A DNA stretch of 64,000 nucleotides from an uncultured Granulosicoccaceae bacterium. GTDB taxonomy: Bacteria > Pseudomonadota > Gammaproteobacteria > Granulosicoccales > Granulosicoccaceae. Below, piece after piece: positions 1-64,000 of the stretch. The stretch covers positions 1 through 64,000 of the forward strand of contig CALLMF010000022.1 in NCBI GenBank assembly GCA_938006335.1, read 5' to 3'. Numbering within the stretch: position 1 is the first letter of the stretch; every line of letters begins with the position of its first letter. The translations under genes were made by a program, and so were the position numbers. The notes beneath the pieces are model-generated. The model saw nothing but the letters and a program-made list of their open reading frames with translations. It made no database searches and had not been told where the DNA came from.

Positions 1-861
1 GAATTTCACTCCAAGGCCAATGCACTGAACGATGAGTCGATGGCGGTGGTCGCTGCTGCTGCATCCGATCATGGCAAGGGGATCCTTGTTCACAACGATG
101 CGCAGCACTATTCCGCAGGGGTAGACCTCAATGCGTTTCTCGGCTTCATCGAGGCGCAGGACTTCGACGGCATGGATGCGTTTCTGGAACGCTTCCAGAT
201 GGCAGTCAAGGCACTTAAATACAGCCCTGTCCCTGTTGTGGGTGCGCCTTCAGGTCTGGCCTTGGGAGGCGGCTTTGAGGTGCTGATGCACTGTGACTCG
301 CTCGTGGTGCATGTCAACTCCGTACTGGGACTGGTGGAGTCGGGTGTGGGTCTTTTACCTTCCGGCGGCGGTATCAAGGAAACGTATTTGCGCTGGATGA
401 AGCCTGACGGTGATGTTGACAACGCGGTCTGGAATACCTGGATGAACATCGGCTACGGTGCCACCGGTACGAGTCCGGCGAGAGCGGAGCGCTTCCGGTA
501 TTTTCTCCCCGAAAGGGATACCCAGGTCATCAACCGCGATCGCCTGTTTCAGCTGGGAGTGGCCAAGCTTCGTGAGCTAGGTGTGAACTACCAGGCGCCG
601 GACGCGGATCGTGTGACGCTTGCCGGTGGAAACATCCGCGAGCGCATGCAGGCATTCATGGACGCCGGTGTCGAGCGAGGCGACTTTAGTTCGCACAACC
701 GCACCGTTGCGATGGTTATCGGCGGGGTGTTGTCCAGCGAGGACGGTGCCGAGCGCGTCATCAATGAGGATGAGGCTTACGCGCGTGAGCGCAGTGGCTT
801 TGTAACCCTCGCTAAAACCGAACAGACTCGCAACGAGATCCGCAAGGTCCTGGGCGTGTAG
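1..861 (+). CDS. 3-hydroxyacyl-CoA dehydrogenase/enoyl-CoA hydratase, C-terminal part (5' truncated by window edge)
   Basis: The reading frame is open from base 1, so only the last ~286 residues are present. They form a crotonase-fold enoyl-CoA hydratase domain: an oxyanion-hole stretch SAGVDLNAF near the start, then GLALGGGFE and the LGLVESGVGLLPSGGG segment typical of CoA-binding hydratases. In the family with this tail the dehydrogenase domain comes first and the hydratase last, the reverse of FadB. It would hydrate trans-2-enoyl-CoA and oxidise 3-hydroxyacyl-CoA in fatty acid beta-oxidation in the cytosol. A thiolase partner would be expected nearby but is outside the window. Family assignment is confident; the dehydrogenase half is inferred, not seen. 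Confidence 0.85.
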   Translation, partial: EFHSKANALNDESMAVVAAAASDHGKGILVHNDAQHYSAGVDLNAFLGFIEAQDFDGMDAFLERFQMAVKALKYSPVPVVGAPSGLALGGGFEVLMHCDSLVVHVNSVLGLVESGVGLLPSGGGIKETYLRWMKPDGDVDNAVWNTWMNIGYGATGTSPARAERFRYFLPERDTQVINRDRLFQLGVAKLRELGVNYQAPDADRVTLAGGNIRERMQAFMDAGVERGDFSSHNRTVAMVIGGVLSSEDGAERVINEDEAYARERSGFVTLAKTEQTRNEIRKVLGV

Positions 862-906
862 GAGAGCGCCGGTGGATGTTGACGCGTTGCCCGGAGGCGC
901 GCTCGC

Positions 907-1602
907 CTAGTAGGTGAGCTTCAGCGCTTCGGTGCCATCACCACCGATGGCCAACCATCGCCTGACGATGCGTGGTGCCTCTTCGGTGTCGGTGGCTGGC
1001 TGATCAGCGGCCGCGGATCCCGTTGGCGCATTGTCAGTCTTGTAGGGAACCACCAACGATCCGTTGATTTCGGCGAAGGCCTGACGGTCAGCGTGCAGGG
1101 TGCTGTCGCTGGCATCAACCCCGGGTGTCTCGCGGATCATGACAGTGCCATCAGCGAAGTAGCGGCGGGCCGCAACCTCATCCGGAGCGACCTGATCTTC
1201 GGAGCGGCGCACGCGAGTGACCCAAGCGACACTGGCATCGACATCCGTGCCGAGCTCATCGGGCGCGGCGAGCACCTTGCGCTCGCCAAGGGCAAGTCCA
1301 CTGCCCTGAAGCATCAAGGTAAGACGGTGGCCACTCTCGGCGTCGCAATTGATCATGGTGCGAGCGACCGACTCGTTCATGTCTGCATCTATCGATGTGA
1401 CGCCAATCTCCTCCAGCCCATCCACGCGAAGTCGGCAGGAGTTGTCGGCATACCAGACGGCGGAGGCCTGCCCGTTGACCGCTGCGGTGTCCGCGACTGC
1501 AGATCGCACGACATCGCCGGCCAGGACTGTTGCCGACGCTGCGGACACGGCAAGGCCGAGTGCGAGGCTGGCGGCAGGCAGTGGTGAATGCAGGGCGAGC
1601 AT
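907..1602 (-). CDS. Secreted hypothetical protein
   Basis: A 231-residue protein starting with an N-terminal hydrophobic stretch rich in Ala and Leu and ending near ATVLAGDVV, consistent with a Sec signal peptide and periplasmic or extracellular location. The mature part has two Cys residues (SCRLRV and INCDAE), enough for one disulfide, and an acidic, Ala/Thr-rich stretch before a short C-terminal block (RRWLAIGGDG). I recognise no family. It is transcribed away from the HIT gene block and convergent with the beta-oxidation gene, 45 bp from its stop. Confidence 0.6.
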   Translation of the reverse strand: MLALHSPLPAASLALGLAVSAASATVLAGDVVRSAVADTAAVNGQASAVWYADNSCRLRVDGLEEIGVTSIDADMNESVARTMINCDAESGHRLTLMLQGSGLALGERKVLAAPDELGTDVDASVAWVTRVRRSEDQVAPDEVAARRYFADGTVMIRETPGVDASDSTLHADRQAFAEINGSLVVPYKTDNAPTGSAAADQPATDTEEAPRIVRRWLAIGGDGTEALKLTY

Positions 1603-1730
1603 GATGCTGCGAAATCCGTCGTTGAGATCTTACTGACTGGATCGTAACTCTCTTTGAGTAATCTGTCGCGCACAAGAGGGTCAGCATTTGTTACGAGCCG
1701 CGACGCAAGACCTGTCCGGTTCAGCCTGGT

Positions 1731-2159
1731 TCAGCTCAGTTGGCGAGTCATCAACGCCGTCTTGACGACCTCGGCAAAATCCGGCAGCGGGGCCGAGAGG
1801 CGCGACTCTGGCACGCCGACGCCCCAGATGGGGCCCGGCCAGGCGGCGTCCGTCTTGTGGCGAGCGACCACATGAACGTGCAGCTGCCGCACGATGTTGC
1901 CGATCGCGGCCACATTGACCTTGTGGCAGCCCGTGGCCTGCTGCAGTGACCGGGAAGTGGTGGCGACCTCCTGCATCAGCGTGCTCAGGTCCTGCGGAGA
2001 TAGCTCGTGTAGTTCGGCAACGTCTTGCCGTCTGGGCACCAGGATGATCCATGGCCAGCGGCCATCACGCGCCAGCAGCACATGGCTGAGGGCGGTTTGC
2101 CCAAGGGGGAGGGTGTCATTGGCCAGACGGGCATCAAGCGTGTGCGGAGCCTCGCTCAC
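1731..2159 (-). CDS. HIT-family (histidine triad) protein
   Basis: About 142 residues. The signature block GNIVRQLHVHVVARHKTD followed by AWPGPIWG is the proteobacterial HIT-domain form in which the first triad position is Gln (QLHVHVVAR) and the two later histidines remain. The family hydrolyses or transfers nucleotides from nucleoside phosphate conjugates; the substrate is unknown here. I chose the GTG at 2159 because it overlaps the TGA stop of the upstream membrane-protein gene as GTGA and gives the usual family length; a longer in-frame reading to 2252 would lie inside that gene. Translational coupling with that gene is likely. Confidence 0.85.
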   Translation of the reverse strand: MSEAPHTLDARLANDTLPLGQTALSHVLLARDGRWPWIILVPRRQDVAELHELSPQDLSTLMQEVATTSRSLQQATGCHKVNVAAIGNIVRQLHVHVVARHKTDAAWPGPIWGVGVPESRLSAPLPDFAEVVKTALMTRQLS

Positions 2160-2587
2160 GTGCGCTTCTTCCGGGGTGTACGCCTCCACAGCCACAGGCC
2201 GAGCATCAGGGTCACAAGACTGGTCACCAGATAGATCGCAGGTTCCAGCCACAAGCTGACCACCGAGTCTATGCGGACATCGTCGGGTCGGGATTGGACA
2301 TACAGGACCGCGACATCGTCCCCGACCGCGAGCGGAGCGGGGAATCCCCCAACGTTCGATTGGCTGACGTGCACCAGCCCGTCGGGATCACTCCACTGCA
2401 GCATCGGGTACATCACCGGGCCACGGTCGGGGTTGCGCCCATCCTTCTGGACCACGTCTACCACCGTGGCATGGGCGCTGCGGGACTCGCTGATGAACCC
2501 TTGGCGCTCCAGCGAGAGACGTGCGCCCAGCCCCAGGGGGATGAGCGCCAATGCCATTGCAGCCAATCCGAGAAGACGTGTGTCCAT
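2156..2587 (-). CDS. DUF3592-like membrane protein
   Basis: A 143-residue protein with a membrane segment at about residues 5-23 and a second at about 115-134, followed by a basic tail (RRTPRKKRT). The soluble middle contains an extracytoplasmic beta-rich stretch with GPVMYPMLQWSDPDG and VAVLYVQSRPDDVRID, the layout of DUF3592 proteins (helix, beta-sandwich, helix). Function is unknown. It precedes and overlaps the HIT gene by 4 bp, so the two are probably co-transcribed. Confidence 0.7.
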   Translation of the reverse strand: MDTRLLGLAAMALALIPLGLGARLSLERQGFISESRSAHATVVDVVQKDGRNPDRGPVMYPMLQWSDPDGLVHVSQSNVGGFPAPLAVGDDVAVLYVQSRPDDVRIDSVVSLWLEPAIYLVTSLVTLMLGLWLWRRTPRKKRT

Positions 2588-2740
2588 GGCTCAAGTGTAG
2601 GTCGCAGCGGAACCTGAGAGGCGGCGCGAGGGTTTGATCGCACCAATGGTGCAACAGCGTTCGCGCCCTGTGCAAGTGGCACGTAGCCGATGGGTGCTTG
2701 CGTGCTATTCTCGCCGCCCTTTTACGTTGGACAGCTAGGC

Positions 2741-3220
2741 ATGAATTCCATCCGGGTAGTGCTCGAGTCGGACGCCTACGAGGGCGAGGACTACCTGATG
2801 ATCCAGGTCGACGGCAAGCCGTTGGACGTGATCCTGTCGGACGCCAGCCCGGAAGATCAATTGGAAGGCCTGGTGCCCACCTTGCTCGGCTGGATGGAGG
2901 ACGACACTGACCGCGCCATCGTCTGGAGCCGGTTTCTGCCCCACGACGAGACGCGCATCCGCGTGCCGGTGCTGATGTGTCCTGAGCACCGCGATCTCAT
3001 GTGCACCACGGTGGTCGCCGAGGTTCGGGTGCTCGGCGACAAGGTGGAATGGCGTCGTATCGGTATTGATGACACGCCCGAGGAAGACCTGCCTGAACTC
3101 GTTGGGCAGGACGTGTTCTGGCTACAGGGTGTCGGTCCCTTCGAGTTTGATCGGCGTGAGTACGTCGCGGTGATGACCGCGTTTCGTGAAGGCTCGGTGC
3201 ACTCCGATACCTTGCACTGA
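2741..3220 (+). CDS. Conserved hypothetical acidic protein
   Basis: About 159 residues from ATG 2741 (MNSIRVVLES). An upstream ATG at 2690 would add 17 residues of unlike composition, so the later start is preferred. The protein is strongly acidic, has no membrane segment or signal, and contains a possible metal-site remnant (VLMCPEHRDLMCTTVV, two Cys and one His). A C-terminal block, FEFDRREYVAVMTAF, looks conserved in type, but I cannot name the family. It ends four bases before the stop of the convergent GH5-like gene. Confidence 0.6.
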   Translation: MNSIRVVLESDAYEGEDYLMIQVDGKPLDVILSDASPEDQLEGLVPTLLGWMEDDTDRAIVWSRFLPHDETRIRVPVLMCPEHRDLMCTTVVAEVRVLGDKVEWRRIGIDDTPEEDLPELVGQDVFWLQGVGPFEFDRREYVAVMTAFREGSVHSDTLH

Positions 3221-3224
3221 GCGT

Positions 3225-5000
3225 TCAGTGCATGCTTGCTTGCAGGCTGCGACCGGTGTGCAGCTGCAGCAGGGTATTGATCAGCGGGCGGTTGGGCTTG
3301 CCTATACCGGCGAGGTAACTCGTGGTGTAGATGCCCATGCGCTCGTCGTGATAGTTCCATAGCCCGTAGCCGATGCCGTACTCGTCCAGTACCGAGACGA
3401 GATCCTGCAGCCAGAGCTCGCCGCCACGCCCGTTCGGACCGAAGGCGGACCCTGTGATACCGGTAGAGAGCACCGATACGGGAACCGCGTGCTGACGTGC
3501 GAACGCCGCCAACGGCTCGAGTGCGTGCGCAAGGTAGTCACGGTTGCGCGCATGGAACACGGGTAGTTCGCTTTTCTTGTCCGGCTTGTAGAAGTTGATT
3601 TCAAACCCGGCACGATTGGTTGACGCTCCGCTGATGTAGCGCAGGTCCTTGCCGCGCATGGCACCCTCGATGCGGTAGGCATGCCCCGGTGTGACGCGAA
3701 ACCAGCGGTCATTGTTGCTCCATCCCGCCGTTGTGTTGAGGCCGGTGCCGCGCAGTTGCAAGGCCAGGCTCTGCTGGTCGGTCGCGCCATCGTCGTCGAC
3801 GCGGCGCGCGGTAAGCGTGCTTCCGGCCGTGTCCCGTTGCCAGTCGTACCAGTGTCCGATCGTGTTCGCATCGATCGCGTCGCTGAGCACTTCGCGCTCG
3901 ACGCCCTGGGTGTCGCGCTCGAACACGCGCAGGTCATCGAAGTAGACAATGCCGCTCAGCGCGCCGTGGATGGCGATACCCGGTGACGCTGCTACCAGCT
4001 TCTTGTCTTCTGCCACTGTCCACTCGCTGCTGTAGCGTTGCCACTCGGTGGTGCCGTCATCGACGCGTCGCGTGCTGATGGTGGCGTCGTCATCCAGTAT
4101 TTGCGCTCCGGTCGGTATGAGTGCGTTCTCGTCCGGATAGACGCCACCGTCGAGTACCTGTGTGGCATTCCATTCACTGCCTTCGTGAGTGAAGGCGACA
4201 GGCTCGTAGAAGTGCGAGTCATACAGAACGTTGGCGTCATCAACGAGGAACAGCGGATCCTGGCCGCGCGTACCGTATCGGCCGCGTACGCCGTACAGAC
4301 GCTCCACCACGATCAGATGGTGGGGGTCAATCTTGCGTATTGCTGCAACCATGTGGCCTGCGAGTGCGCGCCACTGACTACCGTCCTCGTCGATGGTGAC
4401 AGGCTCGTTAAGCAGATCGTAGGCGGCGATGACCGGCTCGTCCTTGTAACGTTCCGCGAGGGTCTGCCAGAGTTCGATGTTGCGAGACTGGAGCGCCACG
4501 TCGGTCCACAGCGAGAAGTCCTTTTCCGGGCTGTCTGGGTCAAGCCAGAAGCCGCCGATCGGTGTGTGCAGGTCGAGAATCAGTTTCAGCTCCTGCTGTC
4601 GTGCAGCTTCCACGTTGGCGTCCAGCCAGGCGAGAAAACCGCCCCGGTCACGTTCAAACCAGTAACCGTTGAAGCCGAATCGCACGGTATTGAAGCCGAG
4701 CTGGCGGACTCGGTTGAAGTCCTCATGAGTGTGGTGACTGCCGGCAGCCACTTCGTGGCCGCGTTCGAGGTAACCGTTGCTGAAGTTGACAGCGCGGAAT
4801 TCGAATTCCCGCTCGTCCGCGAACAAGCGCGAGCCGTGAGTGGTCACAAAGGGGCTGGACGGCGGTGCCGTCGTCGGCTGCGGGGCATCGAGTGGCGCAT
4901 CCGGCGACGACGTGCTGGCGCAGGCGCCAAGCAGCAGGCTTGCGCACAATGTGATCGCAAGGCGGCCCGCGGTGGGTGCGTGGCGTTTCAGATCTTGCAT
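3225..5000 (-). CDS. GH5-like (cellulase-family) lipoprotein with internal carbohydrate-binding-like insert; nucleophile missing
   Basis: About 591 residues from ATG 5000. The N terminus has a lipobox (LLLGAC, Cys27), so it is probably an outer-membrane lipoprotein. The GH5 barrel is recognisable: LILDLHTP near 140, the acid/base motif DLLNEPV (Glu199), and HFYEPVAFTH near 263. Residues ~300-470 interrupt the barrel with a beta-rich, Trp-containing stretch resembling a carbohydrate-binding module. The barrel resumes, but where GH5 enzymes carry the nucleophile in a VPVxVGEFG-type motif this protein reads VPVSVLSTG, with Ser512 at the Glu position. It then ends normally (WLQDLVSVLDEYGIGYGLW). 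The longer ORF to 5075 would bury the signal sequence. It may be a binding protein rather than a glycosidase. Confidence 0.8.
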   Translation of the reverse strand: MQDLKRHAPTAGRLAITLCASLLLGACASTSSPDAPLDAPQPTTAPPSSPFVTTHGSRLFADEREFEFRAVNFSNGYLERGHEVAAGSHHTHEDFNRVRQLGFNTVRFGFNGYWFERDRGGFLAWLDANVEAARQQELKLILDLHTPIGGFWLDPDSPEKDFSLWTDVALQSRNIELWQTLAERYKDEPVIAAYDLLNEPVTIDEDGSQWRALAGHMVAAIRKIDPHHLIVVERLYGVRGRYGTRGQDPLFLVDDANVLYDSHFYEPVAFTHEGSEWNATQVLDGGVYPDENALIPTGAQILDDDATISTRRVDDGTTEWQRYSSEWTVAEDKKLVAASPGIAIHGALSGIVYFDDLRVFERDTQGVEREVLSDAIDANTIGHWYDWQRDTAGSTLTARRVDDDGATDQQSLALQLRGTGLNTTAGWSNNDRWFRVTPGHAYRIEGAMRGKDLRYISGASTNRAGFEINFYKPDKKSELPVFHARNRDYLAHALEPLAAFARQHAVPVSVLSTGITGSAFGPNGRGGELWLQDLVSVLDEYGIGYGLWNYHDERMGIYTTSYLAGIGKPNRPLINTLLQLHTGRSLQASMH

Positions 5001-5087
5001 CGTGTGTCGGATACCGCAACCAGGGTAGATCCCTGACGATGCGAGGTTCGTGCCCGATCGACAGGGACTCCTCACGGCTTTTCGACG

Positions 5088-5546
5088 TCAGGCCATGGCC
5101 ATGATCACCTGCCACTCGTGTTCGGTGACCGGCTGGATGGACAGTCGGTTGCCACGCTTCAACAGCTTCATCTCGGCGAGCGCATCGTTGGCCTTGAGCG
5201 CCTGCAGCGAGATCACGCGCTTGAACGTGCGCCTCAGTCGAAGATCCACCATGACCCAGCGTGGATCGTCGACGGTGGCCTTGGGGTCGTAGTACTTGGC
5301 GTTTGAATCGAGGGCGGTGTGGTCGGGGTAGGCTTCACGTACCACTTCCACGGTGCCGACCACTCCCGGTACCGCACAGCTCGAGTGGTAGAAGAAGCCG
5401 AGATCGCCTTTCTTCATCTGGTCGCGCATCAGGTTGCGTGCCTGGTAGTTGCGAATACCATCCCAGTGGTCTGTCTTCCTCGGGCAGGCGGCAAGGTCAC
5501 TGATGGAGAAGGCCTCAGGTTCTGACTTGAACAACCAATAGTTCAT
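5088..5546 (-). CDS. EVE-domain protein (thymocyte nuclear protein 1-like)
   Basis: A 152-residue single-domain protein starting MNYWLFKSEP, the hallmark N terminus of EVE proteins, followed by WDGIRNYQARN, GDLGFFYHSS and PGVVGTVEVVREAYPD. EVE is a PUA-like fold that binds modified bases or nucleotides; bacterial members are usually stand-alone and uncharacterised. I chose the second ATG (5546) because it places the conserved MNYWLFKSEP block at the N terminus. It lies 27 bp downstream of the PhyH-like gene on the same strand. Confidence 0.9.
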   Translation of the reverse strand: MNYWLFKSEPEAFSISDLAACPRKTDHWDGIRNYQARNLMRDQMKKGDLGFFYHSSCAVPGVVGTVEVVREAYPDHTALDSNAKYYDPKATVDDPRWVMVDLRLRRTFKRVISLQALKANDALAEMKLLKRGNRLSIQPVTEHEWQVIMAMA

Positions 5547-5573
5547 GGCCTGCAATACTCTCGAACGACTGAC

Positions 5574-6770
5574 TCAGTGCGAGCGCTTGCGATCATTCTG
5601 CGCAGCGATCGCTTGTGCGAGTGCATCCTTGGACCACCCTTCCGCCAATGCCTGCCGCAGAACATCCTGTTGACTCGGCGGCGCCATTCCCGACAGTGGC
5701 GAGTCCGTATCCAGATTGGCAGGAAAGGGGTAGCCCTCGGCCGTGGCGGCAATGACGTTGTCGGCCTCGCGTGCGGTCAGGGTGCCTGAGCCCAACAGCT
5801 GCTTTAGATCGTCGAACACGGCGAGTGTGATGCGGCTGCGGTCCACGATTTCGATGGATCGGCCGTAGGTCGACCCCACCTGCATCAGATTGGCCATACG
5901 CTGCAGGTCGCTGGTGTTGTTATCGCCTGCTGCGTGAAAGGTTGCAGGGTTGAAGAACAACAGATCCCCCTTGGCAAGCGGCAACTGCACGTAGCGCTGC
6001 TCGAAGGCTTCCCGAAACTCCGGTAGCAATACCGCGATGTAGCCCGGCAGGTAACTCTGCGAGTAGGGGAGCAACTTGGTCGGGCCACTGGCAAGCGGCA
6101 TATCGCTATGTGCCACGGCGCCTTGCAAGGTCAATGCGGCTGACAAGGCATGTTGCGATGCGGGGAACTGCTTGAGTGTGGCGACATCCTGAAACCCCAT
6201 GTGGTAGTCACGATGTGCGGTTTGTGCCTTGCCACCCGGGCGCACCACATTGACTTGAAAGGTGACCTGGTAGCCCGAGCCCAACCAGCTCTCGCTGATT
6301 CGACGGGTCAGCTCGTTGGCGTTGTAGCGGGCGTAGAGTGCCGGGGCTCGCACGCAGAGTTTCTCGTGCGAGTTCCAGATGCGGCTGTTCGCGCCGGCCG
6401 CTGCAAAGTGGTCGCCGGTGCTGGTACCGCTCGCTTCCTCCTCCGCGATGATCGCGCTGAGCTCGTCAGTCACCGCATCGATCAATGCGAGGTCACTGTA
6501 GCCCTGGCGGATAACGACAATGCCAGGTCCTGTGCTGAACGCCCGGTTCCACTCGGCCATGACCTCACGGGCCTGCCCCTCCTGCTGCATGGCAGCGAGC
6601 ATCGCAGCGCCGTCATACACCGGCACCTGGCTGTCTATGGAGGCCGCAAACGGGTAGTCGTCGGCGACGGTGTCCTGATCGATGTGTCGCAGAAAGGCGT
6701 CGAGCTCGCAGCTCAAATCGTCGAGCCACACCGGGGTCGTGTGGCGGGTGTGATCAAGCATGAGCGGCAT
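5574..6770 (-). CDS. Phytanoyl-CoA dioxygenase (PhyH)-like protein
   Basis: A 398-residue protein with the iron site of the PhyH family: HRD at residues 186-188 (AHRDYHMGFQ) and a distal His at about 279 (FFNPATFHAAGDN), followed by an Arg at about 291 suited to binding 2-oxoglutarate. Members hydroxylate small molecules or lipids with Fe(II) and 2-oxoglutarate. The ~130-residue N-terminal extension and C-terminal helical tail (QQDVLRQALAEGW onward) are not typical of the core fold. The substrate cannot be inferred from the neighbours. ATG 6770 or 6761 could be the start. Confidence 0.75.
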   Translation of the reverse strand: MPLMLDHTRHTTPVWLDDLSCELDAFLRHIDQDTVADDYPFAASIDSQVPVYDGAAMLAAMQQEGQAREVMAEWNRAFSTGPGIVVIRQGYSDLALIDAVTDELSAIIAEEEASGTSTGDHFAAAGANSRIWNSHEKLCVRAPALYARYNANELTRRISESWLGSGYQVTFQVNVVRPGGKAQTAHRDYHMGFQDVATLKQFPASQHALSAALTLQGAVAHSDMPLASGPTKLLPYSQSYLPGYIAVLLPEFREAFEQRYVQLPLAKGDLLFFNPATFHAAGDNNTSDLQRMANLMQVGSTYGRSIEIVDRSRITLAVFDDLKQLLGSGTLTAREADNVIAATAEGYPFPANLDTDSPLSGMAPPSQQDVLRQALAEGWSKDALAQAIAAQNDRKRSH

Positions 6771-6860
6771 CCGTTGAAGGCAAGGCGTTCCCGCACTATA
6801 CCGCCTGTCTAATCGCGGATAAGCATCACCGATATCTACCGGTGCAACGTCAGCTCAGAC

Positions 6861-8846
6861 TCAGGACGTGGCGGCCCGCTTGTGGTTGCGCGGCTTTGAC
6901 TTGTCGGCTCGCTTCTTGGTCGATGGCTTGCTGGTGGACGATTTGCCGAACGACTTCCCCTTCGACTTGCCCGACGGATTGCCTGAGGTGTGGCCAAATG
7001 ATCGGGCACCGGGCTTCGACGCGCCCGCCGCGTGTGGTTCGGCGTGCTGAGGTGAGCTGGCACGCCTGGGCGGACGTGATCCGGCAGCCTCATGATGTTC
7101 CGCATTGCTACCGCCTTCGATCGACATGCCCAGGCGGCGTCCGAGTACCCATGCCTTGCGCAGATCACGCAGTACCGGTTTGGGCATGCCCGCTGGCAGC
7201 TCGACGGTACTGTGGTCAGCGTTGATCTTGATCTTGCCGATGTAGGCCGAGTCCATGTTCGCTTCGTTGGCGATAGCACCGACGATATGCGATGCCTGCA
7301 CGCCGTGGTCACTGCCCACCTCGACACGAAAGCGTTCGACATCGCCACGGGGCGGTCGAGGCTTGCGCTCACCCTTGTCGAAGTGCTTTGGTTGCGCGCT
7401 ACGCTTGTTGTCGAATGCCGCCGGCTTGCGTTCTCTGTCGAACGACTTGCCGGACGGGCTTGCACCGTTGGCGTTGCGATCGAACTTTTCGCGCTTGTCG
7501 AACTTCTCGTGCTTCTTGCTGCGCGCGTCGGGCTTCAGGAACAAGGGTCGATCGCCCAGTGCTTGTTGTGCAAGCGCTGCGGCAATACGTGCAATGGGTG
7601 TTCCGGTGCTTGCTGCGTGGTTCTCCAGAACGGTTTCGAGTCGGCTGAGGTTACTGCTGTCGATGGTCGCATCGACAGCTGCTAGAAAGCGCGCCACGCG
7701 ATGACGATTGACGACATCGATGTCGGGCAATGTCATCGGCTCAATGCTCGTGCGCGTGGTGCGTTCGATATTGCTGACGAGGCGACGCTCGCGAGGCGTT
7801 ATGAAGAGGATGGCTTCGCCGCGACGCCCGGCGCGGCCGGTACGTCCGATACGGTGAACATAGGCTTCGGCATCGAAGGGCACGTCGTAGTTGATGACGT
7901 GCGTGATGCGGTCCACGTCGAGTCCGCGCGCCACGACGTCAGTGGCAACCAGAACCTTGACCGATCCGCGCTTCAACTTCTCGACGGTACGCTCGCGCTC
8001 TGTCTGTGCCATGTCGCCACTGATCGCGGCAGCGGCAAGACCACGAGCGGTGAGCGCGTCCGCGGTTTCCTGGGTGGCGCTACGTGTGCGGACAAACACC
8101 AATACGCCATCGCTTTCTTCGACTTCCAGCAGGCGGGAGAGCGCTTCGAGCTTGGACATGCCCTGGACCACCCAGACACGCTGCCGGATGTCCTTGGCGC
8201 GTTCGGCTTCGCGCTTGATCGTGATTTCTTGTGGCTGCTTGAGGTGCTTGCTCGCGATACGGCGGATGACCGACGGCATGGTGGCCGAGAACAGAGCGGT
8301 CTGGCGCGTGCCTGGTGTCTGGTCAAGAATCCACTCGACATCGTCAATGAACCCCATGCGCAGCATCTCGTCGGCCTCGTCGAGCACCAGCATGCGCAGT
8401 GCATCGAGTTTCAGGTTGCCGCGTTTGAGGTGATCCATGACACGTCCGGGTGTGCCGACCACGATCTGAGCACCGCGCTGCAGCGCGCGGATCTGCCGAC
8501 CGTATTCCTGACCACCGTAGACCGCGAGGACCTGCGCGCCATGCAGACGAGTGGCAAAGTTCGAGAGCGCCTCGGCTACCTGGATGGCGAGTTCCCGCGT
8601 GGGTGTGAGGATGATGCCCTGGACGCTGCGCTCCGCCGGGTCGATTCGGGCGAGCATGGCAAGGCCGAACGCGGCCGTCTTGCCGGTACCTGTGGGTGCG
8701 TGGCCAACGAGATCGTGGCCATCAAGCAGTACCGGTATGGACGCTGTCTGGATCGGGGTGGGGGCGGTGTAACCGCGCGCCTCAACCTCGGCCGCCAAGG
8801 TGTCAGGGACACCGAGATCAGTGAAGTTCGCAGATGTGTCGTTCAT
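6861..8846 (-). CDS. deaD: DEAD-box ATP-dependent RNA helicase DeaD/CsdA
   Basis: A 661-residue protein with the full motif set in order: PTPIQ (Q), APTGTGKT (I), PTRELA (Ia), TPGR (Ib), DEAD (II), SAT (III), VFVRT (IV), ARGLDV (V) and HRIGRTGRAGR (VI). A C-terminal DbpA-type RNA-binding domain follows (RFRVEVGSDHGV to RRLGMSI, about 515-590), then a ~70-residue Ser/Lys/Gly-rich basic tail. The long basic linker and tail fit the DeaD subclass, which unwinds structured RNA during ribosome assembly, especially in the cold. It starts divergently from nothing: its upstream neighbour, the YugP-like gene, lies on the same strand 64 bp away. Confidence 0.93.
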   Translation of the reverse strand: MNDTSANFTDLGVPDTLAAEVEARGYTAPTPIQTASIPVLLDGHDLVGHAPTGTGKTAAFGLAMLARIDPAERSVQGIILTPTRELAIQVAEALSNFATRLHGAQVLAVYGGQEYGRQIRALQRGAQIVVGTPGRVMDHLKRGNLKLDALRMLVLDEADEMLRMGFIDDVEWILDQTPGTRQTALFSATMPSVIRRIASKHLKQPQEITIKREAERAKDIRQRVWVVQGMSKLEALSRLLEVEESDGVLVFVRTRSATQETADALTARGLAAAAISGDMAQTERERTVEKLKRGSVKVLVATDVVARGLDVDRITHVINYDVPFDAEAYVHRIGRTGRAGRRGEAILFITPRERRLVSNIERTTRTSIEPMTLPDIDVVNRHRVARFLAAVDATIDSSNLSRLETVLENHAASTGTPIARIAAALAQQALGDRPLFLKPDARSKKHEKFDKREKFDRNANGASPSGKSFDRERKPAAFDNKRSAQPKHFDKGERKPRPPRGDVERFRVEVGSDHGVQASHIVGAIANEANMDSAYIGKIKINADHSTVELPAGMPKPVLRDLRKAWVLGRRLGMSIEGGSNAEHHEAAGSRPPRRASSPQHAEPHAAGASKPGARSFGHTSGNPSGKSKGKSFGKSSTSKPSTKKRADKSKPRNHKRAATS

Positions 8847-8910
8847 AACTAGCTCGCGATAACCAAGGGCGAGCCCTCATCAAGGCGCGAAGAATACCGC
8901 GCCCAGGGGT

Positions 8911-9597
8911 TCAGCGTCTGAGTATCAGTGCCCATCGCCCGATGTTGACGACTTCTGCCAGCGCCGATGCCACGTATGTCAGGGCTGCTGCCTTGAGTAC
9001 CTGATGAATCGCTGGCAAGTCCTCATCGGCGACATATTCACCCTCGGCCAGCAGGGGCAGGGCTTTGGCAAAACTCGCATCCCATTCCTCTGGAAGCACG
9101 ATGGCGTAGGCGAGCACACCGACCAGTTGCAGCACCAGACTGAGACCGATAACGGCTCCGATCGCACCGGGTGAGCGAGCCACCAATCCGATGATGGGCA
9201 CGAGCGGCATCAACAGGATGCCAGCACGTTTGAACTGCATGGCCAGTGGTATCCAGCGTTTTCGCAAACGCGAGACTGTCTCGTCACGACCAAATTGAAT
9301 CGCGTGTCCGACCTCATGGGCAGCAACAGCGACCGCGGCCAGCGAGCGTCCGTCGAAATGCGCTGGGGAGAGTCGTACCGCCTTTGCTGTCGGGTCGTAG
9401 CGGTCGCGCCCCGGCTCGGTTTTCTCGACCTTGACGTCGCTCAGATCGAAGCGCGCCAGAAGGTGTACGGCGAGCTCGCTGCCGGTGCCGGGGAGATCGC
9501 TACGCTCGGTTCCGTGCCGCCGCATCACATGCTTTATCCAGAGACTGGGTGCGAACGCGAGCGCAAGAAACAGCACGCCGGCAATGACGAGGACCAC
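8911..9597 (-). CDS. YugP-like neutral zinc metallopeptidase, membrane-bound
   Basis: About 228 residues. The zinc site is HEVGH in VAVAAHEVGHAIQFGRD, with flanking blocks (LSPAHFDGRSLAAVAVAAHE; WDASFAKALPLL) diagnostic of the YugP/Zn-dependent neutral peptidase family. There is an N-terminal membrane helix (VVLVIAGVLFLALAF) and two or three more helices after the active site. GTG 9597 is preferred: a GGGAG sits about eight bases upstream and it immediately follows the stop of the DUF423 gene, whereas the longer reading runs through that gene and lacks hydrophobic character. Substrates of the family are unknown. Confidence 0.85.
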   Translation of the reverse strand: MVLVIAGVLFLALAFAPSLWIKHVMRRHGTERSDLPGTGSELAVHLLARFDLSDVKVEKTEPGRDRYDPTAKAVRLSPAHFDGRSLAAVAVAAHEVGHAIQFGRDETVSRLRKRWIPLAMQFKRAGILLMPLVPIIGLVARSPGAIGAVIGLSLVLQLVGVLAYAIVLPEEWDASFAKALPLLAEGEYVADEDLPAIHQVLKAAALTYVASALAEVVNIGRWALILRR

Positions 9598-9599
9598 GA

Positions 9600-10007
9600 C
9601 TAAGGCTCCCTGTGTGTGCGCCGGGCACCGAACGGAGGTCCGCGCCAGACTGAAATGACCAGGGCACTCCATCCGACGATGAGCAGTACACCGCCAATCG
9701 GGGTGATCGCACCCAGCCAGGTCAAGCCGGTAAATGCCATGGTGTACAGGGAGCCTGCAAACACCAGAGTGCCCGCTAGCAGACACAGACCGGCGACCGA
9801 GAGTGACCGCCCGTGGTAACCGAGCGTGCCCAGAATGCCGCAGGCGAGCAGGGCGAGCGAATGTCTTGCATGGTAGGTCACTGCGGTGTCGTACCAGCCG
9901 AGTGCCCGTTCGCCGAGCATGCCCTGCAGCGCGTGCGCACCGAAGGCGCCGCTGAGAACGGCAAGAGCACCAAGCACGGCACCGGATGTCAGCAGTAAGC
10001 GGGTCAT
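9600..10007 (-). CDS. DUF423 membrane protein (YgdD-like)
   Basis: A 135-residue integral membrane protein with four predicted helices. It opens with the DUF423 block (GALAVLSGAFGAHALQGML) and has YHARHSLALLACGIL and GSLYTMAFTGLTWLGAITPIGG, all conserved in YgdD-like proteins. Function is not established. It sits between the EamA exporter gene (19 bp) and the metallopeptidase gene (2 bp), so the three probably share a transcript. Confidence 0.9.
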   Translation of the reverse strand: MTRLLLTSGAVLGALAVLSGAFGAHALQGMLGERALGWYDTAVTYHARHSLALLACGILGTLGYHGRSLSVAGLCLLAGTLVFAGSLYTMAFTGLTWLGAITPIGGVLLIVGWSALVISVWRGPPFGARRTHREP

Positions 10008-10025
10008 TGTCCAGAGGGTAGTGAG

Positions 10026-10979
10026 CTAGAGCGTAGCGAGCATCGTGAGCACAACACCGAGCATGACCAGCAGTGCGCCGGCAGTCTCATAACCTGAGGG
10101 TGTCTCGCGGAACATCAACCACGAAGTCAGCATCGCAAAGATCAGTTCGACCGAGCCTACCGCTTTTACGTAGGCCGCCGAACTCAGAGTGAATGCCGTG
10201 AACCAACAGGCGGATGCAGCCGCGCCGGTGGCTCCGGCAAGCAGACCCCGACGCCAGAAGGTTGCGATACGCGTCAGCTCACCGCGCTCGCGCACGCTCA
10301 GATAGCTAACCAGTATCAGGCACTGCAGGCCAAGGGACGCGACCAGTGTGTACGCCGCTTGCATCGTGAAGTGCGCACTACCAAGTTCCAGCGCTGCGCC
10401 GCGATAGCACACCGCGGAAAGGGCGAACAGCGCGCCGGATGAAAGTCCCATGACAGCGCCTCGTGTCATCAGCACCCCCACGACGCCCAGGCGTTTGGTT
10501 TCACCGATCGGCGTGCTCGTTACAGTTGACGCAGATGCCTTTTTGCCGGGCGCCAGTGACACCAGCATTACCCCGAGCATGCTTGCGAGAATCCCCAACA
10601 GTCCGCCGGGGCTCACACGATCACCGAGCACCAGAAACCCGAACAGTGCGGCTTGTATCCCTTCGGTCTTGCTGTAGGTCGTGCCAGCTGCAAAGCTGCG
10701 CGAAGAGAAACACGCAAGCAGCAATGCGGTAGCGATGATCTGCGCGCACGCACCAAGCGTTACCAGGCTTGCGAAGCGAGCCGTCGCGTGAGGAATGGCA
10801 TCGTCACTCGATGACACGAGGACGATGAGATACACGAGCGCAAATGGTAAACCGTAGATGAAGCGGGTAGCCGATGCGCCGGTAGTGGATAGCTGAGCGG
10901 TGAGGTGCCGCTGAGTACCAGAGCGTACGTTCTGCAGGAACGCCGCTGCAACACTGATCAATACCCAGCTTGGCACCAT
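10026..10979 (-). CDS. EamA/DMT-superfamily transporter
   Basis: A 317-residue protein with about ten membrane segments in two repeats, the drug/metabolite transporter fold. The second repeat ends with VKAVGSVELIFAMLTSWLMFRE, a typical EamA signature. Such carriers export amino acids, sugars or other metabolites across the inner membrane; the substrate is unknown. It lies 37 bp downstream of the IdnO-like gene on the same strand, which raises but does not prove a link to sugar-acid metabolism. A loop with KKASASTVTSTPIGETKR lies in the middle. Confidence 0.85.
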   Translation of the reverse strand: MVPSWVLISVAAAFLQNVRSGTQRHLTAQLSTTGASATRFIYGLPFALVYLIVLVSSSDDAIPHATARFASLVTLGACAQIIATALLLACFSSRSFAAGTTYSKTEGIQAALFGFLVLGDRVSPGGLLGILASMLGVMLVSLAPGKKASASTVTSTPIGETKRLGVVGVLMTRGAVMGLSSGALFALSAVCYRGAALELGSAHFTMQAAYTLVASLGLQCLILVSYLSVRERGELTRIATFWRRGLLAGATGAAASACWFTAFTLSSAAYVKAVGSVELIFAMLTSWLMFRETPSGYETAGALLVMLGVVLTMLATL

Positions 10980-11016
10980 GACATCGAGCGCTTCAGTCTC
11001 TGGAACTAACGGTCAA

Positions 11017-11790
11017 TCAAAGACAGGCGGAAATTCCGCCATCGACAAACAGCGTGTGACCGTTAACAAAACTTGCCGAGTCCGAAGACAGGAAAATGCA
11101 TGCACCTACCAATTCGGGCAACTGCCCCCACCGACGTGCCGGTGTTCGCTTTTCAAGCCATGCACTGAATTCGGGGTCTGCCACCAGTGCGGCATTCAAT
11201 GGTGTATCGAAGTAACCGGGCGCAATGGCGTTGCACTGCAAGCCATGCGGGCCCCAGTCAGTTGCCATGCCTTTGGTTAGGTTGGCAACAGCGCCCTTGG
11301 TGGCCGTATAGGGAGCGATACCCGGGCGTGCCAGCGCCGTTTGTACCGAGGCGATATTGATGATCTTGCCAGCGCCGCGTTTGATCATGTGTCTTGCGCA
11401 TGCTTGCCCGGCAATGAACACCGACGAGATGTTGGTCTTGAGCAATCGATCAAACATCTCCGGATCGAAGTCTTCCAATGGGGTGCGATGTTGCATGCCC
11501 GCGTTGTTCACGAGGATGTCGATTGCGCCCGTCGCGGTTTCAAATTCGTTGATGGCGGCTGCCGCGGCAGCGGCGTCGGTCACGTCGAACGCGAGTGTAT
11601 GAACTTGTGCCCCTGTGTCACGTAGCCTTGCTGCTGCGTTCTCAAGTTTGGTGGCGTCGCGTCCATTGAGAACGATCGCCGCGCCTGCCTTTGCAAGGCC
11701 GTGTGCCAAGGCTTCGCCAATACCTTGAGAAGAGCCAGTAACGAGCGCGGTACGTGATGATAAGTCGAAAAGTTCGGTGGCCTTAAACAC
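11017..11790 (-). CDS. idnO: Gluconate 5-dehydrogenase-like short-chain reductase
   Basis: About 257 residues. SDR features are TGSSQGIG (cofactor loop), NNAG, catalytic Ser in INIASVQ, YTATK (Tyr-xxx-Lys) and a C-terminal GHTLFVDGG. Overall wording (NNAGMQHRTPLEDF, IAPGYFDTPLNAALV, KRTPARRWGQ) closely follows E. coli IdnO, which interconverts 5-ketogluconate and gluconate. GTG 11790 is chosen because it puts the IdnO-like N terminus (FKATELFDLSSRTALVTG) at the start; the longer frame to 11874 overlaps the divergent dehydrogenase gene. Pairing with the divergent IdnD-like gene supports a role in L-idonate or related sugar-acid breakdown. Confidence 0.75.
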   Translation of the reverse strand: MFKATELFDLSSRTALVTGSSQGIGEALAHGLAKAGAAIVLNGRDATKLENAAARLRDTGAQVHTLAFDVTDAAAAAAAINEFETATGAIDILVNNAGMQHRTPLEDFDPEMFDRLLKTNISSVFIAGQACARHMIKRGAGKIINIASVQTALARPGIAPYTATKGAVANLTKGMATDWGPHGLQCNAIAPGYFDTPLNAALVADPEFSAWLEKRTPARRWGQLPELVGACIFLSSDSASFVNGHTLFVDGGISACL

Positions 11791-11847
11791 TATTGGTATG
11801 CTCTGCTGCTGAGAATGGGCTCTCCAGCATACCTCGACACAGGAAAA

Positions 11848-12885
11848 ATGACGATGCGCGCTTTGGTTATCCATGATGCACTGGACCTACGAATCGAAGA
11901 ACAATCTGTCGACTCGCCAGCGCCGGGGGAAGTGCAGGTACGCATTGCAACGGGTGGTGTTTGCGGGTCGGACTTGCATTATTATCAGCATGGCGGCTTT
12001 GGTCCTGTAAAGCTCAAGGGCCCCATGGTGCTCGGACATGAAGTGGCAGGTCATGTCGTGGCGCTCGGTGAAGGTGTTGAAGGTTTCAGTGAAGGCGATC
12101 TTGTTGCCGTCTCTCCATCGCGCCCGTGTGGCAGCTGCAAGTACTGTGATGAAGGCAGTCGTAACCATTGCCTGAATATGCGCTTTTATGGCTCTGCGAT
12201 GCCGTGGCCACATATCGACGGTGCGTTTCGTCAGGTGCTCAACGCCGATGCATCGCAATGTGTATTGGCCAATGGTCTGACAAGCGGGGAGGCTGCCATG
12301 GCAGAACCCTTTGCTGTGACCCTGCATGCGACGGGGCATGCCGGTCCCCTGTTGGGCAAGCGCGTGCTGGTCACCGGATGCGGTCCCATCGGTGTACTGT
12401 CCATCATCTCCGCCCGTCGAGCGGGCGCTGTCGAGATCGTGGCAACAGACCTTGAAGATAGTGCACTGAATTTCGCGCGTATCGCGAGTGCGGATCGAAC
12501 GATCAACATGCGCAATGAGCCCGATGCGCTCGCTGCCTACTCGGCAGACAAGGGCTACTTTGACGTGCTGTACGAGTGTTCTGGCGCGGCGCCTGCGCTG
12601 ACGGCGGGTATTGGCGCGCTACGCCCCAGTGCATACATACTGCAACTCGGGCTTGGTGGCGACATGTCCCTACCGATGATGCAACTCACGGCCAAGGAAT
12701 TGCGATTGTGTGGATCCTTCCGATTTCACGAGGAGTTCGCGACAGCTGTTCAATTGATGCAGGCGGGTCTGGTCGATCTCAAACCCTTCATCACTCACAC
12801 CCTACCGCTGGATGAAGCGGAAACCGCTTTCAAGCTCGCAGGCGATCGTTCGCAGGCCATGAAAGCTCAGATCAGTTTTGCCTGA
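11848..12885 (+). CDS. idnD: L-idonate 5-dehydrogenase-like zinc alcohol dehydrogenase
   Basis: About 345 residues. The catalytic zinc site begins with GGVCGSDLHYYQHG and GHEVAGHV, the structural zinc lobe is SRPCGSCKYCDEGSRNHC, and the Rossmann motif is VTGCGPIGVL. Blocks such as MRFYGSAMPWPHIDGAFRQ and SFRFHEEFATAVQLM match E. coli IdnD, which oxidises L-idonate to 5-ketogluconate with NAD(P). An AGGA lies at 11841-11844; ATG 11854 is as well placed as ATG 11848. The start is 57 bp from that of the divergent IdnO-like gene, so both promoters share the same short region. No gntR-type regulator or idonate transporter is adjacent. Confidence 0.8.
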   Translation: MTMRALVIHDALDLRIEEQSVDSPAPGEVQVRIATGGVCGSDLHYYQHGGFGPVKLKGPMVLGHEVAGHVVALGEGVEGFSEGDLVAVSPSRPCGSCKYCDEGSRNHCLNMRFYGSAMPWPHIDGAFRQVLNADASQCVLANGLTSGEAAMAEPFAVTLHATGHAGPLLGKRVLVTGCGPIGVLSIISARRAGAVEIVATDLEDSALNFARIASADRTINMRNEPDALAAYSADKGYFDVLYECSGAAPALTAGIGALRPSAYILQLGLGGDMSLPMMQLTAKELRLCGSFRFHEEFATAVQLMQAGLVDLKPFITHTLPLDEAETAFKLAGDRSQAMKAQISFA

Positions 12886-12947
12886 TCAAGGCATGCTTGT
12901 CACCCATCGGCGGGCTGCGCCTGTCCCCCTTGTTTGAGGACCTCGAC

Positions 12948-13409
12948 GTGCAGGACATCTGGACCGTATATCTCTCCGGTGAAATCCACACCGATTGGCG
13001 CGAGCGCATCATGACAGCCTGTGCCGCGCGCAAGCTGCCGGTGCGTTTCGTGTCGGCGGTAACCAATCACCCGGCATCGGATGCCGCCGGTGATTGCCTC
13101 GGCAGGGAAGAGTCCGGCTTCTGGCGGGACCACACCTCTTCCGGCGTCAATGCCATGCGCACCACCACGCTCATCCGCAAATGCGATCTGGCCGTCATCC
13201 GTTTTGGTAGTGAGTACAAGCAGTGGAACGCGGCGTTTGACGCGGGTCAGTGTGCTGCGCTGGGCAGGCCCTACATCACCTTGCACGACGAGAGCATCAT
13301 CCATCCGTTGAAGGAAGTCGATGGCCAGGCGATGGGCTGGGCGCAGACGCCGGAGCAAGTCGTCGATGTGCTCGCCTACGTTACGGGACCGGAGGACGCG
13401 TCCGCCTGA
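12948..13409 (+). CDS. ytoQ: YtoQ-family protein
   Basis: About 153 residues, beginning VQDIWTVYLSGEIHTDWRER. The blocks SAVTNHPASDAAGDCLG, EESGFWRDHTSSGVNA, YKQWNAAFDAGQCAALG and DESIIHPLKEVD are characteristic of the YtoQ family, related to nucleoside 2-deoxyribosyltransferase-like folds; the activity is not established. GTG 12948 is preferred because GAGGA (12936-12940) precedes it and the resulting length matches the family; an in-frame ATG at 12897 would add 17 residues unlike the family. It follows the idnD-like gene by 62 bp. Confidence 0.85.
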   Translation: MQDIWTVYLSGEIHTDWRERIMTACAARKLPVRFVSAVTNHPASDAAGDCLGREESGFWRDHTSSGVNAMRTTTLIRKCDLAVIRFGSEYKQWNAAFDAGQCAALGRPYITLHDESIIHPLKEVDGQAMGWAQTPEQVVDVLAYVTGPEDASA

Positions 13410-13620
13410 GCTTGCTGCGGTGCCCGGTAGCCCGGTTGCCGATCAAGGTGAGACGCAGCGCACACTAAACATGGATTGAGGGCTGATCAGAGCGTTTCGC
13501 GGGCGTAGCGGGCTGCATTTGGCGAGATAAGGTTTCAAAGAGGATATAGTCAGTGCCGTTATATTGACACTCATTGCGTGCCTCCCTAGCCTGCGGTCGC
13601 ACGTTACTGCGGAAGCCCTC

Positions 13621-15696
13621 GTGAAAGCCCCCATTCTCGTCAGTCCAAACACCTGGCTTCTGCGGTGTGCACGCGCGTTGTTCGCTTGCACACCCGTGTT
13701 CATCGGCGCACTCACGCTGCTCGCGGTCTCGCCGACATCCGCTCTCGCCCAGAGCGGGAACAGCGACACTTGCACCATCTCCGCGCCGGCCGGTGCCACG
13801 CTCAGTGAGGCAGGCGCTCTGTTCGCCGCCAATTGTCCGGGGCGGGTACGCCGCGACTGCGACCAGATCGGCGGTCGTTGGCAATGCTCCACCGCGGTCC
13901 TTGGCAGCTCGGCGCCCGGCATTCAGGGTGCCGATGAAAGCTACTCCGGTGTGCAGGACCGGGCGAGTACGCCGGACACCGGAAGCACCGAGGCCACCCC
14001 TGCGGTCGAGTCAGGACTTTGTTACTCCTCTCGCGAGGCAACGGTCGGCCAGGCGCGCGAGGCCTTTCGGTCTCAATGCAGCGGTTACACCCTCCGTGAC
14101 TGCGACCCGATTGGCTCAGGCTGGACCTGCAGCTCGGGTGTATTGGGCGGTTCTGCCCCGGCGGTTGCCGGCGGCTCGGGCGCGTCGGTGCAACCGACTG
14201 ATCTGGCAGACGCGGACCCGGTGCGCGTCGATACGCCAGCAGAATCGGAACCCGCTGAATCTGAGCCGACTGAGTCGGAGCCCGTTGAGTCAGCGGGCAT
14301 TGACGAAGAGCCGGCTGAAGACGAGCCGGAGGTCGTAAGCAGCACACCCGCCGATGTCGGCTCGGTCGCCGAGTCCGCATCGTTGGCCCGCATACCCGAC
14401 CAGTTGGACAATCACCAGCGGATGAATCTCAAGGCTGTGTCCGCGGGAACAACGTACACCGATGGCAGTGGTCAACTGAAGCAGGCGTGGGCCTACTGGT
14501 CTGACGACCGACGCGCCACTGTGGTCACTCGGGATTTCCCTGATGGGCAGTGGTCGTTGCCTATTGATATCCACAACGCCGTGACCGGTCGCTCGCTGGA
14601 GTACGACGCGCACAACTGGCTGAGCATTGGTGTTGCACCGAACGGTGCCTTGTTTGCCGCTGGCAACATGCATGTGGACCCCTTGCAGATGGCAACGTCG
14701 ACGCGCGCATGGGACTGGTCCTCGCTGGAATCGATGCCGCGTTCGCGGATGGGTTCGAGCGACACTGATCGGGTGACCTACCCGGATTTCTTCACGCTGC
14801 GAGGGCGGCTGTATTTCATCTACCGGGAGCAGGAAGTCGGTGGCGGTAGAGCCAATTTTCGCTACATCGTGAAGCGGTACCTGCACGAGAACGATCGCTG
14901 GGAAACCGCATCGGTATTGAACAGTGGCGAAAACCTCCGTTTGTATGTGTCCAAGGTGTTCGTGTCGCCAGACGGACAACGTGCGCATTTGCTCGGTGTG
15001 TGGCGAGACGACAGCTCGACGGGGGCGAGTCGCTCGCAAGTGACGAACAACCGGGATGCCTTTCATCTGTACAGCGAAAACGGCAGCAACTGGCAGCAGT
15101 ATGGCGAAGGTACGGTGGATCTGCCGCTGTGGTACAGCAACGGTCTCAGTGATCGAGGTAGCCTGGTCCCGGACAACATCTGGGATACCTCGAGGGGGGA
15201 CCCGCTCCCTGCCAACGACACCGGTAGCGTTGTTGTGGATGCTCAAGGCGTCACCCACGCATTGCTTCGCGCGCGCAACTCCGGTCGGAACTACCATGCG
15301 CGGTACACCGGTAACCGATGGGTAGTCACCCAGTTGCCCTGGGCAGCCGGTAGCCAGACTCTAGTGACCTGGGGAGGGAATGTGGGTGCCGTCTTGTCAC
15401 AGTCGGACCGCGTCATGTACGCATCCCTCGACCCGGACGACAGTACCTGGAGTTCGCCGCGAACCATCGTGGACGGATTGAGCAGCTCGCTGTATTGGGT
15501 ACGTCAGGACTGGACAGCGCAACGGCACGGATACTTGTCGATCATCCTGACCGAGACTCTCAACGAGCGCACCGGTCAGGTCGGTTCATACGATCGTGAT
15601 GCGCACGTGCTGACAGTGCCTCTGTCGCGTCTGGAATCAACTCGGGGCATCATGGCCAACGAGAGCGGCTTGCAAGGCAGTGCCTTCGGGCGTTAA
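13621..15696 (+). CDS. Secreted BNR_4-type beta-propeller protein with duplicated Cys module
   Basis: About 691 residues from GTG 13621 (a GGAAG lies just upstream); a TTG at 13564 in frame is an alternative. A long signal sequence ends near TSALAQSG. Two copies of a ~45-residue module follow (DNA 13765-13920 and 14018-14163), each with C, then DCDxIGxxWxCS and a VLGxSAP end. Next comes a linker with (SEPxE) repeats. The C-terminal ~430 residues resemble the BNR_4 beta-propeller found in polysaccharide lyases and related enzymes: AHNWLSIGVAPNGALFAAGNMHVDPL, TYPDFFTLRGRLYFIYRE and VVVDAQGVTHALLRAR. It probably binds or cleaves an extracellular polysaccharide. Catalytic residues were not identified. 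Confidence 0.7.
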   Translation: MKAPILVSPNTWLLRCARALFACTPVFIGALTLLAVSPTSALAQSGNSDTCTISAPAGATLSEAGALFAANCPGRVRRDCDQIGGRWQCSTAVLGSSAPGIQGADESYSGVQDRASTPDTGSTEATPAVESGLCYSSREATVGQAREAFRSQCSGYTLRDCDPIGSGWTCSSGVLGGSAPAVAGGSGASVQPTDLADADPVRVDTPAESEPAESEPTESEPVESAGIDEEPAEDEPEVVSSTPADVGSVAESASLARIPDQLDNHQRMNLKAVSAGTTYTDGSGQLKQAWAYWSDDRRATVVTRDFPDGQWSLPIDIHNAVTGRSLEYDAHNWLSIGVAPNGALFAAGNMHVDPLQMATSTRAWDWSSLESMPRSRMGSSDTDRVTYPDFFTLRGRLYFIYREQEVGGGRANFRYIVKRYLHENDRWETASVLNSGENLRLYVSKVFVSPDGQRAHLLGVWRDDSSTGASRSQVTNNRDAFHLYSENGSNWQQYGEGTVDLPLWYSNGLSDRGSLVPDNIWDTSRGDPLPANDTGSVVVDAQGVTHALLRARNSGRNYHARYTGNRWVVTQLPWAAGSQTLVTWGGNVGAVLSQSDRVMYASLDPDDSTWSSPRTIVDGLSSSLYWVRQDWTAQRHGYLSIILTETLNERTGQVGSYDRDAHVLTVPLSRLESTRGIMANESGLQGSAFGR

Positions 15697-16943
15697 CGGA
15701 GCTCGTCCTGTTCCAGCCCCTCGATCAGTTTTGCGACATCGACGCTGATCTTGCTGCCATGACGCCGCTCACGCTCGTCTTCGGTGTGCATGTCGGCCAC
15801 CACCTGACGGTACTGTAGTTTGCGCGCTTGAGCGATGCGAAAGAAGCAGGCGTGCCGGTAGTGGTCTGCCATGACCTCGACAACGCGAGTGCCTTCCCTG
15901 CAGAACATCAGATTGACCAGTGCCGCACCGTGAGATGCCACAATGACATCAGCGTTGGCGAACAAGGCGATCTGACGATCCAAGCTCTGATCCGACATCA
16001 CGATTTCACTGAAGCCGCGTTGCTGAAGTTGAGTTGAGAGGTCCTGCTCGTTGACGAGGGCGCGTTTGCGCGGGGCGTCCTTTCGCGAGATGAATATCTT
16101 TCTTGGTGTGTCTTCGGTGACTGTGCTCAAGCAGGTGTGCTTCAGATCATCAAGCAGCCTGATGAGTCGATTCGACGGCTGGAATGTGAAGTCGGCACAG
16201 GTGACGTTGGTGTACATCAACGGAACGCCTGCAAGATATTGGTTGCTATCCAGTTCAATGCACTCCTCTTGACGGACTCCCAGCGCTTGCAACGATCGCT
16301 CGCGAGCACCACCCAGCGGAGGGAGCACGATCTTGTACTTCAAGCCCTGGGTCCTCGCCTTGAACCGAAGCAGGGCGATCGCCGGCAGGCACTGGAAGCA
16401 CCAGTGGTAGAACGCCACATGAGGCGCGTTTGCGCCGACCAGATACACGGTGTCGGCAGGTACTTCACGTTGCGTCAGTTGATCAAGCTTTTCGGTGATG
16501 TTCGACAGGTTCGCAAGGTAGAGCCGCTCGTTCGATACCGTGGGTTCATCCAGGCTGCTGACGAGGAATTCCTGACCGAAGAGCAGGCCGTGTTCCATGC
16601 GCGTGACGAAGACGGGCAGGTCTTCGTATTCGTCGGAGAACGTGTCTTGCCGTCCTCGAGTGGACTCATAGGGCCCAAAGCTTCCGTCCAGGGTGTAGTC
16701 GTCATGTTGGATCGGCTCGGCCTGCCGAGTGCCCCATTCTTCGGTGGCATGCCGTGCTCGTGTGGCGTCTTCGCGCTCCTTCGGGAAGTCGGTGGGGTCG
16801 AGCCCCGTCGACGCGCCCGGTACCCTGTCGTCACGGCAGACCAGGCGAACCGGGTGCGTACACGACGGTGTCTTTGTTGATGATGGAGGCGCTGTCTCGT
16901 CAGCCGGGAGTCGCCGCGCGAGGTTGTCACTTGAGTACCGCAT
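15693..16943 (-). CDS. GT61-family (DUF563) glycosyltransferase
   Basis: A 416-residue protein whose C-terminal two thirds matches GT61: HVAFYHWCFQCLPAIALLRF, RKIFISRKDAPRKRALVNE, and the C-terminal block VIVASHGAALVNLMFCREGTRVVEV. GT61 enzymes transfer pentoses or hexoses, among them beta-xylose in eukaryotes. The first ~90 residues are of low complexity and may not all be translated. Eight consecutive G (C on the coding strand) sit directly before ATG 16943, leaving no visible ribosome site. It is convergent with the BNR_4 gene (4 bp overlap) and is about 11 kb away from the capsule cluster, which holds two further GT61 genes. Confidence 0.8.
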   Translation of the reverse strand: MRYSSDNLARRLPADETAPPSSTKTPSCTHPVRLVCRDDRVPGASTGLDPTDFPKEREDATRARHATEEWGTRQAEPIQHDDYTLDGSFGPYESTRGRQDTFSDEYEDLPVFVTRMEHGLLFGQEFLVSSLDEPTVSNERLYLANLSNITEKLDQLTQREVPADTVYLVGANAPHVAFYHWCFQCLPAIALLRFKARTQGLKYKIVLPPLGGARERSLQALGVRQEECIELDSNQYLAGVPLMYTNVTCADFTFQPSNRLIRLLDDLKHTCLSTVTEDTPRKIFISRKDAPRKRALVNEQDLSTQLQQRGFSEIVMSDQSLDRQIALFANADVIVASHGAALVNLMFCREGTRVVEVMADHYRHACFFRIAQARKLQYRQVVADMHTEDERERRHGSKISVDVAKLIEGLEQDELR

Positions 16944-17075
16944 GGGGGGGGCGGATGCAACGCCTGTGCCTTGCGGTGAAATCCTAGCCTTTCAGACGAT
17001 AACGGGCGAACAATCAGTCCTGGGTATCCCGCGTTCGCTGCGCGTTGAACCGCCATGTGCGGGTGGGGTAGGGTA

Positions 17076-17149
<74 letters not shown>

Positions 17150-17201
17150 ATTGAGGGGTAGGGCAGAGAGCCAGCGATACCGACTCTCTGCCGCGTCGTG
17201 C

Positions 17202-19022
<1,821 letters not shown>

Positions 19023-19187
19023 CAGGCTTGAGCGATCTCTGTTGTGCGCCGAACTCTCTAGTTTACCGGCGGCGGGCCTTCCTGTATAGCCAATTTGTGG
19101 CTCGCTGCTGTCCACAGTGACTTTTGCCACATCGGGACAACTCTTGGAGCGTAGGGGCAAGCGGCCGGATTGAAACAGTGCCTCGCC

Positions 19188-19193
19188 TATAAT
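19188..19193 (+). promoter_or_regulatory. Consensus -10 box (TATAAT) in the rpoD-tkt divergent region
   Basis: A perfect TATAAT lies about 115 bp upstream of the tkt start, in a 285-bp divergent intergenic region. No convincing -35 hexamer sits 16-18 bp upstream; TTGAAA at 19170 is only 12 bp away. It may be a tkt promoter, but this is tentative. Confidence 0.35.
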
Positions 19194-19307
19194 GCGCGAT
19201 TGCCCGAGGGCAGCGGCCATTCGTATCGGGCTGCCTGCCACCCGGCAAATGTAAGCTGACACCCCCGCTAGCGGCCACTGTCGCTCGCCTTTCACTCAGG
19301 AAATCGT

Positions 19308-21359
19308 ATGGTTGACCCGTCTCGCGTTCTGGATGCCTCTCCCAGTCAGGCCACCGATCCCGAATCACGTGCCAGGGCCAATGCCATTCGCGCGCTCGCG
19401 ATGGACGCCGTACAGCGAGCCAATTCCGGTCACCCCGGGGCACCCATGGGCATGGCAGACATGGCCGATGTGTTGTGGAACGACTATCTCGCCCACAATC
19501 CGGCCAACCCTGATTGGGCCGGTCGTGACCGTTTCGTGCTTTCAAACGGCCACGCTTCGATGTTGCTGTATGCGCTGCTGCACCTGTCGGGTTACGACCT
19601 GCCCATCGAGGAGCTGAAGGACTTCCGACAGCTGCATTCGAAGACACCGGGTCACCCCGAGTACGGCTATGCACCGGGTGTGGAGACCACCACCGGGCCG
19701 CTCGGGCAGGGCGTGGCCAATGCCGTCGGCTTTGCGATTGCCGAAAAGACCCTTGCTGCTCAGTTCAACCGACCGGGTCACGACATTGTTGATCACCGTA
19801 CCTGGGCATTTCTGGGCGATGGCTGTCTGATGGAAGGCATTTCGCACGAGGCATGCTCGCTGGCGGGCACGCTTGGCCTCGGCAAGCTCGTCCTGTTCTA
19901 CGACGACAACGGCATCTCCATCGATGGCGAGGTCGAAGGCTGGTTTACCGACAACACCCCGGCACGCTTCGAGGCCTACGGATGGCAGGTGATTGCCGAT
20001 GTGGATGGTCATGATGCGGTGGCCTTGCGCAAGGCCATCGACAGTGCGATTACGGATGCCGATCGCCCGACGCTGATTTGCGCGCGCACCACCATCGGAT
20101 TCGGCTCCCCTAACAAGGGTGGCAAGGAGTCCAGCCATGGCTCGCCGCTGGGTGATGAGGAAATCAAGCTCGCTCGCGAAGCGCTCGGTTGGGAGCATGG
20201 TCCGTTCGACATTCCTGCCAACCTGAAAGAGGCTTGGGACGCGCGCAGTGCGGGTGCGGCCAGAGAGGCGGCGTGGCATGAACGCATGCAGGCCTACCGG
20301 GCTGCTCATCCCGAACTGGCTGCGGAGCTCGATCGACGGCTGGCGGGCAAGCTGCCGGACGGTTGGGCGGCAGGTGCCGACGCCTATATTGCAGCGACGG
20401 ATGCCGCAGCCGAAAAACTGGCCACGCGCAAGTCATCGCAAAACGCCATTGAAGCCTATGCGCCTCTGTTGCCGGAGTTGCTCGGCGGTTCGGCGGACCT
20501 GGCTGGCTCCAACAACACGCTGTGGTCAGGTTCGGTCGGCATTCAAAGCAATGCAGCCGGAAATTACGTGTACTACGGTGTTCGAGAATTCGCGATGACA
20601 GCGATCGCTAGCGGCGTGTCACTGCATGGCGGGTTCACGCCGTACGTCGCGACCTTCCTGATGTTCTCGGAATATGCGCGCAACGCCTTGCGCATGGCTG
20701 CACTCATGAAACTGCCGGTGATCAACGTGTTCACACACGATTCGATCGGTCTTGGCGAAGACGGCCCGACTCACCAGCCGGTCGAGCAAACGGCAACCTT
20801 GCGCATGATGCCGCGCATGTCGGTGTGGCGCCCTTGCGACGCGGTAGAGACGGCCATCGCCTGGCGTGAAGCCATCGAGCGCGGGGATGGCCCGACCAGC
20901 TTGATACTCACCCGCCAGGGGCTGGAGCCACAGACGCGCACGGCCGACCAGTTGTCCGCGGTCTCTCGCGGTGGCTATGTGTTGAGCGACTCTGACGGCA
21001 CGCCGGACATCGTACTCATTGCAACCGGCTCCGAAGTCGCCCTTGCCATGTCGGCAGCGCAGACGTTGCGAGGCGACGGGCTCGCGGTTCGTGTGGTCTC
21101 GATGCCGAGTACCGACCGCTTCGACGAGCAGGACGAAGCCTGGCGCGAGTCGGTATTGCCGAAGGCGGTCAGGGCACGTGTCGCTGTTGAGGCGGGTAAA
21201 ACCGATCTATGGCGCAAGTATGTGGGTCTTGATGGTGGTGTGCTCGGGCTGGACACCTTTGGTGAATCCGGTCCTGCCAACGAAGTGTTCGAGCACTTCG
21301 GCATTACTGCAGATGCGCTGGTCGAGCTTGCGCGCCAGACGCATGCCGGCCTGGCTTGA
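19308..21359 (+). CDS. tkt: Transketolase
   Basis: A 683-residue thiamine-diphosphate enzyme. It shows [19 protein letters not shown] near the N terminus, the ThDP motif GDGCLMEG, the substrate-binding [14 protein letters not shown] block and the C-terminal [15 protein letters not shown] region. It transfers two-carbon units between sugar phosphates in the pentose phosphate pathway. A ribosome site (AGGA, about 19297) precedes ATG 19308. It heads a plus-strand run tkt-gap-pgk-fba, a common proteobacterial arrangement for triose and pentose phosphate metabolism. Confidence 0.96.
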
Positions 21360-21410
21360 AGCCATCGCCGCAACCATTTTCATAACAATCCAAATCAGGG
21401 GTAGAGACGC

Positions 21411-22415
21411 ATGGCCATCCGAGTAGCGATAAACGGTTACGGACGTATCGGGCGTAACGTTCTTCGCGCGATCTTCGAGCAAGGTCGTACGGACGAGTTC
21501 GATATCGTTGCCATCAACGATCTCGGTGATCCGAATACCAACGCTCACTTGACTCAGTACGACACGGCTCATGGTCGTTTTGCACACGCGGTGTCCGTGG
21601 ACGGCGATCACCTGGTCGTTGGTGACGATCGTTTCAAGGTGTTCGCCGAGCGCGATCCCTCCAAGTTGCCGTGGAAGGAGCTGGGTGTTGATGTGGTCAT
21701 GGAATGCACCGGCCTGTTCAAGGACAAGGCGAAAGCGGGCATGCACCTGGACGCGGGTGCTGGCAAGGTGTTGATCAGCGCACCCGGCAAGTCGGATGTC
21801 GATGCGACCGTCGTGTACGGCGTCAACCACGATACCTTGAAGGCATCGGACCGCATCATCTCCAATGCGTCCTGTACGACCAATTGCCTGGCTCCCATGG
21901 CCAAGGCCTTGCACGAAGCAGTCGGTATCGAGAAAGGCCTGATGACTACCATCCATGCCTACACCAACGACCAGGTACTGACCGACGTGTACCACAGCGA
22001 TCTGAGACGCGCGCGCTCGGCTACGCAGTCAATGATCCCGACGACCACCGGCGCGGCAAAAGCCGTGGGCCTGGTGCTACCGGCGCTCGCCGGCAAGCTC
22101 GATGGTTTTGCCATGCGTGTGCCGACCATCAACGTCTCCATTGTCGATCTGACGTTTACCGCTGGCAGAGACACCACCGATACCGAGATCAACGAGATCC
22201 TGAAGGCGGCTGCGGACGGCGCCATTCTCGACTACAGCGACAAGCCGCTGGTATCGAGCGACTACAACCACACGTCTGCTTCCTCCACTGTAGACGCCGA
22301 CCTCACGCGCGTGCTCGACGGGCGCCTGGTAAAGGTGTGTTCGTGGTACGACAACGAATGGGGGTTCTCCAATCGCATGTTGGACACGGCGATCGCGGCC
22401 ATGGAGGCACGCTGA
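21411..22415 (+). CDS. gap: Glyceraldehyde-3-phosphate dehydrogenase, type I
   Basis: A 334-residue enzyme with the NAD fold start [14 protein letters not shown], the catalytic Cys in [18 protein letters not shown], and the C-terminal [15 protein letters not shown] block. It oxidatively phosphorylates glyceraldehyde-3-phosphate in glycolysis and runs in reverse in gluconeogenesis. A strong AGGGG precedes the ATG. It is 51 bp after tkt and 3 bp before pgk, so it is surely co-transcribed with pgk. Confidence 0.97.
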
Positions 22416-22418
22416 TTC

Positions 22419-23609
22419 ATGGGCATGGTGCTCATGAACGAGCTCCCGCTAGCGGGCCAGCGTTTGCTGATCCGGCAGGATCTCAACGTACCGCTGGATG
22501 ATGATGGCAACATCACTTCCGACAAGCGCATTCGGGCATCTGTGCCAACCTTGCAATATGCGATTGAGGCGGGTGCTCGGATCATGGTCATGTCCCATTT
22601 GGGCCGTCCCACCGAGGGCGAGCCTGATGCGGCGTCATCACTGGCACCGGTGGCTGATCGACTGACGTCCATCCTCGGGCAGTCCGTACGCCTGGTCACG
22701 GACTACCTCGACGCTCCGGTAGACATCGCCGATGGGGAAGTCGTGCTGTTGGAAAACGTACGCTTCAATGTCGGTGAGAAAGCGGACGCGGAAGATCTTG
22801 CCAAGCGTTATGCGTCCCTGTGCGACGTGTATGCGATGGATGCCTTTGGTACCGCACACCGTGCACAGGCATCCACACATGGCGTGGGACGTTTTGCACC
22901 GGTCGCCTGCGCCGGTCCTCTGCTTGCAGCTGAGCTCGACGCGCTTGGCAAGGCGCTGGAAAACCCGGAGCGGCCGTTGGTGGCGATCGTGGGTGGTTCC
23001 AAGGTGTCAACAAAGCTGAAGGTGCTCGATTCACTGGTCGACAAGGTAGACCAGCTGATCGTTGGCGGCGGTATCGCCAACACGTTCATCGCAGCGGCGG
23101 GTCACCCCGTAGGTGCATCGCTGCACGAGGCTGATCTGGTCTCTGATGCTCAACGTCTGATGCGGGCAGCGGAGGCACGCGGTGCCGCCATTCCGATACC
23201 CACCGATGTTGTGTGCGCCTCGGAATTTTCTGCCGACGCCGATGCCACCGTGCGCGCCGTGAGTGAAGTACAGGATGGGGAAATGGTGCTGGACATAGGC
23301 CCTGATACATCGACCGAGTACGCGCGCATGCTCGAGAAGGCCGGCACCATTCTCTGGAATGGACCGGTCGGTGTGTTCGAGTTCGAGTCGTTCAGTGGCG
23401 GCACTCGGAGTCTGGCCGAGGCAATTGCAGCGTCGGATGGTTTCTCCATCGCGGGCGGTGGCGATACGCTGGCGGCGGTCGATACTTATGGAATCGCCGA
23501 GCAGGTCTCCTATATATCCACCGGTGGTGGTGCATTCCTCGAGTTCATCGAGGGAAAGCCGCTACCGGCAGTGGTCATGCTGCGGGAGCGTTGCGACGCT
23601 TCGACATGA
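22419..23609 (+). CDS. pgk: Phosphoglycerate kinase
   Basis: A 396-residue monomeric kinase: [14 protein letters not shown] (substrate loop), [45 protein letters not shown], and the nucleotide-binding C-terminal lobe [12 protein letters not shown] with [17 protein letters not shown]. It makes ATP from 1,3-bisphosphoglycerate. ATG 22419 follows the gap stop by 3 bp; ATG 22425 is also possible. In many relatives pyruvate kinase follows pgk, but here a class I aldolase does. Confidence 0.96.
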
Positions 23610-23681
23610 TTCTTGCAAGACCCGTGTTTTCATGACCCTGCCGCCAATACGGAGGCAGTTCGATTCAGTTCCACGAGGCAT

Positions 23682-23698
23682 TCGGGCCGTGAGCCCGA
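23682..23698 (+). other. Small hairpin between pgk and fba
   Basis: Perfect 6-bp inverted repeat TCGGGC/GCCCGA with a 5-base loop, four bases before the likely ribosome site (AGAGGG) of the aldolase gene. There is no following U-tract, so it is not an evident terminator; it could affect mRNA processing or translation. Chance is possible in GC-rich DNA. Confidence 0.3.
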
Positions 23699-23715
23699 TG
23701 TAGAGGGCATTACGG

Positions 23716-24765
23716 ATGAGCGATACCATTGATCTTCTGGGTGACCAGGCGGAATATCTTCTAGAGCATCGCTGCGAGGGAATATCCAAGGATCTTCTTC
23801 ACCTGCCAGGCGACGATTACGTCGAGCGAGTGATTGGCGTCAGTGATCGCGGGCCCGGCACCATGCGTGCCATGCAGCAAATTTTCAATACCGGCCGCCT
23901 CGCGGGTACGGGCTACGTGTCCATGTTGCCGGTCGACCAGGGCATCGAGCACTCCGGTGGCGCTTCGTTTGCGCCCAACCCGATCTACTTTGACCCGGCT
24001 GCCATCGTGGAGCTGGCGATAGAAGGCGGGTGCAACTGCGTTGCCTCGACATTGGGGGTGCTGGGTGCGGTGTCACGCCGTTACGCACACCGCATACCGT
24101 TCATGGTGAAGCTCAATCACAATGAAACGCTGACTCTGCCCGCCATGTACGAACAGACGCTGTTTGCACAGGTCGAGCAGGCCTTCGACCTTGGCGCCAT
24201 GTGCGTCGGGGCCACGATCTATTTCGGTTCGGAAGGCTCACGCCAGCAGATCACTGAAATTTCGGAAGCGTTCCACCGCGCGCACCAGCTCGGCATGGTG
24301 ACCGTGCTCTGGGCCTACTTGCGTAATTCCGAGTTCAAGAAGGACGGCACGGACTACCACGTCTCTGCAGACCTCACCGGCCAGGCCAACCACCTTGCGG
24401 CGACTATCCAGGCCGATATCGTCAAGCAGAAGCAGGCCGAGAACAACGGTGGCTACAACGCGGTGGGTTTTGGCAACACCCACGAGAAGGTCTACAGCGA
24501 TCTCACCACCGACCACCCGGTTGATCTTGTGCGCTATCAGGTCGCCAACTGCTATATGGGCCGTGCCGGTCTGATCAATTCTGGTGGTGGGTCGGGCGGT
24601 GATGATCTTGCGCAGGCAGTACGCACCGCAGTCATCAACAAGCGCGCTGGTGGCATGGGCCTGATCAGCGGACGCAAGGCATTCCAGAAGCCGATGAAGG
24701 AAGGTGTCGAGCTGCTCAACGCGATTCAGGACGCTTACCTCGACGAACGCGTCACCATCGCCTGA
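23716..24765 (+). CDS. fbaB: Fructose-bisphosphate aldolase, class I (FbaB/DhnA type)
   Basis: A 349-residue protein of the FbaB family, which forms a Schiff base on Lys: [64 protein letters not shown] and [16 protein letters not shown] are all conserved blocks. Length matches E. coli FbaB (about 350). It cleaves fructose-1,6-bisphosphate and, in many bacteria, favours gluconeogenesis. It is 106 bp after pgk and the last gene of the run, convergent with purC. Confidence 0.93.
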
Positions 24766-24781
24766 TCGGGCGACTAATCCA

Positions 24782-24803
24782 GGCGAGCCTGTACGGGCTC
24801 GCC
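24782..24803. terminator. Hairpin between convergent fba and purC
   Basis: Perfect 8-bp inverted repeat GGCGAGCC/GGCTCGCC with a 6-base loop in the 73-bp convergent gap. It could terminate transcription in either direction, but no run of T follows on either strand, so intrinsic termination is only suggested. Confidence 0.45.
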
Positions 24804-24838
24804 CGAGTAGCACTTCCCGAAGGTCAGTCGCGCGACCG

Positions 24839-25759
24839 CTATGAGGTAATCCGTGCGACGGCCTCGCGATACCGCAACAACGTGCCCTCGATGATGTGTT
24901 GCGGGACCTCGGGTCCCGGGGACGTCTTGTCCCAGTCGAGGGTTTCCAGCCAATCACGTACATACTGCTTGTCGTAGCTTGGCGGGCTGGTATCGAGCGA
25001 CCAGGTTGCCGCCTCCCAGAAGCGGGATGAGTCCGGTGTCAGGATCTCGTCCATCAATACGAGCTTGCCATCGGCATCGGTGCCGAACTCGAACTTGGTG
25101 TCGGCGATGATCAGACCACGGGCTTCTGCATACGCTGCCGCTTGCGAGTACAAGGCCATGCTCACGTCCCGCACCTCGGCAGCACGCTCAGCACCTATCA
25201 GCCGCACGACTTCGTCGAACGAGATGTTCTCGTCATGGTCGCCGGCGTCTGCCTTGGTAGACGGAGTAAAGATCGGTGCGGGCAAACGCTCGCCCTGTCG
25301 CAGCCCCGCAGGCAGATCAATACCGCAAATCTGGCCCCCAGCCTGGTACTCCTTCCAGCCTGATCCGATCAGATAGCCGCGTACCACCGCCTCGACCGGC
25401 AGGGCATCCAGTCTCTTCACGATCATGCAGCGGCCTTCGGCCTGAGCGCGCTCAACCGGGTCGGGGAGCACATCGCTCAGCGCAAGGTCTGCGAGGTGAT
25501 TGGGTACCACCGAACGCATGCGGTCGAACCAGAACACGGCGAGCTGCGTCAAGAGCTTGCCCTTGCCGGGAATCACGTTGGGCAGGATGACATCGAAGGC
25601 AGACACGCGATCGGTCGCGATGATCAGCCAGTGGTGGTCGTCTATCTGATAGATGTCGCGCACCTTGCCGCGGTACATCAGCGGCAGCGACGTGATGACG
25701 GTGGAGTGCAGGGCGTCCGGGTCGGGGGTCTCAGGCGGGCTACCTAGGGCGTTGCTCAT
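24839..25759 (-). CDS. purC: SAICAR synthase (phosphoribosylaminoimidazole-succinocarboxamide synthase)
   Basis: A 306-residue protein with MYRGKVRDIYQIDDHHWLIIATDRVSAFD, EAVVRGYLIGSGWKEYQ, LIIADTKFEFGTD and DEILTPDSSRFW, the longer form of PurC found in many proteobacteria and yeast. It condenses CAIR with aspartate in purine synthesis. The start codon region is preceded by a hairpin and U-tract in the leader. It is divergent from purE-purK with 135 bp between. Confidence 0.95.
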   Translation of the reverse strand: MSNALGSPPETPDPDALHSTVITSLPLMYRGKVRDIYQIDDHHWLIIATDRVSAFDVILPNVIPGKGKLLTQLAVFWFDRMRSVVPNHLADLALSDVLPDPVERAQAEGRCMIVKRLDALPVEAVVRGYLIGSGWKEYQAGGQICGIDLPAGLRQGERLPAPIFTPSTKADAGDHDENISFDEVVRLIGAERAAEVRDVSMALYSQAAAYAEARGLIIADTKFEFGTDADGKLVLMDEILTPDSSRFWEAATWSLDTSPPSYDKQYVRDWLETLDWDKTSPGPEVPQHIIEGTLLRYREAVARITS

Positions 25760-25786
25760 GAGTGACGGTCAGTGGATGGCAGGGTC

Positions 25787-25807
25787 AAGAAAAGGCCCCC
25801 AAGGGCC
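25787..25807 (-). promoter_or_regulatory. Hairpin plus U-tract in the purC leader
   Basis: On the minus strand, GGCCC-TTGG-GGGCC (25807-25794) is followed by TTTTCTT, which looks like an intrinsic terminator 28 bp before the purC start. It may be an attenuator for purC. A palindromic AGTATACT at 25823-25830 could provide -10 elements on both strands, but no -35 matches on either. Confidence 0.35.
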
Positions 25808-25894
25808 GGCCCGGCGCGCTCCAGTATACTGTGCGGCCGCGCCAGGCCTCGGTTGGCGTTTCACCCGTCCAGTGTGCAGATCAGGTAAATCAAC

Positions 25895-26422
25895 GTGGAA
25901 TCCCGGCCCAGCGACAACACTCCCGGCCCAGGCGTATCCGTCGGGGTCCTCATGGGCAGCAGCAGCGATTGGCCGCAGATGCGATGTGCGGTCGACGTGC
26001 TCGAGGAGTTTGGCGTCGCTCACGAGTACCGCGTGGTGTCGGCTCACCGCATGCCGGACGAGATGTTCAGTTACGCCGAGTCGGCCGCTGAGCGAGGCCT
26101 CAAGTGTCTGATCGCCGGGGCGGGTGGGGCAGCCCACTTGCCGGGCATGCTCGCGTCGAAGACAACACTGCCTGTGTTGGGGGTACCGATCGCAACTAAG
26201 CATCTGTCGGGTCAGGATTCCTTGTACTCGATCGTGCAGATGCCGAAGGGTTTTCCGGTGGCGACGTTCGCGATCGGTGACGCGGGGGCTGCCAATGCAG
26301 CGCTCTTTGCGATTCGCATGCTTGCCACAACCGATGCCGGCTTGCGCGAGAAGCTCGTGCAATTCAACGAAAGCCAGCGTCAACATGCGATGGCCATGCA
26401 ATTGCCGCCAGTAGAGTCATGA
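25895..26422 (+). CDS. purE: N5-carboxyaminoimidazole ribonucleotide mutase
   Basis: A 175-residue class I Pur[14 protein letters not shown] (phosphate loop), [15 protein letters not shown] (catalytic His) and [18 protein letters not shown]. It converts N5-CAIR to CAIR in purine synthesis with PurK, which overlaps it. The start is GTG 25895 with AGG a few bases upstream; the first ~15 residues are not conserved in type. The stop overlaps purK's ATG as ATGA. Confidence 0.95.
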
Positions 26423-27561
26423 TGCGTACGTTGCTTCCGGGGGCTTCCGTCGGTGTGATCGGCGGAGGTCAACTGGGACGCTACTTTGTTCTGGAGGCGC
26501 GCCGCATGGGATACGACACCTGGGTGTTGGACCCGGACGCCCATGCGCCAGCGATGCAGATCGCCGCGCATCCTGTGGTCGCGGCGTATGACGATGCGTC
26601 AGCCTTGCAACAGATCGGTGAGGCATGTGATGCCATCACCATCGAATTTGAAAACATCCCCGCAAGCAGTATCGAGCAGCTCGCCTCGCTGAGTCAGGTG
26701 GCGCCCTCGGCAGATGCTGTGCGTATCGCGCAGGATCGACGCCTCGAAAAGACACGCGCTGCTGAACTCGGCCTGCAGCCGGTGCCCTGGATGGCGATCA
26801 GTGGTAGCGCCGACGTGGATACCGCTCTCGATACCATTAGCTTGCCGGCCATTCTGAAGACCGCCACGCTGGGCTACGACGGCAAGGGCCAGCACGTGTG
26901 TCACACCGAGGACGAGCTACGCCACGCGGTAAACGCGCTCGCAGGTGTTGCCTGCGTTCTCGAGCAACGTATAGAGCTCGCCGCCGAGTGTTCGGTGGTG
27001 TTGGCGCGTGGCTTTGATGGGCAAATTCGGCATTTTCCCGTCGCTTGCAATGTGCACGTCAACGGCATCCTCGACACCTCCACCGTCCCGAGTGGACTTG
27101 ACGCAAACATCGAGAGTCGTGCGGTTGAGCAGGCGTATGCCCTTGTCGCAGGCCTCGACTACGTCGGTGTGCTGGGTGTGGAGTTCTTTGTCGATACCGA
27201 CGGTGCCTTGTGGTTCAACGAAATGGCCCCGCGACCGCACAACAGCGGTCACTACACGCTCGACGCGACGGATTGTTCGCAGTTCGAACAACAACTGCGT
27301 GCGGTATGCGCCTTGCCATTGACAGATCCGATGTTGCTCGGCGGTGTTTGCATGCTGAATGTGCTCGGTGATGCCTGGATTGGCGGTGAACCTGACTGGA
27401 AGGGTCTGCTTGGCCATGAAGGAACGGCCTTGCATCTGTATGGAAAAAGCGAGCCGCGAGCGGGTCGAAAGATGGGGCACGTCAACTGTATGGCTCCACA
27501 ACGAGACGCGGTAGTGCGGGCTGCTGAGGTCGCGCGTCGGTGCATTGGCGCCGAGCGTTGA
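26419..27561 (+). CDS. purK: N5-carboxyaminoimidazole ribonucleotide synthase
   Basis: A 380-residue ATP-grasp enzyme: [20 protein letters not shown] at the N terminus, [14 protein letters not shown] (ATP lobe), [14 protein letters not shown] (metal and substrate) and a C-terminal KMGHVNCMA block. It carboxylates AIR with bicarbonate and ATP. Two ATGs overlap the purE stop (26419, 26422); the first gives the ATGA coupling seen in many purEK operons. Confidence 0.95.
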
Positions 27562-27629
27562 TTCGACTCGCAGTTATTGACGCATCACGCGCGAGAAAAG
27601 TCGCGCCGACAAGAGCAGTGGTACGGAAT

Positions 27630-27650
27630 TAGCTACACCCCCGGTAGCTA
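27630..27650 (+). promoter_or_regulatory. Inverted repeat with ops-like GGTAGC upstream of the capsule operon
   Basis: TAGCTAC and GTAGCTA form a perfect 7-bp inverted repeat with a 7-base loop, 40 bp before the first capsule gene. The second arm contains CGGTAGCTA, partly like the RfaH-recruiting ops element (GGCGGTAGCGT). A second shorter inverted repeat (GCGCGA/TCGCGC) lies at 27589-27606. The likeness to ops is partial and could be chance. Confidence 0.3.
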
Positions 27651-27689
27651 GATCCCGTAGCGCACAGCCTTTATCTTGTCTGCGACCAC

Positions 27690-28679
27690 ATGAGCCTTGC
27701 CCAAACAAATGCTTCCCTCACGGATGGTGAGTCAAGTTTCCTGCCCGCTGCTGTCGAGTCTCTTGCGATGCAGAGTCAGGCGCTTGAGCGAATCGCTGAC
27801 CGATTGGGACCCGAGTTCGATCAGGCGGTACGACTGATACTCGGCTGCAAAGGGCGGGTGATCGTGTCCGGTATGGGCAAGTCAGGCATCGTTGGAAAAA
27901 AGATCGCCGCCACACTTGCATCCACGGGTACGCCGAGTTTTTACGTGCATCCCGGTGAGGCAATTCACGGTGACCTCGGCATGATCACCGCGGACGATCT
28001 CATCCTGTTGATCTCGCACAGCGGCGAGACCGACGAAATCCTCCGGATGATGCCGTCCTTGCGTTACTTCGGTAATCGCATCATCGGCATGGTCGGGGCT
28101 GCGGATACCAGCGTAGGCAACCAGGCTGATGTCACGCTACGTGTCGATATCGAGCGCGAGGTCTGCCCGAATAACCTCGCACCGACGACCTCCGCACTTG
28201 CCGTCATGGCGCTTGGCGATGCGCTCGCTGTCTGTCTTATCAAGGCGAGAGATTTCAAACCGACCGACTTTGCACAGTTCCACCCGGGTGGGATGCTGGG
28301 CCGACGTCTGCTATCGAAGGTGTCCGATGTAATGATCAGTGAAGATCTGCCCATCATCGGCCCGGATGAGAGCGTACGAGAAGCTGTGTTCTGCATGACT
28401 TCCGGTCGCTTGGGTCTGGCGATCATTGCAAGTGCTGGCCGACTGCTCGGTATCCTCACCGATGGTGACTTGCGGCGCGCGTTGATCATGGATCCGACCA
28501 TGATGGAGAAGGAAGTGCGCAACTTCATGACACCGGTACCGGTCACCATCAACCAGGATGCGATGGTCTCCGATGCGGAGATCCTGATGCGAAAGTACAA
28601 GATTCGCGCACTGGTCGTGACAGACGAGCGAGACGTTGTCAGTGGCCTGCTGGAGATTTTTGCTGACTGCCGCAATTGA
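27690..28679 (+). CDS. kdsD: D-arabinose 5-phosphate isomerase (KdsD/KpsF)
   Basis: A 329-residue protein with a SIS sugar-isomerase domain (GKSGIVGKKIAATLASTGTPSF, HGDLGMI, SHSGETDEI) in the first ~190 residues and two CBS domains (MISEDLPIIGPDESV; NFMTPVPVTINQDA) at the C terminus. It converts ribulose-5-phosphate to arabinose-5-phosphate, the first step to Kdo. Placed at the head of kpsM-T-E-D it matches KpsF of group 2 capsules, supplying Kdo for the capsule linker. It has no visible ribosome site stronger than average. Confidence 0.92.
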   Translation: MSLAQTNASLTDGESSFLPAAVESLAMQSQALERIADRLGPEFDQAVRLILGCKGRVIVSGMGKSGIVGKKIAATLASTGTPSFYVHPGEAIHGDLGMITADDLILLISHSGETDEILRMMPSLRYFGNRIIGMVGAADTSVGNQADVTLRVDIEREVCPNNLAPTTSALAVMALGDALAVCLIKARDFKPTDFAQFHPGGMLGRRLLSKVSDVMISEDLPIIGPDESVREAVFCMTSGRLGLAIIASAGRLLGILTDGDLRRALIMDPTMMEKEVRNFMTPVPVTINQDAMVSDAEILMRKYKIRALVVTDERDVVSGLLEIFADCRN

Positions 28680-28689
28680 TGGATTTGCA

Positions 28690-29094
28690 ATGAAATCGTC
28701 AATCTTCAATGCAGTGTGCACCGCACGATGCGTGTTGCCTTGCCTGTTGCTGGTGTTGACAGGTTGCGCATCCACGTCGGGCGACGCTCCTGTGCTCGTT
28801 GCTCTGAGCGTTGACACCCCGGAATCGATCGCACGCTCTCAGGCTGATCTTGAAGCCAATGGTGGCCCAGTCTATACCTCGGCCAGCGGACGACAGTGTC
28901 GCCGTACCCTCGCTGCCGATGGATCCTTGATGCTGCAGGCCATCTGCCGCGATGAGAAGGGAAACTGGAGCCAGGGTCGGTCGTTGGAAAGTACGACGCC
29001 CACGATCGTCGACTCCTCGATGATTCAACCCCTGAGTGCGGCAAGTACTGCCATGCGCCAGCTCGCCATCCGCTCGACTTCCACTGTCAATTGA
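28690..29094 (+). CDS. Small lipoprotein of the capsule operon
   Basis: A 134-residue protein from ATG 28690, 11 bp after kdsD. The N terminus is a signal with lipobox LTGC (VLTGCASTSG), so lipid attachment is likely. The mature part has two further Cys (RQCRRT, AICRDE) and no family I recognise. Position between kdsD and kpsM suggests a capsule-assembly or surface-retention role, but this is guilt by location only. Its stop lies one base before the GTG of kpsM. Confidence 0.65.
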   Translation: MKSSIFNAVCTARCVLPCLLLVLTGCASTSGDAPVLVALSVDTPESIARSQADLEANGGPVYTSASGRQCRRTLAADGSLMLQAICRDEKGNWSQGRSLESTTPTIVDSSMIQPLSAASTAMRQLAIRSTSTVN

Positions 29095-29095
29095 C

Positions 29096-29944
29096 GTGAC
29101 TCAGGATGTCGCCAGCACCGAGCCGACACTGACCAGATCACCAGCCGGAACGTTCGCTGATGTGTGTCAGGGTCTGTCCACGCAATCGCGTGTCGTCATG
29201 GCACTCGTGCTTCGTGAAACTCTCAGCCGATACGGGCAGCACAAGCTCGGCTTTCTGTGGGCGTTGGTAGAGCCGATCGTGATGGTCGGCGTGTTTGCCT
29301 CGGTCATGGGCGCGATACGGGGAGGAGACCCTGGCGGTATCCCGATCGTGTTGTTCATGATCACGGGGTTCGTGCCGTTCATGATGTTCCGTGATCCCAT
29401 GAACCAGATGCAGGGAGCCATCGTGTCCAACCGATCACTCATCGGTTTTCCTCAGGTCACGACCTTCGATGTGATCGTGGCTCGTAGCGTGTTGGAATGC
29501 GCGATTCTGTCGATGGTGTTTCCCGTCATCCTGATCCTCGCGCAAGTGGTGCTCGGTCACTCGATACGCGTGGAGAATCCCCTGGGTGTGCTCGCAGCCT
29601 GTGCGCTGTTGATGACACTCGGCACCGGAATCGGATTTCTGTTTGCTGCGCTGGCGCCGGTCATGCCGTCGTCCCGACAGGTATCAACCGCGTTGTTGGG
29701 GCGGCCATTGTTTTTCTCGTCCGGTCTGTTCTTTACCGCGGAATCCTTGCCACCGACGATACGCGAATGGCTGTTGTGGAACCCGATCCTGCACATGCTC
29801 GAATTGCTGCGTTCCGCGTTCTTTTACGAGTTCGAATCCACTCATGCAAGTTGGCACTACGCGACGGTATGGGCGGTAGGCGCACTGGCCTTTGGCATGC
29901 TCGTGCATCAGGCCCTGCGCCGACGCGCCATCGTCGGGCTCTGA
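29096..29944 (+). CDS. kpsM: Capsule polysaccharide ABC exporter, permease (KpsM-like)
   Basis: About 282 residues with six membrane segments of the ABC-2 type. The cytoplasmic N terminus leads into LVLRETLSRYGQHKLGFLWALVEP, the conserved entry of KpsM/CtrC permeases, and the end has LFFTAESLPPTIREWLLWNPILHMLELLR. It forms the inner-membrane channel for the finished, lipid-linked polysaccharide. GTG 29096 is chosen, just after the lipoprotein stop; GTG 29036 would overlap that gene and ATG 29198 would lose part of the amphipathic N terminus. Confidence 0.9.
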   Translation: MTQDVASTEPTLTRSPAGTFADVCQGLSTQSRVVMALVLRETLSRYGQHKLGFLWALVEPIVMVGVFASVMGAIRGGDPGGIPIVLFMITGFVPFMMFRDPMNQMQGAIVSNRSLIGFPQVTTFDVIVARSVLECAILSMVFPVILILAQVVLGHSIRVENPLGVLAACALLMTLGTGIGFLFAALAPVMPSSRQVSTALLGRPLFFSSGLFFTAESLPPTIREWLLWNPILHMLELLRSAFFYEFESTHASWHYATVWAVGALAFGMLVHQALRRRAIVGL

Positions 29945-29954
29945 GGTCACTGCC

Positions 29955-30617
29955 GTGATTCGTCTGGAAAACGTCACCAAACGCTACAAGACCGGGGCAG
30001 GCGTGCGCACGGTTCTCGATAGCGTCAACCTCGACTTTCCCAAGGGCCATAGTGTCGGTATTCTTGGTTTGAACGGTGCCGGCAAGTCGACGTTGGTCCG
30101 CATCATCGGTGACGCCGAGCCGCCGGATTCCGGGCGCGTGGTGCGTCAGGGTCGTGTGTCATGGCCACTGGGTTACACGGGGGGGTTCCAGGTGCAGCTC
30201 ACAGGGCGTGAAAACGCTCGCTTCGTGGCGCGAATCTACGGTGAGAGCCCTCGCTATGTCGAGGCCTTTGCCGAGGAGTTCTCCGAGCTTGGGAGCTACT
30301 TCGATGTGCCGCTGAAGAACTATTCGGCGGGTATGCGTGGGCGTTTTGCCTTTTCGGTGAGCCTGGCCTGCGACTTCGAGTACTACCTGGTTGATGAGGC
30401 GCTGGAGACCGGTGATGCCCGTTACAAGGAGAAATTTCGCCGGGCTTTTGACGAGCGTCGGGAGAATGCCTCGGTCATTCTGGTGTCGCACAACGAGCAG
30501 ACGGTGCGACGGAATTGCGATATGGCCGCAATCCTGCACGAAGGAAAGCTCGATTTGTACGAAGATCTCAAGGAAGCCATGCATCAGTACAAGTTCCTGC
30601 AGACCAAGGCCGCCTGA
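29955..30617 (+). CDS. kpsT: Capsule polysaccharide ABC exporter, ATPase (KpsT-like)
   Basis: A 220-residue ABC ATPase: Walker A GLNGAGKST, signature YSAGMRGR, Walker B YYLVDEAL and a switch His in VSHNEQT. Small size and the GRVSWPLGYTGGFQVQLTGREN block are typical of KpsT/CtrD. It energises export with KpsM. GTG 29955 has GAGG eight bases upstream; the longer reading overlaps kpsM. Confidence 0.93.
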   Translation: MIRLENVTKRYKTGAGVRTVLDSVNLDFPKGHSVGILGLNGAGKSTLVRIIGDAEPPDSGRVVRQGRVSWPLGYTGGFQVQLTGRENARFVARIYGESPRYVEAFAEEFSELGSYFDVPLKNYSAGMRGRFAFSVSLACDFEYYLVDEALETGDARYKEKFRRAFDERRENASVILVSHNEQTVRRNCDMAAILHEGKLDLYEDLKEAMHQYKFLQTKAA

Positions 30618-30620
30618 ACA

Positions 30621-31712
30621 ATGCGCCACATCTTCGGGAGTCTCGGCGTGGTCGTTGGTGTACCGACGCTGCTTGCCGTCATCTATTTCGGGCTGCTCGC
30701 CTCGGACGTGTACGTGTCCGAGTCCCGCTTTGCCATTCGCTCCGCCAAGTCCGGTGCGGCGGTAAGCGGCCTTGCGGCCATCCTGTCGTCACCCATCGTG
30801 TCCAGTTCCAGCAGCGAGTCCATGGTGGTGATCGACTATGCGCGTTCACAGGACATGCTCAAGAGTGTTTCCAGCGAACTTGACGTGCGCGCGCACTTCT
30901 CGCAGCCAGACGTCGACTGGCTTTCACGACTTGACGAGAATGCCTCGGAGGAAGAACTGCTCGAGCACTTCAATCAGCATGTGAGCCTGATCTCCGACAG
31001 TGCCAGTGGCGTGGTGACACTGAAGACGCGCGCCTATGAGCCGGAAGTGGCTCAGCAGCTCGGATCCCTGATCATTGATCTGAGCGAACGTCTGGTCAAC
31101 CAGATGTCAGCCCGCATGGAAGAGGATGCCTTGGCTACCGCTCGCTCGGAAGTGGAACGTGCGGCAGCAAAAGTGCGCGCTGCCAGCGATGTGCTGACCG
31201 AATTCCGTGACGATAATGTGTCGATCAATCCCGCAGCGGAGTCGAATGCGCTACTCAATATCGTCTCGGGTCTTGAAATGCAACTGGTCGAGACTCGCGC
31301 AACCCTGTCGGAAAAACTGTCCTACATGCGCCCGAGCGCACCGGAAGTGGTTGTGCTGCGCAATCGGATAAACGCGCTGGAACGACAGCTTTCCATCGAG
31401 AAGGGCAGGTTGAGCGGCACCGATTCGGGCACGGCGCTAAGCGGCCTCATTGAAAGCTACCAGCCATTGGTGCTGGAACAGGAAATTGCCCAACAGCAGT
31501 ATGCGTCGGCGCTGAGTTCCTTGGAGCTTGCGCGCATCGAGGCACAGCGCAAGAAGCAGTACGTCGTGACCTTCATTCGACCAAGCCTCCCGGATCAGGC
31601 ATTGGAGCCGCGACGCTTCAATCGCATCATGACCGTTGCGCTGTTCTCCTTCCTGATCTATCTGGTAGGTGGGCTGATGTGGTCGGCACTCAAGGATCAT
31701 ATCGGTCGATGA
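30621..31712 (+). CDS. kpsE: Capsule export inner-membrane protein (KpsE/CtrB-like)
   Basis: A 363-residue polysaccharide co-polymerase-like protein: an N-terminal membrane helix (VVVGVPTLLAVIYFGLLASDVYV), a large periplasmic coiled-coil part (RSEVERAAAKVRAASDVLTEF) and a C-terminal helix (FNRIMTVALFSFLIYLVGGLM). It bridges the ABC exporter with the outer-membrane KpsD channel. It starts 3 bp after kpsT and overlaps kpsD as ATGA. Confidence 0.9.
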   Translation: MRHIFGSLGVVVGVPTLLAVIYFGLLASDVYVSESRFAIRSAKSGAAVSGLAAILSSPIVSSSSSESMVVIDYARSQDMLKSVSSELDVRAHFSQPDVDWLSRLDENASEEELLEHFNQHVSLISDSASGVVTLKTRAYEPEVAQQLGSLIIDLSERLVNQMSARMEEDALATARSEVERAAAKVRAASDVLTEFRDDNVSINPAAESNALLNIVSGLEMQLVETRATLSEKLSYMRPSAPEVVVLRNRINALERQLSIEKGRLSGTDSGTALSGLIESYQPLVLEQEIAQQQYASALSSLELARIEAQRKKQYVVTFIRPSLPDQALEPRRFNRIMTVALFSFLIYLVGGLMWSALKDHIGR

Positions 31713-33406
31713 TGAACAAGGTATCGCTCATGTCTCCCGTTGACGCGTTGACCAGGCGCCTGCACATGATGCTGACGCGCGTGGCGCTGTCGGCGATTCT
31801 GATGGCGTGTTTTCCAGCCATGGCGCAGACCTTGGACCCGTCCAATGCCGCACCTGTGATGGAAGATCCGGCGGCGACTGCTGTGTTCGAGCAGTCCTCG
31901 CAGCGCAGGAGTGCTGACGGCTCTGTCTTGCCTTACGGCGCCAATCTGTTCAGTGGTGGCTTCAGCAACGATCGGGAAGATGGACTGAATCCCGACTACG
32001 TGTTGCAACCAGGAGATCGCGTCAGCGTGCGCATCTGGGGTGCAATAGAGTTCAACGAGAGTCTCGTGCTCGATCCTCAGGGCAATATCTTCCTGCCGTC
32101 AGTCGGCCCGATTGCCCTGGCAGGTACCCAGAACCGCAATCTCAACGAGCGGGTGCGACAGGCCGTGTCGACAGTCTTTACCGACAATGTACGGGTGTAC
32201 ACCAGTCTGGACGGATCACAGCCGGTAGCTGTCTTCGTGACCGGTGCGGTCGAACAGCCGGGGCGGTTTGCCGGCATTCCATCCAATTCGGTGTTGCACT
32301 TCATCGACCGCGCTGGTGGGATCGATGCAGATCGAGGCAGCTATCGTGACATTCGCATCCTGCGAGCAGGCAGTGTGCTTGCCACTGTCGATCTCTATGA
32401 TTTTCTGCAGAACGGGCAGCTCAAGCAGGTTCAGTTTCAGGACGGTGACACCGTTCTGGTCGCCCCTCGTGGTCCCTCTGTCGAGGTCACCGGAGAGGTA
32501 GGTAATGCAGCCAGGTTCGAACTGACACCCGGTGGGTTTACCGGCGCGGACATCGCGGCGCTTGCGCGTTTGCAGCCTGGCGTGACCCATGCGGGTTTGT
32601 CCGGTACCCGCGCAGGTGAGATGTGGTCGGTGTATCTGCCGGTTGAGGAGTTCATGCAGCAGGCACTGTCCAACGGTGACACGGTCAGCTTTCGAAGCGA
32701 TCAACGCGAGCGTGTGATCGTGGTGGAAGTCGAGGGTTCCTACATTGGGCCTTCGCGTTACGCACTGCCACAAGATGCGCGCTTGCAGGAGCTACTCGAT
32801 CTCATTGAGGTCGATCCGGTACTCGCGGATATCAGTTCGATCTCCATTCGCCGTCCAAGTATCGCTGCGCGCCAGAAAGAGGCTTTGCGCGAAAGCCTGC
32901 AACGGCTTGAGGCGCGATACCTCACAGCCAATTCACAGACCGATGGAGAGGCCGCGATTCGAGCACAGGAAGCGGAGCTGATCGGTCGCTTTGTTGCCAG
33001 TGCCAAGAGCGTCGAGCCGAGTGGTCGGCTTGTTGTCGCACAGGGCGAAGGAGTTGCCAACGTGCAGTTGCAAGCGGGAGATGTGATCACGATTCCGCGC
33101 CATAGTGAGTCTGTGCTGCTCAGCGGTGAAGTGCTGGTCTCGCAGGCGATTCTTGCTCAACCCGGCTTGCGTGCACGGGACTACATAGCAGCAGCCGGTG
33201 GCTTTGCGGAGCAGGCCCTAGAGAAGCGCGTGGTCGTGGTTCACGCCAATGGTGAGGTAGAAAGTGGTGAAAACCCGCGAGTACGGGCCGGAGACGAAAT
33301 TATCGTCCTGCCGAAGGTACCGGTCAAGAACCTGCAGATCGCGGCGACGATCGTGGATATTCTCTACAAGGTGGCGATCGCGGCATCGGTTGCCTTGGCG
33401 CTTTAG
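31709..33406 (+). CDS. kpsD: Capsule polysaccharide export outer-membrane/periplasmic protein (KpsD/Wza family)
   Basis: About 565 residues with a signal sequence (ILMACFPAMAQ, signal peptidase I site after AMA; the LMAC could alternatively be a weak lipobox). The Poly_export domain appears at NPDYVLQPGDRVSVRIWGAIEF and several SLBB-type beta-grasp repeats follow (VFVTGAVEQPGRF; VLLSGEVLVSQAILAQPG). A hydrophobic C terminus (IVDILYKVAIAASVALAL) resembles KpsD of group 2 capsules. It carries polysaccharide through the periplasm and outer membrane. ATG 31709 overlaps the kpsE stop. Confidence 0.9.
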   Translation: MMNKVSLMSPVDALTRRLHMMLTRVALSAILMACFPAMAQTLDPSNAAPVMEDPAATAVFEQSSQRRSADGSVLPYGANLFSGGFSNDREDGLNPDYVLQPGDRVSVRIWGAIEFNESLVLDPQGNIFLPSVGPIALAGTQNRNLNERVRQAVSTVFTDNVRVYTSLDGSQPVAVFVTGAVEQPGRFAGIPSNSVLHFIDRAGGIDADRGSYRDIRILRAGSVLATVDLYDFLQNGQLKQVQFQDGDTVLVAPRGPSVEVTGEVGNAARFELTPGGFTGADIAALARLQPGVTHAGLSGTRAGEMWSVYLPVEEFMQQALSNGDTVSFRSDQRERVIVVEVEGSYIGPSRYALPQDARLQELLDLIEVDPVLADISSISIRRPSIAARQKEALRESLQRLEARYLTANSQTDGEAAIRAQEAELIGRFVASAKSVEPSGRLVVAQGEGVANVQLQAGDVITIPRHSESVLLSGEVLVSQAILAQPGLRARDYIAAAGGFAEQALEKRVVVVHANGEVESGENPRVRAGDEIIVLPKVPVKNLQIAATIVDILYKVAIAASVALAL

Positions 33407-33502
33407 TGGTCGGTCCACAACCATGTGGGCAGACCAGTGGCCATGCGCGTCAATAGCCCGCGGCGCTGGCACAAGGAGTGCTTCCCACCAGGTATCCGTT
33501 GT

Positions 33503-35011
33503 ATGAATCCGATTGCCATGGGCGCACACGCTGCTTCTGTCGAACAAACGGCCAATTCACTGGCTGCGGCACCCGATGCCACGTCTCGCGGCTCGGCGTC
33601 AGACCAGTTGCGAACTGACGATGGTTTTGTTGCCTTGCGCAAGAAGGTCGCTGATGCCGCGCTGAGTGACGCGCGCGAAGCCTTGTCCAAAGGCGACCTG
33701 GACTCAGCGAAAGCTGCGTTCATCGCTGCTCTGGAGGCCCACCCTGGACAAATGAGTGTGTATCGGGAAATCGGATCCTGTCTGTCCGGATTGGGTCTGA
33801 CATCCTGGGCAGAGCATTGTTTCCGAGGCGTGTTGCCAGAGTCCGTAGCGACAGACTGGTTCGGAGGGGACTTCGATTGCGCGGAGCCGCGTCAGCGCGG
33901 CGCAGAGACAAGCTCGAGCGACAAGAACACCGTCTGGTCGAAAGAGGCCATCCGCGTGCGCGTACATGAGCCGTGCCCGCGGCCGCTGCGTAAGCCCGGA
34001 GGCATCGTGCCGCCCACGGACCGAATGTTCAGACCGGCACGAATGACAGCAACCGAAGCGCTGGTTGATAGCGCACCGGGTGGCTCGCTCTGGTTTGATG
34101 GATTCAATCGAGTGGTGCTTGATCGGGATGGAAAGTCACTCGATCGGCATACGCGTGGTAACCCTGCTGTGGTTCGTCATGTGATGCAAACTGCTCAGCC
34201 GATGCACGTGCCCGGGCGCGTATTTTTTGTCGGCAACCGCGGTTACAGCAACTACTACCACTGGATGTTTGACATCCTGCCGTCGATTGATCTGTTTCGC
34301 AATGCGGGATATACCTTCAACGAGAACGATCACATTGCCGTCTATACCAGTGCGAGCCGCTTTCAGAAAGCAGCGCTTCGGCACCTGGGGTTTCCCGAGG
34401 AGCGGGTAGTCGAGCTTGGCGGTACCACGCCGTGGATCGAGGCCGACGAAATGGTGGTTCCCTACTACGCCAATTCGATGGCCATGGCGATGGGCGAGTG
34501 GGTGCCGCGTTTCCTTAAATCCTTGTTCATCGATCAGGCCCCTGCAGGAGTAGGGGACAAGGTACCGTCAGCAGATAAACTGTACTTGTCACGGACTTCC
34601 ACCGCCAGAAATGGACGTTCCATTGGTAACGAAGCCGAACTGATTCGTCATCTGGAGCAGCGTGGATTCACGACGGTGTATCCGGAAGACTATTCCGTTT
34701 TCGAGCAGGCAGCACTCTTTTCCCAAGCCAAGGTCGTACTGGCCGCGCATGGCGCTGGTCTTACCAACATCACGTTTTGCGCACCCGGGACCCGTGTTAT
34801 CGAGCTTTACGGAGACTTCATGCAGCCCTGCTACTGGGTAGTCAGTGATCTTTGTGAGCTCGATTACTACAACCATTACTGTGGACGTAGTGAAGAGATG
34901 GTGGACTACTACGACCGCAGCCACGAGAACCTGCATCAGCTGATGCAAACCGGATTCTCGGTTGACATGAAGGAGCTTGACGAACTGCTGGCTGAGGCAG
35001 GGTGTCACTAG
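33503..35011 (+). CDS. GT61-family glycosyltransferase with TPR-like N terminus (copy 1)
   Basis: About 502 residues from ATG 33503 (an in-frame ATG at 33443 is possible). Residues ~45-115 form a helical, TPR-like pair (ALSKGDLDSAKAAFIAALEAHPG). The GT61 domain follows with GRVFFVGNRGYSNYYHWMF, KLYLSRTSTARNGRSI and VLAAHGAGLTNITFCAPGT near the end. It likely adds a sugar to the capsule repeat; xylose is possible given the UDP-xylose synthase in the locus. It closely resembles the protein at 38053-39489 in order of domains and in motif wording, suggesting duplication. Confidence 0.83.
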   Translation: MNPIAMGAHAASVEQTANSLAAAPDATSRGSASDQLRTDDGFVALRKKVADAALSDAREALSKGDLDSAKAAFIAALEAHPGQMSVYREIGSCLSGLGLTSWAEHCFRGVLPESVATDWFGGDFDCAEPRQRGAETSSSDKNTVWSKEAIRVRVHEPCPRPLRKPGGIVPPTDRMFRPARMTATEALVDSAPGGSLWFDGFNRVVLDRDGKSLDRHTRGNPAVVRHVMQTAQPMHVPGRVFFVGNRGYSNYYHWMFDILPSIDLFRNAGYTFNENDHIAVYTSASRFQKAALRHLGFPEERVVELGGTTPWIEADEMVVPYYANSMAMAMGEWVPRFLKSLFIDQAPAGVGDKVPSADKLYLSRTSTARNGRSIGNEAELIRHLEQRGFTTVYPEDYSVFEQAALFSQAKVVLAAHGAGLTNITFCAPGTRVIELYGDFMQPCYWVVSDLCELDYYNHYCGRSEEMVDYYDRSHENLHQLMQTGFSVDMKELDELLAEAGCH

Positions 35012-35015
35012 GTCA

Positions 35016-36062
35016 ATGGGTATGCCGGACACTGCACGGAACTCAAGTGAGTACACCAGCGCGGAGGGTGCTGTGTTCGAGCAGCGTGCGAAGCGCGTAC
35101 TGTTCTTTGGTTTCAGCGTAACCGAGCAACCCGGATACGTACCCGCATTGAAAGGAATGCTCGGTGAGCGTGAGATCGAGATCGAAAGTCGAGCCATTGG
35201 TGGGATCAACCTCTGCAGCCTTCCGTACATGCACTCGGTCCTCGAATACGAGTGCTACGACCATGTGGTGTTTGAAGTAACAACCTGTCGTCGTTACGCC
35301 GAAGACAACCCTGGTGTTTATGGTGATCCCTTGAAAGAGATCATTGATCAGGTAAGGGCGAGGGGTGCAGAACCGTCCTTCATACATCTGTTTCGAAAGG
35401 GCGTCGACTATTCGCACGACCACATGTTGGATTCAGCAGCGGCCATCTGTGCGGAACGCGATGTCCGGTACCTGAATCTGGTACCGCAGATGGTCGAGTT
35501 CGAGCGGGCTGGTCTGCTCTATCGATTCTTGCGTGATGGCATTCATTCCACCGAAGAGGGTGCTGCACACTATGCGCAAGCGGTACTGCCGTTTCTGGAC
35601 CTGCTCCTCGACGACGGTCGTGATGTGAGACAGCCTGGTGAGCCTGATCCAGCTCCATCGCGCGCACTTGTGCCGATCGACAAGCTGGTTGGTGGACACG
35701 ACTTTTCCAGCTTCAAGCGCGGCAATCTGGTCATGCCGGTGTGCACGATCCCAGGCGGTGAGAGCCTGTCGATCGACATCCCGGCAGGCTATGCACTGGA
35801 AGGATTGATCTATCTGCGAACGCCGCAGGCCGGGCTGATGGAAGTTGATCTCGGCGAGCAAGGCACTCGGCGGGTGCATGCCTTCGATCAACACTCGTAC
35901 TACCGCCGTTATTCGACATGGACGGTGCCAGCCTGTACGACGCCATCGATCACCATCACACAAAGACCGGAGATGCCGGAGGTTGAACTCGTCAAGGGTG
36001 AGTGCGATCCGGGCGAGCGGCTTGGTGAAGTATGCGGTCTATTTCTATCAGCGGGTAGCTGA
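35016..36062 (+). CDS. SGNH-hydrolase-like protein with C-terminal beta domain
   Basis: About 348 residues. The N-terminal ~200 residues look like an SGNH/GDSL fold: VLFFGFSVTEQPGY carries the likely nucleophile Ser and FLRDGIHSTEEGAAHYAQ has the catalytic Asp-x-x-His. The C-terminal ~120 residues are beta-rich (GGESLSIDIPAGYALEGLIYLR) and unnamed. No signal peptide is visible, so a cytoplasmic role modifying sugars, such as acetyl transfer or removal, is suggested. It starts 4 bp after the GT61 gene and is convergent with the secreted repeat protein. Confidence 0.7.
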   Translation: MGMPDTARNSSEYTSAEGAVFEQRAKRVLFFGFSVTEQPGYVPALKGMLGEREIEIESRAIGGINLCSLPYMHSVLEYECYDHVVFEVTTCRRYAEDNPGVYGDPLKEIIDQVRARGAEPSFIHLFRKGVDYSHDHMLDSAAAICAERDVRYLNLVPQMVEFERAGLLYRFLRDGIHSTEEGAAHYAQAVLPFLDLLLDDGRDVRQPGEPDPAPSRALVPIDKLVGGHDFSSFKRGNLVMPVCTIPGGESLSIDIPAGYALEGLIYLRTPQAGLMEVDLGEQGTRRVHAFDQHSYYRRYSTWTVPACTTPSITITQRPEMPEVELVKGECDPGERLGEVCGLFLSAGS

Positions 36063-36076
36063 CACCGGCGTTCGAG

Positions 36077-37753
36077 CTAGCGTCGCGCTTTGCGTCGACG
36101 CCATCCCAGCACGGTCAGTGGTAGCAGCAACCAGAACGACGCAGCACCCGAGTCAGAAGACTTGGCACTGGGTTCCTCATCGTTCGGCTCGGGGGTCACC
36201 ACCACGGGATCCACGGGTGGTACTTCTGGTTCAGGAGTCTGCAGTGCTGCGTATTGATCACAAAACGTTGAGTCCCCGGTCAGGCGAAGTCGTGGGCCTT
36301 GGCCCTTGCTCTCGGAAGACGCCAGGGTGAGTCCGTTGCCCGGCTCGTTCTGCAGCACCAGCGTGAAGATTTCGTTCTGCAAGGAACCCGCATCGATGAA
36401 GCTCTCGTAACGGGTGTCCTCTTCCCAGTCGGCAAGCGCGGTGCCGAGGCTGACGACCGAGTAGGGAGGGTTGTCGTCGAGGCTGTACGACGCCCAGTCG
36501 CTGTGCGAGCCAAGCTGCATGTCAAACTCGCCATTACCGCCCGAGGTGGTTGAGTAAACGAGACTCGTGTATACGGGAGTAGGAACGTCAGACAGGTCGA
36601 ACTTGAGCAGGGCGCGTCGCCCGTAGCCCGCAATCTGCAGTTCGCTGCTGTTTGCAAAGCTGATGTCGGTTTCATGGATGTCGTCCAGCGGGGCCAGCTC
36701 CACGCTGTTGGCCACACACTCACCCGCACCGCGCTCGCCGGATTCGCCTTCGTCGTCGACGAGGAATGCGTTGACCGGTTCTATCGGGGGTTCGCCTCCG
36801 ATATCGCTGCCGTCGCTTGACCCGTCGCTTGACCCGTCGGTAGTGCCATCGGTAGTGCCGTCGGTAGTGCCATCGCTCGCACCGTCGTCAGTTCCATCAG
36901 TGGTGCCATCGGTGCTGCCGTCCGTTGCGCCGTCGTCGGCTCCGTCAGCAGTGCCATCGGTCGCGCCGTCGTCGGCTCCGTCAGCAGTGCCATCGGTCGC
37001 GCCATCGTCGGCTCCGTCAGTAGTGCCGTCGGTCGAACCATCAGCCGTCCCGCCAGTATCTGCGTCGGTTGTGCCGTCAGCGGTACCGTCGGTACTGCCG
37101 CCCGTTGTGCCGTCGTCACCGTCGTCAGGAACGGCTTCCGATATCGGCAGGGACTCCAGCATGTTGGTGCCTGTGCCGCGATCTTCGTAGCGAACGATCG
37201 CGACACGGTCGATCGCGTGTCCGAACGAGCGACCGCTCACCTCAACGGTGTGTGTGCCCGCTTCAAAGAACTGCCGCAGTGGCCTTCCCACGCCGTCGAC
37301 CGTCTTGGTTGCCCAGGACCAGGTGTCGACATCGTTCATGTAGGCCTTTGTCCAGCCGTCGAGCGGTTCTTCGTCGACAATATCGCTGCCACCGATCAGG
37401 CGCGCCCACGAGTCATTGTGTTCGGTGTCGAGCTCTCCGAATGTGATACGGCTGCGCCAGAAGAGTTGATAGTTTCCTGCTTCTTCGACGGTGAATCGGA
37501 AGCTCAAGGCGCCATTGCCCGCGTCGCGCTTGTGGTAGTAGTTATCACCATCCCAGCGTAGATATCCATCGCCGGAGTAGTCGCCGATTTCGGTTTCCAG
37601 CACCCAGCCGTCAACCAGCGTGGCAGATTCCATTTCGAATGCGATCGCGCCATTCGATTCGAGGTATCGGTACCCGTCCTGAGCGAAGGCGACTGTCGAG
37701 GTGCCTATCAGAAGAGTGATGGAGAGACCGAGAGTTCGGACAGAAGATGACAT
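36077..37753 (-). CDS. Secreted repeat protein with two carbohydrate-binding-like domains and a C-terminal sorting tail
   Basis: A 558-residue protein with a signal peptide (STVAFAQDG). Residues ~20-170 resemble a carbohydrate-binding beta-sandwich (AIAFEMESATLVDGWVLETE, GNYQLFWRSR). About 110 residues of Asp/Gly/Thr/Ser low-complexity sequence follow. A second beta domain (RRALLKFDLSDVPTP, LVLQNEPGNGLTLASSE) resembles DNRLRE/CBM96-type modules. The end is SGAASFWLLLPLTVLGWRRRKARR: small residues, one hydrophobic helix, then Arg/Lys, the form of GlyGly-CTERM-like sorting signals. It is the only gene on the minus strand in the first part of the locus, and is probably a cell-surface glycan-binding protein. 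Confidence 0.75.
   Translation of the reverse strand: MSSSVRTLGLSITLLIGTSTVAFAQDGYRYLESNGAIAFEMESATLVDGWVLETEIGDYSGDGYLRWDGDNYYHKRDAGNGALSFRFTVEEAGNYQLFWRSRITFGELDTEHNDSWARLIGGSDIVDEEPLDGWTKAYMNDVDTWSWATKTVDGVGRPLRQFFEAGTHTVEVSGRSFGHAIDRVAIVRYEDRGTGTNMLESLPISEAVPDDGDDGTTGGSTDGTADGTTDADTGGTADGSTDGTTDGADDGATDGTADGADDGATDGTADGADDGATDGSTDGTTDGTDDGASDGTTDGTTDGTTDGSSDGSSDGSDIGGEPPIEPVNAFLVDDEGESGERGAGECVANSVELAPLDDIHETDISFANSSELQIAGYGRRALLKFDLSDVPTPVYTSLVYSTTSGGNGEFDMQLGSHSDWASYSLDDNPPYSVVSLGTALADWEEDTRYESFIDAGSLQNEIFTLVLQNEPGNGLTLASSESKGQGPRLRLTGDSTFCDQYAALQTPEPEVPPVDPVVVTPEPNDEEPSAKSSDSGAASFWLLLPLTVLGWRRRKARR
36800..37130 (-). repeat. Asp/Gly/Thr-coding tandem repeat tract
   Basis: Low-complexity tract within the secreted protein. 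At 36927-36962 and 36963-36998 there are two identical 36-bp units encoding ADDGATDGTADG-type residues, and a third, degenerate unit follows to about 37028. The remainder is shorter TDG/SDG variation. Such tracts change length by slippage or recombination and remain in frame because each unit is a multiple of three. Confidence 0.85.
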
Positions 37754-38052
37754 GCGGTGCCGTTCCAAGCGTGGGTGCGAGCGTGTCGCGAAGAAAACTG
37801 CCGCTCACGTACAAGGCGGGTATCGGCGGTTTCCCCGTCGGATGGAAGTAAAGTGCAGCTTCAATCTCCCGAAAACTGATCGAGTGGGCGTTTGTGGCGT
37901 GAACCAGACACGCTCTGGTGGAACAGAAAGTGCTCCCGACCCTTGGGGAGATCCAGGAGCCTGAGATTCAATGACGCTGTCAACACACCGACGCTTGTCG
38001 AGTCTGGTGCTGGGTCGTGCCTGTACCGATCCGTACCTGGACTGTTGAGATA
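37754..38052. other. Divergent intergenic region, possible structured leader
   Basis: About 300 bp between the secreted repeat protein and the second TPR-GT61 gene. No convincing gene was found. At 37912-37960 (plus strand) a nested structure can form: outer GCTCTGG with CCAGGAGC (one bulge) and inner CTCCC with GGGAG. It could be a leader for the downstream glycosyltransferase. No familiar riboswitch was recognised. Confidence 0.3.
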
Positions 38053-39489
38053 GTGAATTTGTCAGCGACACCGCTGAGCCACCGACTCCTGCACGGGATC
38101 CGGACCTACCGGCAACGCATCACGCGCGCGGCTCCGTCGGGTGTGTTTCTCGAGAACCGCCCGGAGGCGAGGCGCCTGATGGCTCTGGCCGAGCGTAGTC
38201 TAGCCGCGGGCACGCTTGAGGACGCCGAGTCCTTCGCGGTCAGTGTCCTGTTGGTAGCGCCTGCCTCGCAGGAGAGCTTGTATTTGCTGGGGCGCGTGCT
38301 CGACGCTGCGGGAAGTACCAACGACGCGTTGGAGTGCCACCGCGGACGTATCCCGGAAGCCCTATGGTGCAAGCACGTAACAGAAGCCGAGTTCAGCCCC
38401 TCGGCAGCAGCTCACTTTGAGCGCGTGAGTGTGTTTGAGGCAGGGCGTGTCGCCATGCCGGAACCCGCTCAAATTGCAGAGCCGGGCCCCGACGTGTTCA
38501 ACCAGGACGACATACTCACCGCACCGTGCTTTGTTGATCGCGTGAGCAACGGTAGTGTTTGGCAGGACTCTCACAACACCCTGATCATGGATGCCTCGGG
38601 TGCCAGTGTGGCAGAGCACGTCACCGGCAACCCACATGTGGTCCGCCACTTGTCAGAGCAGTACGAGCCGATGCACTTCCACGGCAGAGCCTTCGTCCTG
38701 GGTGCTCGTGGCTCGGGCAACTACTACCACTGGATGACCGATATCCTCCCCAAGCTCGAGCTATGTCATCAAGCGGGTTGGGTCGTTGGTCCGGACGATC
38801 ACGTGATTGTTCCCACCAGACGGTCCTCGTTTCAGCTGCAGTCGTTGCAGCGCTTTGGCATTGAGGAGCGACAGGTCCATGTCGCCAATGTGTCGTCTCC
38901 ATGGGTTACTGCTGATGAGCTGATCGTGCCCCACCTGAGAAATGCCATGGGAACGACCATGGGCGCGTGGCTTCCCGACTTTCTGAAGCGAAGCTTCTTG
39001 CCCGATGGTCCATCTGACCCTCCGGAGCGTCGGATATTCGTTTCGCGCGATACCGGTCGAGCGCAGGGCCGTGGCATCGAGAATCTTGCCGAAGTCGAGC
39101 GAGCGTTCATGGATCTCGGGTTCGAGATCGTCTTCCCGGAAACACTGGACGTGATGGAGCAGGCCGCATTGTTCGCGGAATCTGCCGTGGTTGCTGGTCC
39201 TCATGGAGCGGGTTTGACTAACATCGTATTTTGCGCGCCCGGCACTCGAGTGATCGAGTTCTATGGGGCGCATCTTGCGCCATGCTATCGGGCGATATCA
39301 GCTCTGTCGGGTCTTGACTACCACGCGCACTATTGTCTTGACCGCACCAGCGAGGAGGATATGGACGATCGTGCACGTTCGTTGGTGACGCGTCGAACCG
39401 AAGGGTTTTCGATTCCGTCAGATGCGATCGCTGCGATGGTCGAGCTTGCGTGTGCGCCGCGACTAGCAGCCGGGGAGTACTCGACATGA
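38053..39489 (+). CDS. GT61-family glycosyltransferase with TPR-like N terminus (copy 2)
   Basis: About 478 residues from GTG 38053; GTG 38017 is also in frame and the start is unsure. It has a helical TPR-like N terminus (AERSLAAGTLEDAESFAVSV, LLGRVLDAAGSTNDALE), then GT61 blocks GRAFVLGARGSGNYYHWMTD, RRIFVSRDTGRAQGRGI and VVAGPHGAGLTNIVFCAPGT. Order and motifs mirror the protein at 33503-35011, including a CxRGxxPE join between the domains. Likely role: addition of a capsule sugar or side branch. Its stop overlaps the start of the next sulfotransferase-like gene as ATGA. Confidence 0.83.
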   Translation: MNLSATPLSHRLLHGIRTYRQRITRAAPSGVFLENRPEARRLMALAERSLAAGTLEDAESFAVSVLLVAPASQESLYLLGRVLDAAGSTNDALECHRGRIPEALWCKHVTEAEFSPSAAAHFERVSVFEAGRVAMPEPAQIAEPGPDVFNQDDILTAPCFVDRVSNGSVWQDSHNTLIMDASGASVAEHVTGNPHVVRHLSEQYEPMHFHGRAFVLGARGSGNYYHWMTDILPKLELCHQAGWVVGPDDHVIVPTRRSSFQLQSLQRFGIEERQVHVANVSSPWVTADELIVPHLRNAMGTTMGAWLPDFLKRSFLPDGPSDPPERRIFVSRDTGRAQGRGIENLAEVERAFMDLGFEIVFPETLDVMEQAALFAESAVVAGPHGAGLTNIVFCAPGTRVIEFYGAHLAPCYRAISALSGLDYHAHYCLDRTSEEDMDDRARSLVTRRTEGFSIPSDAIAAMVELACAPRLAAGEYST

Positions 39490-40472
39490 GGAAGTCGGCA
39501 CCGCAGATCGTGCTGCATATCGGTCGACAGAAAACCGGGACGACCTCAATACAGCGGTTTTTCGCAGCGAACAGTGAGGTACTGGCTGAGCATGGAGTTC
39601 TGTACCCGACAACGGGCCGCAAGCGGGGCAGCCATAGCGCTCATCACGAACTTGCCGTGGCGCTGAACAGTACGGAATCCACAGGCGATGAGCTTCTGTC
39701 CTTGCAACAGAGCTTCCAACGGGAATTGGAGGCGAGTCAACACGATCTCATCGTGTTCAGTAGCGAAGCGTTTCAACGTTTGAGGAGCCCGGAGAGATTG
39801 CAGACGTTCTTCGGTGGCGCACGCTTGCAGGTGGTGTGTTACCTGCGTGAGTGTCTTGCCGCCAAGCAGAGTTCCTGGGCCCAGGCGGTGCACGCTACCG
39901 GGCAGAGTGCTCGATTTCTTGACTATGCGCTTCGGGCAAGAATGCAGTACCGACCGTTTGTCACGCAGTGGAAGCGTTGGTCTTCCGAGCTTGATCTCGC
40001 GCTTTTCGAGCGTAATCGCTTGACGGGTGGTGATGTGGTTGCGGACTTTCTTTCCAGAATCGGTCGCAACGAACTGGCGCAGCAGATGGATCGTTTTCCG
40101 CGTGACGATGGTCTGCCGTCACTGGGTGGGAACTTGCTGCACCTGCGGCATGTCATGAACGTTGCCAGAGCAGGCGCGCCTGATCTTCACGGTACCTTTG
40201 AAGCCCTCTCGGCGCTGGCAGCGTCAGAGCCGCGTTGGCGGGGGCGTTGGTACGTACCAGATACCGACCGCGCAGCGATTGCCAAGGTCGATCGTGACGA
40301 TCAGCGATTTCTGGAATCGCGCTTCGGCAGTCATGGCCGCGTGGATTTTGATGCATTGCCGATGGCGCCTGATAGCAACACCTTGGCAGAGGACTTTCGA
40401 CAGATTCTCTCGGATCGCATTGTGGGTGCCGGATTTTCCTCGTTCGGATTGGGTCCCGCGTCAAGCAGCTGA
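39486..40472 (+). CDS. Sulfotransferase-like protein 1
   Basis: A 328-residue cytoplasmic protein. The N-terminal IVLHIGRQKTGTTSIQRFF is the 5'-phosphosulfate-binding loop (GxxKTGTTS type) of PAPS-dependent sulfotransferases, and VVCYLRECLAAKQSSW is at the place of the 3'-phosphate-binding Arg/Ser motif. The rest is poorly conserved, as usual. It may place sulfate on capsule sugars before export. It is translationally coupled to the GT61 gene by a 4-bp overlap. Confidence 0.78.
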   Translation: MRKSAPQIVLHIGRQKTGTTSIQRFFAANSEVLAEHGVLYPTTGRKRGSHSAHHELAVALNSTESTGDELLSLQQSFQRELEASQHDLIVFSSEAFQRLRSPERLQTFFGGARLQVVCYLRECLAAKQSSWAQAVHATGQSARFLDYALRARMQYRPFVTQWKRWSSELDLALFERNRLTGGDVVADFLSRIGRNELAQQMDRFPRDDGLPSLGGNLLHLRHVMNVARAGAPDLHGTFEALSALAASEPRWRGRWYVPDTDRAAIAKVDRDDQRFLESRFGSHGRVDFDALPMAPDSNTLAEDFRQILSDRIVGAGFSSFGLGPASSS

Positions 40473-40570
40473 CAGGACGCGAGGCCGAGGTCTGACGCGA
40501 CCCGATTCCCAGCCGCGCGTGTCCTGGAAAACATCCATCAGGGCCGCTGGAGGCGTGGTCTAACGAAGTT

Positions 40571-41308
40571 GTGACTGGGTCGAGCTTTGGCATCACCCAT
40601 GCATCCAGTACCGGTAACGAAGCGTTCGACTTCATGGGCAATCTCCCCGGTATTCGCTTGATGAAACTGAAATTCCTGTTGCAAAAGAACGCGTGGTTCA
40701 TCGAGCATGAACTGAGCTGGTATTGCATCCCGGACGACGCGCAGATCTCTATTGCGGCAAGTGCCTTGCCGCTGGTCGTCGTCGATTCGCAGCAACTGGT
40801 TGCGCAGCCGCATCTTGCGGGTGTTGCCCGTCTGACTTCGGAGTCACCGCGACGCGAGGCGAAGCTGTTTCGCACAGGTCGCGACGTCGGCGCTGTTCGC
40901 GTCACGCTCACCGAGCCGGACGGTACACCCGTCGCTGAGGAACTGGTCTCCCTGGATTCCAGCACCTTGTCGAGCATCGAATGGTTGACCCATCCTTTCA
41001 AGGACGGGTGGCTTGCAGCAAGTACGTCGCTGGTTCTCGACAACGTACGCCAGCTGGAACTGCAGGCCTACTTGCCGGCTTCGGCAGACTCGGAAGGAAA
41101 GTCCTTGCTCGTACACAACGACACCACGGGCACATCCAACGAGGTGTGGCTACAGCGAGACAAGAACAACGTCATCCCCTTGTTGACGAACGGAGAGCGC
41201 GGCAAGGTGGTACTCAGACTCGAGTGCGATCCGGAGCCCGTTGATGGCGAGCGCGATCCTCGCAGGCTCGGATTCGTGCTTGCCGGTGAGACGCTCCAGG
41301 CAGCCTGA
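40571..41308 (+). CDS. Hypothetical protein of the capsule operon
   Basis: A 245-residue protein from GTG 40571; ATG 40634 or 40661 could instead be the start, the last giving MKLKFLLQKNAWFIEHEL. No signal or membrane segment is seen. The protein appears beta-rich, with repeated VRVTLTEPDG and QLELQAYLPAS style strands, perhaps a jelly-roll sugar-binding fold. I recognise no family. It lies between a sulfotransferase and a double glycosyltransferase, so a role in capsule synthesis is inferred from position. Confidence 0.55.
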   Translation: MTGSSFGITHASSTGNEAFDFMGNLPGIRLMKLKFLLQKNAWFIEHELSWYCIPDDAQISIAASALPLVVVDSQQLVAQPHLAGVARLTSESPRREAKLFRTGRDVGAVRVTLTEPDGTPVAEELVSLDSSTLSSIEWLTHPFKDGWLAASTSLVLDNVRQLELQAYLPASADSEGKSLLVHNDTTGTSNEVWLQRDKNNVIPLLTNGERGKVVLRLECDPEPVDGERDPRRLGFVLAGETLQAA

Positions 41309-41367
41309 TCTGTGACGACGGTTGCTACCCATATTCGACGCCTAAAACTGCTACGCCACGAACAGTG

Positions 41368-44220
41368 ATGGATTTCAAAGACATCAAGCTTGCGCGCCTC
41401 GAACGAAATCTGCGACATCTGGCGGAGGAGGCCTCGGCGTTCAATCATGCGGAGTCGGCGCGCACCAAGCAGTTGGTCGCAGAGGCACGAGCAACTACTC
41501 GTGCGTCGGCAAAGGAGGACATCCGTGGTCGAACGCCCAAGCGCGGTCGTGCTGCCGTGGTGGCATGGGATCTTGGGCACAATCCCGTAGGGCGTGCCTA
41601 CGTTCTGTATTGTCTGCTGCAGAAGGACTGGGATGTTGACCTGATCGGACCGCTCTGGACTCGCTATGGTGCGGATATCTGGGAGCCCTTGCGAGACCTT
41701 GATCTGAATATTCGCAGTTTCACGTGCTCCGATCTCACCGAGTTCGTGCCCAAGGCCGAAGTGCTCGCGTCCAGCAAGGTCTACGACATCGTGTACGTGT
41801 GCAAGCCACGTTTGCCTTCCCTGTACCTCGGGGCGCTGATCAAGGACAGTAGCAACTGCCCGATGGTGCTCGATGTTGACGACTTCGAGTTGTCGTTCTT
41901 CAAGGATGAGAGCACAGCGTCATTCGATGACATCAAGAAGGACATGGAAGCCGCACTGCATGAGCCTTTCGAGGAGCTCGGCACCCGATATGCGCAATCA
42001 CTAATTCCTGCTGCGGATGCTGTGACGGTATCCAACGTTGCCCTGCGTGAGAAATTCGGGGGACACATCGTCCGTCATGCTCGTGACGAAGGTGAGTTTA
42101 TCAATAGTCAGGAACGCCGCCAGGAAGCTCGCGAACGCCTGGGTATCAAGGCAGGCGAATTTGCGCTCATGTTCATCGGTACTCCTCGCCCGCACAAGGG
42201 CGTGCTCGAGGTGGCCCGTGCACTTGAAGAGCTGGACGACGCGTCGATCGTTTTCCACATCGTGGGTGACATCGGTGATCGCAAGCTACGAGAAGCACTC
42301 GATAATCGCAAGGCGCGTGTTGTGCTCCACCCGAATTGTCCTTTTGACGAGCTACCCAAGCTGCTCTCCGGAGCCGATCTGGTTCCGCTGATTCAAGACC
42401 TCAATCACCCCATCAGTCAGTTCCAGATTCCTGCAAAGGTGTCTGACGCACTCTCGCTGGGCGTTCCAGTAATCGCTACACGCACACCGCCTCTGGTCGA
42501 TCTGATCGCAGCCGGTGCCGTACACGAAACCGACCTCGCGGGTCTCGCACAGGCCATCAAGTCACTTCGCGATCGCATTGCCTCCGGAGATATGGCAGGC
42601 CGCGCGCGCAGGGACTTTGTCAATGAACTTGGCATGACGGTCAACCGTGCACGCCTCAGCCTTGCCATCGAAGAGGCGGGCGAGCAGTTGATGCAACAGA
42701 TTCATGGTCAGAGAGATACCGCAGACGTTGACGGTTTGGCTGATCTTCCGGCTACCTGGGAGCCCGCTCAGCGTCGTCGAGAGCATGACAAGGAACTGCG
42801 TGACAACGGGGAGCCGCGTCTGACACCGCCTTACCTTGAAATGGTCAGCCTGTTCCGGCAGCGCTACCGTGAGGTGAGAGCAGAGCAGCGCTCTGTCGAC
42901 GTCCTGCTGGGATACCGGTCTGCGACTTCACCCAACAGCGCGGACAACGTGACATCGTTGCCCAACCGATTTCCGTCCATTCTGCGCAGTCGATCCGTCA
43001 GTTACGACATCGCCTTCTTCTGGAAGCAGAACGACAGCGGCCTGTACGGTCGTCGCTCCGACATGATTGCGCGCTACCTTGTTGAATCCGGTCGTGTGGA
43101 TCGTCTTCTGCACCTGGATGCACCCAAGACAGCACCATCACTGGGTCGGCAGTTCCTGCATGGCGAACGCGAGGAAGACGAGCAACTTGATCTGGTGATC
43201 AGAAATCTGGTTGACAGGCAGTCCGGTGTGCTTGATACCGAAAAGGTTCGCGCACGCACCTTCGTTGGCTCCGACCAGCCGCGTCGTGGGCGTCTGATGG
43301 GACACCCGATATACAAGAGCGACGCGTATGTGCGTTTCGTCAACGAACAGCTCGAGGAAGCGGGCATGCGTGCATCTCGCACCGTGGCGTGGTTCTGCCC
43401 GGTGGTCTGGGACGCGACGGAGATCATCAACAAGGTGGGCTTTGGCGGTGTGATCTCGGATCTGATCGACGATCAACGCGCCTGGGACTGCAACGAGCGC
43501 TACCGTGAAAGGCTGGATGCCAACTACCGTGACACGCTGAAGGCATCTGATCTGGTCTTTGCCAATTGTGATGCGTTGGCAGAAGCGATGGGAGAGTACG
43601 CGCCCAACATCCACGTGGTACCCAATGGTGCCGAGCGCTTTTGCGAGTTCCCCAAGACCGATGCACCAGAGTGCCTCAAGGATATCCCTGGCCCGATCGT
43701 CGGGTACGTTGGCAATCTGCGGGACCGCATAGACTGGATGCTGCTGCATCAGGTCGTGGCAGCCATGCCGGAGGTCTCTTTCGTGTTCTTCGGTCCCTCC
43801 GGTGACAACGAGAATGCTGACAGCCTCGCCAAGCACCCGAATGTGCACCTGATGGGAGTGGCTCCCTATGCGGAGCTGCATCGCTATCTTCGTGCCTTTG
43901 ACGTTGGCATCGTGCCGCATCTGGTCAATCGATTGACCGAGCGAATGAACCCGCTGAAGGTCTACAACTACTTCGCTGCCGGATTGCCGATCGTTTCGAC
44001 CGACGTGGACAACCTGGCGGATCTCGGCAGGCCGCTGCGTACGGTCAGCGATGCGGACTCCATGGTGCGAGCAATCCGAGCATCAATCGCGTCGCCGGTT
44101 GATTCGCAATCCGCGGAGTGGCAGCGCACGATGGAGTCGATTGCCTGGGATACACGGGTGGCCAATATCCTGACGATCATGGATCGATCCTTGCGAGGCT
44201 CGGTGCGCAAGGCCGCCTGA
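41368..44220 (+). CDS. Double-domain glycosyltransferase (two GT-B/GT4-like modules)
   Basis: About 950 residues. A short helical N terminus (LARLERNLRHLAEEASAF) precedes a first GT4-like module (~65-440) with VVAWDLGHNPVGRAYVLYC and MFIGTPRPHKGVLEVARALEE. A linker of ~120 residues leads to a second module (~540-940): FFWKQNDSGLYGRRSDMIARYL, VGYVGNLRDRIDWMLLHQV and NPLKVYNYFAAGLPIVSTD, the nucleotide-sugar part of GT4. Two transferase sites in one chain suggest a bifunctional enzyme that builds a disaccharide unit. No signal or transmembrane part is seen. GTG 41365 immediately precedes the chosen ATG. Confidence 0.82.
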   Translation: MDFKDIKLARLERNLRHLAEEASAFNHAESARTKQLVAEARATTRASAKEDIRGRTPKRGRAAVVAWDLGHNPVGRAYVLYCLLQKDWDVDLIGPLWTRYGADIWEPLRDLDLNIRSFTCSDLTEFVPKAEVLASSKVYDIVYVCKPRLPSLYLGALIKDSSNCPMVLDVDDFELSFFKDESTASFDDIKKDMEAALHEPFEELGTRYAQSLIPAADAVTVSNVALREKFGGHIVRHARDEGEFINSQERRQEARERLGIKAGEFALMFIGTPRPHKGVLEVARALEELDDASIVFHIVGDIGDRKLREALDNRKARVVLHPNCPFDELPKLLSGADLVPLIQDLNHPISQFQIPAKVSDALSLGVPVIATRTPPLVDLIAAGAVHETDLAGLAQAIKSLRDRIASGDMAGRARRDFVNELGMTVNRARLSLAIEEAGEQLMQQIHGQRDTADVDGLADLPATWEPAQRRREHDKELRDNGEPRLTPPYLEMVSLFRQRYREVRAEQRSVDVLLGYRSATSPNSADNVTSLPNRFPSILRSRSVSYDIAFFWKQNDSGLYGRRSDMIARYLVESGRVDRLLHLDAPKTAPSLGRQFLHGEREEDEQLDLVIRNLVDRQSGVLDTEKVRARTFVGSDQPRRGRLMGHPIYKSDAYVRFVNEQLEEAGMRASRTVAWFCPVVWDATEIINKVGFGGVISDLIDDQRAWDCNERYRERLDANYRDTLKASDLVFANCDALAEAMGEYAPNIHVVPNGAERFCEFPKTDAPECLKDIPGPIVGYVGNLRDRIDWMLLHQVVAAMPEVSFVFFGPSGDNENADSLAKHPNVHLMGVAPYAELHRYLRAFDVGIVPHLVNRLTERMNPLKVYNYFAAGLPIVSTDVDNLADLGRPLRTVSDADSMVRAIRASIASPVDSQSAEWQRTMESIAWDTRVANILTIMDRSLRGSVRKAA

Positions 44221-44317
44221 GTCTTTTCAGCGGGCTTGATCGGCCTGTCGGAAGCTCGGGCCCAATAATAATTATCCATCGAGTGGATGCGAGTCTGCTT
44301 ACGTGTGAGGAACAGAA

Positions 44318-45007
44318 ATGCTCTGGTGTGAAGACTACTGCTTTGTTCACTACCCCAAAACCGCTGGCAAGACCCTGACACGGTTTTTCGTGAAAGCATG
44401 GCCGCGGCCGGTAGCGGGCTACATCTCTCGTGGCCAGGTCAATGAACTGGCTGACTGTGAGCTCGAGAAAACCGACATTGTCGTAGGCCGGGGGCACGAG
44501 AATCTGGCTGATACGGCTGCAATCATTGCCGAAGCCGGTGGCGACATTCGCAAGATGAAGGGCGTGTTCTGCGCAATCCGTAATCCCTACGATCTGATGG
44601 TTTCGAACTACCACTTCATGCGCAAGGAGTTCCGTTGGAAAGCCAACAAGACGCGTAGCAACTTCATCATCGCCAACGATAACAACTTTGCCGATTTCTG
44701 TGAAAAGGTAACGATCTCCTCGCCGCGAGCGTGGATGGAGATCGATGGTGCCCAACCGGACAATCTGCAGATCATCCGCTTTGAACGTCTCAATGACGAC
44801 ATGCTCGCGTATGCAGAGAAGTTCGGCTACGCAACCCCGACGATCGACCACCTGAACGCGTCAACGCGTGCGCACTACTCGGAATACGTGTGCGAGCGTT
44901 CAGAGGCCATCATCGCCGAGAAGTTCGACTATTTCTTCGAGAAGGGATACTACGAGCGACAGAGTTTTCCGGCCATGCCGGCCACAGCGACCGCTGCCGC
45001 GGCCTGA
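44318..45007 (+). CDS. Sulfotransferase-like protein 2
   Basis: A 229-residue protein with VHYPKTAGKTLTRFF at residues ~10-24, the PAPS 5'-phosphosulfate loop, and FCAIRNPYDLMVSNYHF near residue 90, the 3'-phosphate site (Arg and Ser). Later FERLNDDMLAYAEKFGY is typical of the family. Small size suggests a minimal carbohydrate sulfotransferase. It follows the double glycosyltransferase by 97 bp and precedes a GT2/GT4 gene by 20 bp. Confidence 0.78.
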   Translation: MLWCEDYCFVHYPKTAGKTLTRFFVKAWPRPVAGYISRGQVNELADCELEKTDIVVGRGHENLADTAAIIAEAGGDIRKMKGVFCAIRNPYDLMVSNYHFMRKEFRWKANKTRSNFIIANDNNFADFCEKVTISSPRAWMEIDGAQPDNLQIIRFERLNDDMLAYAEKFGYATPTIDHLNASTRAHYSEYVCERSEAIIAEKFDYFFEKGYYERQSFPAMPATATAAAA

Positions 45008-45027
45008 GCCTGCAGCCGGTTTTTCTC

Positions 45028-47568
45028 GTGTCACATACTGCGTCGCAGACTCTGAGTCCGGTTGCCCTCGGGCGGATAGATTCGATAGTCGAAGGAGTGG
45101 CGAGGGGCTGGGCCTTCGCCGCTCCGGATGTCGCCGTGCGTGTACAGCTGTGCGCCGATGGAAATCGGGTTGGGGAAGGGCTGGCGGACCGTTTCAGTGT
45201 GGCACTCCAGCATGCAGGCTATGGCGATGGTTGCCATGCCTTTGAAATCGAGCTCGACATTCCTTTCACCGTTGGCAGTGTCGTGCAGCTGGACTTGCGT
45301 GATGCCGACACCGGAGAGCCACTTGCCGCAGACCCCCTGTCTGTCGAGTGTCACGATCCGCGGTATCTTGCCGAGGACGAACTTGATGGAAAGAGCGTTC
45401 GCGCACGCTTGCCGAAAAAGACACCGAAGAGCAAGCATCGCCGCCGCGCGCGCAAGATAGCGTTACGTCTGGTGCGACCCGTACGCCGTGTTGTCACGCG
45501 TCGTACCCCAACGGCTCCGAGCGCTCGGAATCATCCCGGATCCGTCGCACGTATCGAGCGATTTGGCGACGGATCAGTGAGTGATCTGACACGCGTTGAG
45601 CAGTGGCCAAGGCTCTCGCTGCCCGCTGCCGATGAGCCGGTGGTAAGTGTTGTCATTCCCGTATTCAATCAGTTTCACCGTAGCTACCAGTGTCTGGCTT
45701 CGGTCATTCTAGGTGCGGGTGAAATTCCCTTCGAAGTATTGCTTGTTGATGATTGTTCGACGGATGCGACCTGCGCCATAGAGTCACGAGTCGAGAACCT
45801 GCGCGTGCTCCGTAATTCGTCAAACCTTGGATTTCTCGATAGCTGTACACGAGCCAGTCTCGAAGCACGCGGGGAGTACATCGTCTTTCTCAACAACGAC
45901 ACCGAAGTTGAACCGCGTTGGCTTGACGAAATGCACGATGTGTTTGCTCGCTTTGACAAGGTTGGGGCCGTTGGTGCCAAGCTTGTTTATCCTGACGGAC
46001 GCCTGCAGGATGCCGGCGGCATCGTCTGGAGCTCGGGTGTGCCCTGGAACGTGGGGCATGGACGTGATCCTGGCGATCCGGAATTCAATTATGTACGTGA
46101 AGTGGACTATCTGACCGGCGCCGCCTTGATGGTCAAGCGCGAGGCATGGGAGCAGGTGGGTGGCTTCAGTGAGGCGTATCGCCCAGCCTATTACGAAGAT
46201 ACCGATCTGGCCTTCAAGTTGAGAGATGCTGGCTGGCGTACCTTGTATTGTCCGCAGGCTAGCGTCATTCACTACGAAGGTTGTAGCAATGGCACCTCGC
46301 TGGACAGTGGTGTCAAGCAGCACCAGGTGATCAATGCTGATCACTTTCGTGCTACCTGGAAGCACGAATTCTCGGGGCTCGGAGACGAAGGTGTGGATCT
46401 GCGTCGGAACATGGACCGAAATCGCGGCTTGCGCGTGCTGGTCATCGATCACGAGTTCCCGCGATTGGGGCGTGATGCTGGAAGCTATGCTGCGTTGCAG
46501 GAGATGCGCCTGCTGCTTGATCTTGGTTGCAAGATCACCTTCCTGCCGGAAAATCTTGGCTGGGCGGGCAAGCATGTCGACACCTTGCAGCGCATGGGCA
46601 TCGAGTGCGTGCACAGGCCCTGGTACAAGAGCGTTGACGCCTTCTTCACCAGCCGTGGAGCGGAGTTCGATGCGGTATATGTAACGCGTTACACCGTGGC
46701 CGAACGGCTACTGCCCCTGATCCGCGACGCGGGCGGTGCACCGGTCATTTTCAACAATGCGGACTTGCACTTCCTGAGGGAAATGCGAGCGGCGCTGGTT
46801 CGCGGAGACACCGACCTTTCGGGCCCGCGGCGCACGCGTGCGCGCGAACTCGCGGTCATGGAATCCGTTGATGCGGTGCTTTCCTACAACGATGTCGAGC
46901 GCAGTATCATCGGTTCGCACCTGATGCGCGACAACCATGTATTTCCTTGCCCTTGGGTACTCGATGCGCAGCCGTCGGCGGTGGGCTTCGCGCAGCGCGA
47001 ACACATCGCGTTTCTTGGCGGATTTGCTCATCCACCCAATCGTGAGGCGATGGACTGGTTTGTCAGCGAAGTGATGCCGATGCTGCGTGAGACACGTCCT
47101 GGGCTCGAGCTGCACATCTGGGGTAGCCATCTACCCGAAGACACTGACTGGGGTGGCGTCGAGGGTGTTGTGCTCAAGGGCTACGCCCCCGCACTTGAAG
47201 ACGTTTTCGATCATTGTGTCGCCTTCATTGCGCCGCTGCTGTCGGGAGCGGGGATCAAGGGCAAGGTGCTGGACAGCATTTCGCGCGGGGTGCCAACTGT
47301 CTTGTCGGAAGTCGCCGCAGAAGGCACCGGTCTGGTCGATGGCGTCAGTACGCTGGTGGCACGGAGTCCGCAAGAGTGGATAGACACGATTTCCCGATTG
47401 GTTGAAGACGCTGCACTGTGGCAGAGGATTTCGCAGTCATCACTTGCGCTGGTTCAGGAGCGCTATTCCCGTGAGCATGGTCAGCAGTGCATGCGTGCAG
47501 TGCTGGAGTCGCTCGGGCTTGATCTCGCCGAGCCGACCGACGCACCCTATCGAAAACTATTGATGTAA
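45028..47568 (+). CDS. GT2-GT4 fused glycosyltransferase
   Basis: About 846 residues from GTG 45028; the frame is open further upstream, inside the sulfotransferase gene. Residues ~1-180 are an unnamed beta-rich part (GRIDSIVEGVARGWAFAAPD) and a basic linker. A GT2 domain (~205-440) has VSVVIPVFNQFHRSYQCL, FLNNDTE (DxD-like) and EDTDLAFKLRDAGWRTLY. The last ~350 residues are GT4-like with IAFLGGFAHPPNREAMDWF and PLLSGAGIKGKVLDSISRGVP. Two enzyme sites suggest it adds two sugars of the repeat. Its TAA stop overlaps the next ATG as TAATG. Confidence 0.85.
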   Translation: MSHTASQTLSPVALGRIDSIVEGVARGWAFAAPDVAVRVQLCADGNRVGEGLADRFSVALQHAGYGDGCHAFEIELDIPFTVGSVVQLDLRDADTGEPLAADPLSVECHDPRYLAEDELDGKSVRARLPKKTPKSKHRRRARKIALRLVRPVRRVVTRRTPTAPSARNHPGSVARIERFGDGSVSDLTRVEQWPRLSLPAADEPVVSVVIPVFNQFHRSYQCLASVILGAGEIPFEVLLVDDCSTDATCAIESRVENLRVLRNSSNLGFLDSCTRASLEARGEYIVFLNNDTEVEPRWLDEMHDVFARFDKVGAVGAKLVYPDGRLQDAGGIVWSSGVPWNVGHGRDPGDPEFNYVREVDYLTGAALMVKREAWEQVGGFSEAYRPAYYEDTDLAFKLRDAGWRTLYCPQASVIHYEGCSNGTSLDSGVKQHQVINADHFRATWKHEFSGLGDEGVDLRRNMDRNRGLRVLVIDHEFPRLGRDAGSYAALQEMRLLLDLGCKITFLPENLGWAGKHVDTLQRMGIECVHRPWYKSVDAFFTSRGAEFDAVYVTRYTVAERLLPLIRDAGGAPVIFNNADLHFLREMRAALVRGDTDLSGPRRTRARELAVMESVDAVLSYNDVERSIIGSHLMRDNHVFPCPWVLDAQPSAVGFAQREHIAFLGGFAHPPNREAMDWFVSEVMPMLRETRPGLELHIWGSHLPEDTDWGGVEGVVLKGYAPALEDVFDHCVAFIAPLLSGAGIKGKVLDSISRGVPTVLSEVAAEGTGLVDGVSTLVARSPQEWIDTISRLVEDAALWQRISQSSLALVQERYSREHGQQCMRAVLESLGLDLAEPTDAPYRKLLM

Positions 47569-48395
47569 TGAACGTGACCAACGCCACATCCCATCGGCAC
47601 GTACTTGTTCACTATCACCTGTTCAAGAACGCGGGTACGTCTATCGAACGCCTGCTGCGCGATAGTTTCGGGGACGCATGGTCGTCATGGGACCGGGAGG
47701 AGCCCGGTGCGCGCATTTGTGGTCAGGACATGCAGCGGTGGCTGGAAGAGCGACCCGGCATCCGTGCGGTGTCCTCACATCAGGTCGTTCCTCCGGTGCC
47801 GCGCGGCAACCTGAGTGTTACGCCCATCGTCTTTCTGCGCGAGCCCCTGCTGCGAGTCAAGTCCGCATGGTTGTTCGAATGGCAGAAGCAACTCGGGCTC
47901 GAGACACCTAAAGGAAGTCTCGTCGAATACATCGAGTCGAAATTTGTCCACCAGAATTCCAGTGTCATCGCCAACTTCCAGGCGTCGCGCCTCGGCAATA
48001 TCCACTACGACGCGACACGCCCAAGACTTCATCGATACAACGAAGAGCTACTGTCGGCAGCGTGCGAATTCGTTGATTCACTGCCGTTTGTTGGCCTCGT
48101 AGAGCGTTTCTCTGATTCGCTGGAGCTGATGCAGGTGGCCTGTCGCCCGGGTTTCCCTGACTTCATCGTCAAGGAGCATCGTGAAAATGTGCTGGAATCC
48201 AGTGCCGACTCAGTGGAGGTTCGTCTCGAGAAGCTACGCGTGGACATTGGTAACGAGCTCTTCGATGAGCTCTGTGTACGTAACCGGCTGGATCTTCAGC
48301 TCTACGCCTATGCACGAGGACGTTTTGGCCACCAGTACGAGAGCCTGAGGGCCGGCGATGTCGGGCAGGATGCTTCATTATCCAGTGCCGCGTGA
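47568..48395 (+). CDS. Sulfotransferase-like protein 3
   Basis: A 275-residue protein. LVHYHLFKNAGTSIERLL near the N terminus is the PAPS loop (KNAGTS variant as in carbohydrate sulfotransferases) and PIVFLREPLLRVKSAWLFEW supplies the Arg and Ser of the 3'-phosphate site. The C-terminal third is unremarkable and polar. It overlaps the GT2-GT4 gene (TAATG), the closest coupling between a transferase and a sulfotransferase in the locus. It is unlike the other two in overall sequence, so the three may act on different positions. Confidence 0.78.
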   Translation: MNVTNATSHRHVLVHYHLFKNAGTSIERLLRDSFGDAWSSWDREEPGARICGQDMQRWLEERPGIRAVSSHQVVPPVPRGNLSVTPIVFLREPLLRVKSAWLFEWQKQLGLETPKGSLVEYIESKFVHQNSSVIANFQASRLGNIHYDATRPRLHRYNEELLSAACEFVDSLPFVGLVERFSDSLELMQVACRPGFPDFIVKEHRENVLESSADSVEVRLEKLRVDIGNELFDELCVRNRLDLQLYAYARGRFGHQYESLRAGDVGQDASLSSAA

Positions 48396-48457
48396 CGCTG
48401 TCGCTGGCCTGGAAACTGCTCCACCGCGTGTACCAAGCTGATATTCGGTAGTTGCCT

Positions 48458-49129
48458 GTGTCATCGCCTGCGGTTGTCCCATTCCCGAAAGAGCCGACCC
48501 GGTCGTCGGACGATGCTGCGCCCGAGAAAGAGCAGGCAAGCAAGAACAATCCGGTCAATACCGCAGTGCGAGATCTTTGTGCGCTCGCAACGGCCAGCGA
48601 GAACATCCGCGCTGATCTCGCGGCCATCGGGGTGCCGCGACGAGTAACCAATGTGCTGGTGGAACTCGGGGTTCAAAAGCAGACCGAGCGACTGGCCGAG
48701 ACTATCGACAGTGCGCTCGAACAGTCGGAAAAGGCCCATGGCGCCGGTGCACTCGACAAGACGACGTTGGCGGCCCGCGTTGTCGAGTTGGTACGGATCG
48801 AGGAAGACACGGACCACGCACGTCAGGTTGCGCGAGGGCAGGGACTCGACCCGCGGTCACTCGCCATTCTCTCGCAACTGATTCAGTCCAACCCCGGCGA
48901 TGGGGGGACACGTGCGGTCAACACACTGCTGGCCTACGCGACCGCGGCAGGAATCTCGCTGGATGGTGTGCCGCAACTGTCGGCCGAGTTGACGGCGCCG
49001 CCGCCCTCGGTGCTTCCCCAGATCCCACGTGGCCGTTCCGAGTCAGGTAGTTTTGCCCCGCGCCGCGTCCTGCGCGATGCCATCATTGGCGCTGCGATCG
49101 GCGTTGCCGTGATCGCAATACTGACGTGA
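48458..49129 (+). CDS. Hypothetical tail-anchored protein
   Basis: About 223 residues from GTG 48458. The N-terminal half is charged and helical (EKEQASKNNPVNTAVRDLC; VELGVQKQTERLAETIDSAL), followed by a Pro-rich linker (LTAPPPSVLPQIPRG) and a C-terminal hydrophobic helix (DAIIGAAIGVAVIAILT) ending at the last residue. It looks like a cytoplasmic domain anchored by its tail in the inner membrane. No family recognised. It closes the sulfotransferase segment, before the UXS promoter region. Confidence 0.6.
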   Translation: MSSPAVVPFPKEPTRSSDDAAPEKEQASKNNPVNTAVRDLCALATASENIRADLAAIGVPRRVTNVLVELGVQKQTERLAETIDSALEQSEKAHGAGALDKTTLAARVVELVRIEEDTDHARQVARGQGLDPRSLAILSQLIQSNPGDGGTRAVNTLLAYATAAGISLDGVPQLSAELTAPPPSVLPQIPRGRSESGSFAPRRVLRDAIIGAAIGVAVIAILT

Positions 49130-49137
49130 AATACAAT

Positions 49138-49155
49138 GTGACAAAATATTGTCAC
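49138..49155. promoter_or_regulatory. Perfect palindrome (possible operator) upstream of UXS
   Basis: GTGACAA-AATA-TTGTCAC is a perfect 7-bp inverted repeat with a 4-base centre, in an unusually AT-rich patch eight bases after the previous stop. It could be a repressor or activator site for UXS-rmlA, or a terminator for the upstream gene (no T run is present). A TATAGT lies downstream at 49259-49264 but lacks a good -35. Confidence 0.4.
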
Positions 49156-49331
49156 GTCGATGTGTCACCTTCTTTACGCGCCGCGCGAATCTGGTGGCCT
49201 GATGTTTGCAACTTCCGGATAGACACGTTTCGCGACGCTGAAAACTGCTCGCGACAACTATAGTACGCAGCTGTACCCGAGCGTCGCTACCGCGGCATTC
49301 TCAACACTACTTATCGGAATCTCCCATAGCA

Positions 49332-50351
49332 ATGAATGACGTTACTTCGCGCCTTGGCAGCCATACTCGTAAACGCATTCTGGTAACAGGCGGCGCGGGC
49401 TTTCTTGGTTCGCACCTGTGTGAGCGTTTACTGGCCGATGGCAATGAAGTCATCTGCATGGACAACTACTTTACCGGCTCTAAAAAGAACATCCAGCCGT
49501 TGCTGGACAACCCGGCTTTCGAGTTGATGCGTCATGACGTGACCTTCCCGATCTACCTCGAGATCGACGAAATCTACAACCTGGCGTGCCCTGCATCGCC
49601 CATTCACTACCAGCACGATCCGGTACAGACCACCAAGACAAGCGTGCACGGTGCCATCAACATGCTGGGTCTTGCCAAGCGCACCGGCGCCAAGATCTTC
49701 CAGGCCTCGACCAGTGAAGTCTACGGTGATCCGAAAGTGCACCCGCAAAACGAATCCTACTGGGGGCATGTCAACCCGATCGGCTTCCGTTCCTGCTATG
49801 ACGAGGGCAAGCGGTGCGCCGAGACCCTGTTTTTCGACTACCACCGTCAGCACGACCTGCGTATCAAGGTAGGCCGTATCTTCAACACCTATGGTCCGCG
49901 CATGCACCCGGCCGATGGCCGTGTGGTATCCAACTTCATCATGCAGGCGCTCACCGGCGAAAGCATCACCATCTACGGTGAAGGCCAGCAGACGCGTTCA
50001 TTCTGCTACTGCCTGGATCTGATCGAAGCTTTTGTTCGCATCATGGCCACGGGAGACGATTTCACCGGCCCTGTCAACATCGGCAACCCGGATGAGTTCA
50101 CGATCCGTCAGCTGGCTGAGAAGGTCATCGAAATGACCGGTTCCAAGTCCAAGCTCGAGTTCCGCGATCTCCCGAGTGATGATCCGACCCAGCGTCGCCC
50201 CGATATCTCGCTCGCCAAGGAAAAGCTCGATTGGGTGCCTTCCGTCAATCTTGAGCAGGGTCTTGCCAAGACCATCGAATATTTCGACGCTCTGTTGAAG
50301 GGTAACGATCTGACAGCCGCGTCGGCCGTCCCGGTACAAAAGGCATCGTAA
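49332..50351 (+). CDS. UDP-glucuronate decarboxylase (UDP-xylose synthase, UXS)
   Basis: A 339-residue extended SDR. The start [19 protein letters not shown] is the NAD site. [30 protein letters not shown] and the YxxxK catalytic pair ([11 protein letters not shown]) with [19 protein letters not shown] are hallmarks of UXS, not of UDP-glucose epimerases. It decarboxylates UDP-glucuronate to UDP-xylose in the cytosol, providing a xylosyl donor. Two bases later begins rmlA, so they are an operon. Confidence 0.92.
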
Positions 50352-50353
50352 CA

Positions 50354-51253
50354 ATGAAGGGGATCATTCTTGCTGGTGGGTCCGGGACACGGTTGCACCC
50401 GATCACGCAAGTGGTCTCCAAGCAGTTGCTGCCGGTCTACGACAAGCCCATGGTGTACTACCCGCTGAGCACGTTGATGCTCGCCGGGATCAAGGACATC
50501 CTGTTGATCTCCACCCCCCGCGACGTGCCGCTGTTCCATCAGTTGCTTGGAGACGGCAGTCGCTGGGGCATCAATCTCGAATACGCGGTGCAGCCGTCTC
50601 CGGACGGTCTTGCACAAGCGTTCCTGATCGGTGAAGAATTCATTGGTGACGATGATGTCGCCCTGATCCTTGGCGACAACATCTTTCATGGCCATGACTT
50701 GTCCACGCTGCTGTCAAACGCCGTTTCTCGGCCTAGCGGCGCTAGTGTGTTCGCCTATCAGGTGTCTGATCCGGAACGTTATGGTGTGGTCTCGTTTGAT
50801 GAGCACGGACGCGCTCTGGACATCGAGGAGAAGCCAGCCAGACCCAAGTCCAACCATGCGGTTACTGGCTTGTATTTCTATGACAACGATGTGGTTGACA
50901 TTGCCAAATCCGTCGAACCGTCGCCACGTGGCGAGCTCGAAATTACTGACGTCAACAAGACCTACCTCGAACGAGGGGACTTGATGGTCGAGGTCATGTC
51001 ACGCGGTTTCGCCTGGCTGGATACGGGAACGGGCGAGTCCTTGCTTGAAGCGGGGCAGTTTGTGGCAACGCTTGAAAGTCGCCAGGGCGTCAAGATTGCC
51101 TGCCCGGAAGAGATCAGCTGGAGAAATGGCTGGATTTCCGATGCGGACATGCTCGCCATGGGCGCAGCTTTGAGCAAGAATGGCTACGGGCGCTATCTGC
51201 GATCCTTGGTCGAAGAGCAAAGCCAGCTGACTCCACTCAAGCTCGCCAGCTAA
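50354..51253 (+). CDS. rmlA: Glucose-1-phosphate thymidylyltransferase
   Basis: A 299-residue nucleotidyltransferase: [17 protein letters not shown] at the N terminus, [30 protein letters not shown] and [19 protein letters not shown]. It makes dTDP-glucose, precursor of dTDP-rhamnose and other deoxysugars. No rmlB, rmlC or rmlD follow here, so later steps must be encoded elsewhere. It begins 2 bp after UXS and is convergent with a GT2 gene. Confidence 0.95.
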
Positions 51254-51270
51254 CGGTCAGTGCCCTGATC

Positions 51271-52326
51271 TCAGGGCTCCAGATCGATATGCTTGCCGCG
51301 ATATCGCTGTGTGATCAACAGTACCACCGCGACGCGCAAGCGATGCATGAATCCGCGCTTGAGAAAGCCGCCTTTGAGGACCACGGCCAGTAGCGCAGCG
51401 CGTGAGCGCGACAGGCAGAGATAGTCGTGAAAGTCCCGCAGCACCTGCAGGTCTGCTTCGCTTGGGCGCGGGCGATGCTCGTGGCATTCGAGCAAGGCGC
51501 CGACCGCATCGGTGCGGCAGTCTTCCTTGAAAGGCAATTTGAAATTGCGCTGCACGACGCGGTGCAGTGATGTGCTCCGCAGAGCGGCGCTGGCGCCGGG
51601 ATTGATACTGCCAGCGGGATTGCTTGCGTTACTTGAGTGAAGTCGATACGAGACCAGCGTGTCGGGCACAAAGCACCGGCGGCCGTAGAGTTCAGCCACG
51701 ACTGCGAGCCACCAGTCGTGGACATGCACACCCGTTGGAAAGGGCAATGCAAGCATCGCGAGCGCGCGGTTCATCAGACAGGTATTACCCATGACACCGT
51801 TCTGGCCCAGTACTCGTGCAAGATTCGGTTCGTCGTCAATGTCATAGCCGCGTGTGCTGACAAACGATGAAGCAATCTCGATCCTGTGTTCATCGACGAT
51901 GACCAGATCCGAGTGGGCGAGATGCGGGGTGGCGGCACCCAGCACCTGCTCGGAAGCCAGGAGACGCTCCATGCCGGCCGCGATCCTGTCGGAGTGCCAT
52001 ACGTCGTCCTGATCGCTCAGTGCAATGTAGTCGGCGCCACTGTCGAGCGCTTGTGCAATCCCGCGGGCAAAGTTGCCGACGTAGCCGAGGTTGCTCGTAT
52101 GCGCGAACACCTCAGCCTCAGCTGGGTGTGATTGCGCGATCGCTACGCTGTTGTCATCCGAGGCATCATCGTGCACCCGGATATTCACGGGCCACGACTG
52201 TTGCTGGATGGACTCCAGCTGCTCCGCCAGGTGCTGCTGACCGCGAAAAGTGCACAGAACCACGGCAACGCGTGGTCTGGGATCTACCGCTGGGCCGTCC
52301 TGTCGGATGTCGGAATCAGTGGTCAT
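51271..52326 (-). CDS. GT2-family glycosyltransferase (rhamnosyltransferase-like)
   Basis: A 351-residue GT-A enzyme: VAVVLCTFRGQQHLAEQLESI, DDASDDNSVAIA, YIALSDQDDVWHSDRI (DxD motif) and GVHVHDWWLAVVAELYG. The SDQDDVW and HDWW pattern is typical of GT2 enzymes adding rhamnose or galactose to surface glycans. Pairing with rmlA is consistent with rhamnose but is not proof. It overlaps the upstream GT2 gene by ATGA. Confidence 0.87.
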   Translation of the reverse strand: MTTDSDIRQDGPAVDPRPRVAVVLCTFRGQQHLAEQLESIQQQSWPVNIRVHDDASDDNSVAIAQSHPAEAEVFAHTSNLGYVGNFARGIAQALDSGADYIALSDQDDVWHSDRIAAGMERLLASEQVLGAATPHLAHSDLVIVDEHRIEIASSFVSTRGYDIDDEPNLARVLGQNGVMGNTCLMNRALAMLALPFPTGVHVHDWWLAVVAELYGRRCFVPDTLVSYRLHSSNASNPAGSINPGASAALRSTSLHRVVQRNFKLPFKEDCRTDAVGALLECHEHRPRPSEADLQVLRDFHDYLCLSRSRAALLAVVLKGGFLKRGFMHRLRVAVVLLITQRYRGKHIDLEP

Positions 52327-53252
52327 GTCAGGCCGATAACCCGCGCCAGTTGGCTTCTGAGTCTCTGGTGCAAGTGGCGCAGTCCCTCAGGCTCACTTGC
52401 GGGGCGTCGAATGTCCGCGGGCAAGTGGGCCAGATAGGGGTCGTGCTCAAGCAGCTTCCCCCACCGTTCGTGCATGAAAGCGACCTCGCTGGCGTGCCGG
52501 CGACGGGCTTCCGGATCACGTCGGCTACCGCTCCGACGGGACACGGATTCGTGGTGATACAGCATGGCATCGGGTGCCCAGATGCATCGGTAGCCTGCGA
52601 TGTCCGCCCGCAGGCACAGGTCCACATCGTTCCAGGCAATGGCGAGTTGTTCCTCAAAGCCGTTGATTTCCTCGAAGACCTCACGCCGTAACAGCAGGCA
52701 GGCACCGGTGACGGCACTGACCCGTCGGGGTTTGGTCAGCCAGTCTGAGGGGCCCGGGTCATGCCGATCGCGTCCCTTGAAGGGATGTCCGGCCACGCGC
52801 CCCATGCCGAGCATCACACCCGCGTGTTGAACGGTGCCGTCCGGATAGAGCAGTTTGGCTCCGACGCAACCGGTCAGCGGATGGCTTGCGTGAGAAATCA
52901 GCGTCCGCAGCCAGTGACCACTGTCAATCACCTCGATGTCGTCGTTCATCAGACACAGGAAATCCCCTCGGGCGCTAGCCGCAGCGGCGTTATTGAGCCT
53001 GGAATAGTTGAATGGGGATGGGTCGCGGATAACGCGTACCGACTCGAAGCCTTCAGCACGAAGCCGCTGTTCCGCATTATCCAGCCATCCGCACGCCGCC
53101 TCTTGATCGCTACCGTTGTCGACAATCAGCAGCTCGATCCGGTGGTTTCTTGTGGTCGGGATGAGGCTTGTGGTGAGCGTGTCCAGCAGTGCCACCTGAT
53201 TGCGCGTCGGCACGATGATTGATGTCAGTGGCGTCGTGGGCGTGGGTGACAT
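52323..53252 (-). CDS. GT2-family glycosyltransferase
   Basis: About 309 residues from ATG 53252 (the longer ORF to 53411 starts with a basic, improbable stretch). GT-A motifs are TSIIVPTRNQVALLDTL, LLIVDNGSD, FNYSRLNNAAAASARGDF and CLMNDDIEV, with VTGACLLLRREVFEEINGF and AWNDVDLCLRADIAGYRC at the acceptor end. It resembles O-antigen and capsule GT2 enzymes. A 150-bp divergent gap separates it from kpsC. Confidence 0.87.
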   Translation of the reverse strand: MSPTPTTPLTSIIVPTRNQVALLDTLTTSLIPTTRNHRIELLIVDNGSDQEAACGWLDNAEQRLRAEGFESVRVIRDPSPFNYSRLNNAAAASARGDFLCLMNDDIEVIDSGHWLRTLISHASHPLTGCVGAKLLYPDGTVQHAGVMLGMGRVAGHPFKGRDRHDPGPSDWLTKPRRVSAVTGACLLLRREVFEEINGFEEQLAIAWNDVDLCLRADIAGYRCIWAPDAMLYHHESVSRRSGSRRDPEARRRHASEVAFMHERWGKLLEHDPYLAHLPADIRRPASEPEGLRHLHQRLRSQLARVIGLT

Positions 53253-53401
53253 GCGAATTGCAGGATGCGAGGGTCGTCGCCTGAGGGTGCAGGGAGTGTG
53301 CCTGTTGCTGCTCCTGTCGATATTGTCGGCACGTTTGAACGCGGTGGCTTGATTCCTGCTGCGGCTCTTCAGACGAGCCCGCTCGGGCTGCCCTTGTAGA
53401 T

Positions 53402-55582
53402 ATGCGCGCACGTGTCACCGCTCAACCGATGAAGTCTGCTGCCCGCACACACGAGTCTGGAAGCGCAGCCTCTGCGGATGCTGCGTCTGCCGCTGAACCT
53501 GACGGTAGCAGGGCGAGTGGTGTACGTGTTGCCGTTTCGGATTCGCGTGGTATTCGCTCGCTCGCTCACCTCGATCGGTTCCTCGGAGTAGAGCGTATCC
53601 TGTCCATCCCGGACTCACGGCGAGCCAACTTGAATCCCGATGTGGCGCTTGTCTGGGGACGCAAGGAGACCGGCACCGCAACCGAGTCCCACGCGCGCAC
53701 GGCTGGCATTCCTGTCTGGCATCTGGAGGATGGCTGGATTCGGACGTGTTCCTCGGATGCACATTCGCGTCGGGTCTATTCATTGCTGGTGGATCCTGTG
53801 GGCGTCTACTACGACGCATCACGCCCTTCGTTGATCGAGCGTGAACTCACCAACGAGTTGTTTGCTGACGACAGTGACCCACGTTTGGCCCAGGCCAGAC
53901 AGTGGCGTCAGAAACTAGTCGCAGCAGGGGTCACTAAATACAACTGGGTGATGCCAGGTGATGCGCATCTACCTTCAAAGCCCTTCGTGCTCGTGGTTGA
54001 TCAGACCCGGGATGATGCGTCGGTCGTCTTCGGTGGTGCCGACACTTCTCACTTTACGGCGATGCTCGACGCTGCGCTTGATGAGAATCCGGGGATCGAC
54101 GTTGTTGTTCGCACTCACCCAGATGTGGTGAGTGGTCGACGTGAGGGTTACCTTGGCGACGCCGCGGATAGGCCTCGGGTACGGCTTGTGGCGGGTACCG
54201 ATAATGCGTTTTCGTGGCTGAAGCATGCACAGAAGATATATACGGTCACGTCCCAGCTCGGTTACGAGGCCTTGCTCGTGGAGCGTGAGGTGGTCGTGTT
54301 TGGTGCGCCGTTCTACGCTGGCTGGGGGCTGACAGACGATCGATCCTCACACGTGGCCTTGCAACGTCGTCGTGATACACGTGCACGAAGCTGCACGATC
54401 GATGAGCTGTTTCATGCCTCGCATATCTCGCTGTGTCGCTATCGTTCGCCTGTCGATGGCACGGAGTGGACTCTCGGTGACTGTCTGGATCATGTGGCCT
54501 TGCAGCAGGACATGTTCATGCGCAATGCCAAACGCCTTTTTGCTGTAGGTATCACGCCGTGGAAGCGCCGTTACATCGAACAGTACTTGCGCTCGCCCGG
54601 TGGTTCCTTGCGATTCGGTTCGCAGCGCGCGGCAGAGACGGCTCTTGCAAAGGGAGAAGTCGACGCCCTGGTTACATGGAGCTTCCGGAAAGCGCCTGCC
54701 GTAAGTGCTGACGTGGAATTGTGGCGGCTTGAAGACGGATTTGTACGATCAGTAGGGCTGGGTTCGGACTACACGCCTCCGGGTTCCCTGGTTGTCGATA
54801 CATCAGGCTTGTATTTCGACGCTGGTGCCCCAAGCGATCTGGAGAAATTATTGAACGACTACGAGTGCACTCCCAGTGAAGTGCTCCGAGCTTCGCGTCT
54901 CAAGCGCCGAATCGTTGAAGCAGGCGTCAGCAAGTACGGCGGCGGCAGTGTGGGGAAAACACCTAGCCGTCCTGCCGACAAGAAGGTCGTTCTGGTCGTA
55001 GGGCAGGTCGAGTCTGACGAATCGATCCGCCGTGGGTGTTTTGAAGTGGCGACCAATGCGGCCCTGCTACAAGCGACCCGAAAGCATGGTCCCAATGACT
55101 GGATCGTGTATCGCCCTCATCCCGATGTGGTCAGCGGCAACCGGAAGGGAGCGGTCGATGCCGGTACGCTTGCGGCCTGCGCTGACGCGATCGATACATC
55201 ATCATCGATTCACGCAACGCTTGAAAGCGTTGACGACGTGCATGTGATGACATCACTGACCGGTTTCGAAGCCTTGTTGCGTGGGCGCAGGGTCACGACG
55301 TGGGGGGCGCCATTCTATGCAGGTTGGGGTCTCACCGAAGACAAGCAATCGGTGCCAAGGCGACGGCGCAGGCGAACGCTCGAGGAGTTGTTGTACCTCG
55401 CGTTCATCAAGTACCCGCGCTACGTGGATATCGCCACTGGCGAGTTTGTCAGTGTCGAGGCGCTGATCGACACAATTGAAAAACGGCAGGCCGGGCAGTT
55501 GCTACAGCAGCCAAAGACATGGAGTCAACGCCAGGTGTCCAAGCTAGGCAATATAGTTCGGGGTATTTCCTATGCGCCGTGA
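53402..55582 (+). CDS. kpsC: Capsule beta-Kdo transferase KpsC
   Basis: A 726-residue protein made of two similar halves, each with an LEDGW/LEDGF-type block (WHLEDGWIRT near 105; WRLEDGFVRSVG near 440) and each ending in the GFEALL or GYEALL, WGAPFYAGWGL block. KpsC adds Kdo residues in alternating beta-2,4 and beta-2,7 linkage to the lipid anchor that carries group 2-type capsules. The double-domain form is complete. Two ATGs (53402, 53429) are possible. It overlaps kpsS by 11 bp. Confidence 0.93.
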   Translation: MRARVTAQPMKSAARTHESGSAASADAASAAEPDGSRASGVRVAVSDSRGIRSLAHLDRFLGVERILSIPDSRRANLNPDVALVWGRKETGTATESHARTAGIPVWHLEDGWIRTCSSDAHSRRVYSLLVDPVGVYYDASRPSLIERELTNELFADDSDPRLAQARQWRQKLVAAGVTKYNWVMPGDAHLPSKPFVLVVDQTRDDASVVFGGADTSHFTAMLDAALDENPGIDVVVRTHPDVVSGRREGYLGDAADRPRVRLVAGTDNAFSWLKHAQKIYTVTSQLGYEALLVEREVVVFGAPFYAGWGLTDDRSSHVALQRRRDTRARSCTIDELFHASHISLCRYRSPVDGTEWTLGDCLDHVALQQDMFMRNAKRLFAVGITPWKRRYIEQYLRSPGGSLRFGSQRAAETALAKGEVDALVTWSFRKAPAVSADVELWRLEDGFVRSVGLGSDYTPPGSLVVDTSGLYFDAGAPSDLEKLLNDYECTPSEVLRASRLKRRIVEAGVSKYGGGSVGKTPSRPADKKVVLVVGQVESDESIRRGCFEVATNAALLQATRKHGPNDWIVYRPHPDVVSGNRKGAVDAGTLAACADAIDTSSSIHATLESVDDVHVMTSLTGFEALLRGRRVTTWGAPFYAGWGLTEDKQSVPRRRRRRTLEELLYLAFIKYPRYVDIATGEFVSVEALIDTIEKRQAGQLLQQPKTWSQRQVSKLGNIVRGISYAP

Positions 55583-56879
55583 TGTTCTATTGCTGCAAGG
55601 GCCGGTCGGGCCATTCTTTGCGCGTTTCGCACAAGGGATGGAGTCACGAGGTTTTCGTGTCTGGAAAGTCAACTTCAACGGCGGTGACCGGTTCTTCTAC
55701 AAGCAGCCGCGAACTCTGGATTTTACCGGCCGCCTTGAAGACTGGGAACCTCACCTTGAGCGACTGATCATCAACCGGAAGATCGGTCGCATCTATCTTT
55801 TTGGTGACTGTCGCGCTTATCACCGTGTCGCGAGAGAAGTGGCAGAGCGTAACGGTGTTCGCCTGTTCGTGTTCGAGGAGGGTTATATCCGACCGAACTT
55901 CATCACGCTTGAGGAAAACGGCGTCAACGGCCACTCCAGCCTGATGCAGGATCCCATTCGTCTGGATCGCCAGGAAGGTCCGTTACCGACCGAGCATGCA
56001 GTGCCGGGTGGCAGCTTTCGCACAGCTGTAGTGAGCTCGATGTTGTATTACTGGGCGTGTGCTTTTGCCAAGCGACGATACCCGCACTACCGTCATCATC
56101 GACCGCTCAGCTGGTTTGGTGAAGGGAGACGATGGATTCTCTCGGGCCTGCGCAAGGTGCGCTACAGGCTCAGTGAGCGCCGCATGCTGGGCGAGCTATT
56201 GCCCCAGTTCGAGCACAACTACTTCGTATGCCCGCTACAGGTACATTGCGACATGCAGGTCGTGGTGCACTCGGATTACAACTCCATTGAGCACTTCATA
56301 GGGGATGTGCTGGCTTCATTTGCGATGCATGCGCCGACCAACAAGGCGCTGGTATTCAAGCATCACCCCATGGATCGGGCATATACCGACTACGGGGCCG
56401 TGATTTCGAATCTGGCAGCCGAGCTCGGAATTGCCGATCGCGTCTATTATGTGCACGACGTTGATCTTCCGACCTTGCTGCGCAATGCTCAGGGAACCGT
56501 ACTGATCAACTCGACCGTAGGCGTGTCCTCCTTGTTCCACAGAACTCCCGTCAAGGCCCTGGGGCGCGCGGTGTACGACATCGACGGGCTTACCGCTCAG
56601 GAACCGCTCGAAGAGTTCTGGCATGACACGAGACCTGTCGATACCGAGGCCTTTGATACGTTTCGCGCCAACCTGCTGCTACGCAACCAGCTCAATGGAA
56701 ATTTCTTTCGTCGATTGTTGACTGACGATCCAGCGGGCATCGTATGGGCGTCGCGTCTACTTGATCAGCACAGCTTCCATGAGGATCGGCCCGAACGTGT
56801 CAGCCGTCCGACCTTCAGTGTCGTTGAAGGTACCGGCAAGTCAGTATCTGACACCCATCATGGCGATCGCGCTGCCTGA
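55572..56879 (+). CDS. kpsS: Capsule polysaccharide modification/export protein KpsS
   Basis: A 435-residue protein typical of KpsS/LipB: MRRDVLLLQGPVGPFFARFA at the N terminus, YLFGDCRAYHRVAREVAERNG, VFEEGYIRPNFITLEENGVN and GTVLINSTVGVSSLFHRTPVK. KpsS adds the first Kdo to lyso-phosphatidylglycerol, after which KpsC extends it. The 11-bp overlap with kpsC is the usual arrangement. It closes the capsule locus. Confidence 0.93.
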   Translation: MRRDVLLLQGPVGPFFARFAQGMESRGFRVWKVNFNGGDRFFYKQPRTLDFTGRLEDWEPHLERLIINRKIGRIYLFGDCRAYHRVAREVAERNGVRLFVFEEGYIRPNFITLEENGVNGHSSLMQDPIRLDRQEGPLPTEHAVPGGSFRTAVVSSMLYYWACAFAKRRYPHYRHHRPLSWFGEGRRWILSGLRKVRYRLSERRMLGELLPQFEHNYFVCPLQVHCDMQVVVHSDYNSIEHFIGDVLASFAMHAPTNKALVFKHHPMDRAYTDYGAVISNLAAELGIADRVYYVHDVDLPTLLRNAQGTVLINSTVGVSSLFHRTPVKALGRAVYDIDGLTAQEPLEEFWHDTRPVDTEAFDTFRANLLLRNQLNGNFFRRLLTDDPAGIVWASRLLDQHSFHEDRPERVSRPTFSVVEGTGKSVSDTHHGDRAA

Positions 56880-56902
56880 GGCGCTTCGGTTGCGGCGCCC
56901 CG

Positions 56903-58081
56903 TCACGCCTCCGGCGCGCGCTTTCCAATTCGCTCTGCCTCGCGCTGATCGATCAGACCGGCGCGGACCGAGCGTGCCAGTGAACTCGGCGCCAATCGTT
57001 GATACTCGAGTTGCTGACACACGGCACTGCGTTGATCTTGCCTCAGCTCTTCGCGCAGGGCGTCGTTCAAGGTCAATACATCAATGATGTCGACGGTGCC
57101 GCCGATGCCACTGTGGTGGCAGGCATCGCAACCGTGCGCCTCCTTGGTCGGATACATCATCGACTGCAGCCAATCGCTGACCTGATCCTCGACCATCGGC
57201 TGCGTCTTGTTTACCGGTTCCCGACACGAGGTGCACAGCAGCGCAAGTTCGTCGTGGCGAATCACGGCGATGGCCCTGTGCGCCGCCCAATGATGATCCG
57301 CGTCGAGTTCCTTGAGGCGAGCCAGGGTGGTCTCGATATCATCTGCCTCGAAAGACAGGACAACCAGAGATGTGTCACTGGTGTGGCGGGCGAGTCGGGA
57401 GATACCGACCGGGTCAACCTTGATGTCCCCGATAACGATGACATCCGCATCAAGATCTGCAACGCGCAACGGATTGTCACGAAGCTCCGGTGTCATGAGG
57501 CAACCAATGGATCCAGGCGGGTGGCACTCGGGCGACTCCTCGAGCCGGAGCACGCGGCGGTCGGGCGCAACGCAGTACTGGGCGATTGCCGCACGGAGCA
57601 GGGCGGTGCTTGCCGCGTTGTCTCCTGACAACACGACCAACCCGGAGGGTTGATCCAGAACCTGCCGAAGTCGGTGCCGGGTGACGTGATCACCGACAAT
57701 GTCGTCGAGCGTCGGCACCACGCGCGGTATCGCGCGTGTCCGGATAATCCAGCTGGCCCCGTCAAACGTGCCGATCTCCTCGATCGAGATCTTGATACGG
57801 TGATGGCCGCCCGGGACGGTCAGGTCTGGCGCGCACCGGTACACCCGCGCGAGCCTTGGGCCGAGGTCGCTGCCGTAGCCGATGCGACGACTCGTCAGTC
57901 CACTGGCACGGCGTAGCCGCACCTGCCAGCCATCCTCTGAGGGCTCCACGTGAATGGTGCGCGCACCCGTGATAGTCGCCTCCATGACGAGGCGGCGAAG
58001 CAGACTGGCCGGACGATCCGGCAGCGGTTGCGAGGGATACTGCTGCTCGACCGGCGAACGGGTGTTCGCCAGCCGATTCAC
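56903..58081 (-). CDS. GspE/PilB-like protein lacking Walker A (pseudo-ATPase)
   Basis: A 392-residue protein that aligns along the type II secretion/type IV pilus ATPase fold. The N-terminal ITGARTIHVEPSEDGWQVRLR corresponds to ASDIHIEP-type blocks, and the C-terminal CTSCREPVN with CDACHHSGIGGTVDIIDVL is the tetra-cysteine zinc module. Catalytic motifs are lost: where GPTGSGKTT is expected it reads VVLSGDNAASTALLRA; the Walker B place reads DADVIVIGDIK; the His box is replaced by SLVVLSFEADD. It is probably a regulatory or structural homologue that cannot hydrolyse ATP. No other secretion or pilus gene is adjacent. Confidence 0.72.
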   Translation of the reverse strand: MNRLANTRSPVEQQYPSQPLPDRPASLLRRLVMEATITGARTIHVEPSEDGWQVRLRRASGLTSRRIGYGSDLGPRLARVYRCAPDLTVPGGHHRIKISIEEIGTFDGASWIIRTRAIPRVVPTLDDIVGDHVTRHRLRQVLDQPSGLVVLSGDNAASTALLRAAIAQYCVAPDRRVLRLEESPECHPPGSIGCLMTPELRDNPLRVADLDADVIVIGDIKVDPVGISRLARHTSDTSLVVLSFEADDIETTLARLKELDADHHWAAHRAIAVIRHDELALLCTSCREPVNKTQPMVEDQVSDWLQSMMYPTKEAHGCDACHHSGIGGTVDIIDVLTLNDALREELRQDQRSAVCQQLEYQRLAPSSLARSVRAGLIDQREAERIGKRAPEA

Positions 58082-58149
58082 AGCCAGAAACGGCGGATTT
58101 TCATAAAGCTGCTATCGACCGTGTAGCAGCCAACTTCAGCGTCCGATGT

Positions 58150-58503
58150 CTAGTATCTGACCTGGCACTCGAGTGATTCACTGATACGAAAGCAACGTGC
58201 GCCGGGCGGGCATGCAGCGCCTGCTGGCAGCGCGGAAGATCCCGCCGGGCAGCTGGCGGCCCGAGGCCCGGTACACCAATCACCGTTGGTCAATTGATAG
58301 CAGCTCGCGTCATCCTGAAGGCATGAAGACTCACTGCGCACAGCGGTGTCCCCGGCCCGGCACATCTCCACCCGACTGGCACGGCCATCCCCTGATCGGG
58401 GTGCGACGCTACCGCCGCTTGCGCAGGCGGAGATCAGAAAGGCGGTCACGATCAGGCATGTCCATCGAGGTCGCGCTAGCCTGGAATCAACAGTCAGTCT
58501 CAT
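58150..58503 (-). CDS. Small Cys-rich lipoprotein
   Basis: About 117 residues from ATG 58503, which overlaps the fumarase stop as ATGA. A signal segment leads to a lipobox (LISACASGG). The mature part has nine or so Cys, arranged as short C-x-C-like groups (SSCLQDDASCYQL, CTGPRAASCPAG, CPPGARCFRI), suggesting several disulfides in the periplasm or at the surface. No family recognised. The ORF beyond 58503 overlaps fumarase coding sequence and is unlikely to be used. Confidence 0.6.
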   Translation of the reverse strand: MRLTVDSRLARPRWTCLIVTAFLISACASGGSVAPRSGDGRASRVEMCRAGDTAVRSESSCLQDDASCYQLTNGDWCTGPRAASCPAGSSALPAGAACPPGARCFRISESLECQVRY

Positions 58504-60032
58504 GAGAAGTACACCGGTTTGACTTCGCCTCTCTCCAACTTGCCTTGCCACAGTGCCGGGCCGGTCCGATGCACTGAGGTGCCGCTGGCATCGACCGAGA
58601 CGGTGACTGGCATGTCCTTGACGGTGAATTCATGGATCGCCTCCATGCCGAGATCCTCGAACGCCACGACACGAGACTCGGTGATCGCCTTGGAGACAAG
58701 GTATGCAGCGCCGCCGACCGCCATCAGATAGACCGCACCGTGCTTCTTGATACTGTCGATGGCGACGGGCCCTCGCTCGGCCTTGCCCACCATGCCGAGC
58801 AGACCAAGTTCCCCGAGCATCATCTCCGAGAAGCCATCCATACGTGTGGATGTTGTTGGACCCGCAGGTCCGACCACTTCATCGCGTACCGGATCTACCG
58901 GCCCCACGTAGTAGATGAATCGATTATTGAAGTCGACGCCGTCCGGCAAGGGTTCGCCCTTTTCAAGCATCGACTGAATTCGCTTGTGCGCGGCATCGCG
59001 CCCGGTCAGCAACTTTCCCGAGATCAACAGCGTGTCACCGGGCTGCCATTGCTTGACGTCATCGCGCGTGATCGAATCGAGATCAACACGCTTGGATCCC
59101 TCACCGGCGTCCCAGGTTATCGATGGCCAATCGTCCAGCGACGGTGGCGTCTGCTTGAAAGGACCGCTGCCATCGAGGTGTATGTGAGCGTGTCGCGTGG
59201 CCGCGCAGTTCGGGATCATGGCGACAGGCAGCGATGCAGCATGCGTCGGATAGTCGAGGATCTTGATGTCGACCACGGTGGTCAGACCGCCGAGTCCCTG
59301 AGCGCCGATACCGAGCGCATTGACACGTTCGAAGATCTCGAGCCGCAGCTCCTCGGTGCGCGTGCGTGCACCGCGTGCCTTGAGCTCATGAATATCGACC
59401 GGGTCCATCAGTGATCGCTTGGCGAGTAGTGCAGCCTTCTCGGCGGTGCCGCCGATACCGATGCCGAGCATCCCGGGCGGGCACCAGCCGGCACCCATGG
59501 TCGGCACGGTCTTGACCACCCAGTCGGCGATGCTGTCCGACGGATTGAGCATGGCAAGCTTGGACTTGTTCTCCGATCCACCACCTTTGGCGGCGATCTC
59601 GATGTCGATGCCATCGCCTGCCACCAGCTCGGTGTGAATGACGGCCGGCGTGTTGTCGCGCGTGTTTTTCCGAGCGCCTGCGGGGTCGGCAAGGATGGAG
59701 GCTCTGAGGGTGTTGTCTGGGTCCGTGTAGGCGCGACGTACCCCTTCGTTGATCATGTCCTCCAGGCCGAGATCCGCCTCCCAGGTCACGTCCATGCCGA
59801 CTTTCACGAACACCGTGACGATGCCGGTGTCCTGGCATAGCGGACGTCGACCCTCCGCGCACATGCGTGAGTTCACGAGAATCTGCGCCATCGCATCCTT
59901 GGCAGCCTTGGATTCCTCTCGCTCCCAGGCGGCGTATACCGCATCGATGTAGTCCTTGGGGTGGTAGCAGGACATGAATTGCAGCGCGTCTCTCACGCTC
60001 TCGATCAGGTCATCCTGGCGAATGGTGCTCAT
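58500..60032 (-). CDS. fumA: Class I fumarate hydratase (iron-sulfur, fused alpha-beta)
   Basis: A 510-residue single-chain class I fumarase starting MSTIRQDDLIESV. The alpha part has RPLCQDTGIVTVFVKVG, AGDGIDIEIAAKGGGSENKSK and GAGWCPPGMLGIGIGGTAEKA; the beta part has TLLISGKLLTGRDAAHK, VGPAGPTTSTRMDGF and AVYLMAVGGAAYLVSKAI. It hydrates fumarate to malate with an oxygen-sensitive [4Fe-4S] cluster in the TCA cycle. Whether it is fumA- or fumB-like cannot be told. A longer ORF to 60086 adds 18 unlikely residues. Confidence 0.92.
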   Translation of the reverse strand: MSTIRQDDLIESVRDALQFMSCYHPKDYIDAVYAAWEREESKAAKDAMAQILVNSRMCAEGRRPLCQDTGIVTVFVKVGMDVTWEADLGLEDMINEGVRRAYTDPDNTLRASILADPAGARKNTRDNTPAVIHTELVAGDGIDIEIAAKGGGSENKSKLAMLNPSDSIADWVVKTVPTMGAGWCPPGMLGIGIGGTAEKAALLAKRSLMDPVDIHELKARGARTRTEELRLEIFERVNALGIGAQGLGGLTTVVDIKILDYPTHAASLPVAMIPNCAATRHAHIHLDGSGPFKQTPPSLDDWPSITWDAGEGSKRVDLDSITRDDVKQWQPGDTLLISGKLLTGRDAAHKRIQSMLEKGEPLPDGVDFNNRFIYYVGPVDPVRDEVVGPAGPTTSTRMDGFSEMMLGELGLLGMVGKAERGPVAIDSIKKHGAVYLMAVGGAAYLVSKAITESRVVAFEDLGMEAIHEFTVKDMPVTVSVDASGTSVHRTGPALWQGKLERGEVKPVYFS

Positions 60033-60378
60033 TGCTATGCGTCTGATTGGGCCAAGGGGTGGGACGTCAATGTCGTCGTGCGTCACGGTTCTTGCGGACC
60101 TGCCGCAGGCGCAAGCATAGACCGAGGGCAGGAACCGGTGGGCACTGGCGCAGGGCCAACACCGTCTTGCAACGGGGTAGTTGACGCAGGGTGGGGCTGC
60201 CGGGCAGACTTCTGGCTACGGATATTCCCTTTCCGGCACCTGATCAAAGAGTGACCTGATGAGCGCTGTTGCACGACGTCGCTGGCGACGCTGACATCCG
60301 CCTGGTCCGCGCCAGGCCCACGCCCGGCAGTCCCGACGGCTGCCACGACCCGACCGCTCGTCCTGATCCGATCTGCCC
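60033..60378. other. Divergent intergenic region between fumarase and trpE
   Basis: A 346-bp region with no convincing gene. At 60259-60294 (plus strand) lies an 11-codon reading frame, ATG to TGA, encoding MSAVARRRWRR, with AAAGAG ahead. It overlaps a CGTCGC/GCGACG hairpin (about 60277-60290), and CCTGG/CCAGG follows near 60301-60316. This is vaguely like a trp leader but has only one Trp codon. Both promoters must lie here; none was clear. Confidence 0.3.
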
Positions 60379-61893
60379 ATGAACCCCAAAGACTTTGCGC
60401 GCTATCGCGCCGAGGGATATACCCGCATACCGCTTTCTGCCGAGGTCTCGGCCGATTTCGATACGCCGCTGTCGGTGTACCGCAAGCTTGCCGACAAGCC
60501 GATGAGTTTCCTGTTCGAGTCCGTGCAGGGCGGCGAGAAGTGGGGCCGCCACTCCATCATCGGTCTGCCGTGTCGTACACGTATCGAGGTGCACGAGAAA
60601 ACCGTGACCGTACGTCAGGACGGCGAGGTCCTCAGTCGCGAGACCGTGGAGGATCCCTTGGCGTGGATTGATGAGTTTCAGGCCGGGTTTCGGGTGCCGG
60701 ACGTACCGGGCCTGCCGCCCATTACCGGCGGATTGGTGGGGTACTTCGGTTACGACACCGTGCGTCTCATCGAGCCGCGTCTGGGGCCAAACCCCCACCC
60801 GGACCCGTTGGGCACCCCGGACATTCTGCTGATGCAGGCGGACGAACTGGTGGTGTTCGACACCCTGAAAGGCACGCTGACTCTGCTGGTCCTCGTGGAC
60901 CCTGCCGACGACGAAGCGCTTGAGCGTGGCCTTGCGCGTCTCGCGTCCTTGTTCGAACAACTACGCGCCCCTTTCACGATTGGCGAGGCCAGTGGCAGCG
61001 GCCTGAAAGTGGTGGAGTCGGATTTCGAGAGCGGTTTCACCGAAGACGCCTACAAGGCCGCCGTGTTGCGCATCAAGGAGCACATACTCGAAGGCGATTG
61101 CATGCAGGTGGTGCTGTCACAACGCTTGTCGATTCCGTTCGAGGCCGACGCCATCGACTTGTACCGAGCGTTGCGTCGCCTCAACCCATCGCCGTACTTG
61201 TTTCATCTCGACTTGGGCGACCATCAGGTGGTTGGCGCGTCACCTGAAATTCTGGTGCGGCTCGAAGAGGGTCAGGTGTCGGTGCGTCCGATCGCGGGAA
61301 CCCGACCACGCGGAGAGAACATCACCAGTGATCTGGCTTTGGAGGCGGAATTGCTGGCCGATCCCAAGGAGCGCGCCGAGCATCTGATGCTGATCGACCT
61401 CGGCCGTAATGATGTCGGGCGTATCGCAAGGACCGGCACCGTGGATGTGACCGACCGCTTCTTCATCGAGCGCTATTCACATGTCATGCACATCGTCTCC
61501 CATGTGGTGGGTGAGCTGAACGGTGAGCTGTCGGCGATGGATGTGCTGCGCGCGACGTTTCCGGCTGGCACCGTGTCTGGAGCACCGAAAGTGCGGGCCT
61601 TGGAAATCATCCAATCGCTTGAGCCGGTAAAACGCGGCATCTACTCTGGCGCTGTGGGTTACCTGTCGTGGAACGGCAATATGGATACGGCGATTGCCAT
61701 ACGTACGGCGGTTGTCAAGGATGGCCGCCTGCACGTGCAAGCCGGTGCCGGCATCGTGCACGACTCTGATCCTGACGCGGAGTGGCAGGAGACCATGGCC
61801 AAGGCGCGAGCGGTGTTCCGAGGTGTCGCCATGGCCGAGGCAGGTGTGGATGCGCCTCCCGCTCACCTCGATAACCACACCAATCGTCGATAG
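60379..61893 (+). CDS. trpE: Anthranilate synthase component I
   Basis: A 504-residue chorismate-utilising enzyme. The N-terminal lobe has [20 protein letters not shown] (Trp feedback site is LFES) and the C-terminal catalytic part has [37 protein letters not shown] and [18 protein letters not shown]. It makes anthranilate with TrpG. It heads trpE-G-D-C, with a 10-bp gap to trpG. The presence of the LFES site suggests tryptophan inhibition. Confidence 0.96.
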
Positions 61894-61903
61894 GAGCAGG
61901 CTC

Positions 61904-62527
61904 ATGATTGCCGTGATCGACAATTACGACTCGTTTACGTGGAACCTCGTGCAATACCTGCGCGAGCTTGGAGGCGAAGTCGAGGTATTTCGTAACGACG
62001 AAATTTCCATCGAGCAGCTGCGGCGTTTGAACCCCGCTGGGGTGCTGCTGTCCCCCGGTCCAGGCACCCCGGATTCTGCGGGTATCACGCTTGCGGCCGT
62101 GCGCGAGTTTTCAGGTGAGGTGCCGTTGTTCGGTGTATGCCTGGGGCACCAGGCGATCGGACAGCACTATGGTGGGCGCGTCGCGCACGCAGGCAAAGTG
62201 ATGCATGGCAAGCTCTCCGCCGTGCATCACAACGGTGAGGGAGTGTTTGCTGGCCTACCGCAAGCGTTTGTGGCCACCCGCTATCACTCGCTGGTAGTGG
62301 CTCCCGAATCGATGCCCAACTGTCTTGCGGTGACATCCTGGACCTGCGACGCGCAGGGTCAGCGGGAGGAAATCATGGGATTTCGCCACGTGGAGCTGGA
62401 CGTTGAAGGTGTGCAATTTCATCCGGAGTCCATCGAGAGCGAACATGGTCATACCATGCTTGAATCGTTTCTTGACCGGTGCTCCGCTACCACTCAGACC
62501 CTGCAGGAAGACAACACAGCTTCATGA
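61904..62527 (+). CDS. trpG: Anthranilate synthase component II (glutamine amidotransferase)
   Basis: A 207-residue class I amidotransferase: IDNYDSFTWNLVQYLRELG, the nucleophile Cys in GVCLGHQAIGQHYGG and His/Glu in VQFHPESIESEHG. AGGAG (61892-61896) precedes ATG 61904; the longer frame to 61694 lies within trpE and is not the start. It releases ammonia from glutamine for TrpE. It overlaps trpD as ATGA. Confidence 0.96.
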   Translation: MIAVIDNYDSFTWNLVQYLRELGGEVEVFRNDEISIEQLRRLNPAGVLLSPGPGTPDSAGITLAAVREFSGEVPLFGVCLGHQAIGQHYGGRVAHAGKVMHGKLSAVHHNGEGVFAGLPQAFVATRYHSLVVAPESMPNCLAVTSWTCDAQGQREEIMGFRHVELDVEGVQFHPESIESEHGHTMLESFLDRCSATTQTLQEDNTAS

Positions 62528-63555
62528 ATATCCAGGAAGGTTTGACGCAACTGCTGGCTCGGCAGGACTTGTCACGCGATGACATGCAGTCAGTCATGCA
62601 GCAGGTCATGACCGGGGAGGCGACGCCCGCGCAGATTGGTGGATTTCTGGTGGCGTTGCGCATGAAGGGAGAGAGCGTTGACGAGGTGGCCGCTGCCGCG
62701 TCGGTCATGCGCTCGCTCGCGTCGGGCGTGAAGGTCGATGGCGCTGCGATTGATATCGTCGGTACCGGTGGCGATGCGACCAGCACCTTCAATGTATCGA
62801 CTTGCAGTGCATTGGTGGCTGCTGCCGCTGGTGTGCCCGTCGCCAAGCATGGCAATCGCTCGGTGTCTTCCAAGTCAGGTGCGGCAGACTTTCTCGAAGC
62901 GGCAGGTGTCAATCTTGATTTGACGTCGGAGCAGGTCGGTACGTGTGTCGCGGAGGCCGGCATCGGCTTCATGTTCGCGCCAAAGCACCATGGTGCGATG
63001 AAGCACGCCATCGGTCCAAGGCGGGAGATGGGTGTGCGCACGGTATTCAATCTGTTGGGGCCGCTGACCAATCCTGCGGGCGTCTCGCGACAGGTACTCG
63101 GCGTGTATTCGAGCGAGTGGGTTCGTCCCATGGCCGAGGTGCTCAAGCAGCTCGGTAGCGAACATGTGATGGTGGTGCATGGTCACGATGGCATGGACGA
63201 GATCAGTGTGACGGGTCCCTCAACCGTCGCGGAGCTCAAGGATGGCCTTGTTACCGAATACACGATTGATCCGACAGACCTTGATATCGATACGGCGACC
63301 CTCGATAGCATCGTGGTCGATGGCGCCGAGGCCAGCCTCACGTTGATCAATGGTGTTCTGGACAACCAGCCCGGGCCTGCGCGGGATATCGTGCTGTTGA
63401 ACGCAGGCGCTGCCATCTATGTGGGTGGCAAAGCGCCAAGCCATGCTGAAGGTATCCAGGCTGCACGTGATGCGCTCGCGTCCGGTGCAGCGCGGAGCAC
63501 GCTGGACACGCTTGTCGCCGTGTCGAGCCGCCTTGCAGCAGAGAGTCAGTCATGA
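62524..63555 (+). CDS. trpD: Anthranilate phosphoribosyltransferase
   Basis: A 343-residue protein: [20 protein letters not shown], the PRPP loop [33 protein letters not shown] and [20 protein letters not shown]. It joins anthranilate and PRPP. ATG 62524 overlaps the trpG stop, and its own stop overlaps trpC as ATGA. Expected length and motifs are complete. Confidence 0.96.
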
Positions 63556-64000
63556 CTGACATCCCGGACATTCTCAAGAGGATTCTTGCGCGCAAGCACG
63601 AGGAAATTGCCGAGCGACGCGTGGCAGCACCGGTCAGCATGCTTGAAGAGCGCATCGCTGCAGTTGATGCCACGCGAGGCTTCTGTCGTTCCGTCGAGAA
63701 ACGCTTGCAGGACGGCCAGTCTGCCGTGATTGCGGAGATCAAGAAGGCCTCGCCAAGCAAGGGTGTACTACGTGAAGACTTCCGTCCCGCGGAGATCGCA
63801 GCCAGTTACGCCACAGGCGGTGCTGCGTGTCTGTCAGTACTGACTGACAAGGACTTCTTTCAGGGAAGTGAAGAGGCCTTGAAGCTTGCGCGCGCGGCCT
63901 GTGATCTGCCGGTCATTCGCAAGGACTTCCTGATCGATGCGTACCAGATCACCGAGGCTCGCGCCATCGGCGCTGACTGTGTGCTGTTGATTGCCGCTGC
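63552..64000 (+). CDS. trpC: Indole-3-glycerol phosphate synthase, N-terminal part (truncated by window edge)
   Basis: The first ~150 residues of Trp[19 protein letters not shown], then [20 protein letters not shown] with the first catalytic Lys, and [16 protein letters not shown] and [13 protein letters not shown]. The frame stays open to the end of the window, so it is an edge truncation, not a pseudogene. It closes the indole ring in Trp synthesis and completes the visible trpEGDC operon. This is the monofunctional TrpC layout so far; trpF fusion cannot be excluded. Confidence 0.94.

Follow-up and report, generated by a model that had tools for sequence, protein, structure and literature searches.

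Sulfated polysaccharides have long been held to be nearly absent from bacteria other than cyanobacteria (PMC8205485, PMC13390465). A sulfated capsule has nevertheless been published for the marine gammaproteobacterium Cobetia marina KMM 1449, with kpsETMD, kpsSC, and sulfotransferase genes. Its description shows sulfate on L-rhamnose and places cysN/C, cysD, cysQ, rmlBDAC, GDP-mannose, and wcb genes in the cluster (PMC11766843). The polymer of Vibrio sp. KMM 8419, with rhamnose, an ABC exporter, and sulfotransferases, was also shown to be sulfated. There kpsC is described as absent and an undecaprenyl route is proposed, and PAPS-synthesis genes inside the cluster are named as a hallmark of sulfated-CPS clusters (PMC11641403). 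Synechan of Synechocystis PCC 6803 (xss), in which sulfate was measured, is described with two sulfotransferases of distinct subfamilies, many glycosyltransferases, and Wzx/Wzy export without a Kdo anchor (PMC8205485). Finally, the group 2 capsule of E. coli K5 has an unsulfated heparosan backbone, and its KfiB has been labelled both a putative sulfotransferase (in one publication) and a stabiliser of KfiA-KfiC (in another; PMC13171606, PMC12834895). Within kps loci, then, the name sulfotransferase can mislead.

The window analysed here is a 64,000-nucleotide stretch from an uncultured Granulosicoccaceae bacterium (contig CALLMF010000022.1). By gene content, positions 27690–56879 are a complete ABC-transporter capsule locus of Granulosicoccus (kpsFMTED ... 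kpsCS). Profile matches place kpsF-M-T-E-D on one flank and kpsC-kpsS on the other. An earlier note on this DNA had named these flanks, three proteins with PAPS-type loops, glycosyltransferases, UXS, rmlA, and an SGNH protein, and each was found in its place. Identities are to E. coli Nissle K5.

27690..28679, plus strand: kpsF, arabinose-5-phosphate isomerase of the Kdo pathway (SIS and CBS Pfam domains; TIGR00393, 339 bits, cut-off 204; 48% identity)
28693..29094 (frame from 28636), plus: small outer-membrane-lipoprotein-like protein (DUF5061, 24.7 bits, cut-off 23.6)
29036..29944 (start tentative), plus: kpsM, ABC exporter permease (PF01061, ABC2_membrane; 31%)
29892..30617 (start tentative), plus: kpsT, ABC exporter ATPase (PF00005, ABC_tran; 48%)
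30621..31712, plus: kpsE, inner-membrane polysaccharide co-polymerase (TIGR01010, 292.6 bits, under the cut-off of 437.5; 29%)
31679..33406 (start tentative), plus: kpsD, outer-membrane export protein (Poly_export and SLBB; 40%)
33425..35011, plus: GT61 glycosyltransferase a (PF04577, 95.3 bits)
about 35013..36062, plus: SGNH/GDSL-like protein that may be an O-acyl esterase or transferase (GxS-type and DGIHSTEEG blocks)
36077..37768, minus: secreted GlyGly-CTERM protein within the locus (TIGR03501, 21.3 bits, cut-off 15.5)
38017..39489, plus: GT61 glycosyltransferase b (PF04577, 99.4 bits)
39486..40472 (open frame from 39450), plus: ST1, sulfotransferase-like, HxGxxKTGTTSIQ loop (homologue profile matches PDB 3rnl)
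40571..41308, plus: protein without a Pfam match, member of a conserved cassette (homologues in the same place in relatives)
41365..44220, plus: GT4-GT4 two-domain glycosyltransferase (PF13692/PF00534, two stretches)
44318..45007, plus: ST2, Sulfotransfer_1-like protein (PF00685, below cut-off)
45007..47568 (open frame from 44890, start tentative), plus: GT2-GT4 two-domain glycosyltransferase, ST3 partner (PF00535 and PF13692)
47568..48395, plus: ST3, predicted PF03567 sulfotransferase (Sulfotransfer_2 above cut-off; conserved motifs)
48452..49129, plus: protein with a C-terminal membrane helix, without a Pfam match (homologues across the genus kps loci)
49332..50351, plus: UXS, UDP-glucuronate decarboxylase (UDP-xylose; PDB 2b69)
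50354..51253, plus: rmlA, glucose-1-phosphate thymidylyltransferase (TIGR01207)
51271..52326, minus: GT2 glycosyltransferase (PF00535)
52323..53411, minus: GT2 glycosyltransferase (PF00535)
53402..55582, plus: kpsC, dual-module beta-Kdo transferase (PF05159, 270 bits; 39%)
55572..56879, plus: kpsS, first Kdo transferase (PF05159, 268 bits; NF050054, 376.5 bits, under the cut-off of 600; 40%)

Both KpsC halves match solved Kdo-transferase structures (KpsC-N, 6mgc, E 1e-65; KpsC-C, 6mgd, E 1e-63). Motifs of the QxxxD and HP types, whose roles in Kdo transferases are described in PMC10148158, occur in each KpsC module (Q201-D205/HPD239 and Q535-D539/HPD573) and in KpsS. A two-module KpsC and a KpsS are thus present together with KpsM, T, E, and D, the set of an ABC-transporter-dependent, Kdo-primed capsule (groups 2/3), which supports the earlier note's prediction of such a capsule. 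Its label "group 2-type" is loose. The E. coli group 2 order, with kpsFEDUCS together and kpsMT on the far side, is absent and the gene order differs from that of Nissle K5, although the seven Kps homologues are shared at 29–48% and both loci hold a protein labelled sulfotransferase-like. The order, in which M-T-E-D and C-S stand at opposite ends, is nearer group 3, though kpsF is present; a kpsDMTE/kpsSC layout is termed group III in the Cobetia account (PMC11766843).

The Cobetia cluster resembles this locus in its marine gammaproteobacterial host, kpsETMD and kpsSC, sulfotransferase genes, and rml genes. Because of this published precedent (PMC11766843), a capsule sulfated before export is less unusual than the earlier note supposed. 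The two also differ. In the Granulosicoccus locus, PAPS genes and rmlBCD lie elsewhere, UXS and GT61 are present, and the three sulfotransferase candidates belong to different families. Where the Vibrio cluster is described as lacking kpsC, the locus has both kpsC and kpsS, and unlike that of synechan it has a Kdo-priming set in place of Wzx/Wzy. The in-cluster PAPS hallmark was not found, as no APS kinase match occurs on contig 22.

The locus encodes two GT61, one GT4-GT4, one GT2-GT4, and two GT2 glycosyltransferases by Pfam. UXS is, by its match to human UDP-glucuronate decarboxylase (2b69, E 4e-119), a UDP-xylose synthase, and this match rules out a mere epimerase. The rmlA gene (501 bits) is the sole one above the cut-off in a genome 93.75% complete, with no second copy found, and rmlC/D/B lie 30 kb from the locus. 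This rmlA must also supply any other rhamnose polymer of the genome. Pfam and profile searches found no PAPS-making, rmlBCD, or UDP-glucose-dehydrogenase genes inside the locus; genome-wide, these PAPS-making genes, rmlBCD, and the best UDP-glucose-dehydrogenase matches all lie outside it. The enzymes here are therefore insufficient alone for a repeat unit, contrary to what had been proposed. A missing PAPS supply is ruled out by APS kinases above the cut-off on contigs 14 and 33 (marginal match on contig 41), and the genome encodes CysNC and ATP-sulfurylase/APS-kinase fusions. The SGNH protein has the two sequence blocks listed above; no Pfam family was matched, and the best PDB match, a GDSL-like protein, is not significant (E 2). 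Pfam likewise gave no family for the proteins at 40571–41308 and 48452–49129.

By sequence profiles, the three PAPS-loop proteins represent three different sulfotransferase families. All three loops proposed earlier are present, with unequal support for the proteins that carry them. ST3 is well supported as a sulfotransferase. It matches Sulfotransfer_2 (PF03567) at 23.4 bits against a cut-off of 22, 10 of its 11 homologues also match the family (E ≤ 0.01), and its profile finds heparan sulfate 6-O-sulfotransferase as the best PDB match (E 0.014). Across the 11 homologues, down to 26% identity, the invariant residues are H17, F19, K20, N21, and G23; S69, S70, and H71; and R91, P93, R96, and S99. 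The loop lysine, the SSH histidine, and the RxPxxRxxS motif are all unchanged, in blocks that we take to be the PAPS loop, the catalytic histidine, and the 3'-phosphate Arg/Ser motif. Single-sequence phmmer searches of the PDB gave no significant sulfotransferase for ST1, ST2, or ST3.

What is new, as read from gene order and reading frames, is the tie of ST3 to the GT2-GT4 glycosyltransferase. The ST3 start overlaps the GT2-GT4 stop (TAATG). In 22 of 27 ST3 loci the two are direct neighbours or a single fused gene (ST3 directly downstream in 15, fused in 4, upstream in 3); GT2-GT4 is absent nearby in 4 of the 27, one of these cut. Coupling was counted on these 27 loci only, which overlap in part with the genus genomes (G018, G024, G026). 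In Acidimicrobiia, the pair forms one reading frame in all four loci, one cut by a contig end. The pair also occurs where the stretch examined holds no kps genes, for example beside rmlA and GT61 at L108-L114, and a plasmid search for ST3 returned four distant matches, all from Alphaproteobacteria of marine or gut origin. In the open-licence literature, a search for glycosyltransferase/sulfotransferase fusions led only to work on Wzx/Wzy clusters of Actinoplanes.

ST1 is backed as a sulfotransferase by profile, and ST2 is the weakest of the three candidates. ST3 could be the only sulfating enzyme, with ST1, and perhaps ST2, being other P-loop enzymes. The ST1 sequence has no Pfam match, and its low-confidence predicted model (pLDDT 54) aligns in VIA-align best with NDST1, 3-OST-3, and 3rnl, tied with adenylate and thymidylate kinases. 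Against this, a profile of 15 ST1 homologues reaches the PDB sulfotransferase 3rnl at E 5.9e-6, and two of the 15 match Sulfotransfer_3. ST2 falls just below the Sulfotransfer_1 (PF00685) cut-off (20.1 bits, cut-off 22), its profile gives a non-significant best PDB sulfotransferase (E 0.18, behind an unrelated protein at 0.16), and its AlphaFold prediction failed (pLDDT 33.6). The PF00685 match still stands at E 4.7e-4 and comes with an RNPxDxxVSxYHF stretch. We consider a sole role for ST3 unlikely, if the most credible of the alternatives.

Three further Granulosicoccus genomes carry ST2 and ST3 in the same order, at 63–74% identity. Both must therefore be real genes, and the PAPS loops are neither accidental nor misread. 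ST2 is present in 4 of 27 genus genomes. In G000, G018, and G024 the cassette falls within the kps locus, and in two Granulosicoccus species (G024 and G018) kpsC and kpsS flank an ST1-like gene. Homologues of the 40571–41308 protein occupy the same position in G018, G023, G024, and G026 (35–44%), the GlyGly-CTERM protein has relatives in G023 and G024 (45–47% over about 210 aa), and the 48452–49129 protein has a homologue in all 21 Granulosicoccus kps loci examined. Sulfotransferase-like genes occur in five of the six genus loci with all seven kps genes seen. The sixth, G011, has no match to the three sulfotransferase profiles, nor do 12 of the 21 loci overall, many of them cut. G003 and G006 (kpsC present) and G042 (partial ST3 match) stand outside these counts. 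Searches of the open-licence literature for Granulosicoccus with sulfotransferase or with capsular polysaccharide found no report.

The gene set, the Kdo-transferase and sulfotransferase motifs, and the ST3/GT2-GT4 coupling and fusion are established from sequence. From these we infer catalysis, the identity of the sugars, the sequence of steps, and that the capsule is the substrate. The product of the locus is probably a capsular polysaccharide with a lipid anchor, sulfated in the cytoplasm during assembly. KpsS and KpsC would prime the lipid with beta-Kdo residues, which the locus glycosyltransferases would extend; likely donors are UDP-xylose (UXS), dTDP-rhamnose (rmlA with the distant rmlC/D/B), and further sugars. 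PAPS made by CysNC or the ATP-sulfurylase/APS-kinase fusions would feed up to three sulfotransferases (steps before export). ST3 and GT2-GT4 would act as a unit, ST3 sulfating the residue added or accepted by GT2-GT4. The finished chain would leave through KpsMT and KpsED. Sulfation before export, as the earlier note proposed, is supported as a cytoplasmic step because three sulfotransferase-like genes lie in the locus, ST3 is coupled or fused to a glycosyltransferase, two relatives carry the ST1-like gene between kpsC and kpsS, and the genome encodes PAPS-making enzymes.

The sulfotransferase-like proteins might instead be non-catalytic helpers that hold a glycosyltransferase complex together, as KfiB is reported to do for KfiA and KfiC in the unsulfated K5 system, and a scaffold would also fit the tight coupling of ST3. 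This is improbable, since the ST3 motifs are invariant as catalysis predicts, while the Nissle protein at the KfiB place has no sulfotransferase Pfam match at E 0.1 and a first loop reading GHPGSKYQ. Least probable is that active sulfotransferases mainly sulfate a lipopolysaccharide or lipid and lie here by chance or shared export: the pair does occur at non-kps sites, and rmlA would serve other rhamnose polymers, but the cassette is within the kps locus in three genomes and the ST1-like gene lies between kpsC and kpsS.

ST3 and GT2-GT4 could be one machine, made of two proteins in Gammaproteobacteria and of a single fusion protein in Acidimicrobiia. Each sugar would be sulfated as soon as the machine has added it, ahead of the following one, so that sulfation would be part of chain elongation. 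We offer this tentatively, along with the idea of a movable module that Kdo-anchored capsule loci and other polysaccharide loci have taken up. The sulfate pattern would then be written during polymerisation, unlike that of animal heparan sulfate, which is set afterwards. With the pair and its natural fusion, a single purified protein would be enough to ask directly whether bacterial sulfation accompanies chain growth or follows it, and the pair may open a route to defined sulfated glycans. Kelp is rich in sulfated polysaccharides. Granulosicoccus is a prominent genus on kelp surfaces (PMC9238374), and a sulfated coat could therefore bear on its life there.

Protein family searches recovered a full kpsF-M-T-E-D and kpsC-S set in the capsule locus (27690-56879). 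The earlier note had placed kpsF-M-T-E-D on one side and kpsC-kpsS on the other, and family matches together with alignment to E. coli Nissle 1917, the K5 reference, confirmed every gene (29-48% identity to the Nissle Kps proteins). KpsC matches both solved modules, 6mgc and 6mgd, with QxxxD and HPD motifs in each; KpsS carries QxxxD and HP. QxxxD and HP motif residues are described as catalytic in beta-Kdo transferases (PMC10148158, in excerpt). The same note's term 'group 2-type' is loose as regards gene order. M-T-E-D lie at one end of the locus and C-S at the opposite end; this order differs from the group 2 order of Nissle and is closer to that of Cobetia marina, whose layout is called group III (PMC11766843, in excerpt).

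The Granulosicoccus genome (3.8 Mb, 93.75% complete), whose contig 22 holds the window, has this locus between borders shared within the genus. purK forms the left border in 7/7 genomes whose left edge was examined, the window included, and lies directly beside kpsF or one ST1-like gene away in these seven, except in G021. Fumarase and trpE form the right border in 5/5 genomes, and the interior differs from species to species. Capsule loci usually look like this, with constant borders and a variable interior. A T2SSE/PilT-like ATPase gene (56903-58081) flanks kpsS, and similar genes occur at this position in several Granulosicoccus species. The gene at 48452-49129 encodes a 225-aa protein with a C-terminal membrane helix and no Pfam family; with a homologue in 21/21 Granulosicoccus kps loci examined, it is by sequence a core capsule gene lacking a family assignment. 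Antisense within the locus, 36077-37768 encodes a secreted protein of the GlyGly-CTERM type that contains a long repeat rich in T, D and G; it may be a capsule-binding surface protein. Partial homologues occur in two related loci (G024 and G023).

Three sulfotransferase-like proteins, ST1 to ST3, are encoded within the locus. ST3 scores above the Sulfotransfer_2 cut-off, and 10 of 11 homologues match this family with E no higher than 0.01. The PAPS loop, SSH and RxPxxRxxS of ST3 are invariant in homologues down to 26% identity. In the PDB, the ST3 profile best matches a heparan sulfate 6-O-sulfotransferase, but weakly (E 0.014). A Pfam search with the single ST1 sequence gave no match; a profile of 15 homologues matches a solved sulfotransferase (E 5.9e-6). 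The ST1 model is poor, and its top structural matches are sulfotransferases tied with P-loop kinases. ST2 is the least certain sulfotransferase of the three: it reaches Sulfotransfer_1 at E 4.7e-4, below cut-off, its profile had no significant match in the PDB, and its structure prediction failed. It is present in 4/27 genomes of the genus, always between the GT4-GT4 and GT2-GT4 glycosyltransferase genes, which adjoin without ST2 in G001 and G023.

A sulfotransferase label can mislead. One paper labels KfiB of E. coli K5 a putative sulfotransferase (PMC13171606, in excerpt) and another a stabiliser or export helper (PMC12834895, in excerpt); despite the former label, the K5 polymer is heparosan, an unsulfated backbone. 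In Nissle, KfiB was identified by place, as the 562-aa protein between kfiA and kfiC. No sulfotransferase family of Pfam matches this protein at E 0.1, and the sequence of its first loop is GHPGSKYQ. Unlike it, the window proteins keep their motifs, which favours catalysis without proving it. Two Nissle assemblies differ: NZ_CP007799 (L138) has kpsS and kpsT adjacent with no kfi genes in between, and NZ_CP022686 (L140) has them at that place. APS kinase scores over cut-off three times in the genome, once marginally, and occurs as part of CysNC and ATP-sulfurylase/APS-kinase fusion proteins. The genome can thus make PAPS. This makes sulfation possible but is no proof of it, because PAPS also serves normal sulfate assimilation.

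kpsC was found in 23/27 genomes of the genus, and loci were examined in 21 of these 23. Profile searches placed at least one relative of ST1-ST3 in 9/21. All seven kps genes were seen in six loci, five of which hold such relatives; the sixth, G011, gave no match to the ST1-ST3 profiles. ST1-like genes lie between kpsC and kpsS in G024 and G018, and between purK and kpsF in G015 and G013. G001, G026 and G023 could not be counted as single loci, because the conserved sulfotransferase/glycosyltransferase cassette lies apart from kpsC (on another contig in the first two, ~64 kb away in G023).

ST3 is rare, occurring in 7/369 gammaproteobacterial genomes sampled and 12/57 near relatives (window genome counted in both). 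In the window its start overlaps the GT2-GT4 stop codon (TAATG), and in relatives the genes overlap or abut. Among 27 ST3 loci from named genomes, ST3 lies directly downstream of the GT2-GT4 gene in 15, shares a single reading frame with it in four and lies just upstream in three. In one locus the GT2-GT4 gene is on the opposite strand at a distance of ~4.6 kb; it is absent from the stretch examined in four, one of which ends at a contig end. The window, G023 and G031 are adjacent cases beyond these 27. All four fusions are the four Acidimicrobiia loci, with frames of 1160, 1186 and 1233 aa; the fourth (662 aa) leaves its contig after the GT2 domain start.

Fused Acidimicrobiales frames (ST3-type N-terminus, GT2-GT4 C-terminus)
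L122, 5739-9299: fused frame
L123, 9938-13639: fused frame
L120, 11797-15279: fused frame

The natural fusion, seen across phyla, gives strong evidence that ST3 and the GT2-GT4 enzyme act on the same molecule. Two Microbulbifer loci next to rmlA group several ST3-type genes around a single GT2-GT4 gene: three in L116:9986-18782 and two in L118:9989-16574.

The locus UXS is a UDP-glucuronate decarboxylase by structure-database match. Candidate dehydrogenases for its substrate lie outside the locus: contigs 51 and 20 carry matches above the cut-off of PF03721, a family whose membership does not fix the substrate. No gene of the genome other than rmlA (50354-51253) passes the TIGR01207 cut-off; rmlC (contig position 86144-86659), with rmlD and an rmlB-like gene after it, lies ~30 kb downstream. 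Any other rhamnose polymer would depend on the capsule locus, because the only rmlA sits there. UXS occurs in 18/21 and rmlA in 16/21 Granulosicoccus kps loci, the remainder being short or broken contigs, so xylose and rhamnose are likely the constant sugars of these capsules. GT61 includes plant xylosyltransferases, and the GT61 enzymes are candidate xylosyltransferases.

Sulfated kps-type capsule clusters are already a known kind. The sulfated capsule of Cobetia marina KMM 1449 has a cluster with kpsETMD, kpsSC, PAPS genes and sulfotransferase genes (PMC11766843, in excerpt), and that of Vibrio sp. KMM 8419 is published with its cluster, which in the excerpted text is without kpsC (PMC11641403). 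Synechan (PMC8205485, in excerpt) and a putative Actinoplanes cluster (PMC13390465, in excerpt) differ in using Wzx/Wzy export. Since the Cobetia and Vibrio clusters are published, the locus is not new in kind. What is new is the sugar set, the presence of three sulfotransferase families within a single locus, and the module that pairs a glycosyltransferase with a sulfotransferase. The overall finding is solid and its surprise moderate, and it offers one testable mechanistic idea.
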